A DNA stretch of 64,000 nt from Bythopirellula goksoeyrii. Its GTDB lineage: Bacteria; Planctomycetota; Planctomycetia; Pirellulales; Lacipirellulaceae. Under the pieces are notes generated by a model. That model saw nothing but the letters and a program-made list of their open reading frames with translations, made no database searches and was not told the DNA's origin. The DNA is taken from assembly GCF_008065115.1 (NCBI RefSeq), contig NZ_CP042913.1, positions 3,817,658-3,881,657 on the forward strand, in the 5' to 3' direction. The position numbers were made by a program, and so were the translations under genes. Shown piece after piece: positions 1-64,000 of this stretch; positions within the stretch are counted from its first letter, which is position 1; every line of letters begins with the position of its first letter.

Positions 1-2235
1 CAAATGGAAACAATTAATACCACATTGCCTGAAGGTGTAGTCGCAAGAACGCTCTATAACCGCACGAGCCTTGTGGATGCAACCATTCACACCGTTCAAA
101 AAAACTTGGTCGAGGGAGCGCTCTTAGTCATAGTTATTTTGTTTTGTATTTTAGGAAACTTTAAAGTCGCCCTTATTGTTGCCCTCGCCATCCCGCTATC
201 GATGCTTTTTGCAGTTACTGGGATGGTAAATAACAGAATTAGTGGGAACCTCTTGAGTCTAGGGGCTATCGATTTCGGCATTATAGTGGATGGCTCTGTT
301 GTTATGGCGGAAAATATTATTAGGCGCTTTGCGGAGAGGCAGCACAGTCTTCGCCGAACGCTTACGAGATCGGAACGCTTTGAAGAGACCTTTGCCGCAG
401 CTAAAGAAGTGGCCAGCCCTGTGCTTTCTGGCGTCGGCATTATAATGATAGTTTACCTTCCGATTTTAACGCTTACGGGCGTCGAAGGAAAGATGTTCGT
501 CCCTATGGCGAAAGTCGTCTTACTTGCGCTATTTGGCGCGCTGGTTCTGTCTTTTACTTTTGTCCCTGCGATGATAGCTATTTTTCTCACGGGCAAGGTA
601 AGTGAAGAAGAAGGAGCTATCGTTGGATTTCTCAAGCGACACTATAAATCAGCGCTAAGTTTTAGCCTTCGTCAAAGAACTCTTGTAGGAGTACTGGCCG
701 CTACAATTTTGATAACATCAGTACTTCTCGGCAGAAGCCTCGGCAGCGAATTTGTCCCTTCACTTGATGAACACGATCTTGCTGTCCAGGCACTTCGTAT
801 TCCCGCTACGTCTCTAAGTGAATCGATTAAGATGCAAAAGGAAGTAGAAAAGGCACTTTTAAAATTTCCAGAAGTAGAACTGACATTTGCTCGTATTGGA
901 ACGGCAGAGGTTGCAACTGACCCTATGCCACCGAATATAGCCGATGGTTATGTGATTATAAAACCGAGAAGTGAATGGCCCAATCCCTCAAAGTCAAAAT
1001 CAGATCTTATCGCTGAGATTGAAGAGGTTCTGGAGGAAATTCCAGGAAATGCTTACGAATTTTCTCAACCAATCGAACTCAGATTTAATGAGCTTATTTC
1101 GGGTGTGAGAAGTGATGTTGCTGTAAAGATATTTGGTGACGATCTGGACGTGCTCTTAGAAAAGGCAACGGAGGTAAGCTCCCTTTTAAACAAGGTCGAA
1201 GGGGCCAGTGACGTGAAGGTGGAGCAGGTTAGTGGGCTTCCTTCCCTATTTATCGACATTAATAATCAGGCGATTGCCCGTTATGGCTTGGATGTAGTGG
1301 ACGTTCAAAATGTAGTTGCTATGGCACTAGGAGGAAAAGAGGCAGGACTTATCTTTGAAGGGGATCAACGCTTTGATATTGTTGTACGTTTACCTGAAGA
1401 AATGCGGCAAAACATTAATTTGATAGGGCAACTCCCAATCCCACTGAAAGTCGAGAGTGCGCCTGAGAGTCAAAAGCATTCTCATAGCCAAGACTATTCA
1501 CCAAGTATTGTGCCGTTAAACGAAGTTGCTACAGTCTCGATTGTGGAAGGGGCGAATCAAGTAAGCCGAGAAAATGCAAAACGGCGAATCGTTGCTCAAG
1601 CTAACATTCGAGGACGTGATATGGGCTCTTTTGTAGAAGAAGCTACTGAGCTCATAGAAAAAAATATTAAATTACCTGCCGGGTATTGGTATAAGTGGGG
1701 TGGACAGTTTGAGAATCTCGCTCGTGCTAAAACGAGACTTAAAATTGTAGTTCCTGTTGCACTACTCTTAATTTTTATTATTCTTTTTTCTACCTTTAAT
1801 TCTATCCGAAACACTTTGGTCATTTTTTCTGGAATTCCATTTGCGCTCACTGGAGGTGTAATGGCGCTTGTCATAAGAGGAATTCCATTTTCCATTTCTG
1901 CCGGAGTAGGTTTCATAGCGCTTTCAGGAGTTGCCGTACTTAATGGTGTTGTTATGGTGAGTTTTATTCGCCAATTGATAGATGATGGCATGGATATTGA
2001 ACAAGCAGTAACTCAAGGGGCCTTAACGCGACTTAGGCCTGTCATTATGACGGCTCTTGTAGCCTCCATAGGCTTTATTCCCATGGCGATTGCTACTGGA
2101 ACAGGTTCAGAAGTGCAAAGACCTCTAGCAACGGTGGTGATAGGTGGAATTATCTCATCGACCGTTCTCACCTTGTTAGTTTTACCGATGTTATTCTCTG
2201 TATTTTACAGGGATGAAAAGGATATAAAAATTTAG
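1..2235 (+). CDS. Heavy-metal efflux RND pump, CzcA/CusA family (C-terminal part, cut by window edge)
   Basis: Inner-membrane proton-driven pump subunit of a tripartite metal efflux system. The frame is open from base 1, so the Met at base 4 is probably internal and roughly 300 N-terminal residues lie outside the window (family length about 1,040). Visible parts are the first membrane block with the proton-relay segment GAIDFGIIVDGSVVMAEN (about residue 87), a periplasmic porter loop, a second membrane block, and the typical tail RLRPVIMTALVASIGFIPMA followed by SEVQRPLATVV. A small His-rich insert (SQKHSHSQDY, about residue 488) sits in the second periplasmic loop. The gene is AT-rich with codon use unlike the other RND genes here, which suggests acquisition from a distant donor, perhaps a gammaproteobacterium (inference). 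Metal specificity cannot be read from the sequence. Confidence 0.93.
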   Translation, partial: QMETINTTLPEGVVARTLYNRTSLVDATIHTVQKNLVEGALLVIVILFCILGNFKVALIVALAIPLSMLFAVTGMVNNRISGNLLSLGAIDFGIIVDGSVVMAENIIRRFAERQHSLRRTLTRSERFEETFAAAKEVASPVLSGVGIIMIVYLPILTLTGVEGKMFVPMAKVVLLALFGALVLSFTFVPAMIAIFLTGKVSEEEGAIVGFLKRHYKSALSFSLRQRTLVGVLAATILITSVLLGRSLGSEFVPSLDEHDLAVQALRIPATSLSESIKMQKEVEKALLKFPEVELTFARIGTAEVATDPMPPNIADGYVIIKPRSEWPNPSKSKSDLIAEIEEVLEEIPGNAYEFSQPIELRFNELISGVRSDVAVKIFGDDLDVLLEKATEVSSLLNKVEGASDVKVEQVSGLPSLFIDINNQAIARYGLDVVDVQNVVAMALGGKEAGLIFEGDQRFDIVVRLPEEMRQNINLIGQLPIPLKVESAPESQKHSHSQDYSPSIVPLNEVATVSIVEGANQVSRENAKRRIVAQANIRGRDMGSFVEEATELIEKNIKLPAGYWYKWGGQFENLARAKTRLKIVVPVALLLIFIILFSTFNSIRNTLVIFSGIPFALTGGVMALVIRGIPFSISAGVGFIALSGVAVLNGVVMVSFIRQLIDDGMDIEQAVTQGALTRLRPVIMTALVASIGFIPMAIATGTGSEVQRPLATVVIGGIISSTVLTLLVLPMLFSVFYRDEKDIKI

Positions 2236-2260
2236 CAGCACGTTTCAAAGTCCCTGCCAC

Positions 2261-2423
2261 AAGGAACGCGACCATGCCCAGGCTCATCCATAGGTTTTGA
2301 CGAATTATGTTGCGTGTCGCGCGGCTCACCAACTTGCTGATTATCGCCCGAGATCATAATCATTCGCTTAACACCGAGTTCTCTCAGTCGCGAAATTGTC
2401 CGCTTGGCCGCTTCACGCGGTGT
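2261..2423 (-). pseudogene. P-type metal ATPase remnant with internal deletion
   Basis: Two short stretches resemble parts of the intact P-type ATPase gene at 39469-41931. Bases 2423-2331 read TPREAAKRTISRLRELGVKR and continue into the hinge motif MISGDNQQV. Bases 2323-2261 match the last membrane region (TRNIIRQNLWMSLGMVA) in another frame. About 100 codons that separate these pieces in the intact gene, including the GDGVNDAP motif, are missing at the join. It cannot encode a working pump. The following bases 2424-2614 hold no gene I can recognise. Confidence 0.8.
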
Positions 2424-2614
2424 ATTTATCTCGTATCAAACGATTCACAACTGGCCGGAAACTGAAGGAAATCAACTACGGAATCACTTCCTGCGGAGTC
2501 CTCTGACTTGCTCTGTTGCGGTCGAGTTCGAGCAGGAGATAGGCTCCCCCGCTCGTAATGAACTCCAAGGGAAGCAACCACGAGGATGCTTTCCGCAACT
2601 CCTCTGGCATTTCA

Positions 2615-4099
2615 CTATCTCAAATCTTCATTATCTCCACTCTTTAAGAGAACAAAATGCTTTTGCTGAGGGGTTGCTAACAAAGCCAAAATCCCTATTT
2701 CACTTGACTTATCATTTATTGCTCGTTGATAGTCCGCAAGACTAGTCACAGTCGTCTTGTCAACTCGCATGATAATCATACCGGCACTGACTCCCTCCTT
2801 CGCAGCCACTCCTTGGGGAAAGACATAAGTAACGACTATTCCTTCTAGATCATCACTATATCCAAGTTTCTCAGTTTCTACTGAAGCGAGCTCATCGACC
2901 ACCAATCCATACATGGTATCGACAAACCCGTTTGACGTCTGATGTGGTGTGTTCTGCTGGGGAGCACTATGGTTATTGACATCAAGAAGTTCTGGAATGA
3001 ATTTTATCTTGAGGATTGAACCGTCTCGGAAAACTTCCAATGATAAAGGTATTTGGGGAGTTGCTTTCTCAATTGCCCTGACAATATCACGACTATTTCG
3101 AATCGGCACATCACACATGCGAGTCACCACATCGCCGACTTGCATTCCTGCCCTTGCCACCGCAGAGTGAGGCTTGACGGCACACACCAACAGGCCTTCG
3201 TTATGGTTAAGGCCAAGATACTCCGCTACCCTGGATTCTATAGGTTCGGTGTCAAAACCAAGCTGAGCATGAGTAACCTTACCATCTTCGATCAGTCGTT
3301 GGGCAATCTGTTTGGCCGTATTGATTGGAATGGCCAACCCTATGCCTTGAAATCCCTCGTGGCTACCGTAACCCCCTTCGCTAATCCCCACGACTTGCCC
3401 CTGAAGATTAATAATAGGACCTCCAGAGTTCCCTGGATTGCTAGCAGCGTCGGTTTGCAGCAAGGGCGTTCGAGGAGCTGTTGGTAAGAGTCGATCCGTT
3501 GCACTGATGATGCCTGTACTGACAGATAGTCCCAATTCATAGGGATTACCAATAGAAACTACCCAGTCTCCAATTTCCAGGTTATCGGAGTTGCCGAGTT
3601 GCGCTACTGTTAAGGAATCGTCCTTAGGAATTTGAATGACTGCCAAATCGGTTACGGGATCGGAAAATACTTTAAGCGATTCATATTTACGACCATCCGA
3701 CAATCGCACAAAGATAGTCTCTGCCGAATCAACGACATGATTACACGTGAGTATGAAGCCTCGATGGTCAATGATCAGCCCAGTTCCCGAACCATCTTGA
3801 GGGATGAAGGTCGATCCCAAAGACTCAGAAGCGTTCTCTGTTGCAAACGATTTCTCAGGATGATTGGAAAGGGAGCGCCAATTGGGGAGATTTCGAGGTC
3901 CGCGTAAAACCTCAATCGTCACGACAGCGGGAAGCACGGACTGAACTGTCTGGCGAAAACAGTCGCTTAATATTTGTGGGTGCTGTGAAAATTGTTGTGA
4001 TCCTAATGACGTTTGACCAGGAGCATCTCCTGTAAAGAGTGCACACGCAAGCATGCTCGCAAGTGATAAACACACCTTGGGATTTGTTAAGCAACGCAT
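2615..4099 (-). CDS. HtrA/DegP-like periplasmic serine protease with two PDZ domains
   Basis: Envelope quality-control protease of the S1C (HtrA/DegP/DegQ) family, 494 aa from the chosen start. The start at 4099 is preceded by GGAG at 10-nt spacing and gives an N-terminal signal peptide (MRCLTNPKVCLSLASMLACA); an upstream Met at 4138 lacks such support. The trypsin-like domain shows the catalytic His in CNHVV, Asp in TDLAV and Ser in NPGNSGGP. A first PDZ domain follows (SRVAEYLGLNHNEGLLV region) and a second, more divergent one ends the protein. It stands alone between a dead ATPase fragment and a SulP remnant. Metal or misfolding stress may induce it, but no regulatory site is visible. Confidence 0.93.
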   Translation of the reverse strand: MRCLTNPKVCLSLASMLACALFTGDAPGQTSLGSQQFSQHPQILSDCFRQTVQSVLPAVVTIEVLRGPRNLPNWRSLSNHPEKSFATENASESLGSTFIPQDGSGTGLIIDHRGFILTCNHVVDSAETIFVRLSDGRKYESLKVFSDPVTDLAVIQIPKDDSLTVAQLGNSDNLEIGDWVVSIGNPYELGLSVSTGIISATDRLLPTAPRTPLLQTDAASNPGNSGGPIINLQGQVVGISEGGYGSHEGFQGIGLAIPINTAKQIAQRLIEDGKVTHAQLGFDTEPIESRVAEYLGLNHNEGLLVCAVKPHSAVARAGMQVGDVVTRMCDVPIRNSRDIVRAIEKATPQIPLSLEVFRDGSILKIKFIPELLDVNNHSAPQQNTPHQTSNGFVDTMYGLVVDELASVETEKLGYSDDLEGIVVTYVFPQGVAAKEGVSAGMIIMRVDKTTVTSLADYQRAINDKSSEIGILALLATPQQKHFVLLKSGDNEDLR

Positions 4100-4186
4100 G
4101 AGTTCGATTCTCCAGAAGATTGTATTAGTAGCGCGCACGTTGCATGCCCAAAAGAACTCTGATTTTGACCTGCCAAAATGCTGTTT

Positions 4187-4489
4187 TCACATAACCGATT
4201 TAAAATCCGTATATCGCGAATGCAGTGATGGCCAGTCGATAATCACCCTCCCGCCTGAGTGCTCATGCTGTTTTTTCCAGGTCATCAATAATTCCAGGCA
4301 AGCGTGATCAATATAATTGAGATGTTCGAAGCCTCGGAGATGCTGATTGGCAGGAGTGTCTTCTGTACCGCGTTCTTCAACGTGGAAGACCGTGAGCGTA
4401 GCTTCCCGGCCGCCTTCCACATGCGTTGATCGCTCATAATAAAAGACTCCTAAGGGTGGAAGACCATCAATCGTAACTTCTCGTGGGTC
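4187..4489 (-). pseudogene. C-terminal remnant of a SulP-type anion transporter
   Basis: The frame from about 4489 to 4187 reads PREVTIDGLPPLGVFYYERS and later HLNYIDHACLELLMTWKKQH, ending in VIIDWPSLH. This pattern resembles the cytoplasmic tail (STAS-like part) of planctomycete SulP inorganic anion/bicarbonate transporters. No membrane segments precede it: an in-frame stop lies just upstream of 4489, and bases 4490-4680 hold no recognisable coding sequence. It could be translated from a GTG at 4420, but only as a fragment of 77 aa. Assignment to SulP is from motif memory and needs a profile search. Confidence 0.6.
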
Positions 4490-4680
4490 TCATTGTCTAT
4501 GATGCAGTACATTCTATCAGGAGAACTGCAAAGTCATTTTTTCACACCGCTATCAGTGATTCGGCAGCGGTGCTTGCAGGACTTATTCCTCGTCTGTCTC
4601 TGATAGTGACGTGGTCACCTGACAGCTTGCAAGCTGTGCCAAAGGGCAAGAAAACGGACTTTGCAGTTCTCCTGTACATT

Positions 4681-5769
4681 CTATAGCACAACTCCGCTAC
4701 CCCATACCAATGGGTCCGGTATTCCTTCATCATCAATGAGCTGACGAATATCGATCTCGATGCTTCGGCTTAGGTCTGTAATCGGGACGTCGTTAGGGCC
4801 ACCCTCAAACGGATTCTCTGAATGCTCGCCGACGATTTCCAACGCATAAAACACCCAAGAAACGGTGGCGCTGAAAGGAATCGAAAACCAGACGAAATGT
4901 TTGCCCATAAAGACCCATAAAGCGTGAAGCCCAGCCCTCGCAGATTCATGCGCAGGATGTTCTGAAATAATGTGATCACCAATCTTCTCAAATTCCTCCA
5001 TCACGCCATACGGTAACAGAAAGATAAATAACCATACGAACATGTAGTTCAGCGTTGCAAACTGACGCGGATAAGGAAAGTTCTTGATGCGTTCCGATTT
5101 CCCCTGCAATGCATACAACTCCGATAGCGCTTGTTCGATCGCAACGTGCTCATAGGCTCCGACAAGATTGCGTTGTCGAAGCTCTTTGATCCGTGCGGAC
5201 TGTATGCCCAAAAGTTGAGATGCTTGATTCTCTTTCTCAAACACATCCTTTAATTCGGTCTGCGTTATATATTGTGCAATCGCCTCCCGACAAGGGACAT
5301 CTGATTCCAATATATTGACGACAACACCTCGAAACCGTTTGTTTGCGGGAGATGCACGTTTGTTTTCCCACTGACGCACTGTCCGCAACTGATACCTTAG
5401 TGCGGTCAACCAAGCGACATGTCGATGCACCATTTCACGGTGTATCGACTTGAGTTCGTCCGCGGGCAATTGGTCATCTTGAACGAAGTCCCTCACCATT
5501 ATCGTGAAGGATCGCGATGCATTAACGATGCCGCCCCAAATCTTCCGAGCCTCCCACAAGCGATCGTAAGAAGCGTTGTTCTTGAAGCCGACAATAAAAG
5601 CAACAGCCGTACCAACCACGCTGAGCGGAAGCCACGGCACGTGTAGCCAAGTCAGTCCAAGGATGTCGTACAGAAAAACCGGGACAAGCGCCAGTAACAG
5701 GAAGCCAATAATATGCCCCCGCGTCCAGCGAAGCATCTTGCTGATTGGTACAGTTTTTCTAATGTACAT
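4681..5769 (-). CDS. Bestrophin-family anion channel
   Basis: A 362-aa membrane protein of the bestrophin / UPF0187 family, which forms pentameric chloride- or bicarbonate-permeable channels. The N-terminus MYIRKTVPISKMLRW is followed by two membrane helices (IIGFLLLALVPVFLYDIL and WLPLSVVGTAVAFIVGF), then the family signature region FKNNASYDRLWEARKIWGG. After a long helical cytoplasmic stretch come two further helices (NYMFVWLFIFLLPYGV and WFSIPFSATVSWVFYALE). Length is in the family range. A carbonic anhydrase gene and a SulP remnant lie nearby, which fits a bicarbonate-related role (inference). Confidence 0.85.
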   Translation of the reverse strand: MYIRKTVPISKMLRWTRGHIIGFLLLALVPVFLYDILGLTWLHVPWLPLSVVGTAVAFIVGFKNNASYDRLWEARKIWGGIVNASRSFTIMVRDFVQDDQLPADELKSIHREMVHRHVAWLTALRYQLRTVRQWENKRASPANKRFRGVVVNILESDVPCREAIAQYITQTELKDVFEKENQASQLLGIQSARIKELRQRNLVGAYEHVAIEQALSELYALQGKSERIKNFPYPRQFATLNYMFVWLFIFLLPYGVMEEFEKIGDHIISEHPAHESARAGLHALWVFMGKHFVWFSIPFSATVSWVFYALEIVGEHSENPFEGGPNDVPITDLSRSIEIDIRQLIDDEGIPDPLVWGSGVVL

Positions 5770-5862
5770 AAGTGAATCCGTGACTGCTTGAATGAACCCA
5801 GCTCACTAGCCGGATTAAAAGTCGATTAGAGTGACGTGCGCTAGGTGAGACAAAGAGCATGT

Positions 5863-6546
5863 TTACGCGGCGGAAAGCCTGTCAAGTTCATACGTAACAC
5901 CTTCGACAAGTTGTATCCTTTGCTTCGCGAATGCGGCGGTGCCTGCGTCCTGGGTGGCAATGATGATCGTTTGTCCGTTCCTGTGAAAATCACTGAGATA
6001 GCTCATCACTTGCTGGCCCGTTCCCGAATCGAGGTTCCGCGTCGGTTCGTCCGCAAGTATTACCTGCGGATCGTTCGCTAATGTGCGGGCCAGAGCGACC
6101 CGCTGTTGTTGGCCTGGGCTCAGTTCCGATGGCAGGTGGTCCGCTCGATCGGATAGCCCCACTCGTTCGAGAAGTTGGAGACCACGTTCTCGTTGCTCTT
6201 CCTCTGGCTTGCCAGAGAGCATTAGCGGAATCTGGACGTTCTCACAGGCCGACAGCCATGTCACGAGATTGACGGACTGAAAGACGAAGCCTATTTTATC
6301 GCTTCGCAGTTTGGTTCGTTCGTCAATCGACATTCCGTACAATGAGCGGTCCCCAAACAAGACGATGCCCGATGACGGAGCCAGCAACCCACCCAGAATC
6401 GACAGCAATGTCGTCTTGCCACTGCCGCTGGGTCCGACTATTGCAATGTAGTCATTGTCGGATACTTCAAGATTGCAGTTATCGAGTGCGGTCGCGACGT
6501 TGTGGCGACGCTTGTAGGTTTGAGTAACTGATTGAAGTTGGTACAT
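5863..6546 (-). CDS. ABC transporter ATP-binding protein (LolD/MacB type)
   Basis: 227-aa nucleotide-binding subunit pairing with the permease at 6582-7829. Walker [10 protein letters not shown], signature [12 protein letters not shown], Walker B VILADEPT and the switch His in IIATQD-like context (Gln/Asp region, no clear His) are seen. The Walker B is followed by RNLD where the family usually has GNLD. An AGGG ribosome site lies 8 nt before the ATG. The gene is 35 bp downstream of the permease, so they form an operon. LolD/MacB-type ATPases drive mechanotransmission rather than import. The substrate is unknown. Confidence 0.9.
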
Positions 6547-6581
6547 GGGGAGACCCTTTCGCTATTGTGTTTCCTAGGATT

Positions 6582-7829
6582 TCAGCCGCGCTGGTGGCTG
6601 TGGCCTGCTTCATTAAGAAGCAGGCAAGGATCAACGACAGCTGCAAATGTGGCGGGCAGAAAGCTGGCGGCGATAGTAACTGTGACTGCATAGACGATGC
6701 CAACGAATAAAAGATGCGGCATTGGCTGAACAGAAACGCCTAACAGTTGTTGTCCTACGACCGCGGCGAGGGCGGTGCCCACAACGAACCCTCCTAGTCC
6801 TCCGGCCAAACCAAGCAGCGTTGCCTTGCCGAGGAACATTAGAATCACGAAACTGCGGCTGGCACCAAGTACCTTCAGCGTGCCGATTTCCTTCCGACGT
6901 TCGGTCACGTTGTGATACATACTGCGGGCGAGACTCATTCCTCCGACACTCAGCAGAATCGAGAGAGACACCCATAAAACGTCTGCCACCCGACCATTGA
7001 CGGCGGCTAGTGCCTGCACTACTTGAGCGATGGTGATGATACGATACTCCGGAAGTTCGGCGGAAAGATTCGTCATCAAACTCTCAGCAGCGTCTTCGCA
7101 GCACGCCATGATCTCGATGGCGTTCACAACCGGCCCAGTACCGGACAGGTCCTGAACACTATGCAGGTGGGCGTATAAGCGGCTGTCGTCGATAGTACCT
7201 GTTGATGGGAGCACGGAGAGAACAGCAAAGGTTTCGCCGAGTACCGTTAGATCATCACCGACATTGACTCCCAATTGGGTAGCCAGATATTGCCCAAGAA
7301 TCACTTCGCGTTCACCAAGTTCCTGGAGGTTCCTGCTCATGGCGAACGATTTCGGATAATTGGTTCCTGCATCGGCGTCAGCCTTTGTCCCACAGCAGCA
7401 ATGGGCAGAGCCGACGGTGTTGATTGATCCAAGGTCTTGGCGATCTGACTTCGCGTGCAACTCGGATTGCGGGAGAATGCCTGTGAATAGGACGGGCACT
7501 GAATCGACATCCGATACCACGCTGAGAATTGGGGCAACGTTCTTTACTCCCGGCATTTTCGCCAGAGCCAGTCGCGAAGCATATTCGTCCGGCATCGTGT
7601 AGCCATGCACGTCGGCCGCGTAATAGTCCTGCAGGGTGACTGCTGGTGGCAACACCAACACGTTCGCTTTGAGGGATTCCATGTCCTCAGCGTTCTTCTG
7701 GTCGGAGGAGATCGTAATATTTCGACTCGCCACCATGGCCGTCACGCCTAGAGTGATCGCCAATAAACTGGGCAGCATTGACGATGGCCGCTTCCAAAGT
7801 TCTTTCCAAATCATTGATCGTAGTTTCAT
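6582..7829 (-). CDS. ABC transporter permease, FtsX/MacB type
   Basis: 415-aa permease from the start at 7829 ([15 protein letters not shown]), which has AGGG at suitable distance; in-frame starts up to 7895 are less likely. One N-terminal membrane helix ([18 protein letters not shown]), a large periplasmic domain, then three C-terminal helices in the FtsX domain ([54 protein letters not shown]). The periplasmic domain carries unusual Cys clusters, AHCCCG and MACCED, which suggest metal contact (inference). It is the first gene of a two-gene operon with the ATPase below it. Confidence 0.88.
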
Positions 7830-7928
7830 GGAATCCATCCCTAAGAAGATTGTTGAAGTGTTGTAAGTCACTTTCGCAATGTTGATAGAAAACAAATCGG
7901 AGTTAGATTATTTAACCAACTCTATATC

Positions 7929-8594
7929 TCAAGTAGAGACCCCCTCCATTGTTTCGCAGTTGGAATAGCTGTAAACTTGTTCGAGTGGAAGATATCTATG
8001 TAGCTGCGGTACGTAAACAGATACCTGCCCCGTCTCGAAGCAGTAGATCCAGCCGTGTAGTTTCAGCTCATGACGCGATAAAGCTGCTGCTACGGATGGA
8101 TGCGTTCTAAGATTTTGCAATTGTACGATTACATTCTCCTCTGCAGCTTTGGTCACGCGCTCTTGATCATTCACGAGTTGATTATAGTTTTGATGAATGA
8201 TGCGCAAGGTCGCTTCCGCATTAGCCAACCAGGCATGTACCGTTGGTGAATCACCACACTTTTCAGGATGGATGAGGCTGGTCATTGCCCCGCAATATGA
8301 GTGGCCGCAAATGATAATATCTGGCACTTTTAACGTAGCTACTGCATACTCGATCGTAGCTGCCTCTCCGCCATGAGCACTTCCAAAGGGCGGAACGAGA
8401 TTACCGGCGTTTCGCAGAATGAACAATTCTCCTGGCCCTGTCTGCGTCAACAGGCTTGGGTGAATCTGCGAATCGGAACACGTAATGACAAGGGCTAACG
8501 GCTGTTGTCCCAACGTGAGCCGATGAAATACGTTCTGGTAATGACTGAAAATGTTCCTCTGGAAATAATCGATTCCATCGATAAGTTTTTGCAT
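7929..8594 (-). CDS. Beta-class carbonic anhydrase-like protein
   Basis: 221 aa, interconverting CO2 and bicarbonate if active. The start at 8594 is chosen because AGGAGG lies 8 nt upstream; the frame also opens at a TTG two codons earlier. Zn ligands are seen as Cys in ITCSDSQIHP and the His/Cys pair in GHSYCGAM. The usual CxDxR dyad reads CSDSQ, so the Arg that positions the catalytic Asp is replaced by Gln. The rest of the fold (GELFILRNAGNLVPPFG) is well kept. Neighbours include a bestrophin channel and a SulP remnant, a setting suited to bicarbonate handling. Confidence 0.9.
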   Translation of the reverse strand: MQKLIDGIDYFQRNIFSHYQNVFHRLTLGQQPLALVITCSDSQIHPSLLTQTGPGELFILRNAGNLVPPFGSAHGGEAATIEYAVATLKVPDIIICGHSYCGAMTSLIHPEKCGDSPTVHAWLANAEATLRIIHQNYNQLVNDQERVTKAAEENVIVQLQNLRTHPSVAAALSRHELKLHGWIYCFETGQVSVYVPQLHRYLPLEQVYSYSNCETMEGVST

Positions 8595-8771
8595 TGTCAA
8601 TATCCTCCTGAAATGTGTTTCGTATTCTTACAATCTCTTATATGAACAATGAGTTTCAAGAAACTCTTAGAGCCTATTCCCAACACTTCCCGAAACGCTG
8701 CGATTACAGTGCTGACATTCGGTTCTGAGATATGTTCTTCGTCGGCTGCTTGGGTAGTGTTGAAGTATCCT

Positions 8772-9305
8772 TTAGATTGCCGTGGGACGGCGGAAGTTAT
8801 ACACATTCCGGCTCGCGGCGGAGATCTTCCGTGACATTCGATCATGCAAACTGTCGACCAGAGTGTCGAGCACTCCACCATAAACGATGACCTCGTCGAT
8901 ACCAGCCATGCTTAGCCACTGATCGAGCGCACTGGCTGGCTTAGGTGTATAGATCCAGACTGGCCGGCTCGAATCGACAAGTCGTAGTTTGGCGGACGTC
9001 AACCAAGAACTTTCATCAGGTTGTGTCGCACTGAGAAGTACCAGGTCCGGACTATTGCTAACTATCTGCCCTGCTAATTCAGTCGCATTTTCTGCCCTAT
9101 AAATGACAAGACCTAGATGTTTCAAGAGAGAAGCAAGTGAGGCATACACTTCGTCACGAAACTCTGCTATTACAACTGAATTGATAGATCTGTTCGAACT
9201 TGCCTTTTGTGGACAAGTCGAATGCCAATTTCTGCTTTGGCGTGAGAAGCTCAGACTTCTAGCATTTCCTTCAAACTCGCGCAGGGAATTGTTAGAAATA
9301 AACAT
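8772..9305 (-). CDS. Response-regulator-like protein with degenerate receiver domain
   Basis: 177 aa from the ATG at 9305, which has AAGGAG 6-7 nt upstream; longer upstream frame is probably untranslated. After a Ser/Arg-rich N-terminal tail of about 45 residues the protein follows the receiver pattern: VVIAEFRDEVYASLASLLK, then SPDLVLLSATQPDESSW. The phospho-acceptor position (usual LLDLMMP) is Ser and the acidic pair at the start is missing, so it is probably not phosphorylated in the normal way. No output domain is visible. It follows a small Cys-rich exported protein and precedes the carbonic anhydrase. Confidence 0.55.
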   Translation of the reverse strand: MFISNNSLREFEGNARSLSFSRQSRNWHSTCPQKASSNRSINSVVIAEFRDEVYASLASLLKHLGLVIYRAENATELAGQIVSNSPDLVLLSATQPDESSWLTSAKLRLVDSSRPVWIYTPKPASALDQWLSMAGIDEVIVYGGVLDTLVDSLHDRMSRKISAASRNVYNFRRPTAI

Positions 9306-9502
9306 AATAAACTCCTTTTGAAACCTTTGTGTTTTGAAATCTTGGGACGTGATTGCTGTTTTCCACAGCTTTGGGAGATGATTGCCGCAGAACCGCATCG
9401 TTATTGGGATATGCAGATGCAGTTCTGTTGGCGAACTAGCGCAAGAAGCGGTCAACTGACGACTATTCTCGGAGCCATTCAGTAAGCCTAGCGCTTAGGC
9501 AA

Positions 9503-9937
9503 TCAAATCAGCAGGCGGCACAAAAGAATGCATGCGTCTACCCGTGAATGGGAAATTACGAAAGAAGACAAGACAGAGGCGGCTCTCATCGGTTCTATTG
9601 TCATTTTCAGTTGCCAGAAGCAGCCGAAGGCGGCAAAGTCGGAGAGGGAGGACGAAGCTTGTCCAGACCGCGCCAGAGCAGTAAATGGTGTTTGATGGCA
9701 TTGACAGCTGCAAGGCTGTTTATCATTCGGCTCACTTTTGCACTCGTTACCGCAGCATTTGCTGGCACATGCGGTACAACACAGTGATGCACCGGTTGCT
9801 GTGGTCGAGATTCTGCAGCTACTCGTGTCTCGACATCCTGAGCAGAGGCACTGTCCAGCAAGAGTTGCTGGGCACGGCATCCACAAGGCGAGGCAGACTG
9901 CCACGACGTTTCGAATTCTTCTGGCTCGATAAAACAT
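9503..9937 (-). CDS. Small exported Cys-rich protein (copy A of a four-member local family)
   Basis: 144 aa from an ATG at 9937 (MFYRARRIRNVVAVCLALW), with signal peptide cleaved near TLAGQCLC. It then has dense Cys pairs (CCTACASKCCGNEC) and CSCQCHQTP, and a C-terminus ending CILLCRLLI. Similar proteins sit at 16681, 27523 and 38584; all share an export signal, a Cys/His patch and an end in Leu/Phe-Leu-Ile. The upstream frame to 9994 is not needed. The Cys clusters suggest soft-metal binding in the periplasm (inference). No named family is known to me. Confidence 0.65.
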   Translation of the reverse strand: MFYRARRIRNVVAVCLALWMPCPATLAGQCLCSGCRDTSSCRISTTATGASLCCTACASKCCGNECKSEPNDKQPCSCQCHQTPFTALARSGQASSSLSDFAAFGCFWQLKMTIEPMRAASVLSSFVISHSRVDACILLCRLLI

Positions 9938-10095
9938 ACTGACGCTCAGATAGTGCCACGTAAAAAGTCGATTAATACAACTATCGACTAACATTACAAA
10001 GTCGCATGATCAAAAACATCTCTTCCTAAAAGCACACATTGATTGCTATCACGTATTCTAGATGTGCTCCTCATATAATAACTCGACGGAGTGAC

Positions 10096-10650
10096 TCAGT
10101 GTTTGTGCCCTTCATGAGAGGCCTCTCCATGGTCGTGGTGAATCTCTCCACGATATTGTTTTCCACCGATTTCCACAGCAAGTTGTGCTTTTACATCTTC
10201 ATGGTCGAGATCTTCGGCAAGTTCCTCTTCAGTTGAAGCAAACCGTGACGACTTGCCAGCCGGGTCGCTCGACTGTGGGCTGGCTTTCAGTGCAAACTGC
10301 TCAGCTTTTCCGTCGTGGCTTAGATTCACCAATATTTCAGTTGCATAAAGTGGCACGAGTTTCTTTGCAGCCGAGTCGAGAAGATAAACCGTCACCGTGT
10401 GGGTCGCATCGTCATGAACTATTTCCGCATGATATTCCTCATTGCCAAGCTCAACCAGGCTACCACCATGAGGGCCTTCGCTGGGATGGGCATGGTCGTC
10501 GTGCCCCGTTGCCACCGTGGCGGGTGGGCCTGCGGTCTGCGTACCATGAGACGCGGTTGATGGCTGAGACGAGTCGCTACCGCAACCAATTATTCCAACT
10601 GCAACAACGATGCAAAAGGGAATTTCTAACAAAGTGTATTGTAGGTTCAT
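10096..10650 (-). CDS. His-rich lipoprotein, last gene of the CusBA-type operon
   Basis: 184 aa. The N-terminus has a lipobox (VGIIGCGS), so it should be a lipid-anchored envelope protein. After a Ser/Thr linker comes HDDHAHPSEGPHGGSLVEL, a His-rich GPHGG motif often seen in planctomycete proteins beside CusA/CzcA pumps, then a beta-rich domain (EEYHAEIVHDDATHTVTVYL). The end is again His-rich (EIHHDHGEASHEGHKH). It lies about 100 bp after the 10752 gene on the same strand. A periplasmic metal-chaperone or buffering role is inferred. Confidence 0.75.
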   Translation of the reverse strand: MNLQYTLLEIPFCIVVAVGIIGCGSDSSQPSTASHGTQTAGPPATVATGHDDHAHPSEGPHGGSLVELGNEEYHAEIVHDDATHTVTVYLLDSAAKKLVPLYATEILVNLSHDGKAEQFALKASPQSSDPAGKSSRFASTEEELAEDLDHEDVKAQLAVEIGGKQYRGEIHHDHGEASHEGHKH

Positions 10651-10751
10651 GATTAAACTCCTTCTGAAAATGAGTACAACTGTTTGACGTGAACTTTCGA
10701 ATTCTGTTGAATGGGACTCTGCGGTAAGATCTCACGAAATGCCCTGTTATC

Positions 10752-11411
10752 TCAGTCCTCATGATTGGCTTCAAAGCCAGCCTTAGTAAGCCATTGTTGC
10801 CAATACTCAGCGTCTTCGTGTGTAGAGAGCTCTAAGTGCTTCCAATCAACACAACGAATTTGAATGCCTGGCTGACCAGTCTGCTGAGGTTCCTGCACTT
10901 CACATCCTAACCCCTTGGCAATCGCCAACAGTTCCTGCGAATCTAATTCGGGTTCAGGTTGCAATGTGGCCCAATTAGAAAGTCGGAACATTACTTCTTC
11001 ATGTTCTTCACCGTGCTTGTTCTCGTCGTGATCATGTCCGTGCTCTTCGGTGTGGCCTGCTTCATGCTCAGCCTCATGGCCATGGAGCGTAGTAAAGCCA
11101 GCAGCCGTGAGCCATTCTTCCCACTGGTGTGCCAGTTCATCGCTGGCAACCGTCAAGGACTTCCACTTGGGACAAAGATAGGTAACAGCATCGTGTCCAT
11201 TAGTTCCGGCGGGAGAGACTTCGCAGCCCAGGTTGCGGACTGCATCTAAGTGTTCACGGGCCTTTTGTTGATTGTCGAATTCCAACGTCATACTTTCCGG
11301 CAAACGATACGCAATCACAAATTCTTCATCCTGATGGGCGGACGATTGTGCATAGGCATTCGTTGATGCTATACCAAGCACAAGTGCTCCAAGTAGCATG
11401 GGATACTTCAT
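10752..11411 (-). CDS. Exported protein with tandem-duplicated domain around a His/Glu-rich linker
   Basis: 219 aa with a clear signal peptide (MKYPMLLGALVLGIASTNAYA). Two similar units follow. The first contains LGCEVSPAGTN, then CPKWKSLTVAS and HQWEEWLTAAGF. The second contains LGCEVQEPQQTG, then CVDWKHLELST and YWQQWLTKAGF. Each keeps one LGCEV Cys and one later Cys before a Trp-Lys pair. Between them is HGHEAEHEAGHTEEHGHDHD and further His/Glu. It follows the pump gene directly (66 bp), so it is likely co-expressed. It probably binds metal in the periplasm (inference). I know no named family. Confidence 0.75.
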   Translation of the reverse strand: MKYPMLLGALVLGIASTNAYAQSSAHQDEEFVIAYRLPESMTLEFDNQQKAREHLDAVRNLGCEVSPAGTNGHDAVTYLCPKWKSLTVASDELAHQWEEWLTAAGFTTLHGHEAEHEAGHTEEHGHDHDENKHGEEHEEVMFRLSNWATLQPEPELDSQELLAIAKGLGCEVQEPQQTGQPGIQIRCVDWKHLELSTHEDAEYWQQWLTKAGFEANHED

Positions 11412-11477
11412 TCTTTTTTCCTCCTTGTTTGGATTGCAGAACTCATATACAAATTGCCCAAGTCTGAGACGCCAGCC

Positions 11478-14400
11478 TTAGGTAAACTCTTCTTCTACTT
11501 CAAGAGCTATACGCTCCTGACCAGCCGCCACTACGCGGCGTGCAGAACCGATGCCTGTAGTCCAGAATAAAGCTGGACGCACGAGGAACTCCAACAGCGT
11601 ACTGGATACCAGTCCGCCGATGATGACCGTGGCTACCGGGTACAAAATCTCTTTACCCGGCTCACCAGCGGCGAGGGCCAGCGGTACCAGTCCGATGCCC
11701 GAAGTGAGAGCTGTCATCAGTACCGGTGCTAAGCGATCCTTGCCGGCTCGAACTACCATCTCGCGTGTCCAGTCCTCCCCTTCGTACTTGACCAAATGCA
11801 GATAGTGGTTGATCAGCAGGATTCCATTGCGAGAGGCAATACCACAAAGCGAAATAAAGCCGACCATGCTTGCCACACTCAGCGTCTGCCCGGTGAGATA
11901 TATCGACGCCACGCTACCAATGAAAGCCATGGGGAGCGCGACCATCACCTGTAAAGCAAGGTTTGCCGAATGAAACATTTTGTAGAGCACCAGGAACATA
12001 CCGACTAGCGATACGACAAAGAGGATACCGATCAAACGCGATGCCGACTGCTGGCTTTCGAACTGTCCGCTATACTCGACGAAATAGCCTGATGGCAATT
12101 CAGCGACAATCGGCTGGAGTCGCTCCTTAATATCTCCCACAACGTCGACGAGTCCGCGTCCAGAAACATTGCATTGCACGACAATTCGGCGTCGCACTTG
12201 CTCGCGATTGACTGTGTTTGGACCGCCGGCTTTGTACACCCGGGCAACATCTTCTAGCTTCACGCTACCACCACCAGGTAAATCTATTTGAAGTCGCTTA
12301 AGGGCATTCAGGTCTTCTCGAAACTCTTCCCCCATTCGGACCATGAGATCGAAGGTTCGTTGTCCGTCGAGCACCTGAGAAACAACCTCACCTTGCATCG
12401 CGGTCTCAACGAATTCATTGACGTCACTGCGGCGGAGTCCGAACGCCTTGAGTTTTTGGCCATCTGCTTCAATTCTTAGTTGGGGAATGATCACCTGTTG
12501 TTCGACCTGCAAGTCGCGGATGCCCTCGATATCCGCAATAGCGGCCTGCATACCTTGCGCCTGACGGCGCAGCTCGTCCAGATCATCTCCAAAGAGCTTT
12601 ATGGCAACTTGAGCCTTCACGCCTGAGAGCATGTGAGAAATCAGGTGCGCCAAGGGCTGTTCTACCGCAGTCACGATGCCGGGGATGTCCGCCAAGGCTT
12701 CGCTGATTTCTTCAATGACTTCTTCTCGCGAACGCTCGGTATTAGGGTTCACGGTCGCCACGAACTCTGTGACGTTGACTCCCTCGGCATGCTCATCGAG
12801 TTCGGCACGCCCGGTCTTCCGGACAAAGGCCGTCAAATCGTCGAGCTGGCTGAGACGCTCTTCCACACGTACCGCGACTTGATTCGAAGTGGCCAGAGAA
12901 GTACCGGGTGGCAAGAGCACATTGATCTGAACGGCCCCCTCATTGAAAGGGGGTAAAAAATCGCTCTCTAGTCGCAAGAGAGCCCAGCCTGAAATTGCTA
13001 CCGCAATCATCGCTGTTGCAAGGATTGGCCATGCCAATCTCAAACTGATCCGAATGACCATGCCGGCGATTACTTTCAACCAGCGAAGAAGGAAACCGTC
13101 TCTTTCTTCGCCAGCAGTACTCGATCCACTCAGTAGCCAGTAGCTCAGTACAGGTGTTACCGTCAACGATACTAAGAGGGAAGATGCGATCGAGACCAAA
13201 TAAGAGATGCCAAGTGGCGTAAAGAGTCTGCCTTCCATCCCAGAGAGGGCGAAGAGTGGCACGAATACTAGCATGACGATTACAGTGCCGTAAACAATCG
13301 AGTTGCGAATCTCAACACTTGCCTGAAATACCACCAAGAGTGGATTCTGAGGGGATTGCAATTGACGGTTCTCACGCAAGCGCCGGAATATATTTTCGAC
13401 GTCAACGATGGCATCATCGACTAATTCACCAATGGCGACTGCCAATCCCCCTAACGTCATCGTATTGACGGAAAGTCCAAACGCCGCGAACACCATCGCC
13501 GTGATCACGATAGAGAGTGGAATTGCTGTGAGAGTGATCAGCGTGGTGCGGAGGTTCATTAGAAACAGAAAAAGGATGATGACGACCAAAATGGCACCAT
13601 CGCGCAGTGCTTCCACGACGTTTTCAATTGCCAGATCGATGAACTCTTTTTGCTGGTACAATTCAGGAAGGATCCGGACGTCCGCCGGGAGAGAAGCTTG
13701 CATCTCCTCCAGAGCTGCAGTGACCCTATTGGTTACCTCGCGAGTGTCTCCTTGTGGCTGTTTTAAGATGGTGAGTACAACCGCTGTTCCACCGGTCATC
13801 TCGCCTTGCTCGTTACGGGCGTAGGCGGAACTATCGCCCCGCTTCACTTGCGCCCCTTCGACGATCCGGGCCACCTGCGAAAGCGTCACTGACTGCCGCT
13901 CCCGTTGTTTGACGACAACGTCGCCAATCTCCTCCACTGTTTTCACGCGACCGAGTGAGCGCACCAAATACTCGTTCGGGCCTTGTTCGTCCAGGTAGCC
14001 ACCTGCCGTGTTTTGATTACTTTGTTGTAGGGCCGTTTTTACTTCGTGCAGGGAAACTCCGAACCGCAATAACATGTCCGGATCTACCAACACCTGAAAC
14101 TGCTTGCGATCCCCCCCCATGACGATCACTTGGGAAACTCCTGGAATTGTCAGAAGTCGTTGACGCACAACCCAGTCGGCCAAAGTCCTCAGTTGAATCG
14201 GAGTAGTATCACCCTCAGCGGTCATGCCGATCATCATGATTTGACCCATGATCGACGAAATGGGCATCAATTGAGGTTTAGCTCCGGGTGGCAATGTATC
14301 GGTTGCGATGGCCAAACGTTCAGCCACGATCTGTCTGTCGTTGTAGATGTCCGTCCCCCAATCGAATTCGACGTAAACGACCGACAATCCGATACCTGAG

Positions 14401-14654
14401 GAGGTCCGAACCGCCTGAACACCTGTGGCACCGTTGAGTACCGTCTCAATCGGGAACGTAATAAGCGTTTCCACTTCTTCGGGGGCCATCCCGGAGGCCT
14501 CCGTCATAACCACCACACGAGGACGGTTGAGATTGGGGAAGACGTCGATGGGAAGCTGCAAGGCTTGCCAGCCACCATAGCCCAAGAGAAACAGCGCAGC
14601 CGCAATGACCAGAAGGCGGTTCAGCAGCGCGAAGCGAATGATTCCATTTAGCAT
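11478..14654 (-). CDS. cusA: Heavy-metal efflux RND pump, CusA/CzcA family
   Basis: Complete 1,058-aa pump protein, the family's usual length. It begins MLNGIIRFALLNRLLVIAAA and shows the proton-relay segment in the first membrane block (VAIGELVDDAIVDVENIFRR), two large periplasmic loops, and a tail with RLAPVLMTALTSGIGLVPLA. The relay segment here reads GELVDDA, the pattern of the divergent CusA-like group in this phylum, unlike GAIDFG in the other two pumps. The start overlaps the end of the upstream four-helix gene by 7 nt. The membrane fusion partner is at 15111-16514. The exported metal (copper/silver or divalent cations) is not certain, so the symbol is tentative. Confidence 0.9.
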   Translation of the reverse strand: MLNGIIRFALLNRLLVIAAALFLLGYGGWQALQLPIDVFPNLNRPRVVVMTEASGMAPEEVETLITFPIETVLNGATGVQAVRTSSGIGLSVVYVEFDWGTDIYNDRQIVAERLAIATDTLPPGAKPQLMPISSIMGQIMMIGMTAEGDTTPIQLRTLADWVVRQRLLTIPGVSQVIVMGGDRKQFQVLVDPDMLLRFGVSLHEVKTALQQSNQNTAGGYLDEQGPNEYLVRSLGRVKTVEEIGDVVVKQRERQSVTLSQVARIVEGAQVKRGDSSAYARNEQGEMTGGTAVVLTILKQPQGDTREVTNRVTAALEEMQASLPADVRILPELYQQKEFIDLAIENVVEALRDGAILVVIILFLFLMNLRTTLITLTAIPLSIVITAMVFAAFGLSVNTMTLGGLAVAIGELVDDAIVDVENIFRRLRENRQLQSPQNPLLVVFQASVEIRNSIVYGTVIVMLVFVPLFALSGMEGRLFTPLGISYLVSIASSLLVSLTVTPVLSYWLLSGSSTAGEERDGFLLRWLKVIAGMVIRISLRLAWPILATAMIAVAISGWALLRLESDFLPPFNEGAVQINVLLPPGTSLATSNQVAVRVEERLSQLDDLTAFVRKTGRAELDEHAEGVNVTEFVATVNPNTERSREEVIEEISEALADIPGIVTAVEQPLAHLISHMLSGVKAQVAIKLFGDDLDELRRQAQGMQAAIADIEGIRDLQVEQQVIIPQLRIEADGQKLKAFGLRRSDVNEFVETAMQGEVVSQVLDGQRTFDLMVRMGEEFREDLNALKRLQIDLPGGGSVKLEDVARVYKAGGPNTVNREQVRRRIVVQCNVSGRGLVDVVGDIKERLQPIVAELPSGYFVEYSGQFESQQSASRLIGILFVVSLVGMFLVLYKMFHSANLALQVMVALPMAFIGSVASIYLTGQTLSVASMVGFISLCGIASRNGILLINHYLHLVKYEGEDWTREMVVRAGKDRLAPVLMTALTSGIGLVPLALAAGEPGKEILYPVATVIIGGLVSSTLLEFLVRPALFWTTGIGSARRVVAAGQERIALEVEEEFT

Positions 14655-15052
14655 AGGGACGTGTTGGGGGTTGAGATTTTAGGGGGAATGCTTTTCGAAC
14701 GTTTTTCGAGTGATGAACTTAGATCACTTAGCATGCGTGCCAATTCTTCGCACAATGCGTACACAGTAGCGAACGTGGTTAGCGATACCAGATCTCGCCG
14801 ACGTACCACTTCTAATAGTGAAATAGTCTTCATGAGGCTGCCATATGCCACCGAAACAAAGTGAGCAAAATCATTGTTTGTTACTCTTTCGCAACCCACT
14901 GCAATGTTGGTTGGGATGGAGACGACTGCTTCGTACAGGTGGCTCGACAATCCATACATCTCATCATGGGGAAGGTTTTCGATCACTTGGTAAATTACAT
15001 CTGTCAGTTCGATGGACTTCGTCCACACGTCAAGTTTTTCAAAAGTGAACAT
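14648..15052 (-). CDS. Four-helix bundle protein (S23 / TIGR02436 family)
   Basis: 134 aa from the ATG at 15052 (MFTFEKLDVWTKSIEL). It follows the family pattern closely: FEKLDVW, LPHDEMYGLSSHLYEAVVSI, PTNIAVGCER and FAHFVSVAYGSLMK. Such proteins occur in rRNA intervening sequences or as free genes; the function is unknown and they form pentamers or bundles. It is unusual here: it sits between the membrane fusion gene and the pump gene, overlapping the pump start by 7 nt, so translation is coupled. Confidence 0.85.
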   Translation of the reverse strand: MFTFEKLDVWTKSIELTDVIYQVIENLPHDEMYGLSSHLYEAVVSIPTNIAVGCERVTNNDFAHFVSVAYGSLMKTISLLEVVRRRDLVSLTTFATVYALCEELARMLSDLSSSLEKRSKSIPPKISTPNTSLC

Positions 15053-15110
15053 AATCGGATGCTCTCTAACTTTTGTACAGTTCGTGTTTCTCAACACTCG
15101 ACTCTCCCGC

Positions 15111-16514
15111 CTAATGGTTGTGACCTGCGTGAGGATCGATGCCGCCCCCCGCTTTGTTCTTAAGTGCTAAGTGCATCTGGTAAGCACCGTTGCCAGCGAT
15201 TACATCCCCTTGGAAAAGCGCTCCATCATTTGCGACGACGACCGAGTCTTGATCCCGATAAAGTACCTGTACGGACACTTGATCGAAGTGGTCACCATTT
15301 TGCCGGTAGACATACGCTTCGGCCCCTTCATCGACTACGGCTGTCGTGGGCAATACCAACTGGTCTTTCCACGTCTCAACCGGTACTTTGAGCTGCATAC
15401 GTTGGCCAGGCTTGTAAAACCATTCAACGAATCGTTTACCAGCCGATGTGGATTTATCGAGCGCAATTCTATTTTTAAGGCGTAGGTAAACCTTAAAGGC
15501 CCGTGTATCGGGGTCGATCTGATCGGCTACATAGAGCACCTCCAGATCAGAAATTTCAGCGCCGGGTGAATCGTTCACAAGTAAATTGGCCGTCACATGC
15601 CGGCCCTGTTCAGCGGCACGTCGGATTTGAGTTGCATCATCCTCGAAGGCCAATGCTTCGATGTGTAGTTCGCAATGATCGGCGAGCACTGCCAATTCAC
15701 GACCTGCATCCACTTGCTCTCCTTGGGCAACTCCCAATCTCTGGATTTGATATGGGTGATCTTCTGCACAGCCGTCTCCGTTGTGAGTATGTGCTGGAGC
15801 CCGTATCGTGATCATTTGCAGAAGCTGTCCGGAATTGCGTATGTCCTTGACCTGTTCTTCGCTCAGTCCATGCAGCAGCATCGCCTGAGCTTCAGCACGA
15901 AGCGATGCCTCCAGCTTTTGTTTTTCATATTCTTGTTCAAGAACTCGGCGTCCTGCGATGACCCCCGCATCCAGTGACTTCAACCGCGTGATTTCGCGGT
16001 TTACGATGGCTAAATTCTCAGAAGTGCGCAAGTAGTCACGTTGTGCCGCGACCAACTCCTCATGGGTCAGGCGCATCTCAAATAAAGGTTGGCTCGGTTC
16101 AATCGCTTCGCCGTCGACTGAATGAATCTCAGTGATTACACCTGTCAATGGGGCCGTAACATGGGCCTGGGAACGTCCCGGTCTCTCCACGACAATTGCT
16201 GGTAACGAAAGCTTCTTGTCGTATTGAGTCGGCTTGACCGCGAAAGGCTCATATCCGATATTCTTCAGGCCCTTTTCACTTAATTCGATCGAGGCTGCTT
16301 CATTGTGACCCGCATGGTTGTGGTCGTGCTCGTCTTCGTGCGCAGCTTCTTCTGCGGCAATCGCAGCCGGCTTTGCAGATTCAGAAACCAAGCGCTGGAC
16401 CAATGGCCACCATTGACCGCGCGTGAATGTAGCGGCAATCGTGACACCAATCACAACGGCACCCAGCACGAATAGTTTGTAGCGTTTCTGATATTGAGTT
16501 GTCGGCTTAGACAT
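15111..16514 (-). CDS. Efflux RND periplasmic adaptor (membrane fusion protein, CusB-like)
   Basis: 467 aa from the ATG at 16514 (MSKPTTQYQKRYKLFVLGA), which has GGAGG upstream. One N-terminal membrane anchor is followed by a His-rich stretch (HEDEHDHNHAGHNEAAS), a barrel-sandwich/lipoyl region (PLTGVITEIHSVDGEAIEPS), a helical hairpin, and beta-barrel parts (VPVETWKDQLVLPTTAVVD). The C-terminus is again His-containing (GGIDPHAGHNH). It links the pump at 11478-14654 to an outer-membrane channel, probably the TolC-like protein at 19901 or another copy. The His-rich N-terminal stretch suggests metal loading of the adaptor. Confidence 0.88.
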   Translation of the reverse strand: MSKPTTQYQKRYKLFVLGAVVIGVTIAATFTRGQWWPLVQRLVSESAKPAAIAAEEAAHEDEHDHNHAGHNEAASIELSEKGLKNIGYEPFAVKPTQYDKKLSLPAIVVERPGRSQAHVTAPLTGVITEIHSVDGEAIEPSQPLFEMRLTHEELVAAQRDYLRTSENLAIVNREITRLKSLDAGVIAGRRVLEQEYEKQKLEASLRAEAQAMLLHGLSEEQVKDIRNSGQLLQMITIRAPAHTHNGDGCAEDHPYQIQRLGVAQGEQVDAGRELAVLADHCELHIEALAFEDDATQIRRAAEQGRHVTANLLVNDSPGAEISDLEVLYVADQIDPDTRAFKVYLRLKNRIALDKSTSAGKRFVEWFYKPGQRMQLKVPVETWKDQLVLPTTAVVDEGAEAYVYRQNGDHFDQVSVQVLYRDQDSVVVANDGALFQGDVIAGNGAYQMHLALKNKAGGGIDPHAGHNH

Positions 16515-16680
16515 ATGGGTTTGTTCCACCTCCAAGAATGCCAATACAAGCACCCTTGGTCGAGGACTGTGAGAAACTTCTGGAATAATCCTGAGGGGAC
16601 GAACGCCACGCAGGCATGAATTGCTCCAGGCTATCGCCCAAGCAGTTTACCTAGAGGCATTACAGCGAGAGTCGCTGCTA

Positions 16681-17100
16681 TCAGATCAAGAGAATGCTCA
16701 GCGCAAGGTGCGAGCGCACTGGCAGCCGTGGAGGCGACTGCGTAAGTGAGGACAATAGAGTTCGTGAGAGATTATCACAGCCCTGCAGAGAGAATTCGTC
16801 GCAAACGAGAATGTCATTATTGAACGGAGACGTAAATGAGAGATCCAAACTGCCCGACGAAGTCAACCATTGGCAATTTGCATGGTGACAGTCGTGGTCC
16901 TCACCAGGAGCGTGGTTACAAGGGGCTGTCGGAGCATTACCTTCGTGATGATGCGAATGTGTTGCCTCGTGGGAGTCGTGTTCAAACTGGTCTATAGAAC
17001 CTACTTGACAAGCTGGATGGTGATCCGCATGAGCGCAGCATCCCATGACGGCATGTCCGAGTACACTGAAAACAGTAAGTACGACGATTAATCGATTCAT
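16681..17100 (-). CDS. Small exported Cys/His-rich protein (copy D of the four-member local family)
   Basis: 139 aa: signal peptide MNRLIVVLTVFSVLGHAVMG, then CCAHADHHPAC, a long His-rich part (DSHEATHSHHHEG), CNHAPGEDHDCHHANC, and a C-terminus LALSILLI. It is the richest in His of the four copies. Its stop is 166 bp upstream of the adaptor start, so it probably heads the efflux operon. A metal-binding sensor, scavenger or chaperone role is inferred from composition only. Confidence 0.7.
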   Translation of the reverse strand: MNRLIVVLTVFSVLGHAVMGCCAHADHHPACQVGSIDQFEHDSHEATHSHHHEGNAPTAPCNHAPGEDHDCHHANCQWLTSSGSLDLSFTSPFNNDILVCDEFSLQGCDNLSRTLLSSLTQSPPRLPVRSHLALSILLI

Positions 17101-17514
17101 AAATATCTGAATAAATTAAAGTAAGGCAGCAGTCCGAAGATAAATTATCGCCTTCCTCGGAAACTACGTCTATGGCAGTTTCCCAGTTCACTTAGATGAA
17201 TGGGGTCCTACCAGCCACTATTTCTCAATTATCGGCAGTGAATCATCTCCAACTTCAATAAAGCGGGTGCTAAGCAATGGAATCGCCCATCCAGCTGCGT
17301 CATTTGAGGCAATATAATTAACGCCCCAGGTGGAAATAGGCTTTGAGAAGCAGCGGAGGCCTACGATTCTAACTTGTTATTGTACAAGTAGTTAGTGCAA
17401 TCAAAGCTAGCTCGCGACATGATGCTAGTCAGTTTGGGGTCAACTGGTCTGGAACTGGAATGCATTGCACCTATTCCCACAATCTGCTGATTTATATTTT
17501 ACCTGTCGCTTGCT
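17101..17514. other. Intergenic region with a possible minus-strand coding remnant
   Basis: On the minus strand bases about 17382-17219 read as one open frame without a good start: QVRIVGLRCFSKPIST, then WGVNYIASNDAAGWAIPLLS and FIEVGDDSLPIIEK before a stop. This looks protein-like rather than random but I cannot name it; it may be the tail of a lost gene. The rest of the gap must hold the divergent promoters for the 17100 minus gene and the 17671 plus gene, but no clear boxes are seen. Confidence 0.35.
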
Positions 17515-17670
17515 GTGTATAATTCTCCTTTAGGCGCTTTCATGAAGCGCATTTCAGTTGCTTTAAGCCGTACATTCGGACGCAATCTGTCACAAGATAG
17601 GTGGCAAATTCCCTTTGGTAGAGGTTTATCTAGTGAACAACGGTCGATATTGGCCGAGGAGGACAGACAA

Positions 17671-18537
17671 ATGAGAAAGAATTTCCTATCGGCGATTGTG
17701 TGTTTCATGGCGATCACTTCGCTTTTTTGTCAATCGCAGGTTGTAAGGGCTCAGCACGGACACGGTGGACACAGCGGACACGGTGGACACAGCGGACATG
17801 GTGGACATGGTGGACATGGTGGACATGGTGGACATGGTGGACACAGCGGACATGGCGGTCACAGACATGTCGATGTCCATGTTGGAGGTGGATACGGACA
17901 TGGAGGTGGATACGGGCACTTCGGTGTCCATCTAGGCCATCGTTATGTGGTGCCTCACTATAATCATCATTACCATGGAACGTACTGGGTAGATTCGGGG
18001 CGTTACTACTACCAGCCACAGACGTATGTTGCGGATGCAGGCACTTATACCGTATCCAAACCGATCGCGGTCGAATTTGGCAGCTTGACACAAGTCGCCG
18101 ACTTGTCTGGTCGTTTGGAGCAGCTTGCCAACGAACTATGCCTCGACATGCATTACAACTATGCTCCCAATTCCGGGTTTGCTCAGACGTACCGTGAAGC
18201 TTATCAGATTTATGAGTCTACCAAATACTTATCCGCTCTAGACAACCAGCAAGAGCGTGACGAACTTGCACTGCAAGTACAAAATCTTGATCCCTTGTTT
18301 CATCAGGTTCAGAGTAAAATTGTAGGGTGGAACCGACAACATCAGCGTCAGATTGGACAAGGAGGTATCCTCAGCAAAATGGAACTGATGGAAGCACTAT
18401 TACATCACCTCATGTATGACGCTGGCATCAATCCCCATGACAAACAAACCGTAGAACTAGCCCCACCCCCGGCAGAAATCGCGCCACCGCCGACCGTACT
18501 TGATGTGGAGACTTCCCCGCCACCGAGCTTGCCTTAA
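17671..18537 (+). CDS. Secreted His-Gly-repeat protein
   Basis: 288 aa from the ATG at 17671, chosen because GAGGAGG lies 8 nt upstream; an in-frame Met at 17515 is less likely. After a signal peptide (MRKNFLSAIVCFMAITSLFC) there is a run of HGG/HSG repeats (about 11 units of HGGHSG type), then GGGYGHGGGYGHFGVHLGHR and a Tyr-rich stretch. The C-terminal half is helical (LSGRLEQLANELCLDMHYNY) and the end is Pro-rich. It reads opposite to its neighbours. His-Gly repeats suggest metal binding outside the cytoplasm (inference). Confidence 0.75.
   Translation: MRKNFLSAIVCFMAITSLFCQSQVVRAQHGHGGHSGHGGHSGHGGHGGHGGHGGHGGHSGHGGHRHVDVHVGGGYGHGGGYGHFGVHLGHRYVVPHYNHHYHGTYWVDSGRYYYQPQTYVADAGTYTVSKPIAVEFGSLTQVADLSGRLEQLANELCLDMHYNYAPNSGFAQTYREAYQIYESTKYLSALDNQQERDELALQVQNLDPLFHQVQSKIVGWNRQHQRQIGQGGILSKMELMEALLHHLMYDAGINPHDKQTVELAPPPAEIAPPPTVLDVETSPPPSLP
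17757..17865 (+). repeat. In-frame minisatellite coding for HGG/HSG
   Basis: Tandem 9-bp units of the type ggacatggt or ggacacagc, encoding Gly-His-Gly and Gly-His-Ser. Several central units are identical at the DNA level, which points to recent slippage or unequal exchange. The copy number could vary between strains. Confidence 0.85.
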
Positions 18538-18786
18538 GGATCGCAATCAGACACGTATCTCTGTTCATTCACCTCTCGTGCGATAACGAGCAGGGTGGAC
18601 ATTCGAGTTCTAATCGCTACAATACACTTCTATTAGATGGTCGGTGGATACCTGCGACGATGCAATGACGCGTCTTAAAGTCTGACACTCCACGAAGCGA
18701 CATTAGCACATCTTAATTATTAGCGTGTGAATCAAAGTCTTTTAATTTTTCGCACGCTCCCGATACTGCCTATTCCAGAACCCCTC

Positions 18787-19036
18787 ATGAGCAATATCGA
18801 CGCGGCATACCAGGGATCGCTAGATCGTGTGCGCCCGGTGCTAATGACCGCGACTATCGACGCTTTGGGCTTCATCCCGATGACCGTTTCGATCACTTCC
18901 AGCACGGAAGTTCAAAGACCCCTGGCCACGGTGGTAATCGGTGGCGTGGTCACGTCTATTTTTGCTGACTTTGCTCGTCCTGCCGGCCATTTACAGCTGG
19001 TTTGAACCGAAAGACGAAGTAGACGTAAAAGTGTGA
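18787..19036 (+). pseudogene. RND metal-pump C-terminal remnant with frameshift
   Basis: Bases 18787-18966 translate to a CzcA tail: RVRPVLMTATIDALGFIPM, then SSTEVQRPLATVVIGGVVTS. A frameshift near 18967 moves the ending LVLPAIYSWF into another frame, with a stop at 19034-19036. The N-terminal 900 or so residues are absent. It is closest in pattern to the divalent-cation RND pumps elsewhere in the window and is a decayed copy. Confidence 0.85.
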
Positions 19037-19141
19037 GCAATGCAGGCGAAGTATCCACCCGAATTCAAGTAGCAGGGAAGTTGATTTGGTTAGCAGATGC
19101 AACATCAGAAAGTGATTAGGATACCAACGAGAGAGTGTTAC

Positions 19142-19351
19142 ATGAAAGGTGACAAGAGGCGAAGATTACCGAAGCTCACGTGGAAGCAGTGCCTCGCCAG
19201 GGGAATGTTTGTCCTCGTATTTGGAGGGTCGTTTTTCGCGTCCCTTGCCATGCACGTATTCAGTCATCCAGATGTTCCTCACATATTGGTCTTCGTCTTG
19301 TTAATAGGAGGAGGTAGTTATTTGTTTTGGATCAACTGGAAACCGAATTAG
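19142..19351 (+). CDS. Small two-helix membrane protein, unknown
   Basis: 69 aa from the ATG at 19142, or 84 aa from 19097. A basic N-terminus (MKGDKRRRLPKLTWK) precedes two hydrophobic helices (GMFVLVFGGSFFASLAMHVF and HILVFVLLIGGGSYLFWI). It lies just after the RND remnant and may be a leftover of that cassette. I recognise no family. Confidence 0.45.
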   Translation: MKGDKRRRLPKLTWKQCLARGMFVLVFGGSFFASLAMHVFSHPDVPHILVFVLLIGGGSYLFWINWKPN

Positions 19352-19478
19352 CTGCCGTCAGCAAGTCTTGGCAGTTGCAGGACAGCCAGTGCCATTGATC
19401 TTTCCATAAAACATCCTCTAATCACGTCGCCGGCTATTTGAGATCGTGTATTGTGACTTGACAGGCTGAAAAATGTTA

Positions 19479-19808
19479 TCAATGGCAACATCCCGATGAA
19501 CAACCCGATGAGGAAGAACCCCTTGGGGATGAATAACCCGAGCCAGACGAAGCACCGTAGGAACTTGCTTGTGGGCGATATGCTTCACTCGACTCCATCT
19601 TCTCATCTTCAGGCCGCAAGTAGGCCGCTAGGTTCGGGTCCATCGGCGGAATATTTTCGTTGATCGAAGACACAGGAACACTAACTGGGGTCGGAGTCTG
19701 CAACGCGGCTACTGGCGGCAATGACTTTTTGGTACTACGGCAGCCAACCACGATGGCTATTCCTACCAGGGAGAGCGCGATTCTATAGAACAATGGTTTG
19801 TGGTACAT
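19479..19808 (-). CDS. Small lipoprotein with Ser/Gly/Cys-rich tail
   Basis: 109 aa. Signal peptide with lipobox (IAIVVGCRS), a Pro/Val-rich middle, then a low-complexity tail SGSGYSSPRGSSSSGCSSG ending in CCH. The Cys-Cys-His end could bind metal. It follows the TolC-like gene on the same strand at about 90 bp, so it may be the last gene of the 19.5-28.0 kb exporter operon. No family is known to me. Confidence 0.6.
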   Translation of the reverse strand: MYHKPLFYRIALSLVGIAIVVGCRSTKKSLPPVAALQTPTPVSVPVSSINENIPPMDPNLAAYLRPEDEKMESSEAYRPQASSYGASSGSGYSSPRGSSSSGCSSGCCH

Positions 19809-19900
19809 GGGATTCCTCCATCGAACTCGTTTAAGAGGGGAAGCGGCAAATCTAACGGAACCAAGTCATCCTTTTGTACTATTCAAGATTATCAAGCAAG

Positions 19901-21307
19901 TTAATCTGTTGGTGTAGACAGGCTTTTTGTCAAAAGTAAACCATCAATTTCTGTCCAGCTTTGCCACAAGGCATTGAGCGAGTCGAGGTAAGCGAGATTC
20001 GTTTGCATGTAGGTCTTTTGGGCGGTGAGCAGGTCCAAATAACCTAACTCACCCAGCGAATAGCCGCGTTGTACAAGATCGAATGTTTTTACTGCACGCG
20101 GCAGAATCTCGTTGGCGTAGGTATCCGCTTGGGTTCTGGCATTGGAGTATTCACGGAAGGTGGTAGCCAAGCGGTTTTTCAAGTCGAGTGCGACACGGTC
20201 AATGTTTTGCGAGGCGACGGATATTTCTGCTTGGGCCTGACGGATGCCACCCTGGTTCTTATTCCAGATTGGCAAAGGGATCGTAGCTTGGATACCGGCG
20301 ATCGTGTAGTCGGTGCTATTGTCGTATTGGACAGTAAATTGGGTGTTGACATCGGGAATCGGTTCGACGCGAGCCCGTGTTAGAGCCCGGCGGGAACGCG
20401 AGAGTTCCGCCATCGCGGCTGCCATCTCGGGGCTCAAAGTGGTGATGCGCGCGAGGGTTTCGTCCCAATCAAGTTCGTTCGGCAAGGTTTTCGGATCGCC
20501 AACTAACTTTTGGGGGGGCAGGTCCAAGTCACCTACTACTGCGGAGAGTTGTTGCCAGGCGCCGATGAGTTCGTTCTCGGCCATGCGGTGGATGATCTGG
20601 GCGTTTTGCTGTTCGACTTCTGTTTGCAGAAGCCCCGCGAGCGGGATCTCTTCGGCGTCCAAAAGGCTCTGCGATGCTTTGACCGCTTCGCCTGTTGCCT
20701 CTAGGAGCGTATTTGCAGTCTCGATGCGCTGCTGTGCCACGAGGGCTCGATAGTAGCTGCTGCGGACATCGGTGAGGACGCGACGTTGTGTGGTGCGAAG
20801 TACATGCTCGGCCTTGTCGATTTCGGCAGCGACAATCGCGCGATTCTTGTCGAGCTTGCCGGCGGTAATGAACTCTTGGCCGGCATAGGCGCCCTGTTGG
20901 CCAGACAGGCCATCTTGGCCGACTTCGCTAGCGGCATAGCCAACCGTAGGGTTAGGTGGCAGCCCCACTTGCACATACTTGCCTCGTAAGGCACGGACCT
21001 TGGCCGAGGCTTGTCCCACGGAGGGATTGTTTGCCAGTGCTAGCTGCTCGATTGCATCAACGGTCAAGCCATCACTCTGAGAAAGATCAATCGGGGGAGT
21101 TGGTATCAACTCAGAGTACTCATCGGCAAGCAGCGACTCGGGTTGACTGACTTTAGAGTCTATCTCTGTGTAGTCCACCTGCTGAATGGAATCGTGATCA
21201 GTGCTATTGGTAGATACTGCATTTACTGCTGGAGAACTACCGGGTGCAGATACGCACCCTGCAAGCAATGCCAGCAACCAAACGTATTGTTTATTGATTT
21301 GGGTCAT
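19901..21307 (-). CDS. TolC-family outer-membrane efflux protein
   Basis: 468 aa from the ATG at 21307 (MTQINKQYVWLLALLAGCVS), preceded by AAGGAGG. The N-terminus has a lipobox (LLAGCVS), so it is probably lipidated. It contains the two long-helix repeats of the family: LALANNPSVGQASAKVRALR near the start and repeated Ala/Gln/Arg-rich helices later, with GELGYLDLLTAQKTYMQ near the end, typical of CusC/CzcC-like channels. It lies 66 bp below the permease gene. It supplies the outer-membrane duct for the ABC exporter and may serve the RND pumps too. Confidence 0.9.
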   Translation of the reverse strand: MTQINKQYVWLLALLAGCVSAPGSSPAVNAVSTNSTDHDSIQQVDYTEIDSKVSQPESLLADEYSELIPTPPIDLSQSDGLTVDAIEQLALANNPSVGQASAKVRALRGKYVQVGLPPNPTVGYAASEVGQDGLSGQQGAYAGQEFITAGKLDKNRAIVAAEIDKAEHVLRTTQRRVLTDVRSSYYRALVAQQRIETANTLLEATGEAVKASQSLLDAEEIPLAGLLQTEVEQQNAQIIHRMAENELIGAWQQLSAVVGDLDLPPQKLVGDPKTLPNELDWDETLARITTLSPEMAAAMAELSRSRRALTRARVEPIPDVNTQFTVQYDNSTDYTIAGIQATIPLPIWNKNQGGIRQAQAEISVASQNIDRVALDLKNRLATTFREYSNARTQADTYANEILPRAVKTFDLVQRGYSLGELGYLDLLTAQKTYMQTNLAYLDSLNALWQSWTEIDGLLLTKSLSTPTD

Positions 21308-21373
21308 CCTTGACTCCTCCTTGCAATTGTTATCGGTCACCGCTTGCGATCTTCGCTAAGCAGATCTTGTTCG

Positions 21374-22516
21374 CTAGGCGTGCCGTAAGGCGGATACTAT
21401 TTCCGTCCTCGATGCCTGCCAGCCGGGGGCGATGCCAGCCAGGATACCGACGACGATGGCCACCAAGACCCCTTGGATGGCAAGTACGAGTGATGGTTCA
21501 AACGCGATCGTCACCCCTTCGGCAGCGACAGACATCCCTGACGACGACAACAGTAATGTGCTCCCCACGACGCCCAGGATGCCTCCTAATGTGCTCAGCA
21601 GCAAACTCTCGGTGAGTACCAGCCCAAAGACGCGAAGCGGTCGCAGTCCCAAGGTTTGCAGAACGGCGTGTTCTTTGATGCGATCTTGGACGGCCATCAC
21701 AGTGGTGGTCGCCACGAGCGACAGCACCAGGCCCACACAGGCGTAGCCGAGCCAATGGACAAAGCCGATGAGTTCTGCCAGGTCAGCGAGGGTGTCGGCC
21801 TGGAACATCCCTTTGGTGCGGGTGGTGGTGGCCACGGGGCCGGACTTAAACTCGGCGTCGATTTGTTTGGCAATCTTCTCAGGATCGGCTGAATCGTTGA
21901 GGTGGACTTCTAATTGCGTCACAGTGCCAACCTCGTTTGCTCCACGAGCACGCTGCAGGAATTCAAGTTGCGTGAAAATTAGATTGTTTTCAGCGGCGGA
22001 CGTTGATTGAAAGACACCGCGAATAACGACCGACACGTCGCCGATGGTGAATTTATCTCCGACACTCAAGCCCCGCCTCGTGGCCACGTCCGCACCGACT
22101 AGCGCCGCATCATCTTGCGCAGCAAACGAGGAAAAATCACCGGATTGCAGATCGAAGTCGCGCCACGCTTTCATTTTCTCGGGGGGCATTCCCTGAAAGA
22201 CGATTGAATCGAGACTCGCGCGGCAGTTGTTGGTAAAAACTTTGATTGCTACGACATCCTGAACTCCCGACATTTTAGTGATGGTACGTTCATAATCTTG
22301 CGGCAATCGACTACTTTGCGGGCAGAAGCGGTTTTCCTGAAATACAATGAGTGTACGACCGGCGTCGTCACCAGCGGTGAGCGCGAGCAAGCCTTGCTGC
22401 ACGGCACCGATAAAACAGAACACCAGCAGTGCGACCGCCGTGCCACTCACCGTGAGCAGCGTGCGGGCGCGATGTCGCCAGAGGCTTTTGAGGACGTAAG
22501 GGATGAATTTATGCAT
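21374..22516 (-). CDS. ABC transporter permease, FtsX type (first of two in operon)
   Basis: 380 aa. N-terminal helix ([20 protein letters not shown]), a periplasmic domain with a single CPQSSR Cys, then three C-terminal helices of the FtsX domain ([60 protein letters not shown]). The gene starts 2 bp after the stop of the ATPase gene. It is distinct in sequence from the other permease at 24911, so the complex may be a permease heterodimer. Confidence 0.88.
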
Positions 22517-22518
22517 GT

Positions 22519-23229
22519 CTAAGCCGTCCTTAGTTGAGCAGTTTGTGTTTCTTTACCGTTTTCAATCAGTCGGCCACGTTCAAGGCGAATTTGGCGGCGA
22601 GCCCGTGACCCAGCGTCTGCGTCATGGGTTACCATCAGCAGAGTCATGCCGAGTTCATCGTTCACTCGCTCCAGTAGCAGCAAGATTTGTTCAGTCGTTT
22701 CGTCGTCTAAGCTGCCGGTTGGTTCATCGGCGACCACCACGGTCGGATTGGCAACGATGGCCCGTGCGATACCAACCCGTTGCTCTTGACCACCTGACAT
22801 TTGGCGGGGGTAGTGCGTGGCTCGCGAGGTGAGATCGACCGCTTCGAGGGCGATCTCGACCCGTTTACGGCGTTCGGCTGCCGACATGGGGAGCAGCAAT
22901 AGTGGCAACTCCACGTTTTCATAAGCCGTAAGGACAGGAATCAAATTATGTGTTTGAAAGATGTAACCGATATGGCGGGCCCGCCAATCGGCCAGCTTGC
23001 CGCGTGAGAGCTTCGTGATGTCGGTATCGGCAATGACGATCTCACCAGAAGTTGCCACGTCGATCCCGGCGATCAGATTCAACAGCGTACTCTTTCCAGA
23101 GCCACTGGCACCCATCAGCGACACGAAATCCCCCTCATTAACTGAAAGGCTGACTCCATCTAGTGGGCGGATTACTTCTTCGCCGTTGGCGTATTCTTTG
23201 GTGACATTGGTTACTGTGACTAATGACAT
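22519..23229 (-). CDS. ABC transporter ATP-binding protein (MacB/LolD type)
   Basis: 236 aa from the ATG at 23229 ([20 protein letters not shown]), chosen because AAAGGAG lies 7 nt upstream; the longer frame to 23388 would add an unlikely Pro/Arg-rich tail. Walker [11 protein letters not shown]-loop region FQTHNLIP, signature [14 protein letters not shown], Walker [13 protein letters not shown] and the switch His in MVTHDAD are all present. It energises the two FtsX-type permeases beside it. Confidence 0.93.
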
Positions 23230-23248
23230 AACTGGGCTCCTTTGGGGG

Positions 23249-24880
23249 CTAGCTACCTGTTTGAGGGGCTTGGGCGGTGCGCGCGGCAGGCTGGCCGCCT
23301 CGCGTGTTCCAACTGCCGCTCGAAAGGGTACGATCCTCGCTGGTAACGCGAACGCGCGTCCCTTCGACAACCGACTCTCGACCAGCAACGATTAGTTTGT
23401 CAGTGGGCTGAAGTCCACTCGTAATTTCAACTAAGCCGTCGTCGGTGGCACCCCGACCCACTTCCACGGCTTTACGTTTGGCGGTGCCAGCGGTAAGGTC
23501 CGCTACCCAGACATTTGAGCCACCTTCACCTGTCGTTACCAACGACTGCGGTACAAACAGCTTTAGTGGCGACTCACCTGGTTCTTGTTCCACGATAGGC
23601 GACGGGGGTGCGAGAAACGTCACTTTGCCTAGCATTTCCGGCTTGATTACCGCAGGGGGGGTTTTGACGGCAACCTTGACTTGTAACGTGTTCTTTTGAA
23701 TATCCGCGAAAGTTGTGACGGAAATCACCTCCCCTTCAATCAGCGAAGCAACAGCCGCTGTTTCTATTTGTGCTGGCTGCCCGATTTGCACTTGTGGCAC
23801 GTCTTCCAATCGCACATCAACTCTCACCTGGAGATACTTAGGATCGTAGAGCCCGACAACAGCACTCGATCCCTGGCTCGTCGAACTGCCAACACCTGTG
23901 AGCCATTGGCCGGGACGCGCATCGAGGCTCAGCACACAGCCGTCAATCGGTGAGCGGACGATCATTCTCTCTAGTTGTAATTCAGCGATTTCAACGCGGA
24001 GCCGTGTTTGGTCGGCTCGTGCGTTCGCTACTGCTAGATTGGCCTCGGCTTCCGCCAGCGCACGCGTCTCCTCCGTCAAGAGTTTGAGATTCTCAGCCAG
24101 CGCGTCTCGCTTTTGACTTAAAGATCTGAATTGGGAGCGAAGCATGGGCTCGCGCGCAACTAGCTCATTGAAGGTATTGGTCGCAGTAGCTAATTCCGCA
24201 CGCGCTTCGCGGAGGATTCGTCCCGTAACCGCTGCTCCTGCACTTTCTTTCCGACGGACGTTTTCTTCGGCAAGGTGCTGACGAGTTTTTGCCGCTTCGA
24301 GGGCATAGGGAAGGTTGCCCAGCGCAAGCTCGGTCTTGGAAAGCAACGTTTCGGCATCAGCAAGCGCCGCTCGTAGACTCAGTGGCTTGGCAAAATTAGT
24401 CTTGGCCGCTACCAGGGCAGCTTCAGCTCGACGAACTTCGGCTTCTTGCAATGTATGTTGAGCTTGGGCCTCCGCGAGCGCAAGTTTGGCATCGATGTCG
24501 ATCAATTTGGCGACCGGCTCACCTTTATCGACATGTTGACCTTCGATGACCAACATCTCTTGAATCACTCCAGCAGCGAGCGACGATGCGACGACAGGGG
24601 TCGGTCGCGGTTCGATCCAACCGGCGGCTTGAAACAGGGGCGTCCCTTCTTGCTTGATTTCTGCTCGACTCACGACCACCGGGGTGATTGTGATCGATTG
24701 GGCAGGCAGAAAACTATCGCGAGTTGCCCAGGCAAAAAGGCCTACAAACCCAACCAGGATACCACCGGGCAGCATATATCGCGTCAACCAAGATCGCTTG
24801 AACTTGACGGGCGACTTCGCCGGCTGGTCACGATTGACGGCCAGTTGACTAAGGTCAAGTTGAGTTGCGGTATTTGTCAT
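23249..24880 (-). CDS. ABC exporter periplasmic adaptor (HlyD/MacA-like membrane fusion protein)
   Basis: 543 aa. One N-terminal anchor ([19 protein letters not shown]), then a lipoyl/barrel part ([38 protein letters not shown]), a long coiled-coil hairpin ([38 protein letters not shown]), and the second lipoyl half ([20 protein letters not shown]). The C-terminus is Thr/Ala-rich. The gene lies 20 bp from the ATPase start and 30 bp from the next permease, all on one strand, so it joins them to the TolC-like channel. Confidence 0.9.
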
Positions 24881-24910
24881 GATATTTTCGGAACCTCTTC
24901 CGCTACCTTC

Positions 24911-26080
24911 TTAGATTGACTTGATTGCTTCCACGACCGGTAGCCGCATAGCCTTGACTGCCGGAGGAAGTGCTCCCACAACTCCCAACAACGCAGCAAC
25001 ACCACAGGCCACGGAAATGCCAACACTGTCGACCTTGAGCATGAATGCTCCCATGGTGAAGCGAACCGCCGCACCGTCGACCAACCAGAGCCCAACAATG
25101 CAGGCAAATAATGCCCCCGCACAAGCCAACAGTGTCGCCTCTTGTACAAGAGTCAGCAGGATCGCGCGGCGTCGAAATCCGAGAGCCTGGAGTGTGGCCA
25201 GTTCACGCACTCGACCGACGACGGCTCCATACATCGTGTTGAGTCCCGCAAAAATTCCTGACCCAGCCACCAAAGCCACTACCACCCAACCCAACATCCG
25301 CACGGGCTTATAATGTTTTTGTAGGCTGGCGTAGTAAATGGATTCTGACACGGCCTTGAGTTCCAGATCGATCCTTTCGCGACAGAACAGGTCGACATCG
25401 GCGACACGTTCAGGCGAATCCATGCTAACTGCTACCAGGCTAAGATCTTGTCGCTTGAGGGTTGTTTGCAGTTCGGCCAAGGGTGCCCAAATTTCTGATT
25501 CGAATGCCGAACCAGCAGCAGTAAAGTGGCCACTGATCGTCCACGTATGACCGTCGAATGTCACTTGTTGACCGATCGAGAGGTCTTCTTTACTTGCTCC
25601 CAATTTTGAATGTGCTAGCCGTCCGACCATGACTTCGCCTGTTTGCGGCCAGGCACCCTCGACAATCTGCACTTGTCCACGTACCAAGGGTGCAGTCGTC
25701 GTCACACCACGTACCAACCCCATGCCTGGCTCGGTCATGTTGGCCGTCGTGATGCGGGTCCCGAGATAAAGCTCGGGTGAAACATATTCAACGCCATGTT
25801 GGCGCCGGACTCCATCGACACTCGCCGCCAACAAGGCCGGAGTTCGCCCGGGGATTGATGAATTTTCAATATCCGCCGCAGACGACAAAGCATAGATCAG
25901 AACCACGTTCGGATTACCGGTGGCAGCGAGTGACTTTTCGAGTCCCCGAATGAATCCCACGACGACCAGCACCAAGAGAACGACAATCGTCAATCCTCCT
26001 AATGTCAGCACACTCCGGGATGGTCGGCGAAACAAATTCCGCACTCCGTAGTCCCATGGTAAGAGTCGTTGACCAAGCAT
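24911..26080 (-). CDS. ABC transporter permease, FtsX type (second of two in operon)
   Basis: 389 aa with an N-terminal helix ([20 protein letters not shown]), a periplasmic domain and three helices at the C-terminus ([60 protein letters not shown]). It begins [20 protein letters not shown], a common start for exporters of the DevC type. It lies upstream of the adaptor on the same strand. Confidence 0.88.
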
Positions 26081-26112
26081 AGTATGTTCTCTTTGTCTTC
26101 TAGGATTGTAGA

Positions 26113-26649
26113 TTAACGACGAATAAATACACGATTGGCCAACATGACGAAATTACCGCTCTCATCCTTCTGGGCACGCCCTTCAACAACGACCATGTCC
26201 GCTTCTTTGACTCCGAGCAATTGACGGGAATCTACGGAAACCAGTTTGCCTTCGGCATCGACGACCTTCACCATGGCGGTACAAGCCAATCGTTCCGTAG
26301 CACAGCAATCTCCTGTGCATAGTTCTCCTTCACCAGAGTCTTCCCCTTCAGCCACGACGCTCATGGAGGCGTCAAGCAAGGTAAAGGCAGCGCGTCCTTC
26401 GATCCATGGATTGGTCGAACCACCAATGCGTCCGACCATAACAAGCGGCTTGCCGTCCTCGGCCTCTTCGCGAGCTGCGATCACACCCACGGCACCCTCC
26501 GGTTCCTCAGTGAGCAGGAACTTGCTGCCGTCGATACTTACTGCGGTAGCGTGTATAGCCGTTGCAGTTGAATCTACAGAAGTTCCACAACCGATAACGA
26601 TTGGCAAACTAAGCAGGGCAAAAATAGTCAGTAAGTCAAATGATTTCAT
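26113..26649 (-). CDS. Lipoprotein with a CTGDCC motif, exporter-associated
   Basis: 178 aa. Signal peptide with lipobox ([10 protein letters not shown]). Two beta-rich halves follow; between them is [15 protein letters not shown] with four Cys, a likely metal or disulfide site. The second half ([19 protein letters not shown]) looks like a small OB-type barrel. Its start overlaps the stop of the HMA gene by 4 nt, so they are translationally coupled. Function is unknown; periplasmic metal handling is inferred from the company it keeps. Confidence 0.7.
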
Positions 26650-27320
26650 CTTTGAATTCCTTGGTTATTTGGTTGGTGAGCTTGTTGGTTGGTTCGGGAG
26701 GTGTTGGGGGCTGACCACTCGATATCAAATCGGCCATAGGATCCCACGATTGCCATAGGACGCTCTTGGACACCTGTGACTGCCCCGATCAATACCCAAG
26801 GTGAGATTTCCTGCTGGCTGGTAACCACTAAAGTGTTCTGCTGGGCACCGGCGTTCACCTTTTCCACGCCTTGGGTAGCGTAGAGTTGGTTGGCAATTTT
26901 CTGGGCACGACCCTCGTGGTTAAGATTCTCAACCACAACGTAACTTGTCGAAGCAGACGGCAATTGGCTCTTTTCGAGCGATTCAGGGGGAGTCAGCGTA
27001 AAGGTTGCTCCGGCAGTTGTCAGTTTAGTAGGGCCACCCTTACCGGCAGCGACAGCCTGCCAAAGTTGTTCCAGCGTTGCCCCCTTTTGCTGAGAGACCG
27101 TGACTACGACCGTTCTGTCTTTGAGATTGGCTTTGACGCCCGTCACACCTGGGGCAGCATAAAGCTGGCCAGCGACTTTCTGTACGCAGCCTTTGCAGCA
27201 CATGTCGGCTGCCACGATTTGCACTTGATAACTGCCTTGAGGGACCGTTGCTAAGGCATGGCTGCTCCCCATGAGAACTGCCAGAGAAATACATAGCAAG
27301 TAGGTTTTAATTTGGCGCAT
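26646..27320 (-). CDS. Exported tandem heavy-metal-associated (HMA) domain protein
   Basis: 224 aa. Signal peptide (TYLLCISLAVLMGSSHALA), then a first HMA fold with the metal site in VAADMCCKGCVQKVAGQLYA. A second, similar fold follows (YVVVENLNHEGRAQKIANQL) in which the Cys pair is lost and reads LNHEGRA. The C-terminal tail is Gln/Asn-rich. GGAG lies 10 nt before the start. It resembles MerP-type periplasmic carriers but is doubled. It is translationally coupled to the lipoprotein gene below. Confidence 0.82.
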   Translation of the reverse strand: MRQIKTYLLCISLAVLMGSSHALATVPQGSYQVQIVAADMCCKGCVQKVAGQLYAAPGVTGVKANLKDRTVVVTVSQQKGATLEQLWQAVAAGKGGPTKLTTAGATFTLTPPESLEKSQLPSASTSYVVVENLNHEGRAQKIANQLYATQGVEKVNAGAQQNTLVVTSQQEISPWVLIGAVTGVQERPMAIVGSYGRFDIEWSAPNTSRTNQQAHQPNNQGIQR

Positions 27321-27522
27321 GATGTTCGTTCTCCATCCATTACGGGTTTAGAAATCCATTTCGAAGTGCGCATCACTAGCTGACTGATTGATTGCGATGA
27401 TGCGACAGCTAGACGATGTCGATGTAGTTGTAGTTGAAGGTAGTTTCACGCACAGGAATTGGTGCGATAGCAACCTTTAAGAATTGTCGCGCATGATGAC
27501 ACGACAGAAGTTCGCCGCAAAA

Positions 27523-27999
27523 TCAAATCAGAAAGCGGCAGAGATGGGCGCAGCGCTCGGGAGAAGATTCAACCATCGCCTCATTGGCCCAGGCTGAAAT
27601 ATGCAAAGAAGCCGAATCGCAGTTTGCAACTGCGCTAACGGATACAGTACCCCCCACGAAACCTTGCAGTAATAACTCGTTTGGCTCAGGAGCGCTGCGT
27701 GGCAATTCTAAGGGCTGCGGTGCCTGATGGCACCAGCACTCGGGAGGACAGGGACAAGAGCCATTTTGACTCCCGCTGCAATCTTCAGAACCACTTGGCT
27801 TGTCCGCGTTGCATCCATGCGAGTGGGAGCATGAATGAGTCACTGCGCAGTGATGTTCGCAACTGGTAACCGCAACTGCGGCGGCCTTGCAACCACCCAG
27901 TTCGCAGAGCCAATGTGCCTGCTGAAAACCAGACGACAATGCCAGCACTACCCCCAAGAGGGCTATGGCTCGCTTCGAGTTGTCGTAATGGCGAAACAC
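27523..27999 (-). CDS. Small exported Cys/His-rich protein (copy B of the four-member local family)
   Basis: 158 aa from a GTG at 27999, which has GGAG 9 nt upstream; an ATG five codons earlier (28014) lacks a site. Signal peptide KRAIALLGVVLALSSGFQQA, then a Cys/His-rich part (CEHHCAVTHSCSHSHGC), CSGSQNGSCPCPPECWCHQA, and the end CAHLCRFLI. It is 202 bp upstream of the HMA gene and likely heads the exporter operon. Confidence 0.7.
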   Translation of the reverse strand: MFRHYDNSKRAIALLGVVLALSSGFQQAHWLCELGGCKAAAVAVTSCEHHCAVTHSCSHSHGCNADKPSGSEDCSGSQNGSCPCPPECWCHQAPQPLELPRSAPEPNELLLQGFVGGTVSVSAVANCDSASLHISAWANEAMVESSPERCAHLCRFLI

Positions 28000-28116
28000 T
28001 ATCGCTGGCTCCATACTACATGAGCAGATTGTTCAACTCTATCTGAATCGGCACATTTGGACTGTGCAGCTTAACCGATCCTGGGATTTCGGACAAAGCC
28101 ATTGTTCGCTCTACTA

Positions 28117-28141
28117 GCATTGCTTAAATTGCAAGCAATGC
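28117..28141. repeat. Small inverted repeat upstream of the 27999 gene
   Basis: gcattgctt and aagcaatgc form a 9-bp perfect stem with a 7-nt AT-rich loop. It lies between the cation transporter stop and the Cys-rich gene start on the minus strand. No T-run follows, so an operator is more likely than a terminator; neither is proven. The surrounding gap 28000-28227 holds no gene I can support. Confidence 0.4.
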
Positions 28142-28227
28142 AGCCCCTGCAACGTTTTCGACCAACATTGCCTGGCAGTCGAACAATGCTACCAGCTGAC
28201 GTATGTTGTCGATGACGTGTTGTATTC

Positions 28228-28794
28228 TCACACATCTTCACTCTGCTGGGACGAGTAGACAACTTGTCTGGCTTCGCTTGCATCGGACAGAATTTCCCAT
28301 CCCCCCTTGATAACGATGCAGACTACGACAAATCCAATCAGCAAGTCGGGGAGTTGGGACTGAAAAAACATCACTGCGATGCCGGATAGGACGATGCCAA
28401 GATTGGCAATCATGTCATTGGTAGTAAATATCCACGAAGCTTTTAGATGAACGCCTTCTTCGCGATGAGAATGTAGCAATCGCAGACACCACATATTGCT
28501 CCCCGCATTGACGATCGCCACAATGATCATTGCCCAGCCGACTGGTTCGGAACCTGTTACAAAACGCCGAACGACGTCAACCAGCAGACCAATTGCCAAC
28601 GTAATCAGCAAGACGCCCGAGAGCTTGGCGACTCGCGATTTTGCGGTCGTCGAACGGCCCACCGCGTACAGACTAGCGAAGTAGACGAACGAATCGCCGA
28701 GGTTATCGAGTCCCGCACCCAACAAACTCGTAGATTGAGCGATGAAGCCGACGATTCCCGCAAGCAATGCCTGGGAAAAATTTATGAGCAGCAC
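28228..28794 (-). CDS. Cation diffusion facilitator-like transporter, possibly start-frameshifted
   Basis: 188 aa from a GTG at 28794. Membrane helices include LLINFSQALLAGIVGFIAQS and WAMIIVAIVNAGSNMWCL, and the two metal-site motifs of the CDF family appear as GLDNLGDS and TNDMIANLG. There is no long cytoplasmic C-terminal domain, as in the short planctomycete-type CDFs. The natural start seems to be an ATG at 28862 that overlaps the thioredoxin stop as ATGA, but that frame runs into a stop near 28784. The codons RRTLIWV just before the GTG look like true protein. A one-base change between 28862 and 28794 is therefore likely. Confidence 0.75.
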   Translation of the reverse strand: MLLINFSQALLAGIVGFIAQSTSLLGAGLDNLGDSFVYFASLYAVGRSTTAKSRVAKLSGVLLITLAIGLLVDVVRRFVTGSEPVGWAMIIVAIVNAGSNMWCLRLLHSHREEGVHLKASWIFTTNDMIANLGIVLSGIAVMFFQSQLPDLLIGFVVVCIVIKGGWEILSDASEARQVVYSSQQSEDV

Positions 28795-28858
28795 CCAGAT
28801 GAGCGTTCGCCTTTCAGACTTGTTGTCTTTGTCTTTTCGTTAGTTTTCGAGTCGTCGT

Positions 28859-29275
28859 TCATCGCTGAGCTTTACTCCGATCCTTTGTGTGAACTTGCAG
28901 CACGTCCATCACCTCGTCTTTCGATTGCAATCCGACAATTCGTTGAGTTTCAGTGCCGTCAACGAAGACCAGCAGCAATGGATATTTATCGATTTTATAT
29001 TTCTGTTGGGTGAACCGATTGTCTTCGATGTTTAGTTCAGCGACTTTCATGACGTCGGCTAGATCTTCAGCGACTTCGCGGATGGTAGACTTCATTGCGA
29101 TGCAGGGTTGACACCAGGGTGTCCACATATCGACCAGCACGGGGAGTTCGCTTTCGATGACCTCGCATTGAAAGTTGGCGTCGGTCAACTTGATTGGGGC
29201 AACTCCGCTCAGTCGAGCTCTCTCGTCCGGCGATAGCGACGCGCTGCGGTCGCAACCGAACAAAGCAGCCGACAA
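28859..29275 (-). CDS. Thioredoxin-like lipoprotein (WCQPC), start codon damaged
   Basis: Thioredoxin fold with the redox motif MWTPWCQPCIAM, the cis-Pro in IDKYPLLLVF and a C-terminal helix. The apparent N-terminus (MSAALFGCDRS, TTG start at 29275) is the second half of a lipoprotein signal. In the same frame an ATG at 29308 gives MREI, then TGA at 29296-29294, then LLTFGVLSAALFGC. So the original signal peptide is interrupted by a stop at codon 5. Either the gene is a recent pseudogene or it now starts at TTG. It lies between the phosphoesterase and the CDF gene in a tight operon. Confidence 0.75.
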   Translation of the reverse strand: MSAALFGCDRSASLSPDERARLSGVAPIKLTDANFQCEVIESELPVLVDMWTPWCQPCIAMKSTIREVAEDLADVMKVAELNIEDNRFTQQKYKIDKYPLLLVFVDGTETQRIVGLQSKDEVMDVLQVHTKDRSKAQR

Positions 29276-29312
29276 GACGCCAAACGTTAATAGTCAAATT
29301 TCTCGCATGTTG

Positions 29313-29819
29313 CTAATCCCCATCCGGTTCACGAAGGTTGATGATCTCAACCTTAAAGGAACTGGTTTCAACCATCGCGATCGTTGGTCGTCCGAACGAC
29401 CAGCCGCCTGTCTCGCCAGGGTTAATATGCAACCGGCCTTGAGCGTCGCGGCCGATCCTCGGCTTGTGGGTGTGGCCGTAAACGGCAATGTCGAATGGTT
29501 CAATCACTCCACGCAACTGTCGTTCCATGTGGGTCAGCACAAATTTTGTACCGTCGTCAGTCCCGAAGAAGACGGGCGGATCACCAAACAACGTACTGAC
29601 GATACTCAGTCCGCTACGCAGCCCCGGCTTGTTGCCTTCGTTGTCCCCGAAACAACCTACCAAAGGACAATTAAGGGATCGTAAAGGAGGAACGGCGATC
29701 GTGGAGATCAGGTCGCCTGCAAACAAGACGTAGTCGCACTGCTCCTTGTTAAAGCGTTCCACCGCCAAGCGAATGTTGTCCAAATGGTCGTGCGAATCCG
29801 CAAATATTCCAACTCGCAT
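29313..29819 (-). CDS. Metallophosphoesterase, YfcE/MJ0936 type
   Basis: 168 aa, a dimetal phosphodiesterase of the calcineurin-like superfamily. Motifs in order are IFADSHDH, LFAGDL, CFGDNEGN, LTHME and YGHTHKPRIG, all metal-binding. The usual GNCD motif reads GDNEG. It ends 5 nt before the damaged thioredoxin ATG, so it is the first gene of that operon. Substrate is unknown. Confidence 0.9.
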   Translation of the reverse strand: MRVGIFADSHDHLDNIRLAVERFNKEQCDYVLFAGDLISTIAVPPLRSLNCPLVGCFGDNEGNKPGLRSGLSIVSTLFGDPPVFFGTDDGTKFVLTHMERQLRGVIEPFDIAVYGHTHKPRIGRDAQGRLHINPGETGGWSFGRPTIAMVETSSFKVEIINLREPDGD

Positions 29820-30346
29820 GTAGTGCTATTCCTTACCACGGTTAGTCATCGATTAGGCACTGTCGACGGTAGCAAGTACGCTCAGCTGCCTGCCACTGTC
29901 ATTACCCTATCGCAACAGCGATTCGCCTACTCCGCCTTCGGATCAATGGTTGCCCCAGCCGTGCCGCTTGATTCCCTCTCGTCCCCAGCCTCATCTTCGT
30001 CCTTATTCACAGGAAGCACCGTCGTCTTCCCCTTGTCACACGAACTGCCTTCCTGCTCTGAAATCTTGTTGTGATTTGCTTTCCTTGTACGTGTCGCTCT
30101 TTTTGTTTGGTGCAACAAGGACAATCACATGCCCCTCCTTCTCCTCCTGGCGACGACCTGGCTTCCGTATTTCCGCACTCTTTTTGGGGTTCCTGTTCAC
30201 TTTCAACCTCCGCCTCACGCTTCATCGATTTCACACACCAAGGACTTATCGTGTTCCTGATGCGCCTCCGTATTGTCGCTTCTGTTTCAGTCCCGCTTGG
30301 ACCAGTTGCGTTATGCTCACTGCCCGGTAACTCATTGGCTTCATTC
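29820..30346. other. Intergenic stretch without a supported gene
   Basis: All six frames hold only short open runs. On the minus strand one run (30234-30007) contains a CDCPCC cluster and KRE-rich sequence, and two overlapping frames show protein-like acidic or basic composition. These may be pieces of a lost, frameshifted gene between the ATPase and the phosphoesterase. I see no start site or homologue to support a call. Confidence 0.4.
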
Positions 30347-32464
30347 CTATCCCTCCCTGAATCTCAACATTCTCAAACCATTGGCAACGACAACAAACTC
30401 ACTAATTTCGTGACCCAATACCGCGATCGGCAAAGTAAACTGGCCCGAAACGGCTCCGACGACGAGTACGAGAATGACGATTGCGGACAGGATAAGATTC
30501 TGCCGCACGATGGATTGATTGCGTTTGGCTTGTTTTAGCGCGTACACAAGCTTCTCCAAATCGTCAGCCATCAGTGCCACGTCGGCGGTTTCTAGGGCAA
30601 CATCGGTTCCAGCGGCACCCATTGCGACACCAACGCTGGCTTCGGCCAAGGCGGGTGCGTCGTTCACTCCGTCGCCGACCATTGCAACGTGCTCATGCTG
30701 CTGCATCAGTTCTCGCAGCTTGGTTACCTTGTCGTCGGGTTTCAAACTGGCGTGAAACTCGTCGATGCCAGCTTCTTTGGAGATTTGTGCCGCCGTTCGT
30801 TCGTTATCTCCCGTCAGCATCACGACCTTCTTGATGCCGATGTCGTGCAATTGCGCAATCGCATGTCTGGCGTTCTCGCGAACCGTGTCACGCATCGCGA
30901 TTGCGGCCCACGCAACCTTGTCGGTTCCCACGACTGCGACCGTCTTGCCCTCGTCTTGCAAACGGTTGACGACGCCGGATAGCGACGTCAGATCGACCTT
31001 CAACTCCTCCTCGAATAACTTCGGTTTGCCGATGTAGATTAACTGGCCATCGACCGAGGCGGACGCACCGGCTCCGGTGATGGATTTGAAATCGGTTGCT
31101 TTGCGAGGCTGAATCTCTTCGCCCTCAACAAAGCGAACAATCGCCTTGGCAAGCGGATGTTGACTGAGTTGTTCGATGGCGGCGGTGATCGCTAAAACTT
31201 CATCGCGTGACGGCACGTCGCCGTGGTCAGCGAGTTCGCAATCGGTGACCGTCGGTTCGCCCAGCGTGATCGTGCCGGTTTTATCCATAGCAACGACGTT
31301 GATTTCAGCGAGCCGTTCGATATACACGCCACCCTTGATCAACACACCATGGCGAGCCGCCGTTCCCAATGCGGCGACAAGTGTCACAGGAATTGAGATC
31401 ACCAAGGCACAGGGAGCAGCGGCCACGATAAAGATCGTAGCGCGAATGGCCCATTGATACCACGTGGTATCAAGAAGCAACGGAGGCAACACCGCAATCG
31501 CGATTCCGACGAGCAGCACGGCGGGGCTATACCAGTTGCCGAATCGCTCGATGAATCGCTGGCTTTCGCCTTTGCGTTCTTGAGCCTCTTCGACCATCAC
31601 AATGATGCGCGAGATTGTGTTCTCTGCGAATGCTTTGGTGGCCCTGACTTCAAGCGATCCTTCGGCGTTGATGCTGCCCGCGTAGACGGTATCACCAACG
31701 CCTTTCTCAACCGGCACACTCTCGCCAGTCACGGGGGCTTCGTCCAAGCTCGATGCACCAGAAACGATTTCGCCGTCTGTCGGAACGGATTGCCCCGGAT
31801 GCACGAGAAACCGATCCCCCGGTTGCAATTCCTCGGCAGGCACTTCGCGTTGCTTCCCATCCTCAATCAACAGCGCCGTCTTTGGCGTCAGGTCCATCAA
31901 CGCCCGGACGGCGGAACGAGTCTTCGCCTCGGTATAGCCCTCAAGAGCTTCGCTGATCGAGTACAGAAACACCAGCATCGCCGCCTCGGCAGGTTGCCCC
32001 AGCACGTATGCCGCGATCGCCGCAACGGTCATCAGCAATTCGATGCCAATTTGATGCTCGAAGATCAACTCTTCAAGAGCCTCGCGACCGAAATAGTAAC
32101 CGCCAATCAGGATACTAAGCGTGTAGAGCGAAAGCGGCAGCCAACCGTCAACAGCGTAACTGAGCAACCATCCGACCAGCAGTAAAACACCCGAGACGAT
32201 TGCGGCTAAGACTTTCGGGTTTTTCCAGAACGGCGGCAGACTGGCTTGCTCGCCTTGTTTTTGAACCGGAAAGCCGAGTTCGGAAAACCTTGCTTTAACA
32301 TCGTCCTGTGAGAGTTCATTTTCATCGACCGAAAACCGTACCGTCCCGGATGATGTCAAGATTTGAAGCAGTTCCATATCGTCCTGCGACTCCAGCGAAC
32401 GCCGCAATCGCGCCGCGTCGTTCTCGCAGTCCATATTGGCAACTCGTAAACGGTATTCTCTCAT
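30347..32464 (-). CDS. Heavy-metal P1B-type ATPase with APC membrane motif
   Basis: 705 aa, ATP-driven export of a soft or divalent metal. An N-terminal HMA-like domain (YRLRVANMDCENDAARLRRS) has only one Cys of the usual pair. Then six to eight membrane helices, TGES actuator (EAPVTGESVP), membrane metal motif AAPCALVIS near residue 350 where many family members have CPC, DKTGT near 393, HPLAKAIV, and GDGVNDAPAL. The last helices contain HEISEFVVVANGLRML. Zn/Cd/Pb or Co specificity cannot be decided; the motif resembles neither standard Cu nor standard Zn pumps. A terminator separates it from the upstream HMA gene. Confidence 0.9.
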   Translation of the reverse strand: MREYRLRVANMDCENDAARLRRSLESQDDMELLQILTSSGTVRFSVDENELSQDDVKARFSELGFPVQKQGEQASLPPFWKNPKVLAAIVSGVLLLVGWLLSYAVDGWLPLSLYTLSILIGGYYFGREALEELIFEHQIGIELLMTVAAIAAYVLGQPAEAAMLVFLYSISEALEGYTEAKTRSAVRALMDLTPKTALLIEDGKQREVPAEELQPGDRFLVHPGQSVPTDGEIVSGASSLDEAPVTGESVPVEKGVGDTVYAGSINAEGSLEVRATKAFAENTISRIIVMVEEAQERKGESQRFIERFGNWYSPAVLLVGIAIAVLPPLLLDTTWYQWAIRATIFIVAAAPCALVISIPVTLVAALGTAARHGVLIKGGVYIERLAEINVVAMDKTGTITLGEPTVTDCELADHGDVPSRDEVLAITAAIEQLSQHPLAKAIVRFVEGEEIQPRKATDFKSITGAGASASVDGQLIYIGKPKLFEEELKVDLTSLSGVVNRLQDEGKTVAVVGTDKVAWAAIAMRDTVRENARHAIAQLHDIGIKKVVMLTGDNERTAAQISKEAGIDEFHASLKPDDKVTKLRELMQQHEHVAMVGDGVNDAPALAEASVGVAMGAAGTDVALETADVALMADDLEKLVYALKQAKRNQSIVRQNLILSAIVILVLVVGAVSGQFTLPIAVLGHEISEFVVVANGLRMLRFREG

Positions 32465-32516
32465 CTGTTGTCCTCTATTGTTGTCATAGCCTCCAAGTGT
32501 AACGGTGATGTACTTT

Positions 32517-32550
32517 CAAAAGCCACCGGGAACAGTTGATCCCGGTGGCT
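32517..32550 (-). terminator. Intrinsic terminator-like hairpin after the HMA gene
   Basis: agccaccggga and tcccggtggct form an 11-bp perfect stem with an 8-nt loop, followed on the minus strand by TTTGA. It lies just after the stop of the 32909-32574 gene and before the ATPase start. The T-run is short, so termination may be partial. Confidence 0.6.
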
Positions 32551-32573
32551 ACAACGTTACAGCAGGATAGATA

Positions 32574-32909
32574 TCATTTCTTTGGTTTAGAGGTAAACGT
32601 CCCACTCGGACCTTCGAGCTTCACAGGTTCTTTGCCAGCTTGCTCAACCGCTTCCCACAAATGAAGCGGCGACAAGGTTGCATCAGCTTCAGGTTCGACA
32701 ATCGCAGTTTTTGACTTGATGTCCGTCTTCACGTCACCAACGCCAGGAACTTCCCACAACTTATCCGCCACCTTCTTGGCGCAGTTCTCACAGGAAAGAA
32801 CTTTCAAGGTGATGGTGGTCTTCGACTTAGATGCTGCTGCCCAGCTTTGGCTGGTCATACAGAAGGCAAGAGCAAACGTCAGGGCAATACATAGAGAGGT
32901 ACGGTACAT
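32574..32909 (-). CDS. MerP-like periplasmic heavy-metal-binding protein
   Basis: 111 aa. Signal peptide (MYRTSLCIALTFALAFCMTS), then one HMA fold with the metal site VLSCENCAKKVADKLWEVPG and a second strand (GPSGTFTSKPKK tail). It carries a free metal ion in the periplasm, probably to the ATPase encoded after it. It lies between the CzcBA cassette and the P1B ATPase. Confidence 0.85.
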   Translation of the reverse strand: MYRTSLCIALTFALAFCMTSQSWAAASKSKTTITLKVLSCENCAKKVADKLWEVPGVGDVKTDIKSKTAIVEPEADATLSPLHLWEAVEQAGKEPVKLEGPSGTFTSKPKK

Positions 32910-33102
32910 TTTCAGATTCCTTTCTTATAAAACAAAACTTCCAAACAGTAAGTCCTTTCGCAGGGGGATGAACGTTACATGGCTATCTCCTTAAGTTTTG
33001 GGATTGGGGGAAGGGCTACAGCGCGAATGGCAGCGAGTGACTTTGCAGGCTGGTAATCGCGCAAAATATGTTGCGCAGTCAATACGGTTATAGGATTTGC
33101 TG

Positions 33103-33459
33103 CTATTCAGGTTGAGGCGGTTTGTGGCCGGTCTTCGCTTCGTAGGTGGCCGCAAACTTGTCGAAGCGTTTGGGACTGCAAATGAAACATTGCGATTCGG
33201 GCCGCTTGTGTTCTTCGCACCAGTCTCCCGCTTCTTTGAACTTGACAACTAGGCTCTTGTCACAGAGGGCACAATCCTCTTCGGGTACGCCGTGTTCGAC
33301 ACACCACCAGCCGCCATGACTGTTGTCAACATTAGTCACTGCGTGTGATCGGGCAGTACCATCCGATGCCGTCTCGCTTTTTCCGCAGCCACTGAGAGCA
33401 ATAACGCTGAGCGATAACAGCCCAAACAATAGGCTTGGTCTTCTAAGCATCCAATTCAT
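33103..33459 (-). CDS. Lipoprotein with two WC-x-EH Cys/His metal motifs
   Basis: 118 aa from the ATG at 33459 with AAGGAG 6 nt upstream. Lipobox VIALSGCGKS. Two copies of a short module follow: WWCVEHGVPEEDCALC and WCEEHKRPESQCFIC. The same module is present in the N-terminal domain of the membrane fusion protein at 36739-38418. It is the gene after the pump in the CzcBA operon (32-bp gap). It may hand metal to the adaptor (inference). Confidence 0.75.
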   Translation of the reverse strand: MNWMLRRPSLLFGLLSLSVIALSGCGKSETASDGTARSHAVTNVDNSHGGWWCVEHGVPEEDCALCDKSLVVKFKEAGDWCEEHKRPESQCFICSPKRFDKFAATYEAKTGHKPPQPE

Positions 33460-33491
33460 TCGTTTCTCCTTCGGCATTGCCGAATCAAGGG

Positions 33492-36400
33492 TTAGACTGT
33501 CAATCGTTCTGGCGCGTTTTTGGATTCAAACGAATAGTCTGAATCCAATTCGTGCTCGACTTCTGGATTATTTGGCGGATCTGGTTGGAGACGATGACGG
33601 TCATCATCTCCTCCATCTCCATCAAATTTTTCAACAGGTGAGTTGAAAACAACGTAAAGTACTCGCAGGACGAGCAAGCTCATAATCATCGCACTGCAAA
33701 CGCCACCAATGACTACGGTGGCGAGTGGTCGCTGAACTTCCGCACCCATGCCCGTGCTGAATGCCATTGGCACGAAGCCAAGACTAGCGACCAGCGTGGT
33801 CATCAAGATCGGACGTAAGCGAGTCATCGCGGCTTCTTCAACCGCTTCGTCGAGTGAGCGACCAAGCCTTCGCAGTTGTCGAATGGTCGATACGAGGAGC
33901 ATATCATCGAGCACCGCGACGCCGGACAAGGCAATGAAGCCAACCGCTGCCGAAATCGAAAACGGCATATCGCGAATCCACAAGGCAAGCACACCACCGA
34001 TCCAAGCAAACGGAACGCCCGTAAAGACTCGTAGCGAATCGACCCAGTTACGATACGTCATGTAGAGCAGAGAGAGAATCATCAAGAGCGCGATCGGCAC
34101 GACGATCATGAGTCGTGTTTGGGCACGCTCCAGATTCTCAAACTGCCCCCCCCACTCAATGCGGTATCGTCCAGTAGGGAATTGCACTTTTTCAGCGACG
34201 ACTCGTTGCGCTTCGGCAACGAAACTGCCAAGGTCACGCCCCCGAACGTTTGCCTCGATTGTGATCCGTCTCTGATACCAATCCCGTTTAATTGTGTTCG
34301 GTCCGTCGACCTTTTCGATCGTGGCCAACCGCGATAACGGAATTCGTTCGCCCGATGGTGTCGCGACTAAGATTTGACGAATGGCATCCGGATTAGCACG
34401 GGCTTTCTCTGGCAGCCGGATAATCAAAGGAAATCGCAACTGCCCTTCGTAGACTTCGCCAACATGGTGCGTCCCGAGTGCCCGCACGAGATTCATCACT
34501 GTGCTAGCCGTGATTCCATAACGTGCAATCTCGTCTTGTTTCACACGGATTTGCAGAACAGGCTGGCCGGATACTTGTTCCACTTTGACATCTTCCGCAC
34601 CGGGAATCGTGTTGAGCGCCCGTTCGACCTCCGATGCCTTTTCGACCATCAAATCAAGATCATCGCCGTAGAGAATGGCGGCCACATCGGAGCGAACCCC
34701 CGAAATCATTTCATTCATCCGCATTTCAATCGGTTGCGACAGAGCGAGACGCGGGCCGGGCAAGTCTCGCAATTCTTCTTGAACAAGCTTCGTAAGCTCT
34801 TCTTGTGTCTCAGCACGCATCCATTGCTCACGCGGACGAAGCGTGATAAACAGGTCGGTAAGCTCTGTTCCCATGGGGTCGGTTGCAACTTCTGCTGTGC
34901 CGATTCGACTCCAGACTTGAGCAATCTCGTCTGGGAACTTTTCTAATAACACCTGCTCCATTTTTGTGTTGTAACGAATCGATTCCTCCATTGTGGTTCC
35001 GGCCAGCCGCACCACATTAAGCGTAATCGCACCCTCGGAAAGCCGAGGAACGAACTCGGAACCTAGGTTAGGAGCTACGAGCGAAAAGACGCTCACCAGC
35101 AGCAACAAAGCCGAACCAATGACGAACGCTTTGTGGTGCATCGTAAACCGCAGCACCGGTGCGTAAAGTCGCTTGAGCACCCTGATAAGCAGCGGCTCTT
35201 TTTCTTCAATGCGTTTGGGCAAAAACAGGCTTGCCAAGACAGGCATCAATGTCAGCGACAAAACCATCGACCCAGCCAGTGCCATGATAACGGTCAACGC
35301 CATTGGCCTGAACAACTTGCCCTCGACCCCTTCGAGGGTCAGGATCGGCAAGTAGACAATCATGATGATAAGTTCGCCAAACATCGTCGGTTTACGAACT
35401 TCGACTGCTGCATCGCGAATAATTTGTAAGCGACTTCTGCCGTTTCGGTTATTCGCTAAGTGTCGCACACAGTTTTCGATCATTACTACCGAACTATCGA
35501 CGACCAGTCCAAAGTCAATCGCACCAAGGCTGAGCAGGCTGGCTGCAATTCCGAACTTCAACATTCCTGAGAAGGCGAAAAGCATCGATAGCGGAATCGC
35601 CATCGCAACGATGATTCCCGCTCGCAGATTGCCAAGAAAGATGAACAACACTGCAACAACCAGCAGTCCACCCTCGAATAAGTTTTTCTGGACGGTGTGA
35701 ATAACGTCGTTGATCAGCTCCGTTCGGTCATAGACCGTTTGGAGTTTCACTCCGGGAGGCAACGTTTCACGAATCGATTGTACCTTTTGCTTGATTGCCC
35801 AAGTAACATGGTGGCTATTCTCACCCATCAGCATGAAGCCAAGTCCCAGAACCGCCTCGCCGCGACCGTTCGCAGTGACAGCACCGCGACGGATTTCGTG
35901 ACCGACCTGCACGTCTGCCACATCGTGGACGTAAACTGGAACGCCTTCTTCGGTCGCGATTACGATGTCTTCGATCTCTTGGATATTGACGGTTCGCCCA
36001 ACACCGTGAACGAGTAGCATTTCGCTGCCGTCAGTGACCGTTCCACCGCCGACATTTTCATTATTCGATTTGATTGCATCGGAAACCTGCTCAAAGGTCA
36101 GGCCGTACTTGAAGAGACGCTCAGGATCGAGTCGCACTTGATATTGTTTTTCGTAGCCGCCCCAACTGTTTACTTCCGCAACGCCGCGCACCGACCTCAA
36201 CTGGGGCTTGACGATCCAATCATGGATCGTTCGCAATTCCGTCATCCGCTTGATGCGTTCTTCCTGCGACACCCTCGAGAAATCGACGCCGTCATACACC
36301 AAGACATAGTGAAAGACTTCCCCCAACCCAGTTGAGACAGGTCCCATTTGCGGTCGCTGAATTCCGTCAGGCAATTCTACGGTTGTGAGACGTTCGTTGA

Positions 36401-36728
36401 TTAATTGACGAGCGAAGTAGATATCAATGCCGTCGTCAAAAATAACCACAACCTGCGACAAACCGAACTTGGAAATCGAGCGAAGTTGATTCAAGCCTGG
36501 CAAGCCGCTGATCGCTTGCTCGACTGGAAATGTGATCTGTCGTTCGATCTCTTCGGACGCTAACGAGGGGGCGACCGTATTGATTTGAATTTGCACCGGA
36601 GTCGTATCCGGGAACGCATCAATGTCGAGTTGTTGAAGTGAGAACACCCCAACACCCGCAAACAGCAACGTAACCAAAATAACCGTGGCACGGTGCTTGA
36701 GCGAAAAATCAATGACCCAATTAAGCAT
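33492..36728 (-). CDS. czcA: Heavy-metal efflux RND pump, CzcA family
   Basis: 1,078 aa from the ATG at 36728 (MLNWVIDFSLKHRATVILVT), preceded by AGGAG 7 nt upstream; the frame is open to 36830 without use. Proton-relay segment GAIDFGLVVDSSVVMIEN, second-block segment GVAVLDDMLLVSTIRQLRRL, and tail RLRPILMTTLVASLGFVPMA are intact. A charged C-terminal extension (DGDGGDDDRHR onward) of about 45 residues is added. Pattern closest to pumps for Co, Zn and Cd. Symbol by family only. Confidence 0.92.
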   Translation of the reverse strand: MLNWVIDFSLKHRATVILVTLLFAGVGVFSLQQLDIDAFPDTTPVQIQINTVAPSLASEEIERQITFPVEQAISGLPGLNQLRSISKFGLSQVVVIFDDGIDIYFARQLINERLTTVELPDGIQRPQMGPVSTGLGEVFHYVLVYDGVDFSRVSQEERIKRMTELRTIHDWIVKPQLRSVRGVAEVNSWGGYEKQYQVRLDPERLFKYGLTFEQVSDAIKSNNENVGGGTVTDGSEMLLVHGVGRTVNIQEIEDIVIATEEGVPVYVHDVADVQVGHEIRRGAVTANGRGEAVLGLGFMLMGENSHHVTWAIKQKVQSIRETLPPGVKLQTVYDRTELINDVIHTVQKNLFEGGLLVVAVLFIFLGNLRAGIIVAMAIPLSMLFAFSGMLKFGIAASLLSLGAIDFGLVVDSSVVMIENCVRHLANNRNGRSRLQIIRDAAVEVRKPTMFGELIIMIVYLPILTLEGVEGKLFRPMALTVIMALAGSMVLSLTLMPVLASLFLPKRIEEKEPLLIRVLKRLYAPVLRFTMHHKAFVIGSALLLLVSVFSLVAPNLGSEFVPRLSEGAITLNVVRLAGTTMEESIRYNTKMEQVLLEKFPDEIAQVWSRIGTAEVATDPMGTELTDLFITLRPREQWMRAETQEELTKLVQEELRDLPGPRLALSQPIEMRMNEMISGVRSDVAAILYGDDLDLMVEKASEVERALNTIPGAEDVKVEQVSGQPVLQIRVKQDEIARYGITASTVMNLVRALGTHHVGEVYEGQLRFPLIIRLPEKARANPDAIRQILVATPSGERIPLSRLATIEKVDGPNTIKRDWYQRRITIEANVRGRDLGSFVAEAQRVVAEKVQFPTGRYRIEWGGQFENLERAQTRLMIVVPIALLMILSLLYMTYRNWVDSLRVFTGVPFAWIGGVLALWIRDMPFSISAAVGFIALSGVAVLDDMLLVSTIRQLRRLGRSLDEAVEEAAMTRLRPILMTTLVASLGFVPMAFSTGMGAEVQRPLATVVIGGVCSAMIMSLLVLRVLYVVFNSPVEKFDGDGGDDDRHRLQPDPPNNPEVEHELDSDYSFESKNAPERLTV

Positions 36729-36738
36729 CCTTGCTCTC

Positions 36739-38418
36739 CTATTCGGCGACGCAGTCGCAGCCTGCACCAAGGTTGTTTTTAAGAAGCTGCGCCCGAAGTA
36801 CGTCGCTGCCAGCGGTCGCGATGACTTCACCGGGCAGGACGCCGGAAATCACTTCGGTGTATTTTTCGCTAGTAGCGCCCAATCGAACCGAGCGAACATG
36901 GAAGACCTTGTAGTTCTCTGGACTGTCGAAGTAGTTCTTGTCGCGAACAAAGACGACTTGGCAACAACCTTCCCAGTGCGATGAACCAGTCGGAATGACG
37001 ATGGCGTCAGATTCTGTCCGTAAAACTACTTCTCCCGTGCCAAAAGTTTCATTGCGAAGCCTACCGTTAGAGTTATCTAGCACCGCGCGCACTTGAACCA
37101 TGCGAGTCGTTTTATCTGCCGACGTGCTGATCCAATCGATGGTCCCACTTACACTCTCACGACTGCCATCAGCTTGGAAGTGAACTGGTTTCCCGATCGC
37201 CAACTGGCTCATATTTTCAAGCGGAACGTTCAGTGTCAGCCACATCTGGCTAATGTCGGCGACCTGAAAGAGAATACGTGTCGAATCAACTACTTCGCCC
37301 GGGGATACGAATCGTTCGATCACCACTCCATCCAGGGGAGAGAAGATTGGCAACAGATTTGATGTTACCAATTGGCTGTTGAGTCGTGCCTGAAGCGAAT
37401 CCGGGATTCCGAGTAGACGCAATTGGTCAAGAACCTGTTGTTCGGACAATCCCTGCAGCGAATCGACTTGCACTGGCAAGCCAAGATTTCGCAGCGACTG
37501 CTCTACGCTTAAGACATCTGCTTGAGCCTTTGCTAAAGCAGCTTCCGCGTCGAGTATTAGGGATCCGGCGATCGCGTTTCGGGCTTCAGTAAGTCTAGCG
37601 ACGTTTTGTTGTTGAAGCTTTCGCTCTGCAAGTGAGCGCATCAAAGAGGATTTGAGTCCGCCGACTTCAGCGGCATCGACGACCGCAAGAACTTCACCTT
37701 TGGAAACTCGATCTCCTACGTTCTTCTCAACGACCCAGACAGTGCCCGGCACGCGAGAGGCCAAGCTTGCTTTGCGCGTCGGATCGTAAACGATTTCCCC
37801 ACTCCCATTGACCACCTCAACGACCGGAGCGCGTTCGACCAACTCAACATCGACACCTGCCTGACGCACTGACTCAATGGATGCGAACTGGATGCGAGTC
37901 TTGTAGACTTCGCAAGCACTGTTGTTCTCTTTTCGTGGAGCAATAGCGAGCGCCCGTGCCGCCCGCTCAAAATCAGTTGGCAAAACCATCGGCGTATCCT
38001 TCAATTGCGCGACATCCGGATGATGAAGCGGACAGTTATGAACGCCGTGTTCGGGACACCATCCATAGTCCGGCCCTTTTGGCATCAGTGTCGGGTCGCA
38101 CTCGACGCAGATGGATTCCGGCACACTGTGTTCTTCGCACCAATCACTTATGACCGGTTTCACGGTGCCAGTCAGTGCGGCAAATTTAGGAATCTTCCAG
38201 TCGTTGTGGTGCCCGAAGTAAAACACCGCCGCGAATCCCGCGAGGACCAACGTCGGTCCAATGCTTTCCAAGAGCATCGAAAGCACGCGTCGGAGTGGAC
38301 TACGAGGCTTGGCATTCGCACCTTGTTCCGACTCTTGATCCGAGCGTCCGTTTGCAGATGACGGGGCGGGATGGCGGCTCTGTGGATTATCTAGCGCATC
38401 AATAATTGAGTGACTCAT
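36739..38418 (-). CDS. CzcB-like membrane fusion protein with metal-binding N-terminal domain
   Basis: 559 aa from the ATG at 38418 (MSHSIIDALDNPQSRHP), preceded by AGGAG 7 nt upstream. After a Pro/Ser/Gln cytoplasmic tail and a membrane anchor (ESIGPTLVLAGFAAVFYFG) comes a Cys/His module: WCEEHSVPESICVECDP and WCPEHGVHNCPLHHP. Then the lipoyl/barrel part, coiled coil (LARLTEARNAIAG region) and barrel domains (RILFQVADISQMWLTLNVPL). It ends 10 bp before the pump start. The module is shared with the lipoprotein at 33103. Confidence 0.9.
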   Translation of the reverse strand: MSHSIIDALDNPQSRHPAPSSANGRSDQESEQGANAKPRSPLRRVLSMLLESIGPTLVLAGFAAVFYFGHHNDWKIPKFAALTGTVKPVISDWCEEHSVPESICVECDPTLMPKGPDYGWCPEHGVHNCPLHHPDVAQLKDTPMVLPTDFERAARALAIAPRKENNSACEVYKTRIQFASIESVRQAGVDVELVERAPVVEVVNGSGEIVYDPTRKASLASRVPGTVWVVEKNVGDRVSKGEVLAVVDAAEVGGLKSSLMRSLAERKLQQQNVARLTEARNAIAGSLILDAEAALAKAQADVLSVEQSLRNLGLPVQVDSLQGLSEQQVLDQLRLLGIPDSLQARLNSQLVTSNLLPIFSPLDGVVIERFVSPGEVVDSTRILFQVADISQMWLTLNVPLENMSQLAIGKPVHFQADGSRESVSGTIDWISTSADKTTRMVQVRAVLDNSNGRLRNETFGTGEVVLRTESDAIVIPTGSSHWEGCCQVVFVRDKNYFDSPENYKVFHVRSVRLGATSEKYTEVISGVLPGEVIATAGSDVLRAQLLKNNLGAGCDCVAE

Positions 38419-38583
38419 GACAGAACTCCTGCTGGTGGAACACGAGGCAACCACGGATCACGACTAACGCAATCCGAGTGGTTTACCAAGGGGCAAGCGA
38501 ACCAGACTGAAAAACTCGACGCGCAACAGCAGATGCAATTGGTTACGGAGTTCGCTGGTTAGCGAGCGATGGCCAGCAGCGGC

Positions 38584-39003
38584 CTAGATCAAGAGAGACG
38601 CGAAGACGAGACGAATCGAGCGTCCGCTTAGCAAGTCAAGTCGATGCGGGTGTTCTTTACATTGCGACGCAATAATTTCCGTGACATCCGCCGTATCGAA
38701 GCACACTGGTAAGAAGTCTAGCGACAACTCGATGCAAGCAGCAGTTGTACGACCACTAAATTCAAACGCAACCTGACAAACGCAGCCGGTATCGCAGGGA
38801 ACTGGACAATCGCAAGGCGAATCAATAGGAAGAGGTGCCGGAACCTCGTCGCTTTGGCACGCTTCATTGTGACCCGCCGAACAAGTGCAAGTGACTGCTA
38901 TCTCTTCAGTAAACACACAAGCATCACCATTGCTAACCGCACAAAAGAGCGGGCACATAGTCACACGAAGTGCGATGAACGAGATGATGGCCAGACGAAA
39001 CAT
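38584..39003 (-). CDS. Small exported Cys-rich protein (copy C of the four-member local family)
   Basis: 139 aa from the ATG at 39003 (MFRLAIISFIALRVTMCPLF). The signal peptide is followed by CTCSAGHNEACQ, CDCPVPCDTGCVCQ, a less conserved middle with CFDTAD, and the C-terminus LVFASLLI. It is 165 bp upstream of the CzcB start and probably opens that operon. Stop codons and last codons match those of copies A, B and D closely. Confidence 0.7.
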   Translation of the reverse strand: MFRLAIISFIALRVTMCPLFCAVSNGDACVFTEEIAVTCTCSAGHNEACQSDEVPAPLPIDSPCDCPVPCDTGCVCQVAFEFSGRTTAACIELSLDFLPVCFDTADVTEIIASQCKEHPHRLDLLSGRSIRLVFASLLI

Positions 39004-39262
39004 ATTGGGGGTTGTATTTTTCCAGGAGATAGCTAGATGGTCAAACAAGTATACGCCCCAATTGATCCTGCTGCAAGTGCGAATTAAGGCCGTTGCTGGC
39101 TGAACTAGAAAGCGAATGTGCTAGAAAAAGCGATTTCGAGGGGGCTTATGTCTGGCGGCTCTGCAAGATAATCCTTATCAGCTATCAACTCAAAATTAAC
39201 TGTGATTCAAGATGGCTGCATTTATTCTTTTTCCTTTGTCCTCTGAATCTTCACCTAGACGG

Positions 39263-39457
39263 TCAGAGTTGTTGCCAGGCAGGCGTATGTCTGACCCACG
39301 GGCAAAGCACTAAGCCGAGATAGAACAAAGCCAACAACACCGCAGACGCGATCCACAAGTTGCGACTCGGCTTTCGCAACGTATCGAGCCAGTAGTAGAT
39401 GAAGAAGTACCAGACGACCGCTTCAAGCAAGCCGAGTACGATATGTTTGAGTTCCAT
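39263..39457 (-). CDS. Small two-helix membrane protein after the P1B-4 ATPase
   Basis: 64 aa: MELKHIVLGLLEAVVWYFFI then NLWIASAVLLALFYLGLVL, two membrane helices. Its ribosome site (AAAAGGA) overlaps the ATPase stop, so it is co-translated with the pump. I know no family; small partners of P-type ATPases exist in other systems. The stretch 39004-39262 between it and copy C holds no other gene I can see. Confidence 0.6.
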   Translation of the reverse strand: MELKHIVLGLLEAVVWYFFIYYWLDTLRKPSRNLWIASAVLLALFYLGLVLCPWVRHTPAWQQL

Positions 39458-39468
39458 TGTTGTTCCTT

Positions 39469-41931
39469 TTAGTTATTAGGTTTGTAAGCCAGTAATCGCA
39501 ACGCGTTGAAGACGACGACCAGTGTGCTGCCTTCATGCAGAGCAACTGCAGGGCCAATGTTGAGTCCGAGAATCGTGGCGGGAACGAGAAACGCGACCAT
39601 GCCAAGACTCATCCACAGATTCTGCCGAATGATGCTGCGGGTGGATCGGCTGAGACCGATTGCCAGCGGCAGGTGGTCGAGGTTGTCGGCCATCAAAGCG
39701 ACATCTGCCGTTTCAAGAGCAACGTCACTACCGGCGGCTCCCATCGCAATGCCGACCGAAGCGGACGCCATTGCCGGAGCGTCGTTGACGCCGTCGCCGA
39801 CCATTGCGACGCCGCCTTCCCTTTGCAGCTTTATTATTTCGCTGACCTTATCGTCCGGCATCAGATCGCCACGAGCCTCATCAAGTCCGACTTCTTTGGC
39901 AACCGCGTCAGCAACTTGCTGGTTGTCGCCGGAAATCATAATCATCCGCTCGATGCCGAGTTCTCGAAGACGAGCAATGGTTCGTTTGGATGCTTCACGA
40001 GGTGTGTCCATCAATCCGATGACGCCAAGATAACGGTCGGCACGGCGAACAACCATCGTTGTACGACCATTTCGCTCGAGTGATTCGACAGTCTTACGGA
40101 CAGAATCGGGCAGCGATGGCCCGTCGACCTCAGCGAACAGGTCGTCTTTACCGATGTGAACAACTTCACCTTCAACCGTCGCCTGAATTCCTCGCCCCGT
40201 AATACTTTGCAAATCCGTTGCTTCGGGGATTTCAGTGTCGCCAAGTTTTGCTTTCCCGTCTCGCACGACGGCTTTTGCCAGCGGATGCTTGCTCAAATCT
40301 TCAACAGCGATCGCTGTCCGCAAAAGTTCCGTTTCTTCGATGTCATCTGTCGCCACAACATCCGTGACTTTCGGTTCGCCTTCGGTCAACGTGCCGGTCT
40401 TATCGAAGGCGATCGCATTGAGGCTGCCAAGACTTTCCAATGGTCCTCCACCTTTGACCAGAATGCCGCCTCTTGCCGCCCTAGCCACTCCGCTGAGTAC
40501 GGCACTTGGCGTGGCGATTGCCAAAGCACACGGGCTGGCCGCGACCAGAACTGCCATCGCTCTGTAGAAGGATTCGCTGAAACTCTCATCCAGCACCAGC
40601 GGTGCGAACATCAGCAGAACAACTAGAACGATCACCGATGGAACAAAGTACTTCTCGAATCTTTTCGTGAACTTCTGGGTCGGTGAAACTCGCGTCTCCG
40701 CTTCACTCACCATCGTCACCACGCGAGCCAAAGTGTTCTCTGCAGCGATCTTGGTGACTTGAATTTCTAATGCACCGGATTTGTTGATCGTTCCGGCGAA
40801 AGCTCGATGCTCTGGAGGAAGAGATTCCGGATCGTCCGCTGCTGCATCTGCGTCACTGACCGGACGCTTATCAACGGGAACACTTTCGCCCGTTATCGGA
40901 GCCTGATTGATGCTCGATTCACCGAGGATGACAAAACCGTCTGCTGGAACTCTTTCATCGGGCTTAATGACGACGATGTCACCGACGACAAGTTCTTCTA
41001 CAGGGACTTCGGATTCCGTGCCGTTCCGTCGGACGCGAGCCGTTCGCGGAGCAAGTTCCGCGAGTGCTTCGATGGCACGCTTGGCCCGCCCCATCGCGTA
41101 GCCTTCCAGTGCATGACCGATGCTGAACAAAAAAAGCAGCAGCGCCCCTTCCGCCCATGCTCCCAGCGACGCCGCTCCGGCGGCGGCAATGAGCATCAGG
41201 AAATCTATCTCGAACTTGCCATCGCGGATTTTCTCAACGGCTTCCAAGACCGTGTAATAGCCTCCAAAAATGTACGCAGCGATGAAGCAAACCAGCGGCA
41301 CCCAGTCTATGACTTCAGTAAACGTCTCCAGCAACCATCCGACCAACAGGAAGACGCCGCACAGAACGGCAAAGATCAGTTCGCTTCGCAGCCCAAAGAC
41401 GCCGCCATGAGCATGGTCGCGACCGGCGTGATCGTGATCGTCCTCATGGCCCTGATCGTCGTGTTCGTCGCCGGTGTGATCCGCCTCCACTACTTCACTG
41501 GTTCTCGACCATTTAACCAAAGCCGTCTCAACCGCCTGGTCGTTAGCGACTTTACGATCGTATTCGACGCGAACCGCACCGTCGGGAGCAACGACGGCTT
41601 CCAGCACACCGCTCACTCTCGTCAAACGTGATTCGATGGCGGATGCACGCCGAGCATGCACTGCTTCGATACGCCTGACGAAGTGACCGTACCGATCTTC
41701 CAGCTTAGCGCCTTCCCGACGGGCGATCTGCTCAACCTCAGCCATTGAAATCGCGTCCGGGCTGAAGTGGATGCACAGTCGATGCGGCTGGCCTTTGTCC
41801 GCTGTTGAGACATGTGCATCGTCAATCCCAGCGTGCTCCCGCAGACGCTCAGAAATTCGCTCGACACACCTGTCGGGAATATCAGGCACGCCGGGCAGCA
41901 GAAAACTGAGTTCTATTTTGACTTTATTCAT
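39469..41931 (-). CDS. P1B-4-like heavy-metal ATPase with His-rich loop
   Basis: 820 aa. N-terminal two HMA-like folds without the CxxC pair (PDRCVERISERLREHAG, RLTRVSGVLEAVVAPDGAVR), then a His/Asp-rich stretch (HTGDEHDDQGHEDDHDHAGR). Membrane part with actuator (QAPITGESVP), membrane metal motif AASPCALAIATP (SPC, the P1B-4 hallmark), DKTGT near residue 508, HPLAKAVVRDGK, GDGVNDAPAM and the last-helix motif HEGSTLVVVFNALRLL, also typical of P1B-4. Candidate substrates are Co, Fe or Zn. The start has GAGG close upstream. Confidence 0.9.
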   Translation of the reverse strand: MNKVKIELSFLLPGVPDIPDRCVERISERLREHAGIDDAHVSTADKGQPHRLCIHFSPDAISMAEVEQIARREGAKLEDRYGHFVRRIEAVHARRASAIESRLTRVSGVLEAVVAPDGAVRVEYDRKVANDQAVETALVKWSRTSEVVEADHTGDEHDDQGHEDDHDHAGRDHAHGGVFGLRSELIFAVLCGVFLLVGWLLETFTEVIDWVPLVCFIAAYIFGGYYTVLEAVEKIRDGKFEIDFLMLIAAAGAASLGAWAEGALLLFLFSIGHALEGYAMGRAKRAIEALAELAPRTARVRRNGTESEVPVEELVVGDIVVIKPDERVPADGFVILGESSINQAPITGESVPVDKRPVSDADAAADDPESLPPEHRAFAGTINKSGALEIQVTKIAAENTLARVVTMVSEAETRVSPTQKFTKRFEKYFVPSVIVLVVLLMFAPLVLDESFSESFYRAMAVLVAASPCALAIATPSAVLSGVARAARGGILVKGGGPLESLGSLNAIAFDKTGTLTEGEPKVTDVVATDDIEETELLRTAIAVEDLSKHPLAKAVVRDGKAKLGDTEIPEATDLQSITGRGIQATVEGEVVHIGKDDLFAEVDGPSLPDSVRKTVESLERNGRTTMVVRRADRYLGVIGLMDTPREASKRTIARLRELGIERMIMISGDNQQVADAVAKEVGLDEARGDLMPDDKVSEIIKLQREGGVAMVGDGVNDAPAMASASVGIAMGAAGSDVALETADVALMADNLDHLPLAIGLSRSTRSIIRQNLWMSLGMVAFLVPATILGLNIGPAVALHEGSTLVVVFNALRLLAYKPNN

Positions 41932-41975
41932 TCGTCCTCGTCATTTTTACTTCTTCGTTGACAACCTGTTTCGAT

Positions 41976-42554
41976 TCAAACCAAGGCAGCGACCGGATCA
42001 GCCCACCACCACCCTTGCCACTGCGCCAGTACGGTTCCCAGCAATACCACAATAGTTTGATACTCACAGATCATGGTGTCGATGGCGTCATACTTCAGTG
42101 AGGGAGAGTCCGTCTTCTTGCCGTAACGATGCTTTCCCCATGCAAGTACAGGATTGACGAGCAGCGACACCACCAGAATTCCGATGCCCCACCATGACAT
42201 GCTTGGTGATTGACCGCTCATAAGCTTGCTTATTGCTTCGTACAGAATGAACAGAACTGCGATGGTGAACGCGCCAGATAAGACACTTAGTGCAATCTTC
42301 TTGCGTTTCAACACATCTTGCTGGCTGATTCACTTCTCTTCTCCATGCAGACGCCAAATCATAAACGCCGCTGAGTTCGCCTCGACGATACTGTCTACGC
42401 CCCAACTGATAAGTGCGGAACTACCTGTCAAAAACCCAGCCGTCAACGAAACGCCAACTTCCAATATGTTGTAAACTAGGCTCGCTGTCTCGACACAACG
42501 TCCGCGACGCAAAAACTGCTTCCTGCCTTCGTCTTGCCTGTTGTTCCCAGTCAT
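41976..42554 (-). pseudogene. Broken cation diffusion facilitator gene
   Basis: The N-terminal part (42554-42330) reads ETASLVYNILEVGVSLTAGF and SSALISWGVDSIVEANSAA with the metal motif, then stops at HGEEK. A one-base shift later the same protein continues (42314-41976) with ESASKMLKRKKIALSVLSGA and further helices, ending WWWADPVAALV just before the next gene. The remaining C-terminal part is gone. A CDF transporter was here; it is now frameshifted and truncated. Confidence 0.8.
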
Positions 42555-42579
42555 CTCCTCTCCCTCCTACTATGGCTGT

Positions 42580-43722
42580 TTAATTCGAAGCATCGCGATT
42601 GAGGAAGAACAGTATCTTTTCCAAGTAGAGTGCCATAGCGTGATCCTCAATAAGCGGTGAGCTACCACCTACCATGGGAGCCCCATCTGGCGTGACTTCC
42701 GGTACGGTCTCTGCTGCTTTCAGATTTCTTTGCAATTCTCGAAATTCTCGCTCAGAAAGCGGTTCGATTTCTTCATCTTCTTCACGATCTGTTGCAGCGA
42801 CCTTGCGATCGTCGGCGCTAGCTCCAAAGGAGCGCTCCTGCGATTCCGATCTGCGGATCATTCCTTCAGTATACCAAACGAGTGATCCACAGTGCCGATA
42901 GCTAGGAGGGATTCGCGGTACCACGTCAGCATCATTCACAAAGTGGGCATATTTTCTATTGAGGATGTCATTGAGATGTTGAGCAAAGTCTTTTCGGGCC
43001 ACCATGGGCTGACCAAAGGTAATGAGTCCTGTGACTTCCCGATTTTCATTTTCGATGAGATCGTAGGCACACAACACCGCCAGAGCACCGCCCAAACTGT
43101 GGCCCGTAATCCAAGTTTTGCAATTTGTATCGTGTGTTCGCAGTAGCTGCTTGACTTGACCGCTGAGCGACTGGTACGCCTTGTAGAATCCTCGATGGAC
43201 ACGGCCATCAGACGTGCGAGTTGGAAAAGTTTTTAGGTTGGCGATCCAGTCAGGTACATCGTCAGTTCCCCGAAACACGATGACTGCGATGTCGTCTTTT
43301 TTCAGGACGTAGCCGAGCATCGAGGCCACTTTGATCGAGTCAACATTGGTAAACCCTAGCGATTGTAATTTGGCTTCGGCCTCGACAGGAGCGAGGTAAG
43401 CGGCCTCACTGATTTCGCCCATCAGCTCTGCAACTGGCCAATCTGCATAGGCTGCGGCATCCCAGTCGGCACTCAAAATTGTCACTAAGTTGGTCGATGG
43501 AGGTAAGTCAGGCCGCACCCAGTTCGGCTCAGGAATCGTTGGTTCTCGGCCGGGGGGAGAGACAACAACGACGAGAAGTCCAACGATGCCGATGGTTATG
43601 ACAGCTAGACCAAACCAGAACAGTCCCTTCGAACACTTTGGCAGCGGATGAAACCAACTGGCAACAAGGGATAGTCCGCCGAGGATGAAGATTGCCAGAA
43701 GATTGGAGAGGAAAAGATTCAT
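42580..43722 (-). CDS. Lipase class 3-like alpha/beta hydrolase, membrane-anchored
   Basis: 380 aa from the ATG at 43722. Two N-terminal helices (LLAIFILGGLSLVASWF; GLAVITIGIVGLLVVVVS) anchor it, then the catalytic domain with the nucleophile elbow TGHSLGGALAVLC, IVFRGTDD and a DADVVPRIPP segment for Asp, and His near the conserved DHAMALY. The last part is Arg/Glu-rich. Substrate is unknown; lipid or ester turnover is typical. The gene lies at the edge of the metal island. Confidence 0.82.
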   Translation of the reverse strand: MNLFLSNLLAIFILGGLSLVASWFHPLPKCSKGLFWFGLAVITIGIVGLLVVVVSPPGREPTIPEPNWVRPDLPPSTNLVTILSADWDAAAYADWPVAELMGEISEAAYLAPVEAEAKLQSLGFTNVDSIKVASMLGYVLKKDDIAVIVFRGTDDVPDWIANLKTFPTRTSDGRVHRGFYKAYQSLSGQVKQLLRTHDTNCKTWITGHSLGGALAVLCAYDLIENENREVTGLITFGQPMVARKDFAQHLNDILNRKYAHFVNDADVVPRIPPSYRHCGSLVWYTEGMIRRSESQERSFGASADDRKVAATDREEDEEIEPLSEREFRELQRNLKAAETVPEVTPDGAPMVGGSSPLIEDHAMALYLEKILFFLNRDASN

Positions 43723-43853
43723 TGCTGTTTCCAAAGAACAAGCTCAGTTTTCCAATTATGCATGACTAAGACCAACGGATTGTATAATCCTGGCAGTCTT
43801 TCAAGTAGGTCGACGCTTTTTGGCCAATGCTACCTTTCAAAGGGATGGGAGGA

Positions 43854-44204
43854 CTAGCTCCTCTTCTCTATTCTGGGGATTTCGCGGCCCAGCTCCCGGC
43901 AGAGCGCGACGGCTACGCGGACACATTGGTCGCGGGGGATGTCAAAGTAGTGGGCGGCTAAATCGAGCTGATTGCCCCCCGCTTCGCACTTGCGGCACTT
44001 CCAGGCGTTCTTGCTGGTGGATACTGCGAATATCGTGCTGGTCGGGGAACTGGAGCCGTGGACCGGACAAGGACCGCGAACCTCATCGCCACGTGCTTTA
44101 ATCGCCTGCCACTCAAAAAGCTCCAGTAGATCGATAATCGATATCTGTGCCTTGAGGGCCTTGAAATCAATCGGGTCCAGTCGCCGGTTATCGCCATAGT
44201 ACAT
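43854..44204 (-). CDS. Stand-alone CHC2 zinc-finger protein (DnaG N-terminal domain only)
   Basis: 116 aa. Three consecutive ATGs at 44210, 44207 and 44204 follow GTGGAGG; the last gives the best spacing (8 nt). The zinc site reads CPVHG (residues 46-49) and WKCRKC (70-73), followed by GGNQLDLAAHY, the pattern of the DnaG/phage primase zinc-binding domain. No TOPRIM catalytic domain is present. In mobile elements such proteins can act in replication priming or in regulation. Its neighbours are mobilization genes. Confidence 0.75.
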   Translation of the reverse strand: MYYGDNRRLDPIDFKALKAQISIIDLLELFEWQAIKARGDEVRGPCPVHGSSSPTSTIFAVSTSKNAWKCRKCEAGGNQLDLAAHYFDIPRDQCVRVAVALCRELGREIPRIEKRS

Positions 44205-44376
44205 CATCATGGCCTCCACGCTAAACGCCTCTGGTCTGCTAGTCAAACTGAGTGGAACCAAAAAAGAACAGAATAGAGATGAGGAGTCAGTCCTCTCTCC
44301 TCTTTTCCAGGTATTTGATCCCGATTCATAACAGGTCCTGTGCATGATCTGTTTTTGTTCCATGATTACGCAGAAA

Positions 44377-44820
44377 TCAATCTCCACTTGCCTTAGAGAC
44401 ATCGCTGTCAGGAAAATTCATCGCCAGCCAGCGGAAGATGTAATCGATGAGGCTCGTCGCTTCAGGAATCTCTTTGTTGGTGGTATGCCCACACGGCTCG
44501 AACCGGGTGTGCTCGAGTTTCGCAGCCAGAACCTTTAGCGGCACGCCGTATTGCAGCCCCAGTGAGGTAAGGATCCCAATCGTGTCAAACAGTCCGCTGA
44601 GCGTACTACCCTCTTTGGCAATCTTGATAAACAGCTCCCCCGGCCGGCCATCCTCATAGAGCCCCACAATCAAATACCCCTCTGTGCCACAAACACTGAA
44701 TTTGTGCGTGATTGAGGTGCGGGTCACAGGGAGTCGCTCGCGCGGGATGCTCCCGGACAATTCCGCGAAATTATCCGCTGGTTGGTGTTCATGAGGCGAT
44801 GGAGATTCTTCCTGGTGCAT
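44377..44820 (-). CDS. Stand-alone TSCPD domain of B12-dependent ribonucleotide reductase
   Basis: 147 aa. It follows the C-terminal domain of class II reductase (NrdJ) nearly throughout: RTSITHKFSVCGTEGYLIVG, LYEDGRPGELFIKIAKEGST, then LSGLFDTIGILTSLGLQYGV, LEHTRFEPCGHT and IDYIFRWLAMNF. The catalytic reductase barrel is absent. In NrdJ this domain carries the redox-active Cys tail. Cys are present (VCGTEG, EPCGHT) but the usual CxxC tail is not obvious. Possibly a partner of the host's reductase, supplying dNTPs for transfer replication (inference). Confidence 0.75.
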   Translation of the reverse strand: MHQEESPSPHEHQPADNFAELSGSIPRERLPVTRTSITHKFSVCGTEGYLIVGLYEDGRPGELFIKIAKEGSTLSGLFDTIGILTSLGLQYGVPLKVLAAKLEHTRFEPCGHTTNKEIPEATSLIDYIFRWLAMNFPDSDVSKASGD

Positions 44821-44943
44821 GGTTCATTGTGGCACATGTCAGCTCGCTAATCCAACAGTTTGAGTGACAAGCGTTTCCCTACTGCTACTACCAGTATGTC
44901 TGTCTTTCAGCTATGTCACGGTTCGTTAACTAGAGGACATAAC

Positions 44944-44967
44944 ATGACGAACAACAAAGATACTTAG
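44944..44967 (+). promoter_or_regulatory. Seven-codon upstream ORF touching the methyltransferase start
   Basis: ATG ACG AAC AAC AAA GAT ACT TAG, followed after two bases by the ATG of the large gene at 44970. AGAGGA lies 7 nt before its ATG, while the big gene has no good site of its own, so translation is probably re-initiated from the short ORF. It could be a leader peptide. Confidence 0.45.
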
Positions 44968-44969
44968 TA

Positions 44970-47609
44970 ATGCAACAACGGACTTTTGATTTTGATGTGG
45001 TGATAAAACCACCTGAGAAACTTCAGCAGAAAGAACCGGAACTGGTGGCCGAAGTCACCTCACTGCCACCGCCGCCACTGGTCCGGCCCGACCGGCAGAT
45101 CGTCTACGAATGTGAACACTCCGAGTGGCCAGAGCCTGCGGAGTTGCATGATCAGGTTACAATCACTGTCGACCGGATCCGGGATGATATCGATGGCCCT
45201 GCCCATCGCTTTGTCATCCGGCGGGGTGATACCGTCGAAGCGCACCTGAGCCCCAATCGCTTCCATACCGGGCAAGTCATAGGCATCAGCCATGCCAGAA
45301 ACGAAGTCCGGGTCGCCTGGGATGACACTCTCCAAAATGGCGAATGGTTTAATGTGGGAGCCATCTATCCGGCCCCAGAAACCAAACCAAACCGACTCAC
45401 AAACGGCATACCACTCTCAGAGATCATCACTGAGTTAAACAGTGAGCACCAGCCGGATGGTGGCTGGCATGAGGCCGACCGAGTTCCCCATGAGGTCCCC
45501 TACACGTTCGCTGAGTTCAAAGAAATCTGGAAGACACGCGACAGAGACCTCACGTACCAGGAGTATCAAACTACTTTTGAGCGCATTGTAGAGAGCGAAG
45601 AGGCGATTCATTCTGAGCTAGGCAGTACCTACAAGGCTCCCCAGCTCAAGGCCATTGCCCATAACCTGGGGGACTTTAGTGCCCGCAGTAATACCAAGGC
45701 TGCGAACGCCAAAAGTATTTACCGCAAGATGCTGTCGTTTTTCTTATTGGATGGCTCCGTCTCTTTTGGGATGGGAGAAAGCTACACCGCAGCGGTGAAG
45801 GCCAAGGTGCGAGGCGTCACCGAAGAGGCTTACGAAGCCCACCACAAAGAGTTTGCTGAGAAAGAGGCGGAGAGAAAAGAGGCGCTTGCCAATCCACAAA
45901 CCCTTTACGATTTTCAAAGGTTTATTGAGGCCAAAGGCGAAGCCGCACTCACTGGCGAGCAGATGGCTCTTTGGGATGCGCTCCACGCGGATCTCGCTCG
46001 TGAACGGCGCGCAGCTTCCGGACCGGCAGCCACTGTCACGCAATTTGAGAGTGAAGAACTCGGTCAAGTCGAATTCACCATCAAGCAAGGGTATCACGAA
46101 AAAAGAGAGTGTCCGCTCTGGATTGTGCAACTTGGTTCTCGCGTAACAGCACCCACGTTCAAGGAACTAAAGACCAAAGCCACCATGCTGGGGGGCTGGT
46201 ATTCCTCTTTCAAAAAGAGCGACGCGGGGTTCCAGTTCCTCTCCGAAGAGTCAGCCAACAAGTTTACCAAACTCCTGGAGGGGGATGCAGACCGTCAAGA
46301 AATCTTAGTGGGTCGTAAAGAACGCAAAGATCAAACGGCAGCTGAACGACTCCACGAACTGGCCGACAATCTGCTTGCCCGAGCCGAAGAGACCCTTGCC
46401 GCCAGTGAAGCGTCGCTGCAAAACACCGCTCGACGGGCTGACATTCAAGCAGGTGTGCGAGGCAAAGCGTATGCTGACCAGGCACTTGCCAGATCGCTGC
46501 ACTCCGTTGCCAATGTCCTTTCTACGGGAGCAGCCAAGTACCTTGACGGCATCCGACACAAGACCCACCTGGAAACGCTCGACACCGTACTCTCTCTCGC
46601 CAAATGGGCGAGAATACGAGCGATCCGAAAAGCAGAAAATGACCATGAATATGGCTACGGTCTCAGGGTCCAGGAGGAAGAAGAAAAACCTTACTCGGAA
46701 GAGGATATCCGCTTTGCTGAATACCCGTATCCTTCCATTTACCGGCGTCATCTGGAGGAGGCAATCGGGTATTGCCTGGTGAAAAATGGCTGCAAGCAGG
46801 CAGCCGCCAAGCTGGCAAAAACGGTGCGCCGCTTGCCCGGTGAGTTTCTCGAATTCATTCATAGCCATGATATTGAGCAACTGACCGACTTCTTGTCCCG
46901 GGCGAAATCGGTGGGGTTTGACACGACGTGGCTGGACGAGCGACTGGAAAAACACCACCGCCTACAACGTGCCCACATCGATGACTTGCACACGCTCCGA
47001 GCCGCTCTGCGAGAATACCTGCCTCACAAAGCCAGCACGCGAGGCGATGACCCGATTCGCGTGGCCGAGCGTGAACTCATCGGCAAAGACCTGCCAGGTT
47101 TTTTTCCGACACCCCGTGCCGTAATTGAACAGATGCTCGACTACGCCCAGATTCAACCACAGCACACAGTGCTGGAGCCCTCTTGTGGCAAAGGGGATAT
47201 CGTCGAGGCACTGCGACAGACGATTCCTGCAGCTCAGATTTCTGCCCTTGAGAAAAACCGAACGCTCGCCGAGGTCCTTGCCGCCAAAGCGATTGAAGTT
47301 GAGTTTACTGACTTCTTGGAACACAACCGACAGTACGACCGGATTGTGCAGAATCCCCCTTTTGAATCAGGACAGGATATCGATCATGTCAGACATGCCT
47401 TAGCATGTCTGACGCCCGGTGGCAGGCTTGTTTCGGTGATGTGTGAAGGACCGTTTTTTAGAAACGACACGAAGTCTACTGAGTTTCGCGCATGGCTCCA
47501 TGAGATCGCGGGCGAATCCTACGAGTTGCCGGCAGATGCCTTCCGTGCGACCGACGCCTTTCGCCAGACGGGAGTGAAAACGAGGATTGTGGTCATTGAT
47601 AAAGATTAG
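44970..47609 (+). CDS. Large polyvalent protein with C-terminal N6-adenine DNA methyltransferase
   Basis: 879 aa. The N-terminal part has a small SH3-like segment (HRFVIRRGDTVEAHLSPN), then a helical middle (Glu/Ala/Arg-rich, about 200-450) with TVTQFESEELGQVEFTI. The C-terminal methyltransferase has the SAM motif TVLEPSCGKGDIVEALRQ (about residue 732) and the catalytic NPPFESGQ (about 794). Domain mixtures of this kind are known from large proteins of conjugative elements and phages. It may protect incoming DNA from restriction (inference). It is divergent from the TSCPD gene. Confidence 0.8.
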   Translation: MQQRTFDFDVVIKPPEKLQQKEPELVAEVTSLPPPPLVRPDRQIVYECEHSEWPEPAELHDQVTITVDRIRDDIDGPAHRFVIRRGDTVEAHLSPNRFHTGQVIGISHARNEVRVAWDDTLQNGEWFNVGAIYPAPETKPNRLTNGIPLSEIITELNSEHQPDGGWHEADRVPHEVPYTFAEFKEIWKTRDRDLTYQEYQTTFERIVESEEAIHSELGSTYKAPQLKAIAHNLGDFSARSNTKAANAKSIYRKMLSFFLLDGSVSFGMGESYTAAVKAKVRGVTEEAYEAHHKEFAEKEAERKEALANPQTLYDFQRFIEAKGEAALTGEQMALWDALHADLARERRAASGPAATVTQFESEELGQVEFTIKQGYHEKRECPLWIVQLGSRVTAPTFKELKTKATMLGGWYSSFKKSDAGFQFLSEESANKFTKLLEGDADRQEILVGRKERKDQTAAERLHELADNLLARAEETLAASEASLQNTARRADIQAGVRGKAYADQALARSLHSVANVLSTGAAKYLDGIRHKTHLETLDTVLSLAKWARIRAIRKAENDHEYGYGLRVQEEEEKPYSEEDIRFAEYPYPSIYRRHLEEAIGYCLVKNGCKQAAAKLAKTVRRLPGEFLEFIHSHDIEQLTDFLSRAKSVGFDTTWLDERLEKHHRLQRAHIDDLHTLRAALREYLPHKASTRGDDPIRVAERELIGKDLPGFFPTPRAVIEQMLDYAQIQPQHTVLEPSCGKGDIVEALRQTIPAAQISALEKNRTLAEVLAAKAIEVEFTDFLEHNRQYDRIVQNPPFESGQDIDHVRHALACLTPGGRLVSVMCEGPFFRNDTKSTEFRAWLHEIAGESYELPADAFRATDAFRQTGVKTRIVVIDKD

Positions 47610-47648
47610 CTGGCGGCAGTTTGGAGGCCACTATTTCGGCGCTCACGC

Positions 47649-47885
47649 CTAGGAAGTTCCTCCTGGAAATATTCTACCGTCAGGTAGCATCACATCCTCC
47701 AGGGCCAACTGGTCGGCATGTTCCCAATCGGCGGTAAAGTCGGGTGTGTCGGCAATGGTGATCATGCCGTTTTCTTGAATGTCTTCTTGAAGTCGGATGC
47801 AGGCTGCTTCGAGCGAATTGGCTTCAACTTCCACCTCCGCAAAGGCCCGCAGGTTCATTCGCACAGGTATCGCATATTGTGTCAT
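47649..47885 (-). CDS. Small acidic protein, unknown
   Basis: 78 aa with GAGGAG 8 nt upstream of the ATG. MTQYAIPVRMNLRAFAEVEV and later LEAACIRLQEDIQENGMITI suggest a small alpha-beta fold; the rest is acidic. The ribosome site makes it a likely real gene. It lies on the minus strand after the methyltransferase, convergent with it. Confidence 0.6.
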   Translation of the reverse strand: MTQYAIPVRMNLRAFAEVEVEANSLEAACIRLQEDIQENGMITIADTPDFTADWEHADQLALEDVMLPDGRIFPGGTS

Positions 47886-47987
47886 GTTGTCTTCTCCTCT
47901 GTCATTTTATGAAGAGATTATCGGTCAGAACGCGGGGCTAAGCAAACTTTCTTGAATTTGAAAGCGGCCAGTCGCCATCGACCCAAA

Positions 47988-48404
47988 CTAACTCTCAGTC
48001 TCCCCTTCTGGTACCAATTCTTTTGCCCTGAGACGTTCTTCCCAGGTGGCAATTTCCGCTGGTTTTGCTAGACCCGAGCTACGCACGACTTCGATCGCCG
48101 CCCCCAAGGCTAGCAGCGACATCTGACAACCGGTGTTGAGTGCCCACCTCAGATACTTGGGCTTCACTTCTCTGACCGGCCGATTCTTGTGCTTGCCGAA
48201 TTGGAGCCGAGGCTGGAACGCGTCACTCTTGGTGACACACAGCTGGGCATGCACTAGCCTCCCCCCGCACCAAGTGCAAGGGTCCGGCTGGGGTGGGCGT
48301 TCATTGAGATACCGGACATCTTCCTCAGTCAACTGGTTAAAATCATCTGCCTCTGCTTGTTGCTCAGGTTCATTCGAAATGTTGTTGGATCTTGATTGGT
48401 TCAT
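47988..48404 (-). CDS. DUF3820-like protein with Cys pair
   Basis: 138 aa. A short Cys motif (CTWCGGRLVHAQLC) precedes LQFGKHKNRPVREVKPKYLR, which matches the pattern of DUF3820 (FGKYKGRP...YLRWL). Such domains occur with exonucleases and in mobile elements. Helical C-terminus. Function not known. Confidence 0.65.
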   Translation of the reverse strand: MNQSRSNNISNEPEQQAEADDFNQLTEEDVRYLNERPPQPDPCTWCGGRLVHAQLCVTKSDAFQPRLQFGKHKNRPVREVKPKYLRWALNTGCQMSLLALGAAIEVVRSSGLAKPAEIATWEERLRAKELVPEGETES

Positions 48405-48453
48405 GCTCCCGTTATGCAGGTAGTGGTATCAAGTGTTGCATTAGGGAACTCAA

Positions 48454-50121
48454 CTAGTCGCCTCTTCCGGCCGCAGTGACCGCAGGCATTTTTGATTTGC
48501 TGATCGCTTGCCGAGACGGACCAGGCCGAAATTTCAGTTTCTGGCCCCGCTGCACTGGAGTGAGATCCGCCAGTTCCAGTTCTGGCTGCGCCGGTAGCGA
48601 TAACCGCTGTCTATCACTCATAGACCACTCCCGCAGCCATTGATCAGATTCCGGCTTGCTAACCAAGGCGTACCGTTCTTCTTCCTGTTCGCTCACGACA
48701 ATCGGACTGATGTCTGAGGAGGGTAGGGTGATTTTTCTGGCCCCGCAGTCGGGACTCAGAAAGTAGCCGGTGAGACCATTTTGTTTATTGGTGGGGGGAA
48801 TCGTGAAAAACTCCGAAGGGAGTACGGAATCTTTCATGACCCGTTGTTCGGAAACGTTGTGACCCGTTGAAAAGAATCCGCGACCCCCAGAACTCTCGGA
48901 ACGGAAAATCTCCAGGGTTTCGTACTGCCCCAGCATTTTCGCCGCCCACTCCGCCGAGCCGGGAGATTCCATCCGGAGAATCGCCTTGTGGGAGCATTGC
49001 CCTATGATTTCGTCGGCGATCTTGTCACTACCGGCTGCCTCGCGAAACCCTTCGATATCCTGGAAAGCCAGAAGCAGACACGCCCCCCGCGACCGGCCCT
49101 TCACCGCCAGGGCCTGAAGCCCTTCACTCCGCAGAATGGACTTGGCTTCACGCGCTTCATCCACCCAGACCCAGGTCCGCCGCGTGCTGCTATTGCGTTG
49201 TCCGTCGATCTCTTCGACCAGGAAACGAAAAATCTGTTCGTTGAGGACATCGAGTGTTGCACTGGCGCTCTTGTTGACCCCCAGCAGCAACACGGAACTA
49301 TCGCTGAGCCAATCTCGAATCGAAAGTTTTTCTGGAGTGCGTTGCCAGAGAGCAGCCACCGGGGCGTAGTAGCCCATGCTCGAAATAACGCTGGTGAGTA
49401 CCGAGTGTCCTGTCCGGTCGTCAGGCAAAAATCTTGCAAACAACTCCCGGCCAACAGTATCGCGGCTGAGCACCGCTTCAAGTCGGTCTCGGCTCAGTGT
49501 CGCATGGACCAGGTCACTAAAGGTCCAGACTCCTGCTGAGTGTTTAATAAAACTCAAGAGCACGCCGTTCACTATCAGCCGGGCTGAATTGGTGAAATAC
49601 TGGTTCGCCCCCGAGGACTCGGCTTTGATGAGCGAGCAACTGAAATTGAGTGCTCTGGTGGGTGAGGTAATGTCACGGGCGATATCCCAGGCAACGGCCT
49701 GCGGAAAACCCTTGCGAGACTCAAAAGGATTGAGAGAATAGACCGCAGTTGTGACCCCTACCTTTTTGAGATAAGCGGTTGTTTCCCCCTTGGCGTCGTA
49801 AATCAGCACACGCGAGTCTGAACCAACATGCATGTTCTCCAGCACACTCTTCATCAAGAGTCGCTGCACATGGCTCTTCCCACTACCAGTCACTCCGGCG
49901 GCAAGAAAGTGCTGCGTCGCCGTAGATTCTGGTAGCAGATTATTTCCCCAACGCAGACCGTGCGAAGACTTTCCGGACATTCTAGATCGGTTCGGTTTGG
50001 CGAGTTGCCGGCCACGGGTGTAGCTGCGGACCCGCAGCCAGCGGAGAACTTGCTGTCGAAACACCAGTCCTAGCACAAGGCCAACAACCACTAAAAGTCT
50101 TAGCGAACTTGAAATATCCAT
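48454..50121 (-). CDS. Type IV coupling protein, TraD/VirD4-like
   Basis: 555 aa. One N-terminal helix (LRLLVVVGLVLGLVF), then the ATPase domain with Walker A GVTGSGKSH (about residue 77), DAKGET, Walker B TWVWVDEAREAKS (about 320) and SRGACLLLAFQDIEGFREA. The C-terminal end is basic. It would bring the relaxase-DNA complex to a secretion channel. The ATG at 50121 and a GTG at 50124 overlap the relaxase stop, so they are translated together. Confidence 0.88.
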   Translation of the reverse strand: MDISSSLRLLVVVGLVLGLVFRQQVLRWLRVRSYTRGRQLAKPNRSRMSGKSSHGLRWGNNLLPESTATQHFLAAGVTGSGKSHVQRLLMKSVLENMHVGSDSRVLIYDAKGETTAYLKKVGVTTAVYSLNPFESRKGFPQAVAWDIARDITSPTRALNFSCSLIKAESSGANQYFTNSARLIVNGVLLSFIKHSAGVWTFSDLVHATLSRDRLEAVLSRDTVGRELFARFLPDDRTGHSVLTSVISSMGYYAPVAALWQRTPEKLSIRDWLSDSSVLLLGVNKSASATLDVLNEQIFRFLVEEIDGQRNSSTRRTWVWVDEAREAKSILRSEGLQALAVKGRSRGACLLLAFQDIEGFREAAGSDKIADEIIGQCSHKAILRMESPGSAEWAAKMLGQYETLEIFRSESSGGRGFFSTGHNVSEQRVMKDSVLPSEFFTIPPTNKQNGLTGYFLSPDCGARKITLPSSDISPIVVSEQEEERYALVSKPESDQWLREWSMSDRQRLSLPAQPELELADLTPVQRGQKLKFRPGPSRQAISKSKMPAVTAAGRGD

Positions 50122-52595
50122 CACACGACCTCGGGTAGATATTCGAGTGCCATTTCCTGCTGGCGGCTCTGGCTCATCCGCACCGCTAACTGCTCAAGTG
50201 CTCCGGTGGACGCCCGGTCGGCGTAGACCCACGTATTCCCCCGAGCCCGGGAACCGGCTACATAACTAAGCTCCCGGTCGACCATCACCGGGTCGACAAG
50301 CAAGAATGCCGCTTCGCAAGTCGTCCCTTGCGATTTATGAATGCTCATCGCGTAGCTGAGCGTCAAATGAGAAAACTCGCTGGTGTTGATTTCGATCTCC
50401 ATCCCCTCGTCGGTTCGGAGCCAGACGGTGCGGTGTTCGACTCCGACGACTTCCCCCAGCGTGCCGTTGCGCAGGTGATGCAGTTTTGAGTTTTTGGTGA
50501 CCAGCACCCGATCCCCCAGGTGAATGTCGAGCCCATCGACTTCGACGGCATATTCTCCTAGCTGCCCTCGCGATTTCATCTCGTGTTGGATTCTCCGATT
50601 CAGTTCACGCACATCCCGGTTCCTCCCAGCCAGCACCAACAGATCTTTTACTTTCGCCTCGTAGGCAAAGGCCTCGTCGCACCAATCCGCGACTAATCGT
50701 TCTAGCGCGTCTTCACGCTCGCTGCCAATATGAAGCTGACCACGTCGATCCAATTCCTCGAGTACCTCTTGGGCGTTTCCGTCTCGGAGCTGCAAGACGG
50801 CCTCTCTGGCCCAGGCTTCGCGTTGCCGGACCACCTGCATTAGTTCGGTCGTACCAATCTGCTCCCCGATGAGCCGGAAGGGTGCGCCCGGATCGATGGC
50901 CTGCAGCTGCTTGTGGTCACCGACCAATACGATCTTTGCCCTGGCTGCTTCGACCTGCCGGAGAAGTTTTTCCAACTGGACCGTCCCGATCATGCCTGCT
51001 TCATCGACCACCAGCACGGTGTTCGCGGTGAGTGTCAGGTTGCCATTCTCAATCTCGTAGAGCAGCTTATGGATATGCAGCGACGCAATGCCCGCTTCGG
51101 TTTCCAGGCCTTTGGCTGCCTTGGAGGCGAGTGATGTGCCGATGACGGAGTATCCATTTTGCTCCAGGGCGATTCGCGCCAGCTTGAGCATGGTGGTTTT
51201 TCCTGAACCGGCGACGCCGGTAATCGCCACGATGTCAGACCCGGTGGCAATGTCTCGGACGGCCTGTGCTTGTTCTGGCCGCAAAGTTTCATGGCGACTA
51301 ATGACTTCCTGCACCATGCTCGGTGCCACGGCATGCGTTGACTTATTGTGGAGTCGGGTGGCGGCCCCTATTAACCGCTGCTCTACTTCGAGCATCGCTC
51401 TGGTGGTAAAAGTTCGCACAAACCCGTCGGCGACCAACTCGACAATTTCGGGTGAATGCTCCAGAGTCTTCACCACGCCACCCAGCACCGCACCAATTCC
51501 GATGCCCCGCGACTGAGCGGCGATGGCGGTCTGCTCCAGAAATTCATTTTCAGTAAAGCGTGCTTTTCGACCCATGAGCGTGGCCAGTGCAGAGTCTGTC
51601 GCCCGTGCAAGTTCTTGGTAAGGCTTATCTCGCTGTAGCTCTTTGCCAAACAGCTCAGCCACCTGCTGCTGGCCAAACCCAAATTCGACACTCTGTTGTT
51701 TCCAGGCGCTTTGCAGTTCTGGCCACGTGAACAACTCCTTGTCGTTACGCGTGTTGAGGGCCGCTTTCTCGGCAGCCTTCGCACCGGACAAACCGTGTTG
51801 TCGCAGCCATTTTTCGATTGCCTGCCGACGCTTTGACATCGCCGCTAGTAGTTCCTGCGGAACTCCTTCGATCTCAAACCAGCTCACCAGTTCCTCACTT
51901 CGTTCCCTTTGCGGGCGGTAGGTTTTTATGCCTAGCTCGGTTTCTAGCAGCATCGATAGTTCGCTGCGGAACAAGGCCCCCAGGGCCATCTTCATGCGTC
52001 TTTGGAACAGCACACGTGCATCAAGGGCCCCGGTGGTGCCATCTTCGCGAATTACCAGGTTGGCGACGACCGCATGAAAATGCCTTTGAGGATCGGGTGC
52101 TTCGCCGGGGAGGCCACGGGTCGTATCGTGCGAAAACAGGGCGACGACGAGCTGGGCATTCTCGGCGATCCGGCCATCCTTGCCGCGACGCGTGACCCCG
52201 CACAGCTGGCTGAACGCCTCCAGAGCCCGGTCCACAGCCAGTGCTGCCACCCGGTCGACTTCCTTGCGATCTTGTTCGTCCGCGAGTGACCACGCACAGC
52301 TAAAACTTTTGGGCAGGCTCCAGGTGAGATCGAAACCGGCCCGCCGCTGGATTTTTTCCCCTTTGCGTTTTTGCACGAGCTGTTTCGTGCCGTCTGGGGA
52401 CAAGCCTTCCAGAATGTTTTTTAGTTCAGCGGGGTCTACTTCTCCTGTGAGGCCAAGTGCTCTTGACCCAGCCCCCCACCAGACTCCTGGCCTAACACCA
52501 TTCTCTGAATAGTAGTCGTGGTTCTCGGCATTCCCTAGATGCGCGTAGTAGCTGACCTCGGTGGCACTTCCTCCCACCGGCTTGATCGATAGCAT
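50121..52595 (-). CDS. MobF-family conjugative relaxase with SF1 helicase
   Basis: 824 aa. N-terminal HUH relaxase with the Tyr region VSYYAHLGNAENHDYYSENG and the metal site DPQRHFHAVVANLV. The C-terminal RecD-type helicase has Walker A ITGVAGSGKTTMLK (about residue 457), Walker B VLVVDEAGMIG, VGDHKQLQAIDPG, and the last motif LTLSYAMSIHKSQGTT. MobF proteins nick at oriT, covalently hold the 5' end and unwind the strand. Its start lies 3 bp after the MobC-like gene's stop. The downstream partner is the coupling protein. Confidence 0.92.
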   Translation of the reverse strand: MLSIKPVGGSATEVSYYAHLGNAENHDYYSENGVRPGVWWGAGSRALGLTGEVDPAELKNILEGLSPDGTKQLVQKRKGEKIQRRAGFDLTWSLPKSFSCAWSLADEQDRKEVDRVAALAVDRALEAFSQLCGVTRRGKDGRIAENAQLVVALFSHDTTRGLPGEAPDPQRHFHAVVANLVIREDGTTGALDARVLFQRRMKMALGALFRSELSMLLETELGIKTYRPQRERSEELVSWFEIEGVPQELLAAMSKRRQAIEKWLRQHGLSGAKAAEKAALNTRNDKELFTWPELQSAWKQQSVEFGFGQQQVAELFGKELQRDKPYQELARATDSALATLMGRKARFTENEFLEQTAIAAQSRGIGIGAVLGGVVKTLEHSPEIVELVADGFVRTFTTRAMLEVEQRLIGAATRLHNKSTHAVAPSMVQEVISRHETLRPEQAQAVRDIATGSDIVAITGVAGSGKTTMLKLARIALEQNGYSVIGTSLASKAAKGLETEAGIASLHIHKLLYEIENGNLTLTANTVLVVDEAGMIGTVQLEKLLRQVEAARAKIVLVGDHKQLQAIDPGAPFRLIGEQIGTTELMQVVRQREAWAREAVLQLRDGNAQEVLEELDRRGQLHIGSEREDALERLVADWCDEAFAYEAKVKDLLVLAGRNRDVRELNRRIQHEMKSRGQLGEYAVEVDGLDIHLGDRVLVTKNSKLHHLRNGTLGEVVGVEHRTVWLRTDEGMEIEINTSEFSHLTLSYAMSIHKSQGTTCEAAFLLVDPVMVDRELSYVAGSRARGNTWVYADRASTGALEQLAVRMSQSRQQEMALEYLPEVV

Positions 52596-52598
52596 GAC

Positions 52599-52859
52599 TT
52601 ACGATTCTCCTTCCCGGTAGACCGCTTCATTAAAATCTCTGCGGAACCGGACCTGTTCTTCCGCCACTTGCGAAACCAGACTAAAGACATCCAGGAATTT
52701 ACTATTAGTAAAAGACATGCTGGCCAGCCGGAGATAAACCGACGGTTTCATCCCGTTGAGTTCGCATTCGGCAGCAATCCGCTCGGCCTGACTCTTGGTG
52801 AATCGAATCGTCACTTTCTCGCACTGCTCGGTGAGTGTTTTTGTGCTCCGCTTGACCAT
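52599..52859 (-). CDS. MobC-like accessory mobilization protein
   Basis: 86 aa from the ATG at 52859. Basic start MVKRSTKTLTEQ, then VTIRFTKSQAERIAAECELN, a strand-helix-helix pattern of ribbon-helix-helix proteins such as MobC or TraY, then GMKPSVYLRLASM. It should bind near oriT and aid the relaxase, whose gene follows after 3 bp. Confidence 0.7.
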   Translation of the reverse strand: MVKRSTKTLTEQCEKVTIRFTKSQAERIAAECELNGMKPSVYLRLASMSFTNSKFLDVFSLVSQVAEEQVRFRRDFNEAVYREGES

Positions 52860-52865
52860 GCCCAC

Positions 52866-53150
52866 CTATGCCCCGCTCTGGTATTCGTCATCGAACCGAT
52901 TGAGGGCAGCGATTAGTGCTTCCTGCACAAACTGCTTCTTGGCCGTTTTTCTGCCCCCGGCTTCGAGATGCAAGAGCGCAATTTTCAGTCGCCATCCGAC
53001 CGCTTTGGAAATCTCGACATTCAGCGCGACCTCCTCTTCGCTGGGGGGTGGTTTTGGGATCGACTCGGTCGGGCTGACCAGTTTGCGCTTTCCGCTGACT
53101 CGTTTGGAAGTTGTGGAGTTTTTTCTCTGTGCCATGGCAGAAATTATCAC
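52866..53150 (-). CDS. Small basic protein at the head of the mobilization operon
   Basis: 94 aa from a GTG at 53150 with GGAG 7 nt upstream (an ATG at 53135 has none). Lys/Arg-rich N-terminus (AQRKNSTTSKRVSGKRK), then a helical part KKQFVQEALIAALNRFDDEY, similar to small replication/partition or RHH proteins. It ends 6 bp before the MobC-like start. A role in oriT binding or autoregulation is inferred. Confidence 0.6.
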   Translation of the reverse strand: MIISAMAQRKNSTTSKRVSGKRKLVSPTESIPKPPPSEEEVALNVEISKAVGWRLKIALLHLEAGGRKTAKKQFVQEALIAALNRFDDEYQSGA

Positions 53151-53239
53151 AGCCCCACTCCCTACTCAAACAACCAGTCCAATATTTTTCGCCCTCTCCG
53201 TTTTTCTCCCACACAGTTTCTACCTGCCAGCCTCACCAA

Positions 53240-53319
53240 CTAGGAACCTAGGTTTTACCCTAAGTTCCTCCAAGCCTAGGAACCTAGGTTCTCGGAGTGC
53301 AAAGTTGCCACGCAGCAAC
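53240..53319. promoter_or_regulatory. Palindromic repeats and hairpin: candidate oriT or operator
   Basis: The sequence ctaggaacctaggtt occurs twice (53240-53254 and 53276-53290), 36 bp apart; each contains the perfect palindrome aacctaggtt, and the second extends to gaacctaggttc. A half-site (aagttcct) lies between. Next comes a small hairpin, gttgc-cacgca-gcaac (53304-53319). This lies between the minus-strand mobilization operon and the plus-strand exonuclease, the usual place for oriT or an autoregulatory site. The wider gap 53151-53669 holds no other gene I can support. Confidence 0.55.
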
Positions 53320-53669
53320 CTGGATTCGAGGTGCAGAAAGTAAGACCACACCCGTGCATCTCGCTTCGCTCCATCCAAGACGCAAACAGGACCTAACAGA
53401 GTGCCGCCCAGCGAGAATCGCTGACCCACTTTATGGCCATCTTTTTACGAAGTTAGCTGTGCCGACAAGCGGTGTTCTCTGACATTCGTTAGTTCAACTT
53501 GAGTTGTCGGCGATTGTTCTTCGTCACTGGCACTCTATCTTGCTACTGGGCCCTTACCGCCATGGTGGTCGCTGACTCGAATTGCTGGCACTTGCAATCC
53601 TACCGGCACGCTACCTGGAACTCGCAGAAAGAATTGCTTAGCAAGTTTAGATGCCCCACAATCAGCCCC

Positions 53670-54299
53670 ATGAATAATGTTGCTAGCCGTACGATTTATA
53701 TCGACATTGAATCCGCCGGAAGGGCCAGACGAGCCCCGATCATTGAACTCGCCGCGATTGCTGTCGAGAGTGGTAGTTACCGGGAACTCGATTCGATTGA
53801 CATGAAGCTTGAGTTTGCGATGAAGGAGGCGGACCCCCGTTTTCTAGGCGTCAACAAATTCAGCCCCACGGTGTGGGAAAAATACGCCCTGCCCGAACGA
53901 GACGCAGCCGCCAAGCTCGCAGCGTTTCTGCGGCGGCATGCCACGACCGAGCGGACGAGCCCTAAAACCGGCAAACCGTACCTCGTCGCCCAGCTGGCAG
54001 GATTTAACTCGAATCGTTTTGACATCCCCCGCCTCGAACAGTTGTTCCAACGGCACAAACTGTTTTTTCCAGCCTGCAGGCGCTCCCTCTGCGTTATGCA
54101 AAAGACCCAGTGGTTTTTTGAGGACAACCAGGCGCTCCAGCCTGGACCTGACAACTTTTCACTGGCGGCACTCGCGGATTATTTTCGACTCGCTACTCAG
54201 CCTGACCACACGGCACTCAGCGACGTGCGGGCTACAGTCGAGCTGGCCCGCCTCCTGGCGGAGTTCCACCGGATCTCGGCAACAGCCGCTGCGGCTTAA
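53670..54299 (+). CDS. DEDD-type 3'-5' exonuclease
   Basis: 209 aa from the ATG at 53670 (MNNVASRTIYIDIESAG); a longer frame to 53499 is likely untranslated. Exonuclease motifs are IYIDIESAG (Exo I), LAGFNSNRFDIPRLEQLF (Exo II) and HTALSDVRATVELARLL (Exo III), as in the DnaQ/RNase T group. It may process DNA during transfer or replication of the element. It reads away from the mobilization genes. Confidence 0.82.
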   Translation: MNNVASRTIYIDIESAGRARRAPIIELAAIAVESGSYRELDSIDMKLEFAMKEADPRFLGVNKFSPTVWEKYALPERDAAAKLAAFLRRHATTERTSPKTGKPYLVAQLAGFNSNRFDIPRLEQLFQRHKLFFPACRRSLCVMQKTQWFFEDNQALQPGPDNFSLAALADYFRLATQPDHTALSDVRATVELARLLAEFHRISATAAAA

Positions 54300-54403
54300 T
54301 CTCAGAGTACACGTTGAATTATTGGAAAAGATTTTTTTGCTTAAGGTTTTAAGATCCCGCAGAATGAGTCTCAGCAGAAGCCAACTTTTTTGGAGAGACT
54401 TTT

Positions 54404-54754
54404 ATGATCAAGTGCAATACCGACAAACCCATCGGCGAGATCGTACTCGTAGGCCGGGCCGCCTACCAGCTTTACTCGCATACCTATCGCGGGGTGGTCC
54501 AGTACCGTGCCAAAGTCGGCAAACCCTGGACCAACGCCCAAACGGGAGAGACCCTGGTGCTTCCCTTTATGCAAGATGATTCCGCCCGCGACTTTATGGA
54601 AGCGAGCAGGCAGGCGGGGGAGCAAGTCGAGGCATTGCGGGCTGCTCAGTTTCGACAAGTCGTCCACACAAGTGCCGCTTCCATTACCCCCCTGGCTAAA
54701 ACTACCGAGCAGGAATTCGAGGCGGATAAGCCGCTTGGACTCAAGCTGGCCTAA
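54404..54754 (+). CDS. Unknown protein of the mobile element
   Basis: 116 aa with GGAGAG 6 nt before the ATG. MIKCNTDKPIGEIVLVGRAA and YRAKVGKPWTNAQTGETLVL suggest a small beta barrel or OB fold followed by a helix (MQDDSARDFMEASRQAGEQV). It precedes SSB on the same strand. I cannot name it. Confidence 0.65.
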   Translation: MIKCNTDKPIGEIVLVGRAAYQLYSHTYRGVVQYRAKVGKPWTNAQTGETLVLPFMQDDSARDFMEASRQAGEQVEALRAAQFRQVVHTSAASITPLAKTTEQEFEADKPLGLKLA

Positions 54755-54891
54755 GGCCACACCTCAGTCGAGGTTCTGGGAGCTTGGCGAGACAAGCCTG
54801 GTTGCCAGAGCCCCTGCGGAGTGCAAACAGCTAAGGTTCAATTACTTTTTTTACGCTCTTCAGATTTGAAGAGAGAAAGCGATGGTATATT

Positions 54892-55290
54892 ATGTCGAGT
54901 TTCAATCAAGTGGTGCTGATGGGTAATTTGGTACGGAGCCCCGAGCTACGTTACTTACCTGGAGGCGAGAAAGCCGTTTGTGAAGTCCCTATTGCCGTGA
55001 ATGAGCGTTTTAAGCGCGGCGATGAGATGGTTGAGTCCGTCTCGTTTATTGACGTTACCTTCTGGGGTCGTACCGCAGAAATCGTCAATGAATACCTGGT
55101 GAAAGGTTCTCCGATCCTGATCCAAGGCCGTCTGAAGCAAGACACCTGGGAAAAAGATGGGGAGAAACGCTCCAAGCTAAAAGTGGTTTGTGAGCAGATG
55201 AAAATGATCGGTGGCAAAAAATCGGACGACCAATCAGCAACTGAGGAATCTCAGGAACTGGTTGCCGCTGCTACTGACGATTCTTTCTGA
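54892..55290 (+). CDS. ssb: Single-stranded DNA-binding protein
   Basis: 132 aa OB-fold [81 protein letters not shown]. The acidic tip ends DDSF where chromosomal SSBs often have DDxPF. Carried SSBs coat the transferred strand. A partial second copy lies at 55382. Confidence 0.92.
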
Positions 55291-55332
55291 AGAAGGTTTC
55301 CCTGCAAATTTGCACTCCGCTTGGGGCCTTCT
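55291..55332 (+). repeat. Structured 3' segment of ssb, present twice
   Basis: AGAAGG (55291-55296) can pair with CCTTCT (55327-55332); between them lies the palindrome tgcaaatttgca. A similar arrangement with AGAAGG, two TGCA and GGGCCTTCT occurs at 55584-55625 after the ssb fragment. They may act as weak terminators and they mark a duplicated unit. Confidence 0.5.
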
Positions 55333-55381
55333 TGACTGATACTTACCAACAAATTCTGGCGGAGTCGCTAAGTGGTCGCTT

Positions 55382-55579
55382 ATCCTAGTCGACGGGCGTC
55401 TCAAACAAGACACCTGGGAAAAAGATGGCGAGAAACGATCCAAATTGAAAGTTGTCTGTGAGCAGATGCGTATGTTCGGAGGCCGAAAAGCCGATGATTC
55501 CCAAACATCTGACACAACGACTCCTGAGGATCCAGAATTTGTTGGTGCCGGTGCCGATGGTCACAATGACACGTTTTAA
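55382..55579 (+). pseudogene. C-terminal fragment of a second ssb gene
   Basis: Reads [20 protein letters not shown], then [20 protein letters not shown] and an acidic end NDTF with a stop. The N-terminal two thirds of the OB fold are missing. It differs from the intact ssb at many bases, so the duplication is not recent, or it comes from a related element. Confidence 0.85.
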
Positions 55580-55643
55580 GTAAAGAAGGTTTCCTGCATC
55601 ACTGCATCTCCGCATAGGGCCTTCTCTCCCTATGCATACAGAC

Positions 55644-55973
55644 TCAACTAACTGGCATTTCTTGCCGTGGCACCAAGTCCTGCCCTGGTCCTCTGACATG
55701 TGTGACTAGGACTAGATCTTCCCGAATCAAAAAAATGGCTCGGTATTTTTTACCGACACGAGTCTTGAACACCACATGTCTGATTTCTTCCTCGTGATCA
55801 CCATTTTCTGGAGCGAGCGGTTTCCGATTCGCTGACTCGGTAAGTTCCGCCAATACTTGGTCAAACCGGTCCGCCCAGGTGGCGGCCCCTTGGGGGGAAC
55901 GCTCCCGAATGTATTGAAGTATTTCAGAGACGTCCGTTTCGGCACGGAGTGTCAAGTTGACGCGGAAGCTCAT
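55644..55973 (-). CDS. ParE/RelE-type toxin
   Basis: 109 aa. MSFRVNLTLRAETDVSEILQ, WADRFDQVLAELTESANRKP, and the later strands VGKKYRAIFLIREDLVLVTH with VRGPGQDL match the ParE/RelE toxin fold. ParE toxins target gyrase; RelE toxins cut mRNA. The target is not certain. It overlaps the antitoxin gene by 4 nt. Confidence 0.82.
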   Translation of the reverse strand: MSFRVNLTLRAETDVSEILQYIRERSPQGAATWADRFDQVLAELTESANRKPLAPENGDHEEEIRHVVFKTRVGKKYRAIFLIREDLVLVTHVRGPGQDLVPRQEMPVS

Positions 55974-56209
55974 TTGGTGGAAAGGCCATGCTTTTGTCGT
56001 AGATCCTTCATTGCTTCCTCAGCTGGACGATGCCGACCAGCATCCGCATCCGCTATCCCTTCGCGTATGGCCTCATTGATTTGGTCGCGATTTTGATAGG
56101 ACTCCCATTCAATGACCAAATCGTCCAGAGACATAGGGCTCTTGCCAGAATTAAGCAAAGTACGCCCAAAGTCAGTAAAGTTATCAAATTCCTCTGTCGT
56201 AATTGTCAT
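55970..56209 (-). CDS. Antitoxin partner of the ParE-like toxin
   Basis: 79 aa. MTITTEEFDNFTDFGRTLLN, then SLDDLVIEWESYQNRDQINE and a helical end with EAMKDLRQKHGLSTK. Size, acidity and position (upstream, stop overlapping the toxin start) fit a type II antitoxin. The N-terminus does not look like a plain ribbon-helix-helix. The pair can stabilise the element. Confidence 0.75.
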   Translation of the reverse strand: MTITTEEFDNFTDFGRTLLNSGKSPMSLDDLVIEWESYQNRDQINEAIREGIADADAGRHRPAEEAMKDLRQKHGLSTK

Positions 56210-56454
56210 TTTACTAGATTCTCCAGTGGGTACCTACCTTCAGTATACCTGATTTGTGAGAGCATTGGCAAAGGCTTTCTAGGACTCCCTTACTTCTGCC
56301 CACCTGCAGATTGCAGATCCGCAATCTATGGATCTTCTGCTCCGAATATCATAGCCATGATTGACCTGACAGAATCAGATGGTAAAATGGGGGTAGTCAC
56401 TGAGACAGTCGACGGCCTTAGTGACTACCTATAGATCAACCGACCTGATCAATT
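56210..56454. other. Intergenic stretch with a possible 25-aa peptide
   Basis: On the plus strand an ATG at 56357 opens a 25-codon frame ending at 56434, just before the strong hairpin at 56455. No ribosome site precedes it. The stretch could be transcribed as a small RNA ending at that hairpin. Otherwise I see nothing here. Confidence 0.3.
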
Positions 56455-56496
56455 ACCCGCGAAGCCAACGCCCGTTTGGCTTCGCGGGTTTTTTTG
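56455..56496 (+). terminator. Strong intrinsic terminator without an obvious upstream gene
   Basis: ACCCGCGAAGCCAA and TTGGCTTCGCGGGT form a 14-bp perfect stem with a 7-nt loop (CGCCCGT), followed by a run of seven or more T on the plus strand. The nearest plus-strand coding fragment ends at 55579. A short transcript from 56.2-56.4 kb is therefore likely. Confidence 0.85.
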
Positions 56497-56574
56497 TGAA
56501 ATAAAAGAAAAATGGACTGCGGCCTAACAAGCGCGTCTACAGATTTCACTGGTTCAATATCCCGGGACTCCGCC

Positions 56575-56832
56575 ATGAGAAAACACAGTACAAAAATGCG
56601 TGCGATTTCTGATTCCCCAATCCCTTTGAGTGCACAACAAGTCGCAGAGATGCTGGCTATATCCCGAGAAGTTGTCTATCGCCTTTGTGAGTCGGGTAAG
56701 CTCGCCCACCATCGATTCGGGAATGGACGAGGAACAATACGAATTTTTCAGCAAGATTTGGACCAATTCATTGCGTCAAGTCGAGTGCACACTTCAGTCC
56801 GGGATCTGGTTGAATACGATCATTTAGCCTGA
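56575..56832 (+). CDS. Excisionase-like helix-turn-helix protein
   Basis: 85 aa from the ATG at 56575; a frame from 56512 exists. LSAQQVAEMLAISREVVYRL and GKLAHHRFGNGRGTIRIFQQ match the winged-helix DNA-binding domain of MerR/Xis type. Excisionases steer integrases towards excision. It is convergent with the integrase, overlapping 9 bp at the ends. Confidence 0.75.
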   Translation: MRKHSTKMRAISDSPIPLSAQQVAEMLAISREVVYRLCESGKLAHHRFGNGRGTIRIFQQDLDQFIASSRVHTSVRDLVEYDHLA

Positions 56833-57834
56833 AAAAGTGCTGTTAATGCATTCTTTATTGAGTGCTGTGTGTAAGTGCTTGGGAACTGCTTCAAGATGAC
56901 TATAAACTCTCGCTACCATAGTCGTATCTCGATGGCCCATCAGAATCGAAAGAGTGACAGGATCTACTCCAGACTTCAGTTTGTTCGTACAGAAAGTATG
57001 GCGAACCGTGTATGCGCACAAGCCAGGCAGTTTCAGTTTTATTGCGAGTCGACGGAATCGGCAGCGAACTGCATTAGCAGTCCAAGGTTCGTTCAAAGAG
57101 TTCCGAAGAAGTGGACCTGTGGCATTGTGTTCCAACAATTGATCAGTCAATTGTACGATGTCTTCAGGAAGATAAATGACTCGGCGATATTTCTTGCCCT
57201 TGGATTCCTTCAATGGAAAGATCCATCGCTTTTCCTGTCGATCAAAATATTCTCCACACACAAGTCGAGCTTCCTGGGGACGGCATCCCGTTGCGAAGAG
57301 TACTTTGAGAACATTGCGGAAGGGTTCATCCCTGGTGGCAGCAAAGATGCGTTTGCAATCTTCATCGCTAAGCAACAACTCACGACGACCTCCTGCTGGC
57401 CTTTCAAGACCTACCAGCGGGGAATATTGCAAGAGCCTTCTGCCTACCGCCCAATTCATTGCCCGTTGAACAGCCCCCATTGCCCCTCTGATAGTGCTAT
57501 CCGAAGCACTAGGAAACTCTGCTTCAATCCAAGTATCAACATGGTCGGCGGTGAGGTCAGTCACGCGGAGGCTTTTACCAATGTGCTGAGCAAACGACCG
57601 CAGGAAATCCTTATACCACCGGTACGTCTTCTGTGACCGATTATTGCAAGTCCAAGCGAGGAACCTATTGAGGACAGAAACTACCGGCTCAAGTGAGGCG
57701 TCAGACGAACTACATGAGTTTAGTTGCTCGAACTTAACCAAGGCAAGTTTTTTTTCCTTGCCGAGATTTATGAGTTTCTTACCAACCCAGACATACCACG
57801 ACCGGGTTTGCTTACGAAAAAATGGGCGACGCAT
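56824..57834 (-). CDS. Tyrosine recombinase (integrase of the mobile element)
   Basis: 336 aa from the ATG at 57834 (MRRPFFRKQTRSWYVWVGKK), with GGAGG upstream. Core-binding part (SFAQHIGKSLRVTDLTADHV), then the catalytic domain with TGCRPQEA (Arg I), YTVRHTFCTNK (box II), MGHRDTTMVARVY with His and the nucleophile Tyr in VYSHLEA. The His usually before the box II Arg is Tyr. The gene reads away from tRNA-Pro and lies at the end of the element. Confidence 0.9.
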   Translation of the reverse strand: MRRPFFRKQTRSWYVWVGKKLINLGKEKKLALVKFEQLNSCSSSDASLEPVVSVLNRFLAWTCNNRSQKTYRWYKDFLRSFAQHIGKSLRVTDLTADHVDTWIEAEFPSASDSTIRGAMGAVQRAMNWAVGRRLLQYSPLVGLERPAGGRRELLLSDEDCKRIFAATRDEPFRNVLKVLFATGCRPQEARLVCGEYFDRQEKRWIFPLKESKGKKYRRVIYLPEDIVQLTDQLLEHNATGPLLRNSLNEPWTANAVRCRFRRLAIKLKLPGLCAYTVRHTFCTNKLKSGVDPVTLSILMGHRDTTMVARVYSHLEAVPKHLHTALNKECINSTFSG

Positions 57835-57974
57835 CGATAATACCTCCAGAGTCAAGAAACCGAATCAAGGCTCGGCGGACAAGGAGGTTCGCTCTGGGCA
57901 GCCTGCTTAGTACCAGCTAGGCGGGCTGCCATTTTATTTCATAGGTCGTCTAGTTTATTCTAACAAGTCTAAAA

Positions 57975-57994
57975 TTTGGTGCACTTTTGGTGCA
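57975..57994. repeat. Two direct repeats TTTGGTGCA, 11-bp apart
   Basis: TTTGGTGCA at 57975-57983 and at 57986-57994, on the same face of the helix. They lie between the integrase start and the tRNA, where arm-type integrase or excisionase sites are expected. The rest of 57835-58045 has no gene. Confidence 0.5.
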
Positions 57995-58045
57995 TCTGAC
58001 CACCGATTGGCGGAAAGGGATTTCAAAAACCCCGAGAAAAATAAG

Positions 58046-58119
58046 TCGGGCCGACAAGATTTGAACTTGCGACCTTTTGACCCCCAGTCAAACGCGCTAC
58101 CAGACTGCGCCACGGCCCG
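58046..58119 (-). tRNA. tRNA-Pro (anticodon GGG)
   Basis: The minus strand folds as a cloverleaf: acceptor CGGGCCG with CGGCCCG, D-arm GCGC-AGUCUGGUA-GCGC, anticodon stem UUUGA/UCAAA with loop CUGGGGG (anticodon at 58085-58083), T-arm GCAAG-UUCAAAU-CUUGU, discriminator A. CCA is not encoded. The 3' end faces the mobilizable element, so this is the likely integration target. Confidence 0.95.
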
Positions 58120-58196
58120 AACTTCTTGACTTATAAAGACTTATCGCAATAATGAAAGTAGAAAAAACGCCCCTGACACGGATAGGTGACACGGAT

Positions 58197-59192
58197 ATGC
58201 CCGCTAAGCCCAGAAAACCATGGTACTGGAAAGCTCGGAAGGCATGGTATGTGTGTCTTCATGGAAAGCAGCATAAACTCTCCACTGACAAAAAGGAAGC
58301 CCAGCAGCGGTTTCACGAATTGATGGCTTCGGAGCCTAAGACCGTCACAGACGGATCGGTGGCCTCTTTGCTCGATGCGTTCATCAGCGATTGCAGAAAA
58401 ACGAAGGCTCCCAAGACCATCCAATGGTATCGGAATTACCTCCAGGACTTCCTCGATTTTTTGGTGCCCAAAGGATACTCCCCACAGTCACTTCCGGCCT
58501 CTCGAATGACCCCTAAAATTGTGCGGCAGTGGGTGGATCACCGAGGTACCGCTGAACGGGCCCGCATCACGGCAGTCAAGTCAGCCTACAGTTGGGGCCA
58601 CGGGGAGGGCTGGATGGAACACAACCCTCTTTCGGGAATGAAGCGTCCACCGGCTACCAAGAGGACCGAGTTGATTGAACTTCCTGAGATGGTCCGCCTG
58701 CTCCGACTTAGCAAAGACAAATGCTTTCGAGAGCTGCTGACGTTTTGCTGGGATGTTGGCTGTCGTCCTCAGGAAGCCAAGGGACTTCGGAAAGACCAGC
58801 TCGATCTGGAGAGGTCTCGTTGTGTGATTTCTGAGGACGAAGCCAAAGGAAAAAGGAAGCAGCGGGTGATTTATCTGACGAGTCGCTCGAAACGAATTAT
58901 CGAACGGAACATCAACGGCAGTCCCTATATCTTTCTGAACACGAGATCGAAGCCCTGGACAACCTCGGCGGTGAACTGCCGGTTTGCGAGACTTGAGGAA
59001 AAGGTGGGAAAAAGATATTGCCAGTACATGTGGCGACATGCGTTTGCCACAAGAAAGCTGAAGGAAGGTGTCAGCCCCATTGTGGTTGCCGAACTATTAG
59101 GGCATGCTGACGTTTCCACCCTCGCTAAGATTTATCAGCACGTGGCTCAAGATCCGAGTCACTTACTCTCAGCACTGGAACAGCGAAAGTAA
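58197..59192 (+). CDS. Second tyrosine recombinase, on the tRNA 5' side
   Basis: 331 aa from the ATG at 58197 (MPAKPRKPWYWKARKAWYVC), or 346 aa from 58152. Same architecture as the other integrase: VGCRPQEA (Arg I, about residue 187), YMWRHAFATRK (box II, again Tyr for His), GHADVSTLAKIYQHV with His and Tyr. It lies divergently on the other side of the tRNA. It may belong to another element or a remnant, or both may be parts of a composite. Confidence 0.88.
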   Translation: MPAKPRKPWYWKARKAWYVCLHGKQHKLSTDKKEAQQRFHELMASEPKTVTDGSVASLLDAFISDCRKTKAPKTIQWYRNYLQDFLDFLVPKGYSPQSLPASRMTPKIVRQWVDHRGTAERARITAVKSAYSWGHGEGWMEHNPLSGMKRPPATKRTELIELPEMVRLLRLSKDKCFRELLTFCWDVGCRPQEAKGLRKDQLDLERSRCVISEDEAKGKRKQRVIYLTSRSKRIIERNINGSPYIFLNTRSKPWTTSAVNCRFARLEEKVGKRYCQYMWRHAFATRKLKEGVSPIVVAELLGHADVSTLAKIYQHVAQDPSHLLSALEQRK

Positions 59193-59423
59193 CTAATTCC
59201 AGGGTTTTTGGCGAAGCTTACCGACGACCTCGAGGTTATGAGGCTCCCACCACTAATCGAGCTAAGACACTCACACGTAAGCAGTTAGAGCATTTTACTA
59301 CTTCTTTGGCTCATGGCAATTGCTTGCTTGTATGGCTGACCTGCGAGAATCGAGACCAACCCCAGGTGTTCAGAAAGTTTGTCACCTAGGATTCCTCGCA
59401 CTTTTCGCCAGAAAGCCTTCTGC

Positions 59424-59817
59424 ATGTCGAACTGGTTCTCTCCGTTGCTATTCCTGTTGGCAGCCTCAGCAGAGGAGGATTTGCGTCGCCAAATCGAGTT
59501 CTTCAAAGCAGAGAATGAGATGCTACTGGCGAGAGTACCTAAGAAACGGATCTTCCTTAGCAATGACGAGCGAGAACGGCTGTTGAAGCTAAGAGTGGTT
59601 GAACCAGTTTATTGTGTTTGGCTTGCAGCATCTCGATTATATCGTTAGCGAATATCAGAGGTTTTATTATGAGGCGAGGCCTCACCAGCGCAAAGACAAT
59701 CGGCCACTCACCGGCACTTGGTCTGTCGTTGATGAGCCACTTGGCAAAGAAGAAACGATCGCCTGCCACACTCGACTTGGTGGTGTATTGAAGAATTACC
59801 AGCGACTCGCTGCTTGA
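59424..59817 (+). pseudogene. Internally deleted IS transposase remnant
   Basis: The N-terminus (MSNWFSPLLFLLAASAEEDL, then RRQIEFFKAENEMLLARVP) is joined near 59598 to a C-terminal part (FIVFGLQHLDYIVSEYQRFY, HQRKDNRPL, RLGGVLKNYQRLAA) in another frame. The order matches planctomycete DDE-type (integrase-core) transposases, with the middle catalytic part lost. It is inactive. Bases 59193-59423 before it hold nothing I can identify. Confidence 0.8.
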
Positions 59818-60293
59818 CGGCACCATTACCAAGTGACAAGGCTACCGTCGCGGCCAGCTGCCCATGCCGGAATGGCAATGTTGCGCTAATGGCAAATCTG
59901 TCCCGATAAGCGACTATTGCGAATGTCACAAACCGCGTATAAGAAGTCGATTCAATCTGCGATTAGGAATTTTCATCCCTAAAAACTTTTTGAACACTTC
60001 GACAATTGAGAGTTGCTCGAATCCAAGGCGGAACCTAATGTTGCCGGACGCTACGTCATGACGAAGTCGGACTTGAATGCACTCCACTTTGCAATTCTAT
60101 TTGCTTACGAATTTTTCAGCCCGTCGCACTAATTCTGACGTAGCAATCCCCAGTAAGGAAGACCCTAGAACGTCCAATCTGCTGAGTATATATAGTCGGC
60201 GCCTTTATGGACACAGACACACTACGCCAATTATAATCTAGGCGAACAGAAAAAGATCGTGGCTAGTCAACTTCAACTCAGCGGGATTATATC
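59818..60293. other. Intergenic stretch without a supported gene
   Basis: Only short frames are seen. It separates the transposase remnant from the large open frame. The upstream part of a kinase gene could have been lost here. Confidence 0.5.
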
Positions 60294-63200
60294 ATGGATC
60301 CTAGCGAAGAATCTCGTCGTCGGCTTGAATCAGAACTAATCCATGCACGGCCGATTGGTCGAGTGGCACGTTCCTGGAGTTGGGTGAAGCGCAATCGAGC
60401 GGTTAGCGCTTTAGGGAGCGCGCTAGTAGTAAGTTTGCTGATTGCTCTCGTCGTCAGCACTATTCTTCTCAATAGTTCGCAGGAGGCTCTGCGTCAGAGA
60501 GAATTGGCTTTGAAGGCAACAGACAATGCTCTTCAGCAAGAATTGAAAGCCAAAGAAGCCGAGGCGCAGCTGGAAACCGCTCGTGCAGAATCCGGGCGAC
60601 TTAAGGAAGCTAATGTGCAGGCTTGGCAGCAGGCACTCAATTCGGAGATAGCGGGTAAGTTCGCGCGGGCGAATTCGCTACTCCACGATCTTGAAACAAT
60701 ACGACGAGAACCCAGCAAACCTGTCAATCGGGAAAAGGCTCGACAAACGATCAGAGATATTTCTCAACTGGCAGCGGAAGCTCACGTCGGTATCGAGCAA
60801 CTCGATCCTAACATTTTCGCAGCCGAGATTCTTAAATTCCGAGAGCAAGGCGCATTGTCGGAGGAAGCGATCCGATCCGAAGCGACAAGATGGCTGGAGT
60901 TTGCCACTCTGCGACAAGTCAAGGAGATTCCACTCGAAGAACTTGGGTCTGTCAAAGATCGCCCACAATTCCAAATCGACTTGGAAAAGGTAATTCATGT
61001 TGGAAGCAATTCAAGTGGAAGTGTCGTCGTTGTAGGTCGTGCTAATCGTGAAAAAGTCGCCGTGATTGACAACGGTTCGGACACGGTTCGCTTCTTGAGA
61101 CTCGAAGGAGTGAGGTTCGCGCAGCAAGGTATGGAGTTTGGTCCTGGAATTGTCAATACTATGACAGTCGCGCCCGACGGGTCACAACTGGTAGTCCTCG
61201 ACTATTCTCCGCGGCTGCTAGTGTTTGATCTCGTCCAAGGCAAAAAGCTGAATGAATGGAAGCTTCCAGACATGCATTTCAATAATTACCTCGTTTGTGC
61301 AAAGCAAGGCGAGGTTCAACTCCAGTCAATTGGAAACACAAACACGAGACAAAAAGAATTGACATGGCAACTTGAAGATGGAACCCATTCTGAAAGGCAA
61401 TTGGCCGACAGTGAAATCAGTATGTTACGTTTCCATTCGCCCTGGCATCGCGAGGTCCAAGGCACACTATTCGATGCAATCTGGAATAGTAGACACATGG
61501 GACCTGAATCGTCGAATACGCTCAAGCTACGAGAACGTGGCGACCAACCGAACGAAATTACTATTGCCACCGAGAAACACTTGGGGGCATTTGGATTTGC
61601 CGGAGACCCCAATTGGCTCGTATACTGCGTCGGCAATCGGTTGAATTGCTACGATCATCAAAGTGGGATCACGCTCGGTGCGGAATATGCCAACCCCACT
61701 GAATTCCGACAAGTAGTCAAATTATGTCCCGCCCCACGAGGCTTCTATGCGATTGTTTTCGATAATGTTACCACTGACTCTTTCGGCTCGCAGACCAGAC
61801 AGATACCGCCGGATCGCACCAAGGGTCAAACACTCAGTCTGGCGGTATGGAAAGCTGACTTCGGTACGCCGCTCTCTCAACAGATTTTGCCGACACGTTG
61901 CCGGGATCTTAAAATCGCCAGTGATGGCCTCATTGTTGCAGGCGGAGAAGGTCCCAGTCTAGTCGCCCTTGCGAACGAACGAGAGCTATGGGATTCGTCA
62001 AAGGCCAACATCAGACGGCCTTCAGCCAATTTCCAAAGGGATGGACAGTCAACCTTTACCGTCGATTCAATAGAGGGCCAATATCCTTCGTGGCGAACTG
62101 AAATCCGCTCGTCTCAGTCAGGTGAATTAATTAAGGAATTTCCTGCCAGCGGAGTTGGCAATGCACTGCGATGGGATGCCACGCGACGATTCGCTGTCCT
62201 CCTCGAAAGCGAGACTGTCAATACGGTTTCCTACGAAGTGCTCGATGTGCAAGAGGACAAGGTGCTGGGACAGCTCGGTCCTTTCGACTTTGACAATGGC
62301 GATTCCTCCGGGAAGCCGGTTGTCGAATTTTCGCCGCGTGGCCGGTGGCTTCTTATCACACAGGGTGAGGTGATGAAGTTGTGGGAAATACCGAGTTTGA
62401 AGTACGCAGGTTCGGTCAAAAACAAGAACAAAAGCCCATGGCAGAACCAACAATATGAAATTCGAGACATTCGAAACAATAGGGAAGACAACGAGTTTAT
62501 TGAAAGCGAGATTCCCGATTTCAGGGAGGTCTATTTTGATCAGGTGGAAGATAACGTTTTCGTTCGACCGTTGCGATCGGTGTACAATCTGCCATCGATG
62601 AAGCGAGTTGCTAAGCTCGCGGACTGGCCAGATGACGAATTTAATCTTTTCCCCTTCAGAGTTAAGTTTCTTGGCACACGCATTTTCTTGTTAGCTGATC
62701 GTAGCGGCTTGAGAGATAGACAATTTCTCGTTGGGGTTTGGGACCTTGAGACAGGACAGCGTTATACACTTGGTGACTCTACAGCCCATGAGCCTAGCGG
62801 AGTTGAAGTGCAGAACAATGCGGACCGACCGTTGCGACTCGGCGAGACACCGGTTGAACTTGCCAATAAGCTCGCTGATCCCTCGACTGCGGAAGCAGCA
62901 ATCAAAGAGCTTGCACGAAAGGCGGAAGCCGCGTTCGATGCGATTGCAGAAGATAGGGAAGTAGTCGCGGCAGATGGCAACTCGGCGGAAAATGGGGCTG
63001 TCGAGGAAGGCGGCCCCAAAGAGACCGCGAAGCCACTTTTTAGGGAGAACTCGATGGCGATTGTCCATCCTTCAGGCGAAAAGGTCCTTATCTTAATGCC
63101 TTTCAAGGAGCGAATGTCTTTTGGCTCATCCAGGTCGAGCCCATTAAGTATCTACCTGTGGGATCTGAAGTCTGGCGAATACAAAATGGTGGGCTCTTAT

Positions 63201-64000
63201 GCGAACGTAGGGGAATTCAGTCTCGATCCGCCCGTAGTCTCGTTTGATGAGGATTTTGTCTATTTGAAACTTGAAATCGAAGAAGAGAAATCAGAGAGCG
63301 ACCATCCGTTCGCGCAGGCGCATATTGTGCGATGGTCTGACGGTAAAGTTACACATAGTGGGAAGCTCTGGAAGGACGGCTTCAATCGCTTGCTGGTGTG
63401 GAAAGACGATGAAGGGCTATCCGTTCAGGTTATTCCTGGCACCGTCCGAACTCCTCTCGAGCATTCATCCGGCGCAGTACCGGGGCGGGCCCACTTGAGT
63501 CCCGACCATTCGACAATCGTCCTCCAGCTCGATCTGGGTAATCGCGGTGCAAAGCGGACACGGATAGCAGGAATGTGGAGCAGCATAAATGGAAAACGCT
63601 TGGTCGAACTACCAGCGTCGATTTCGTCGGTCACATTTGATCCAAAAAGTCGGTGGTGCGTCGTGACCAACAACGACAAAGAAGAACTGATGATTGTGGA
63701 TTGCGAAAGCGGTCAAATCCAACGGCGATTGTCACCACCTTGGTTACTCAAAGACGTCATCCGAATGGCTGACGATCGCGTGCCCAATGCTAATAGCCCG
63801 CCGGGGTATCCGATTGGTTATACACCCAGTTACGGTCTTGACAACATACGGATTGATCCGACGGGTTCTAGACTTCTTCTCAACGGCTACGGTTTGACGG
63901 CCCTTTGGGATGCAGAGCAAAACAAAGAGATCAAGCGTCTGAAGAAGAGCCATCATGCACCAATCAATTGTGTAGCGCAAGACCCAAGAGGACGATTTAT
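60294..64000 (+). CDS. Giant transmembrane WD40-type protein (kinase-less, cut by window end)
   Basis: An unbroken frame of 1,235 codons from the ATG at 60294 to the window end. N-terminus MDPSEESRRRLESELIHARP, then IGRVARSWSWVKRNRAVSAL and a membrane helix (ALVVSLLIALVVSTILLNSS), a coiled coil rich in Glu/Ala/Gln, then many beta-propeller-like units with LWEIPSLKYAG, VWDLETGQRYT, LWDLKSGEYKM and LWDAEQNKEIK. The segment before the helix matches the juxtamembrane part of planctomycete Ser/Thr kinase-WD40 proteins. The kinase domain is absent and a stop lies upstream of the ATG, so this is probably a truncated kinase or a stand-alone relative. Confidence 0.75.
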   Translation, partial: MDPSEESRRRLESELIHARPIGRVARSWSWVKRNRAVSALGSALVVSLLIALVVSTILLNSSQEALRQRELALKATDNALQQELKAKEAEAQLETARAESGRLKEANVQAWQQALNSEIAGKFARANSLLHDLETIRREPSKPVNREKARQTIRDISQLAAEAHVGIEQLDPNIFAAEILKFREQGALSEEAIRSEATRWLEFATLRQVKEIPLEELGSVKDRPQFQIDLEKVIHVGSNSSGSVVVVGRANREKVAVIDNGSDTVRFLRLEGVRFAQQGMEFGPGIVNTMTVAPDGSQLVVLDYSPRLLVFDLVQGKKLNEWKLPDMHFNNYLVCAKQGEVQLQSIGNTNTRQKELTWQLEDGTHSERQLADSEISMLRFHSPWHREVQGTLFDAIWNSRHMGPESSNTLKLRERGDQPNEITIATEKHLGAFGFAGDPNWLVYCVGNRLNCYDHQSGITLGAEYANPTEFRQVVKLCPAPRGFYAIVFDNVTTDSFGSQTRQIPPDRTKGQTLSLAVWKADFGTPLSQQILPTRCRDLKIASDGLIVAGGEGPSLVALANERELWDSSKANIRRPSANFQRDGQSTFTVDSIEGQYPSWRTEIRSSQSGELIKEFPASGVGNALRWDATRRFAVLLESETVNTVSYEVLDVQEDKVLGQLGPFDFDNGDSSGKPVVEFSPRGRWLLITQGEVMKLWEIPSLKYAGSVKNKNKSPWQNQQYEIRDIRNNREDNEFIESEIPDFREVYFDQVEDNVFVRPLRSVYNLPSMKRVAKLADWPDDEFNLFPFRVKFLGTRIFLLADRSGLRDRQFLVGVWDLETGQRYTLGDSTAHEPSGVEVQNNADRPLRLGETPVELANKLADPSTAEAAIKELARKAEAAFDAIAEDREVVAADGNSAENGAVEEGGPKETAKPLFRENSMAIVHPSGEKVLILMPFKERMSFGSSRSSPLSIYLWDLKSGEYKMVGSYANVGEFSLDPPVVSFDEDFVYLKLEIEEEKSESDHPFAQAHIVRWSDGKVTHSGKLWKDGFNRLLVWKDDEGLSVQVIPGTVRTPLEHSSGAVPGRAHLSPDHSTIVLQLDLGNRGAKRTRIAGMWSSINGKRLVELPASISSVTFDPKSRWCVVTNNDKEELMIVDCESGQIQRRLSPPWLLKDVIRMADDRVPNANSPPGYPIGYTPSYGLDNIRIDPTGSRLLLNGYGLTALWDAEQNKEIKRLKKSHHAPINCVAQDPRGRF

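Follow-up and report, generated by a model that had tools for sequence, protein, structure and literature searches.

Small exported Cys/His-rich ORFs with a conserved C-terminal tail as probable nascent-chain leaders of metal exporter genes in Bythopirellula goksoeyrii

The window considered here is a stretch of 64,000 nucleotides from Bythopirellula goksoeyrii (contig NZ_CP042913.1, positions 3,817,658 to 3,881,657), and four small ORFs on its minus strand, at 9503, 16681, 27523 and 38584, share a common layout. An export-type N-terminus is followed by a Cys/His-rich body, a metal-type motif, a linker of unconserved sequence and almost fixed length, a C-terminal tail, the stop codon, a gap of 165-202 nucleotides and, finally, exporter genes. 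As an earlier note on this DNA had recorded, the four ORFs end in LLI or FLI (CRLLI, SILLI, CRFLI and ASLLI, respectively), an ending found in no other of the 181 window ORFs of at least 80 amino acids. The export signal that the note ascribed to all four is discernible as a hydrophobic N-terminal segment, a call made by eye, whereas the Cys/His patch with C-x-C holds for three of them, 16681 having C-x4-C instead.

All coordinates in this paragraph refer to the minus strand. Leader ORF 1 (9503..9994; 163 amino acids, stop TGA), a variant of class A as defined below, has the motif CSCQC (9698..9712), with its last Cys 64 residues before the C-terminus, and the tail CILLCRLLI (9506..9532); three relatives end in CRFLT, CRFLA and CRFLL, a fourth outside match having been left out for its internal stops. 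After a gap of 197 nucleotides (9306..9502), the genes behind it (5863..9305) comprise an ORF with no Pfam hit and, following a further gap of ~177 nucleotides, a carbonic anhydrase, a MacB/FtsX permease and an ABC ATPase, which we infer to be one operon carrying metal. In leader ORF 2 (16681..17100; class B, 139 amino acids, stop TGA), the C-x4-C motif (16873..16890) ends 63 residues before the C-terminus, the tail is RSHLALSILLI (16684..16716), and a 166-nucleotide gap (16515..16680) leads to a CusB-like adaptor, a 23S rRNA-IVP-type ORF and a CusA-like RND pump (11478..16514). Leader ORF 3 (27523..28014; class A, stop TGA) is 163 amino acids as listed, and the family alignment suggests that its true start is probably a GTG five codons inside, giving 158 amino acids. 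Its motif CPCPPECWC (27730..27756) ends 68 residues before the C-terminus, and its tail CAHLCRFLI (27526..27552) and a 202-nucleotide gap (27321..27522) precede genes (19901..27320) for an HMA-domain protein, a lipoprotein-like ORF, a MacB/FtsX permease, an HlyD adaptor, an ABC ATPase, a second MacB/FtsX permease and a TolC-type channel. Leader ORF 4 (38584..39003; class C, 139 amino acids from the ATG, stop TAG) carries the motif CVC (38776..38784), 63 residues from the C-terminus, and the tail GRSIRLVFASLLI (38587..38625), with a CzcB-like adaptor and a CzcA-like RND pump (33492..38418) behind a gap of 165 nucleotides (38419..38583).

The distances to the next likely ATG thus agree with the 165-200 bp of the earlier note, which had placed three of the four ORFs before metal exporters; the exporter context stands but the count is too low, as exporter-type genes lie behind all four. 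The final codons are CTG ATT TGA in 9503 and 27523, TTG ATC TGA in 16681 and TTG ATC TAG in 38584. These stop contexts are indeed alike, as had been remarked, because the encoded peptides are alike, and in relatives the codons differ synonymously.

The four ORFs had been read as one family, a reading that does not survive alignment: only six columns are invariant and identity to the first sequence is 15-30%. Class A compared with class B gives an hhalign probability of 1.7, and the sequences point to at least two unrelated families with the same layout, one being class A and the other classes B and D together. Class C, a third tail type represented by 38584, consists of three sequences only. 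Searching the B. goksoeyrii genome with the class B profile recovers 16681 and a single paralogue; the class A profile recovers 27523, a paralogue and two further matches that are weak (E 0.09 and 0.35), and neither profile picks up 9503 or 38584. The leaders and their paralogues, two in class A and two in class B, stand atop separate operons in this genome. Six class B/D-type matches occur in one other genome (G313), and the class B profile has matches in at least 85 of the 196 genomes sampled within the order, with the best 20 or fewer candidates per genome scored. The note's view that the family is undescribed is borne out by Pfam and NCBIfam, in which the four window proteins have no hit at E<=10 and the members have stray weak hits only (class A in Pfam, class B in both). 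One such hit is to LpqS, a putative mycobacterial copper lipoprotein in NCBIfam, matched weakly by one of 24 class B members (E 0.019).

Weak profile hits lacking a full open frame were left out of the collections, as were two class D rows, L085 (a copy of L047) and L101 (a chance match). A further set consists of the next 60 class B hits in rank order outside the first set, with expected outcomes fixed before examination. It is partly dependent on the first: six of its members were already among the early search rows, the profile that found them spans the tail and the linker, and five pairs are at least 60% identical, two of these involving first-set members. Counts throughout are not independent events, because the proteins are related.

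In class A, the best-conserved window of the alignment is the last nine columns (3.68 bits versus 2.19 for the rest), the metal motif being the runner-up at 3.47 bits. In class B, it is the last 11 columns (3.14 versus 1.77 bits), followed by an N-terminal GCC motif at 3.11 bits. The tail versions by class are RCAxLCRFLI, PVRxHLAxxVLLI, GRSLRxxxASLLI-like and RxxxxxQVWLL, so that the terminal LLI proposed as conserved is one variant of a tail that is longer and particular to each class. Tail codons vary synonymously among relatives and selection therefore acts on the peptide, in keeping with the functional tail that the earlier note had suggested, a translational signal being among its options. 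The same variation rules out the tail as a DNA or RNA element. As in regulatory arrest peptides, these are short ORFs at the head of a gene group, in which conserved C-terminal residues go with a divergent body.

The last Cys of the motif lies 59-69 residues from the C-terminus in 65 of 65 aligned relatives. The number of residues that follow it averages 66.8 in class A (sd 1.6, range 63-69, n=17), 63.8 in class B (sd 1.6, 60-67, n=24) and 63.5 in class D (sd 1.9, 59-66, n=24). The Cys/His part before the motif has a length sd of 5.0-8.7 in these classes, and the majority residue accounts for a mean of 28% over the 40 columns before the tail. For the further set, 58 of the 59 members (of 60) with an alignable Cys fall within 59-69 residues (range 58-68), and the remaining part has a length sd of 10.4; where the profile match ended before the tail, in eight of the 60, the distance fits in all eight. 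The measurements were taken from invariant alignment columns, because a looser motif expression, which gave a class B range of 41-65, apparently misassigned one motif.

Stop codon usage is also biased. TGA ends 34 of 41 class A and B leaders against 44 of 141 background genes (Fisher 5e-9), and TAG ends one of 41 against 46 of 141. The background genes, most of which belong to exporters, are those of the fetched stretches with a match to a protein of the window; six of 71 leaders were left out as near-duplicates. Compared with 88 other long ORFs from their own loci, leaders of the further set end in TGA in 40 of 60 cases versus 35 of 88 (p 0.0015) and in TAG in seven of 60 versus 26 of 88 (p 0.015). 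With this same-loci control the TGA bias is weaker than against the earlier background (p 3e-7). Nor is the bias universal, the further set containing 13 TAA and seven TAG stops in 60, and 38584 itself ending in TAG. Class D uses TGA in one of 21 cases versus 14 of 56, an avoidance that is borderline (p 0.056). Within class B, leaders with a hydrophobic residue at -2 and no Trp at -3 end in TGA in 59 of 71 cases and the others in three of 14, a pattern noticed post hoc. Selenocysteine insertion or readthrough at the TGA can be ruled out, as TAA occupies this position in four of 18 class A and two of 25 first-set class B sequences. The earlier note mentions neither the fixed motif-to-stop distance nor the stop-codon bias, which are the two strongest features of these ORFs.

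The position before exporters, which the note had proposed to follow in relatives, recurs in the further set: in 59 of 60 loci the leader is followed by an ORF that matches one of the exporter genes of the window, with a median gap of 153 nucleotides. The note had also named grounds on which its reading would fall, namely a lack of alignment among the four, or relatives at random positions without the C-terminal motif. The four do not align, yet relatives strongly retain both the C-terminal motif and the exporter context, and that reading is thus partly supported. Across 57 of 71 loci, 14 having been left out for an ambiguous next start, the gap between leader and next gene is 108-307 nucleotides (median 164); over all 71 the median is 165 and the range 23-479, with next starts chosen by a script rule and not by evidence of use. 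As a control, 122 other gaps between matched neighbours have a median of 39 nucleotides, 16 of them reaching at least 100. From -120 to +110 around the stop, a region picked after its profile had been viewed, C outnumbers G and pyrimidines are enriched relative to the 3' ends of other genes (C-G p 1e-4 to 2e-5).

With this layout, the conserved tail, the near-fixed distance, the stop bias, the exporter position, the long gap and the C>G region in view, the four ORFs are quite probably cis-acting regulatory leaders (uORFs) of the exporter genes that follow, working as nascent chains. A finished protein would gain nothing from a fixed distance to the stop or from the identity of the stop codon. 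That arrest and metal binding take place, which metal is bound, the sign of the response and the coupling to the next gene are what we infer from these sequences. Export would begin at the N-terminal signal of the leader. With the ribosome at the stop codon, the conserved tail would fill the upper exit tunnel and slow or block peptide release, and the Cys/His motif would meanwhile be held ~59-69 residues from the stopped ribosome. A chain of ~59-69 residues is long enough to clear the ribosome and, if it is in SecYEG, to come near the periplasmic mouth. Metal on the motif would then alter the dwell time of the ribosome at the stop, and, as the downstream genes export metal, it would make sense for metal to lengthen the stall and thereby permit their expression. 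Once parked there, the ribosome could shield the pyrimidine-rich, C>G region from Rho, or it could expose the ribosome-binding site of the gene that follows.

For the latter option, the first bases of the 38584 gap pair with the ribosome-binding region of the next gene better than any other window of that gap, and RNAalifold on eight class A sequences proposes sequestration of the SD by post-stop bases. When the 12 nucleotides after the stop are masked, SD accessibility changes by -0.001 in class A, +0.013 in class B and +0.048 in class D. Pairing of leaders with their own rather than swapped SDs has a weak edge, 130 of 5000 within-class permutations being as good (by class, 924 for A, 1744 for B and 116 for D, of 5000). 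With duplex ranks giving weak or no support as well, class-wide release of the SD by post-stop bases is not supported; sequestration is kept as an option, with strong pairing for 38584. A post-stop hairpin, examined in nine class A sequences chosen by eye from 18, has 90.7% of cells paired versus 24-46% in slid controls. Both sides change in one of its six pairs, its covariation is hardly above that of shuffles, and 27523 of the window is without it.

Among other explanations, an ordinary periplasmic metal-binding protein (a sponge or CusF-like pump chaperone) that is first in the operon by chance would account for the export-type N-terminus, the many Cys and His residues and the adjoining metal exporters. 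Rapid divergence would also suit such a protein and is not unique to the leader, because the HMA-domain protein right behind class A leaders, which diverges fast too, is itself only 39-59% identical where compared. However, the fixed motif-to-stop distance across an unconserved linker would be without reason, and the conserved end, the biased stop codon and the ~160-nucleotide gap would be unaccounted for, making this explanation improbable. PDZ proteases recognize hydrophobic C-termini, and an HtrA-like gene with PDZ domains lies in the window (2615-4138), so the tail might be a degradation tag for a periplasmic protease (HtrA, Prc) on a protein that is short-lived unless metal-bound. This is still less probable, as the tails, at 9-13 residues and with Arg, His and Cys conserved, exceed a PDZ ligand in length, and the stop-codon bias, its co-variation with the tail and the spacing are unexplained. 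Least probable is regulation by translation in general (coupling or Rho protection), with no nascent-chain arrest and a peptide that matters otherwise, which fits the long gaps and the C>G, pyrimidine-rich stretch around the stop but gives no reason for the peptide tail, the spacing and the choice of stop to be conserved.

The nascent-chain leaders proposed here would be metal sensors held at termination in the manner of CruR and CutF, but they lie outside DUF2946 and have no RAPP motif. According to PMC9426467, CruR of Bordetella pertussis (DUF2946, PF11162) is a small Cys protein that is exported and opens a copper-related operon, with a 162-bp gap and a C>G region; it controls an importer, Cu relieves this control, and sensing is independent of its signal peptide. 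Placing metal sensing in the periplasm is therefore a guess for the leaders. Arrest in CruR was demonstrated by toeprinting (PMC12992588). The leaders resemble CruR as small exported Cys proteins at the head of an operon, with a comparable gap, a C>G region and near-constant motif spacing. They differ in preceding exporter genes, in a spacing of 59-69 residues to the end and in a tail that runs to a biased stop, whereas in DUF2946 a CXXC is followed by 45 residues, RAPP and then three residues (PMC9426467). No match to PF11162 appears at E<=10 for the four window proteins, at E<=0.1 for the 17 class A and 24 class B members searched, or at E<=0.01 anywhere in the B. goksoeyrii genome. The model does match in eight of 59 genomes searched, two of the matches being above the curated cut-off, and these two proteins carry RAPP and RGPP, which are found in the last 15 residues of none of the 127 collected class A, B and D proteins. 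A single family that includes DUF2946 is ruled out by the missing PF11162 matches together with the class A/B hhalign result.

CutF of Rhodobacter capsulatus, as set out in PMC9973294, is an exported nascent protein with a Cys motif, a stall-like C-terminal end and rapid turnover that works on a stem-loop covering the cutO SD, and CutF-like proteins lie upstream of metal-detoxification genes. The leaders share the export, the Cys motif, the conserved C-terminal end and the position before metal-related genes. The filters given there for CutF-like proteins are fewer than 150 amino acids, PP in the last 15 residues, a signal peptide, and a next gene on the same strand within 1000 nucleotides. 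The gaps of all four window leaders fall within this limit, two leaders exceed 150 amino acids as listed, and none of the four tails has PP in its last 15 residues; 15 of 127 relatives (none of 18 in class A, 14 of 85 in B and one of 24 in D) pass the length and PP filters. CzcI of Cupriavidus, named in PMC9973294, is a small metal-related protein upstream of czcCBA for which no C-terminal proline motif is given, and the leaders are similar in being small proteins upstream of an RND exporter without such a motif. Arrest peptides with the stop codon in the A site during stalling, shown or judged likelier in the available portion of PMC10987492, which describes no metal motif for them, belong to protein-localization genes by the scope of that paper; the stall proposed here would be of this kind, but the leaders carry a metal-type motif. 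Neither the four window proteins nor 24 class B members gave a CzcI-type hit in NCBIfam, which may hold no CzcI model.

TnaC undergoes termination arrest at UGA, which involves RF2, blocks release and shields the downstream RNA from Rho; it senses tryptophan in the ribosome and has neither export nor a metal motif. The leaders would resemble TnaC in arresting at a UGA stop and shielding downstream RNA from Rho, and unlike this tryptophan sensor they have an export-type N-terminus and a metal motif.

A bolder proposal, which we put forward tentatively and with the balance somewhat against it, is that Planctomycetes may have evolved, more than once, metal sensors with release-factor-dependent termination arrest, a tail matched to the stop codon, and a ruler of 59-69 residues by which the metal motif would come to lie at SecYEG's periplasmic mouth. 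The layout also represents a search rule that needs no sequence similarity, and applied to the window it picks out all four leaders plus three ORFs that overlap other genes. The metal-responsive nascent-chain regulators that we found described are based on C-terminal proline motifs, and metal regulation has been little studied in this phylum. If the bolder proposal is true, periplasmic metal would be read by an unfinished protein, with one leader per pump. If the nascent-chain reading holds, regulation by metal of this type would work without proline motifs, at the stop codon and in unrelated sequence families.

All four leader ORFs of the window lie on the minus strand of a genome of 6.47 Mb assembled as one contig, and encode small proteins with 8-19 Cys and 3-15 His each and, as judged by eye, a hydrophobic export-type segment at the N-terminus. 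The proteins end in CRLLI (9503), SILLI (16681), CRFLI (27523) and ASLLI (38584), and the next likely start codon follows 197, 166, 202 and 165 nt downstream, respectively. The window has 181 ORFs that reach 80 amino acids or more, and an [LF]LI end is confined to these four. Exporter-type genes follow each leader: ABC/MacB genes behind 9503, a CusBA-type RND system behind 16681, ABC/MacB with HlyD and TolC behind 27523, and a CzcBA-type RND system behind 38584. Scanned against Pfam and NCBIfam at E<=10, the four proteins gave no match.

Searches started from single members recovered relatives within the same family and the same order, which were grouped by tail. Class A, represented by 27523, ends in RCAxLCRFLI, and class B, represented by 16681, in PVRxHLAxxVLLI. 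Class C comprises 38584 and two relatives (L071 and L073, matched at no better than E 0.0015 and 0.012) with a GRSLRxxxASLLI-like tail, while class D, most of whose members come from a single other family within the same taxonomic class, ends in R...QVWLL, with Trp at position -3 in 23 of 24 members. The 9503 type is class A-like by its tail, and its three relatives end in CRFLT, CRFLA and CRFLL. Homology between classes B and D extends along their length (hhalign probability 99.4); between classes A and B no homology was detectable by hhalign (probability 1.7). Counting matches at E<=0.001, with 13-20 candidates at most scored in each genome, the class B profile hit at least 85 and the class A profile at least 25 of the 196 genomes sampled from the order; of 294 genomes sampled across the phylum, the class B profile hit at least 18.

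The C-terminal 9 columns of class A and 11 columns of class B are the most conserved windows of their alignments (3.68 and 3.14 bits, against 2.19 and 1.77 bits for the remaining columns and 1.58 and 1.35 bits for the 40 columns directly before the tail), with the N-terminal GCC motif of class B nearly matching the tail at 3.11 bits. Several synonymous codons are in use for the tail residues, and thus it is the peptide that is conserved, right up to the stop codon.

The distance from the last Cys of the metal motif to the C-terminus, counted as residues from invariant alignment columns, is nearly fixed: the 17 rows of class A have 63-69, the 24 of class B 60-67 and the 24 of class D 59-66. Its standard deviation is 1.6-1.9, compared with 5.0-8.7 from the first conserved Cys to the motif (Levene p 0.001-0.005), and the median pairwise identity of the right-anchored linker is just 0.08-0.12. 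In the window the distance is 64 (9503), 63 (16681), 68 (27523) and 63 (38584). In a further set of 60 class B genes, 59 had an alignable Cys, and 58 of these fell within 59-69 (range 58-68); the part before the motif varied with a standard deviation of 10.4. Eight of the 60, whose profile match ended short of the tail, also fit, at 62-67. About 65 residues span the ribosome plus the translocon, and we read the distance as the reach between the peptidyl-transferase centre and a site that lies outside the ribosome. In CruR, 45 residues separate CXXC from RAPP, constant to one or two, and insertion of five residues is described as causing a strong loss of the copper effect (PMC9426467).

The stop codon is also biased. 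TGA terminates 34 of 41 non-redundant class A and B leaders but 44 of 141 background genes (Fisher 5e-9), and TAG 1 of 41 versus 46 of 141, the background being those genes in the retrieved stretches with a match to a window protein, for the most part exporter genes. The further set has 40 TGA, 13 TAA and 7 TAG, against 35, 27 and 26 for other ORFs of at least 200 amino acids at the same loci (TGA p 0.0015, TAG p 0.015); binomial values of 3e-7 and 2e-5, calculated against the earlier background, are overly favourable. Class D tends the opposite way (TGA 1/21 versus 14/56; p 0.056, alone not significant). In a co-variation noticed after the fact, class B leaders with a hydrophobic residue at -2 and no Trp at -3 use TGA in 59 of 71 cases, the others in 3 of 14; relatives are not independent in these stop and tail counts. 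Leader 38584 has a TAG stop despite its LLI end, counter to this pattern.

Across the 57 loci of 71 that could be used, the gap from leader stop to next start has a median of 164 nt and a range of 108-307, versus a median of 39 between other matched neighbours (122 computed); in 59 further loci the median is 153 nt (range 43-431), with 52 within 100-310. At two loci, L043 and L044, this gap contains near-perfect palindromes of great length, with stems of about 24-26 pairs, which may be small mobile repeats. Around the stop, between -120 and +110, a stretch picked once the profile had been seen, the sequence is pyrimidine-rich with C exceeding G relative to the 3' ends of other genes (C-G of 0.047-0.054 versus about 0). 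cruR likewise has a C>G pyrimidine-rich region, where Rho is described as terminating transcription (PMC9426467). RNA folding proposed a hairpin after the class A stop, and a duplex in which the bases that follow the stop pair with the Shine-Dalgarno site of the next gene; neither was convincing against controls.

Behind the class A leader the order is HMA protein, lipoprotein-like ORF, permease, HlyD, ATPase and permease, often with TolC. At two loci (L081 and L131) the class A cluster is followed by a class B leader and by cusB, and in two genomes (G029 and G030) class A, class B and 9503-type matches follow in this order, spaced about 8 kb. Identities to the window genes at the class A loci compared are 80-92% for permeases and ATPase, 69-81% for HlyD, 53-78% for TolC, 58-71% for the lipoprotein-like ORF, 39-59% for the HMA protein and 35-64% for the leader; thus, beside slowly changing transporter genes, both the HMA protein and the body of the leader evolve fast, whereas the leader end does not. 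The next ORF matches a window exporter gene in 59 of the 60 further class B loci (50 CusB-like, 8 CzcB-like, 1 TolC-like).

Several neighbouring genes can be recorded here. In one genome (L137, G046) a class B leader is followed by an ORF weakly similar to carbonic anhydrase (26.7%), SulP-type transporter-like by eye, and then by a metal P-type ATPase in place of an RND pump. The ORF at 8772-9305, behind leader 9503, has no Pfam hit and is receiver-like by eye; similar ORFs sit behind two other 9503-type leaders (gaps of 187 and 189 nt versus 197). A PF05635 (23S rRNA-intervening-sequence-type) protein lies between cusB and cusA at 14648-15097, as does a 63% identical one at a paralogous locus (L127). 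Short cation-efflux (CDF) ORFs are found at 28228-28794 and 41976-42314, the latter with a partial domain only and perhaps a remnant. Beside the metal cluster, 43854-59192 encodes a TrwC-type relaxase, a TrwB/TraD-type coupling protein, a CHC2 zinc-finger (primase-type) protein and two tyrosine integrases, and by this gene content the cluster may be part of an integrative mobile element or adjoin one.

For a finished exported protein, it is hard to see why the end should be conserved, the distance from metal motif to stop nearly fixed and the stop codon biased. The same three features are what would be required of a nascent chain acting with the ribosome at the stop codon, and other arrest peptides are known to stall while the A site holds the stop codon (PMC10987492). 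Metal control by a nascent exported protein is described for CruR (PMC9426467), where arrest was established by toeprinting (PMC12992588), and for CutF (PMC9973294). Tests of membership placed the four leaders outside both DUF2946 and the published CutF-like definition. PP occurs within the last 15 residues of 25 of the 127 collected proteins (24 of 85 in class B), and RAPP or RGPP in none of the 127. In the titles and abstracts of the top-ranked papers, with subscription journals largely outside the search, no description of these planctomycete leaders was found; published accounts note a few DUF2946 members in Planctomycetes (PMC9426467) and an LPPP arrest peptide from planctomycete orders other than this one (PMC10987492).

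In other genomes of the order, three DUF2946-like proteins (L147, L149 and L150, the last two scoring below the Pfam cut-off) carry RAPP or RGPP near the end, and 141-167 nt downstream lie ORFs with a prepilin-like FTLIELLVVIAIIG segment; judged from this arrangement, each may be a leader of CruR type ahead of a non-metal gene. The same order also has genuine DUF2946 proteins bearing RAPP or RGPP, and so DUF2946 and the present leader types coexist there. By analogy, the four leaders would resemble CruR and CutF in their mode of action, as cis-acting metal sensors whose nascent chains are held at the stop codon.
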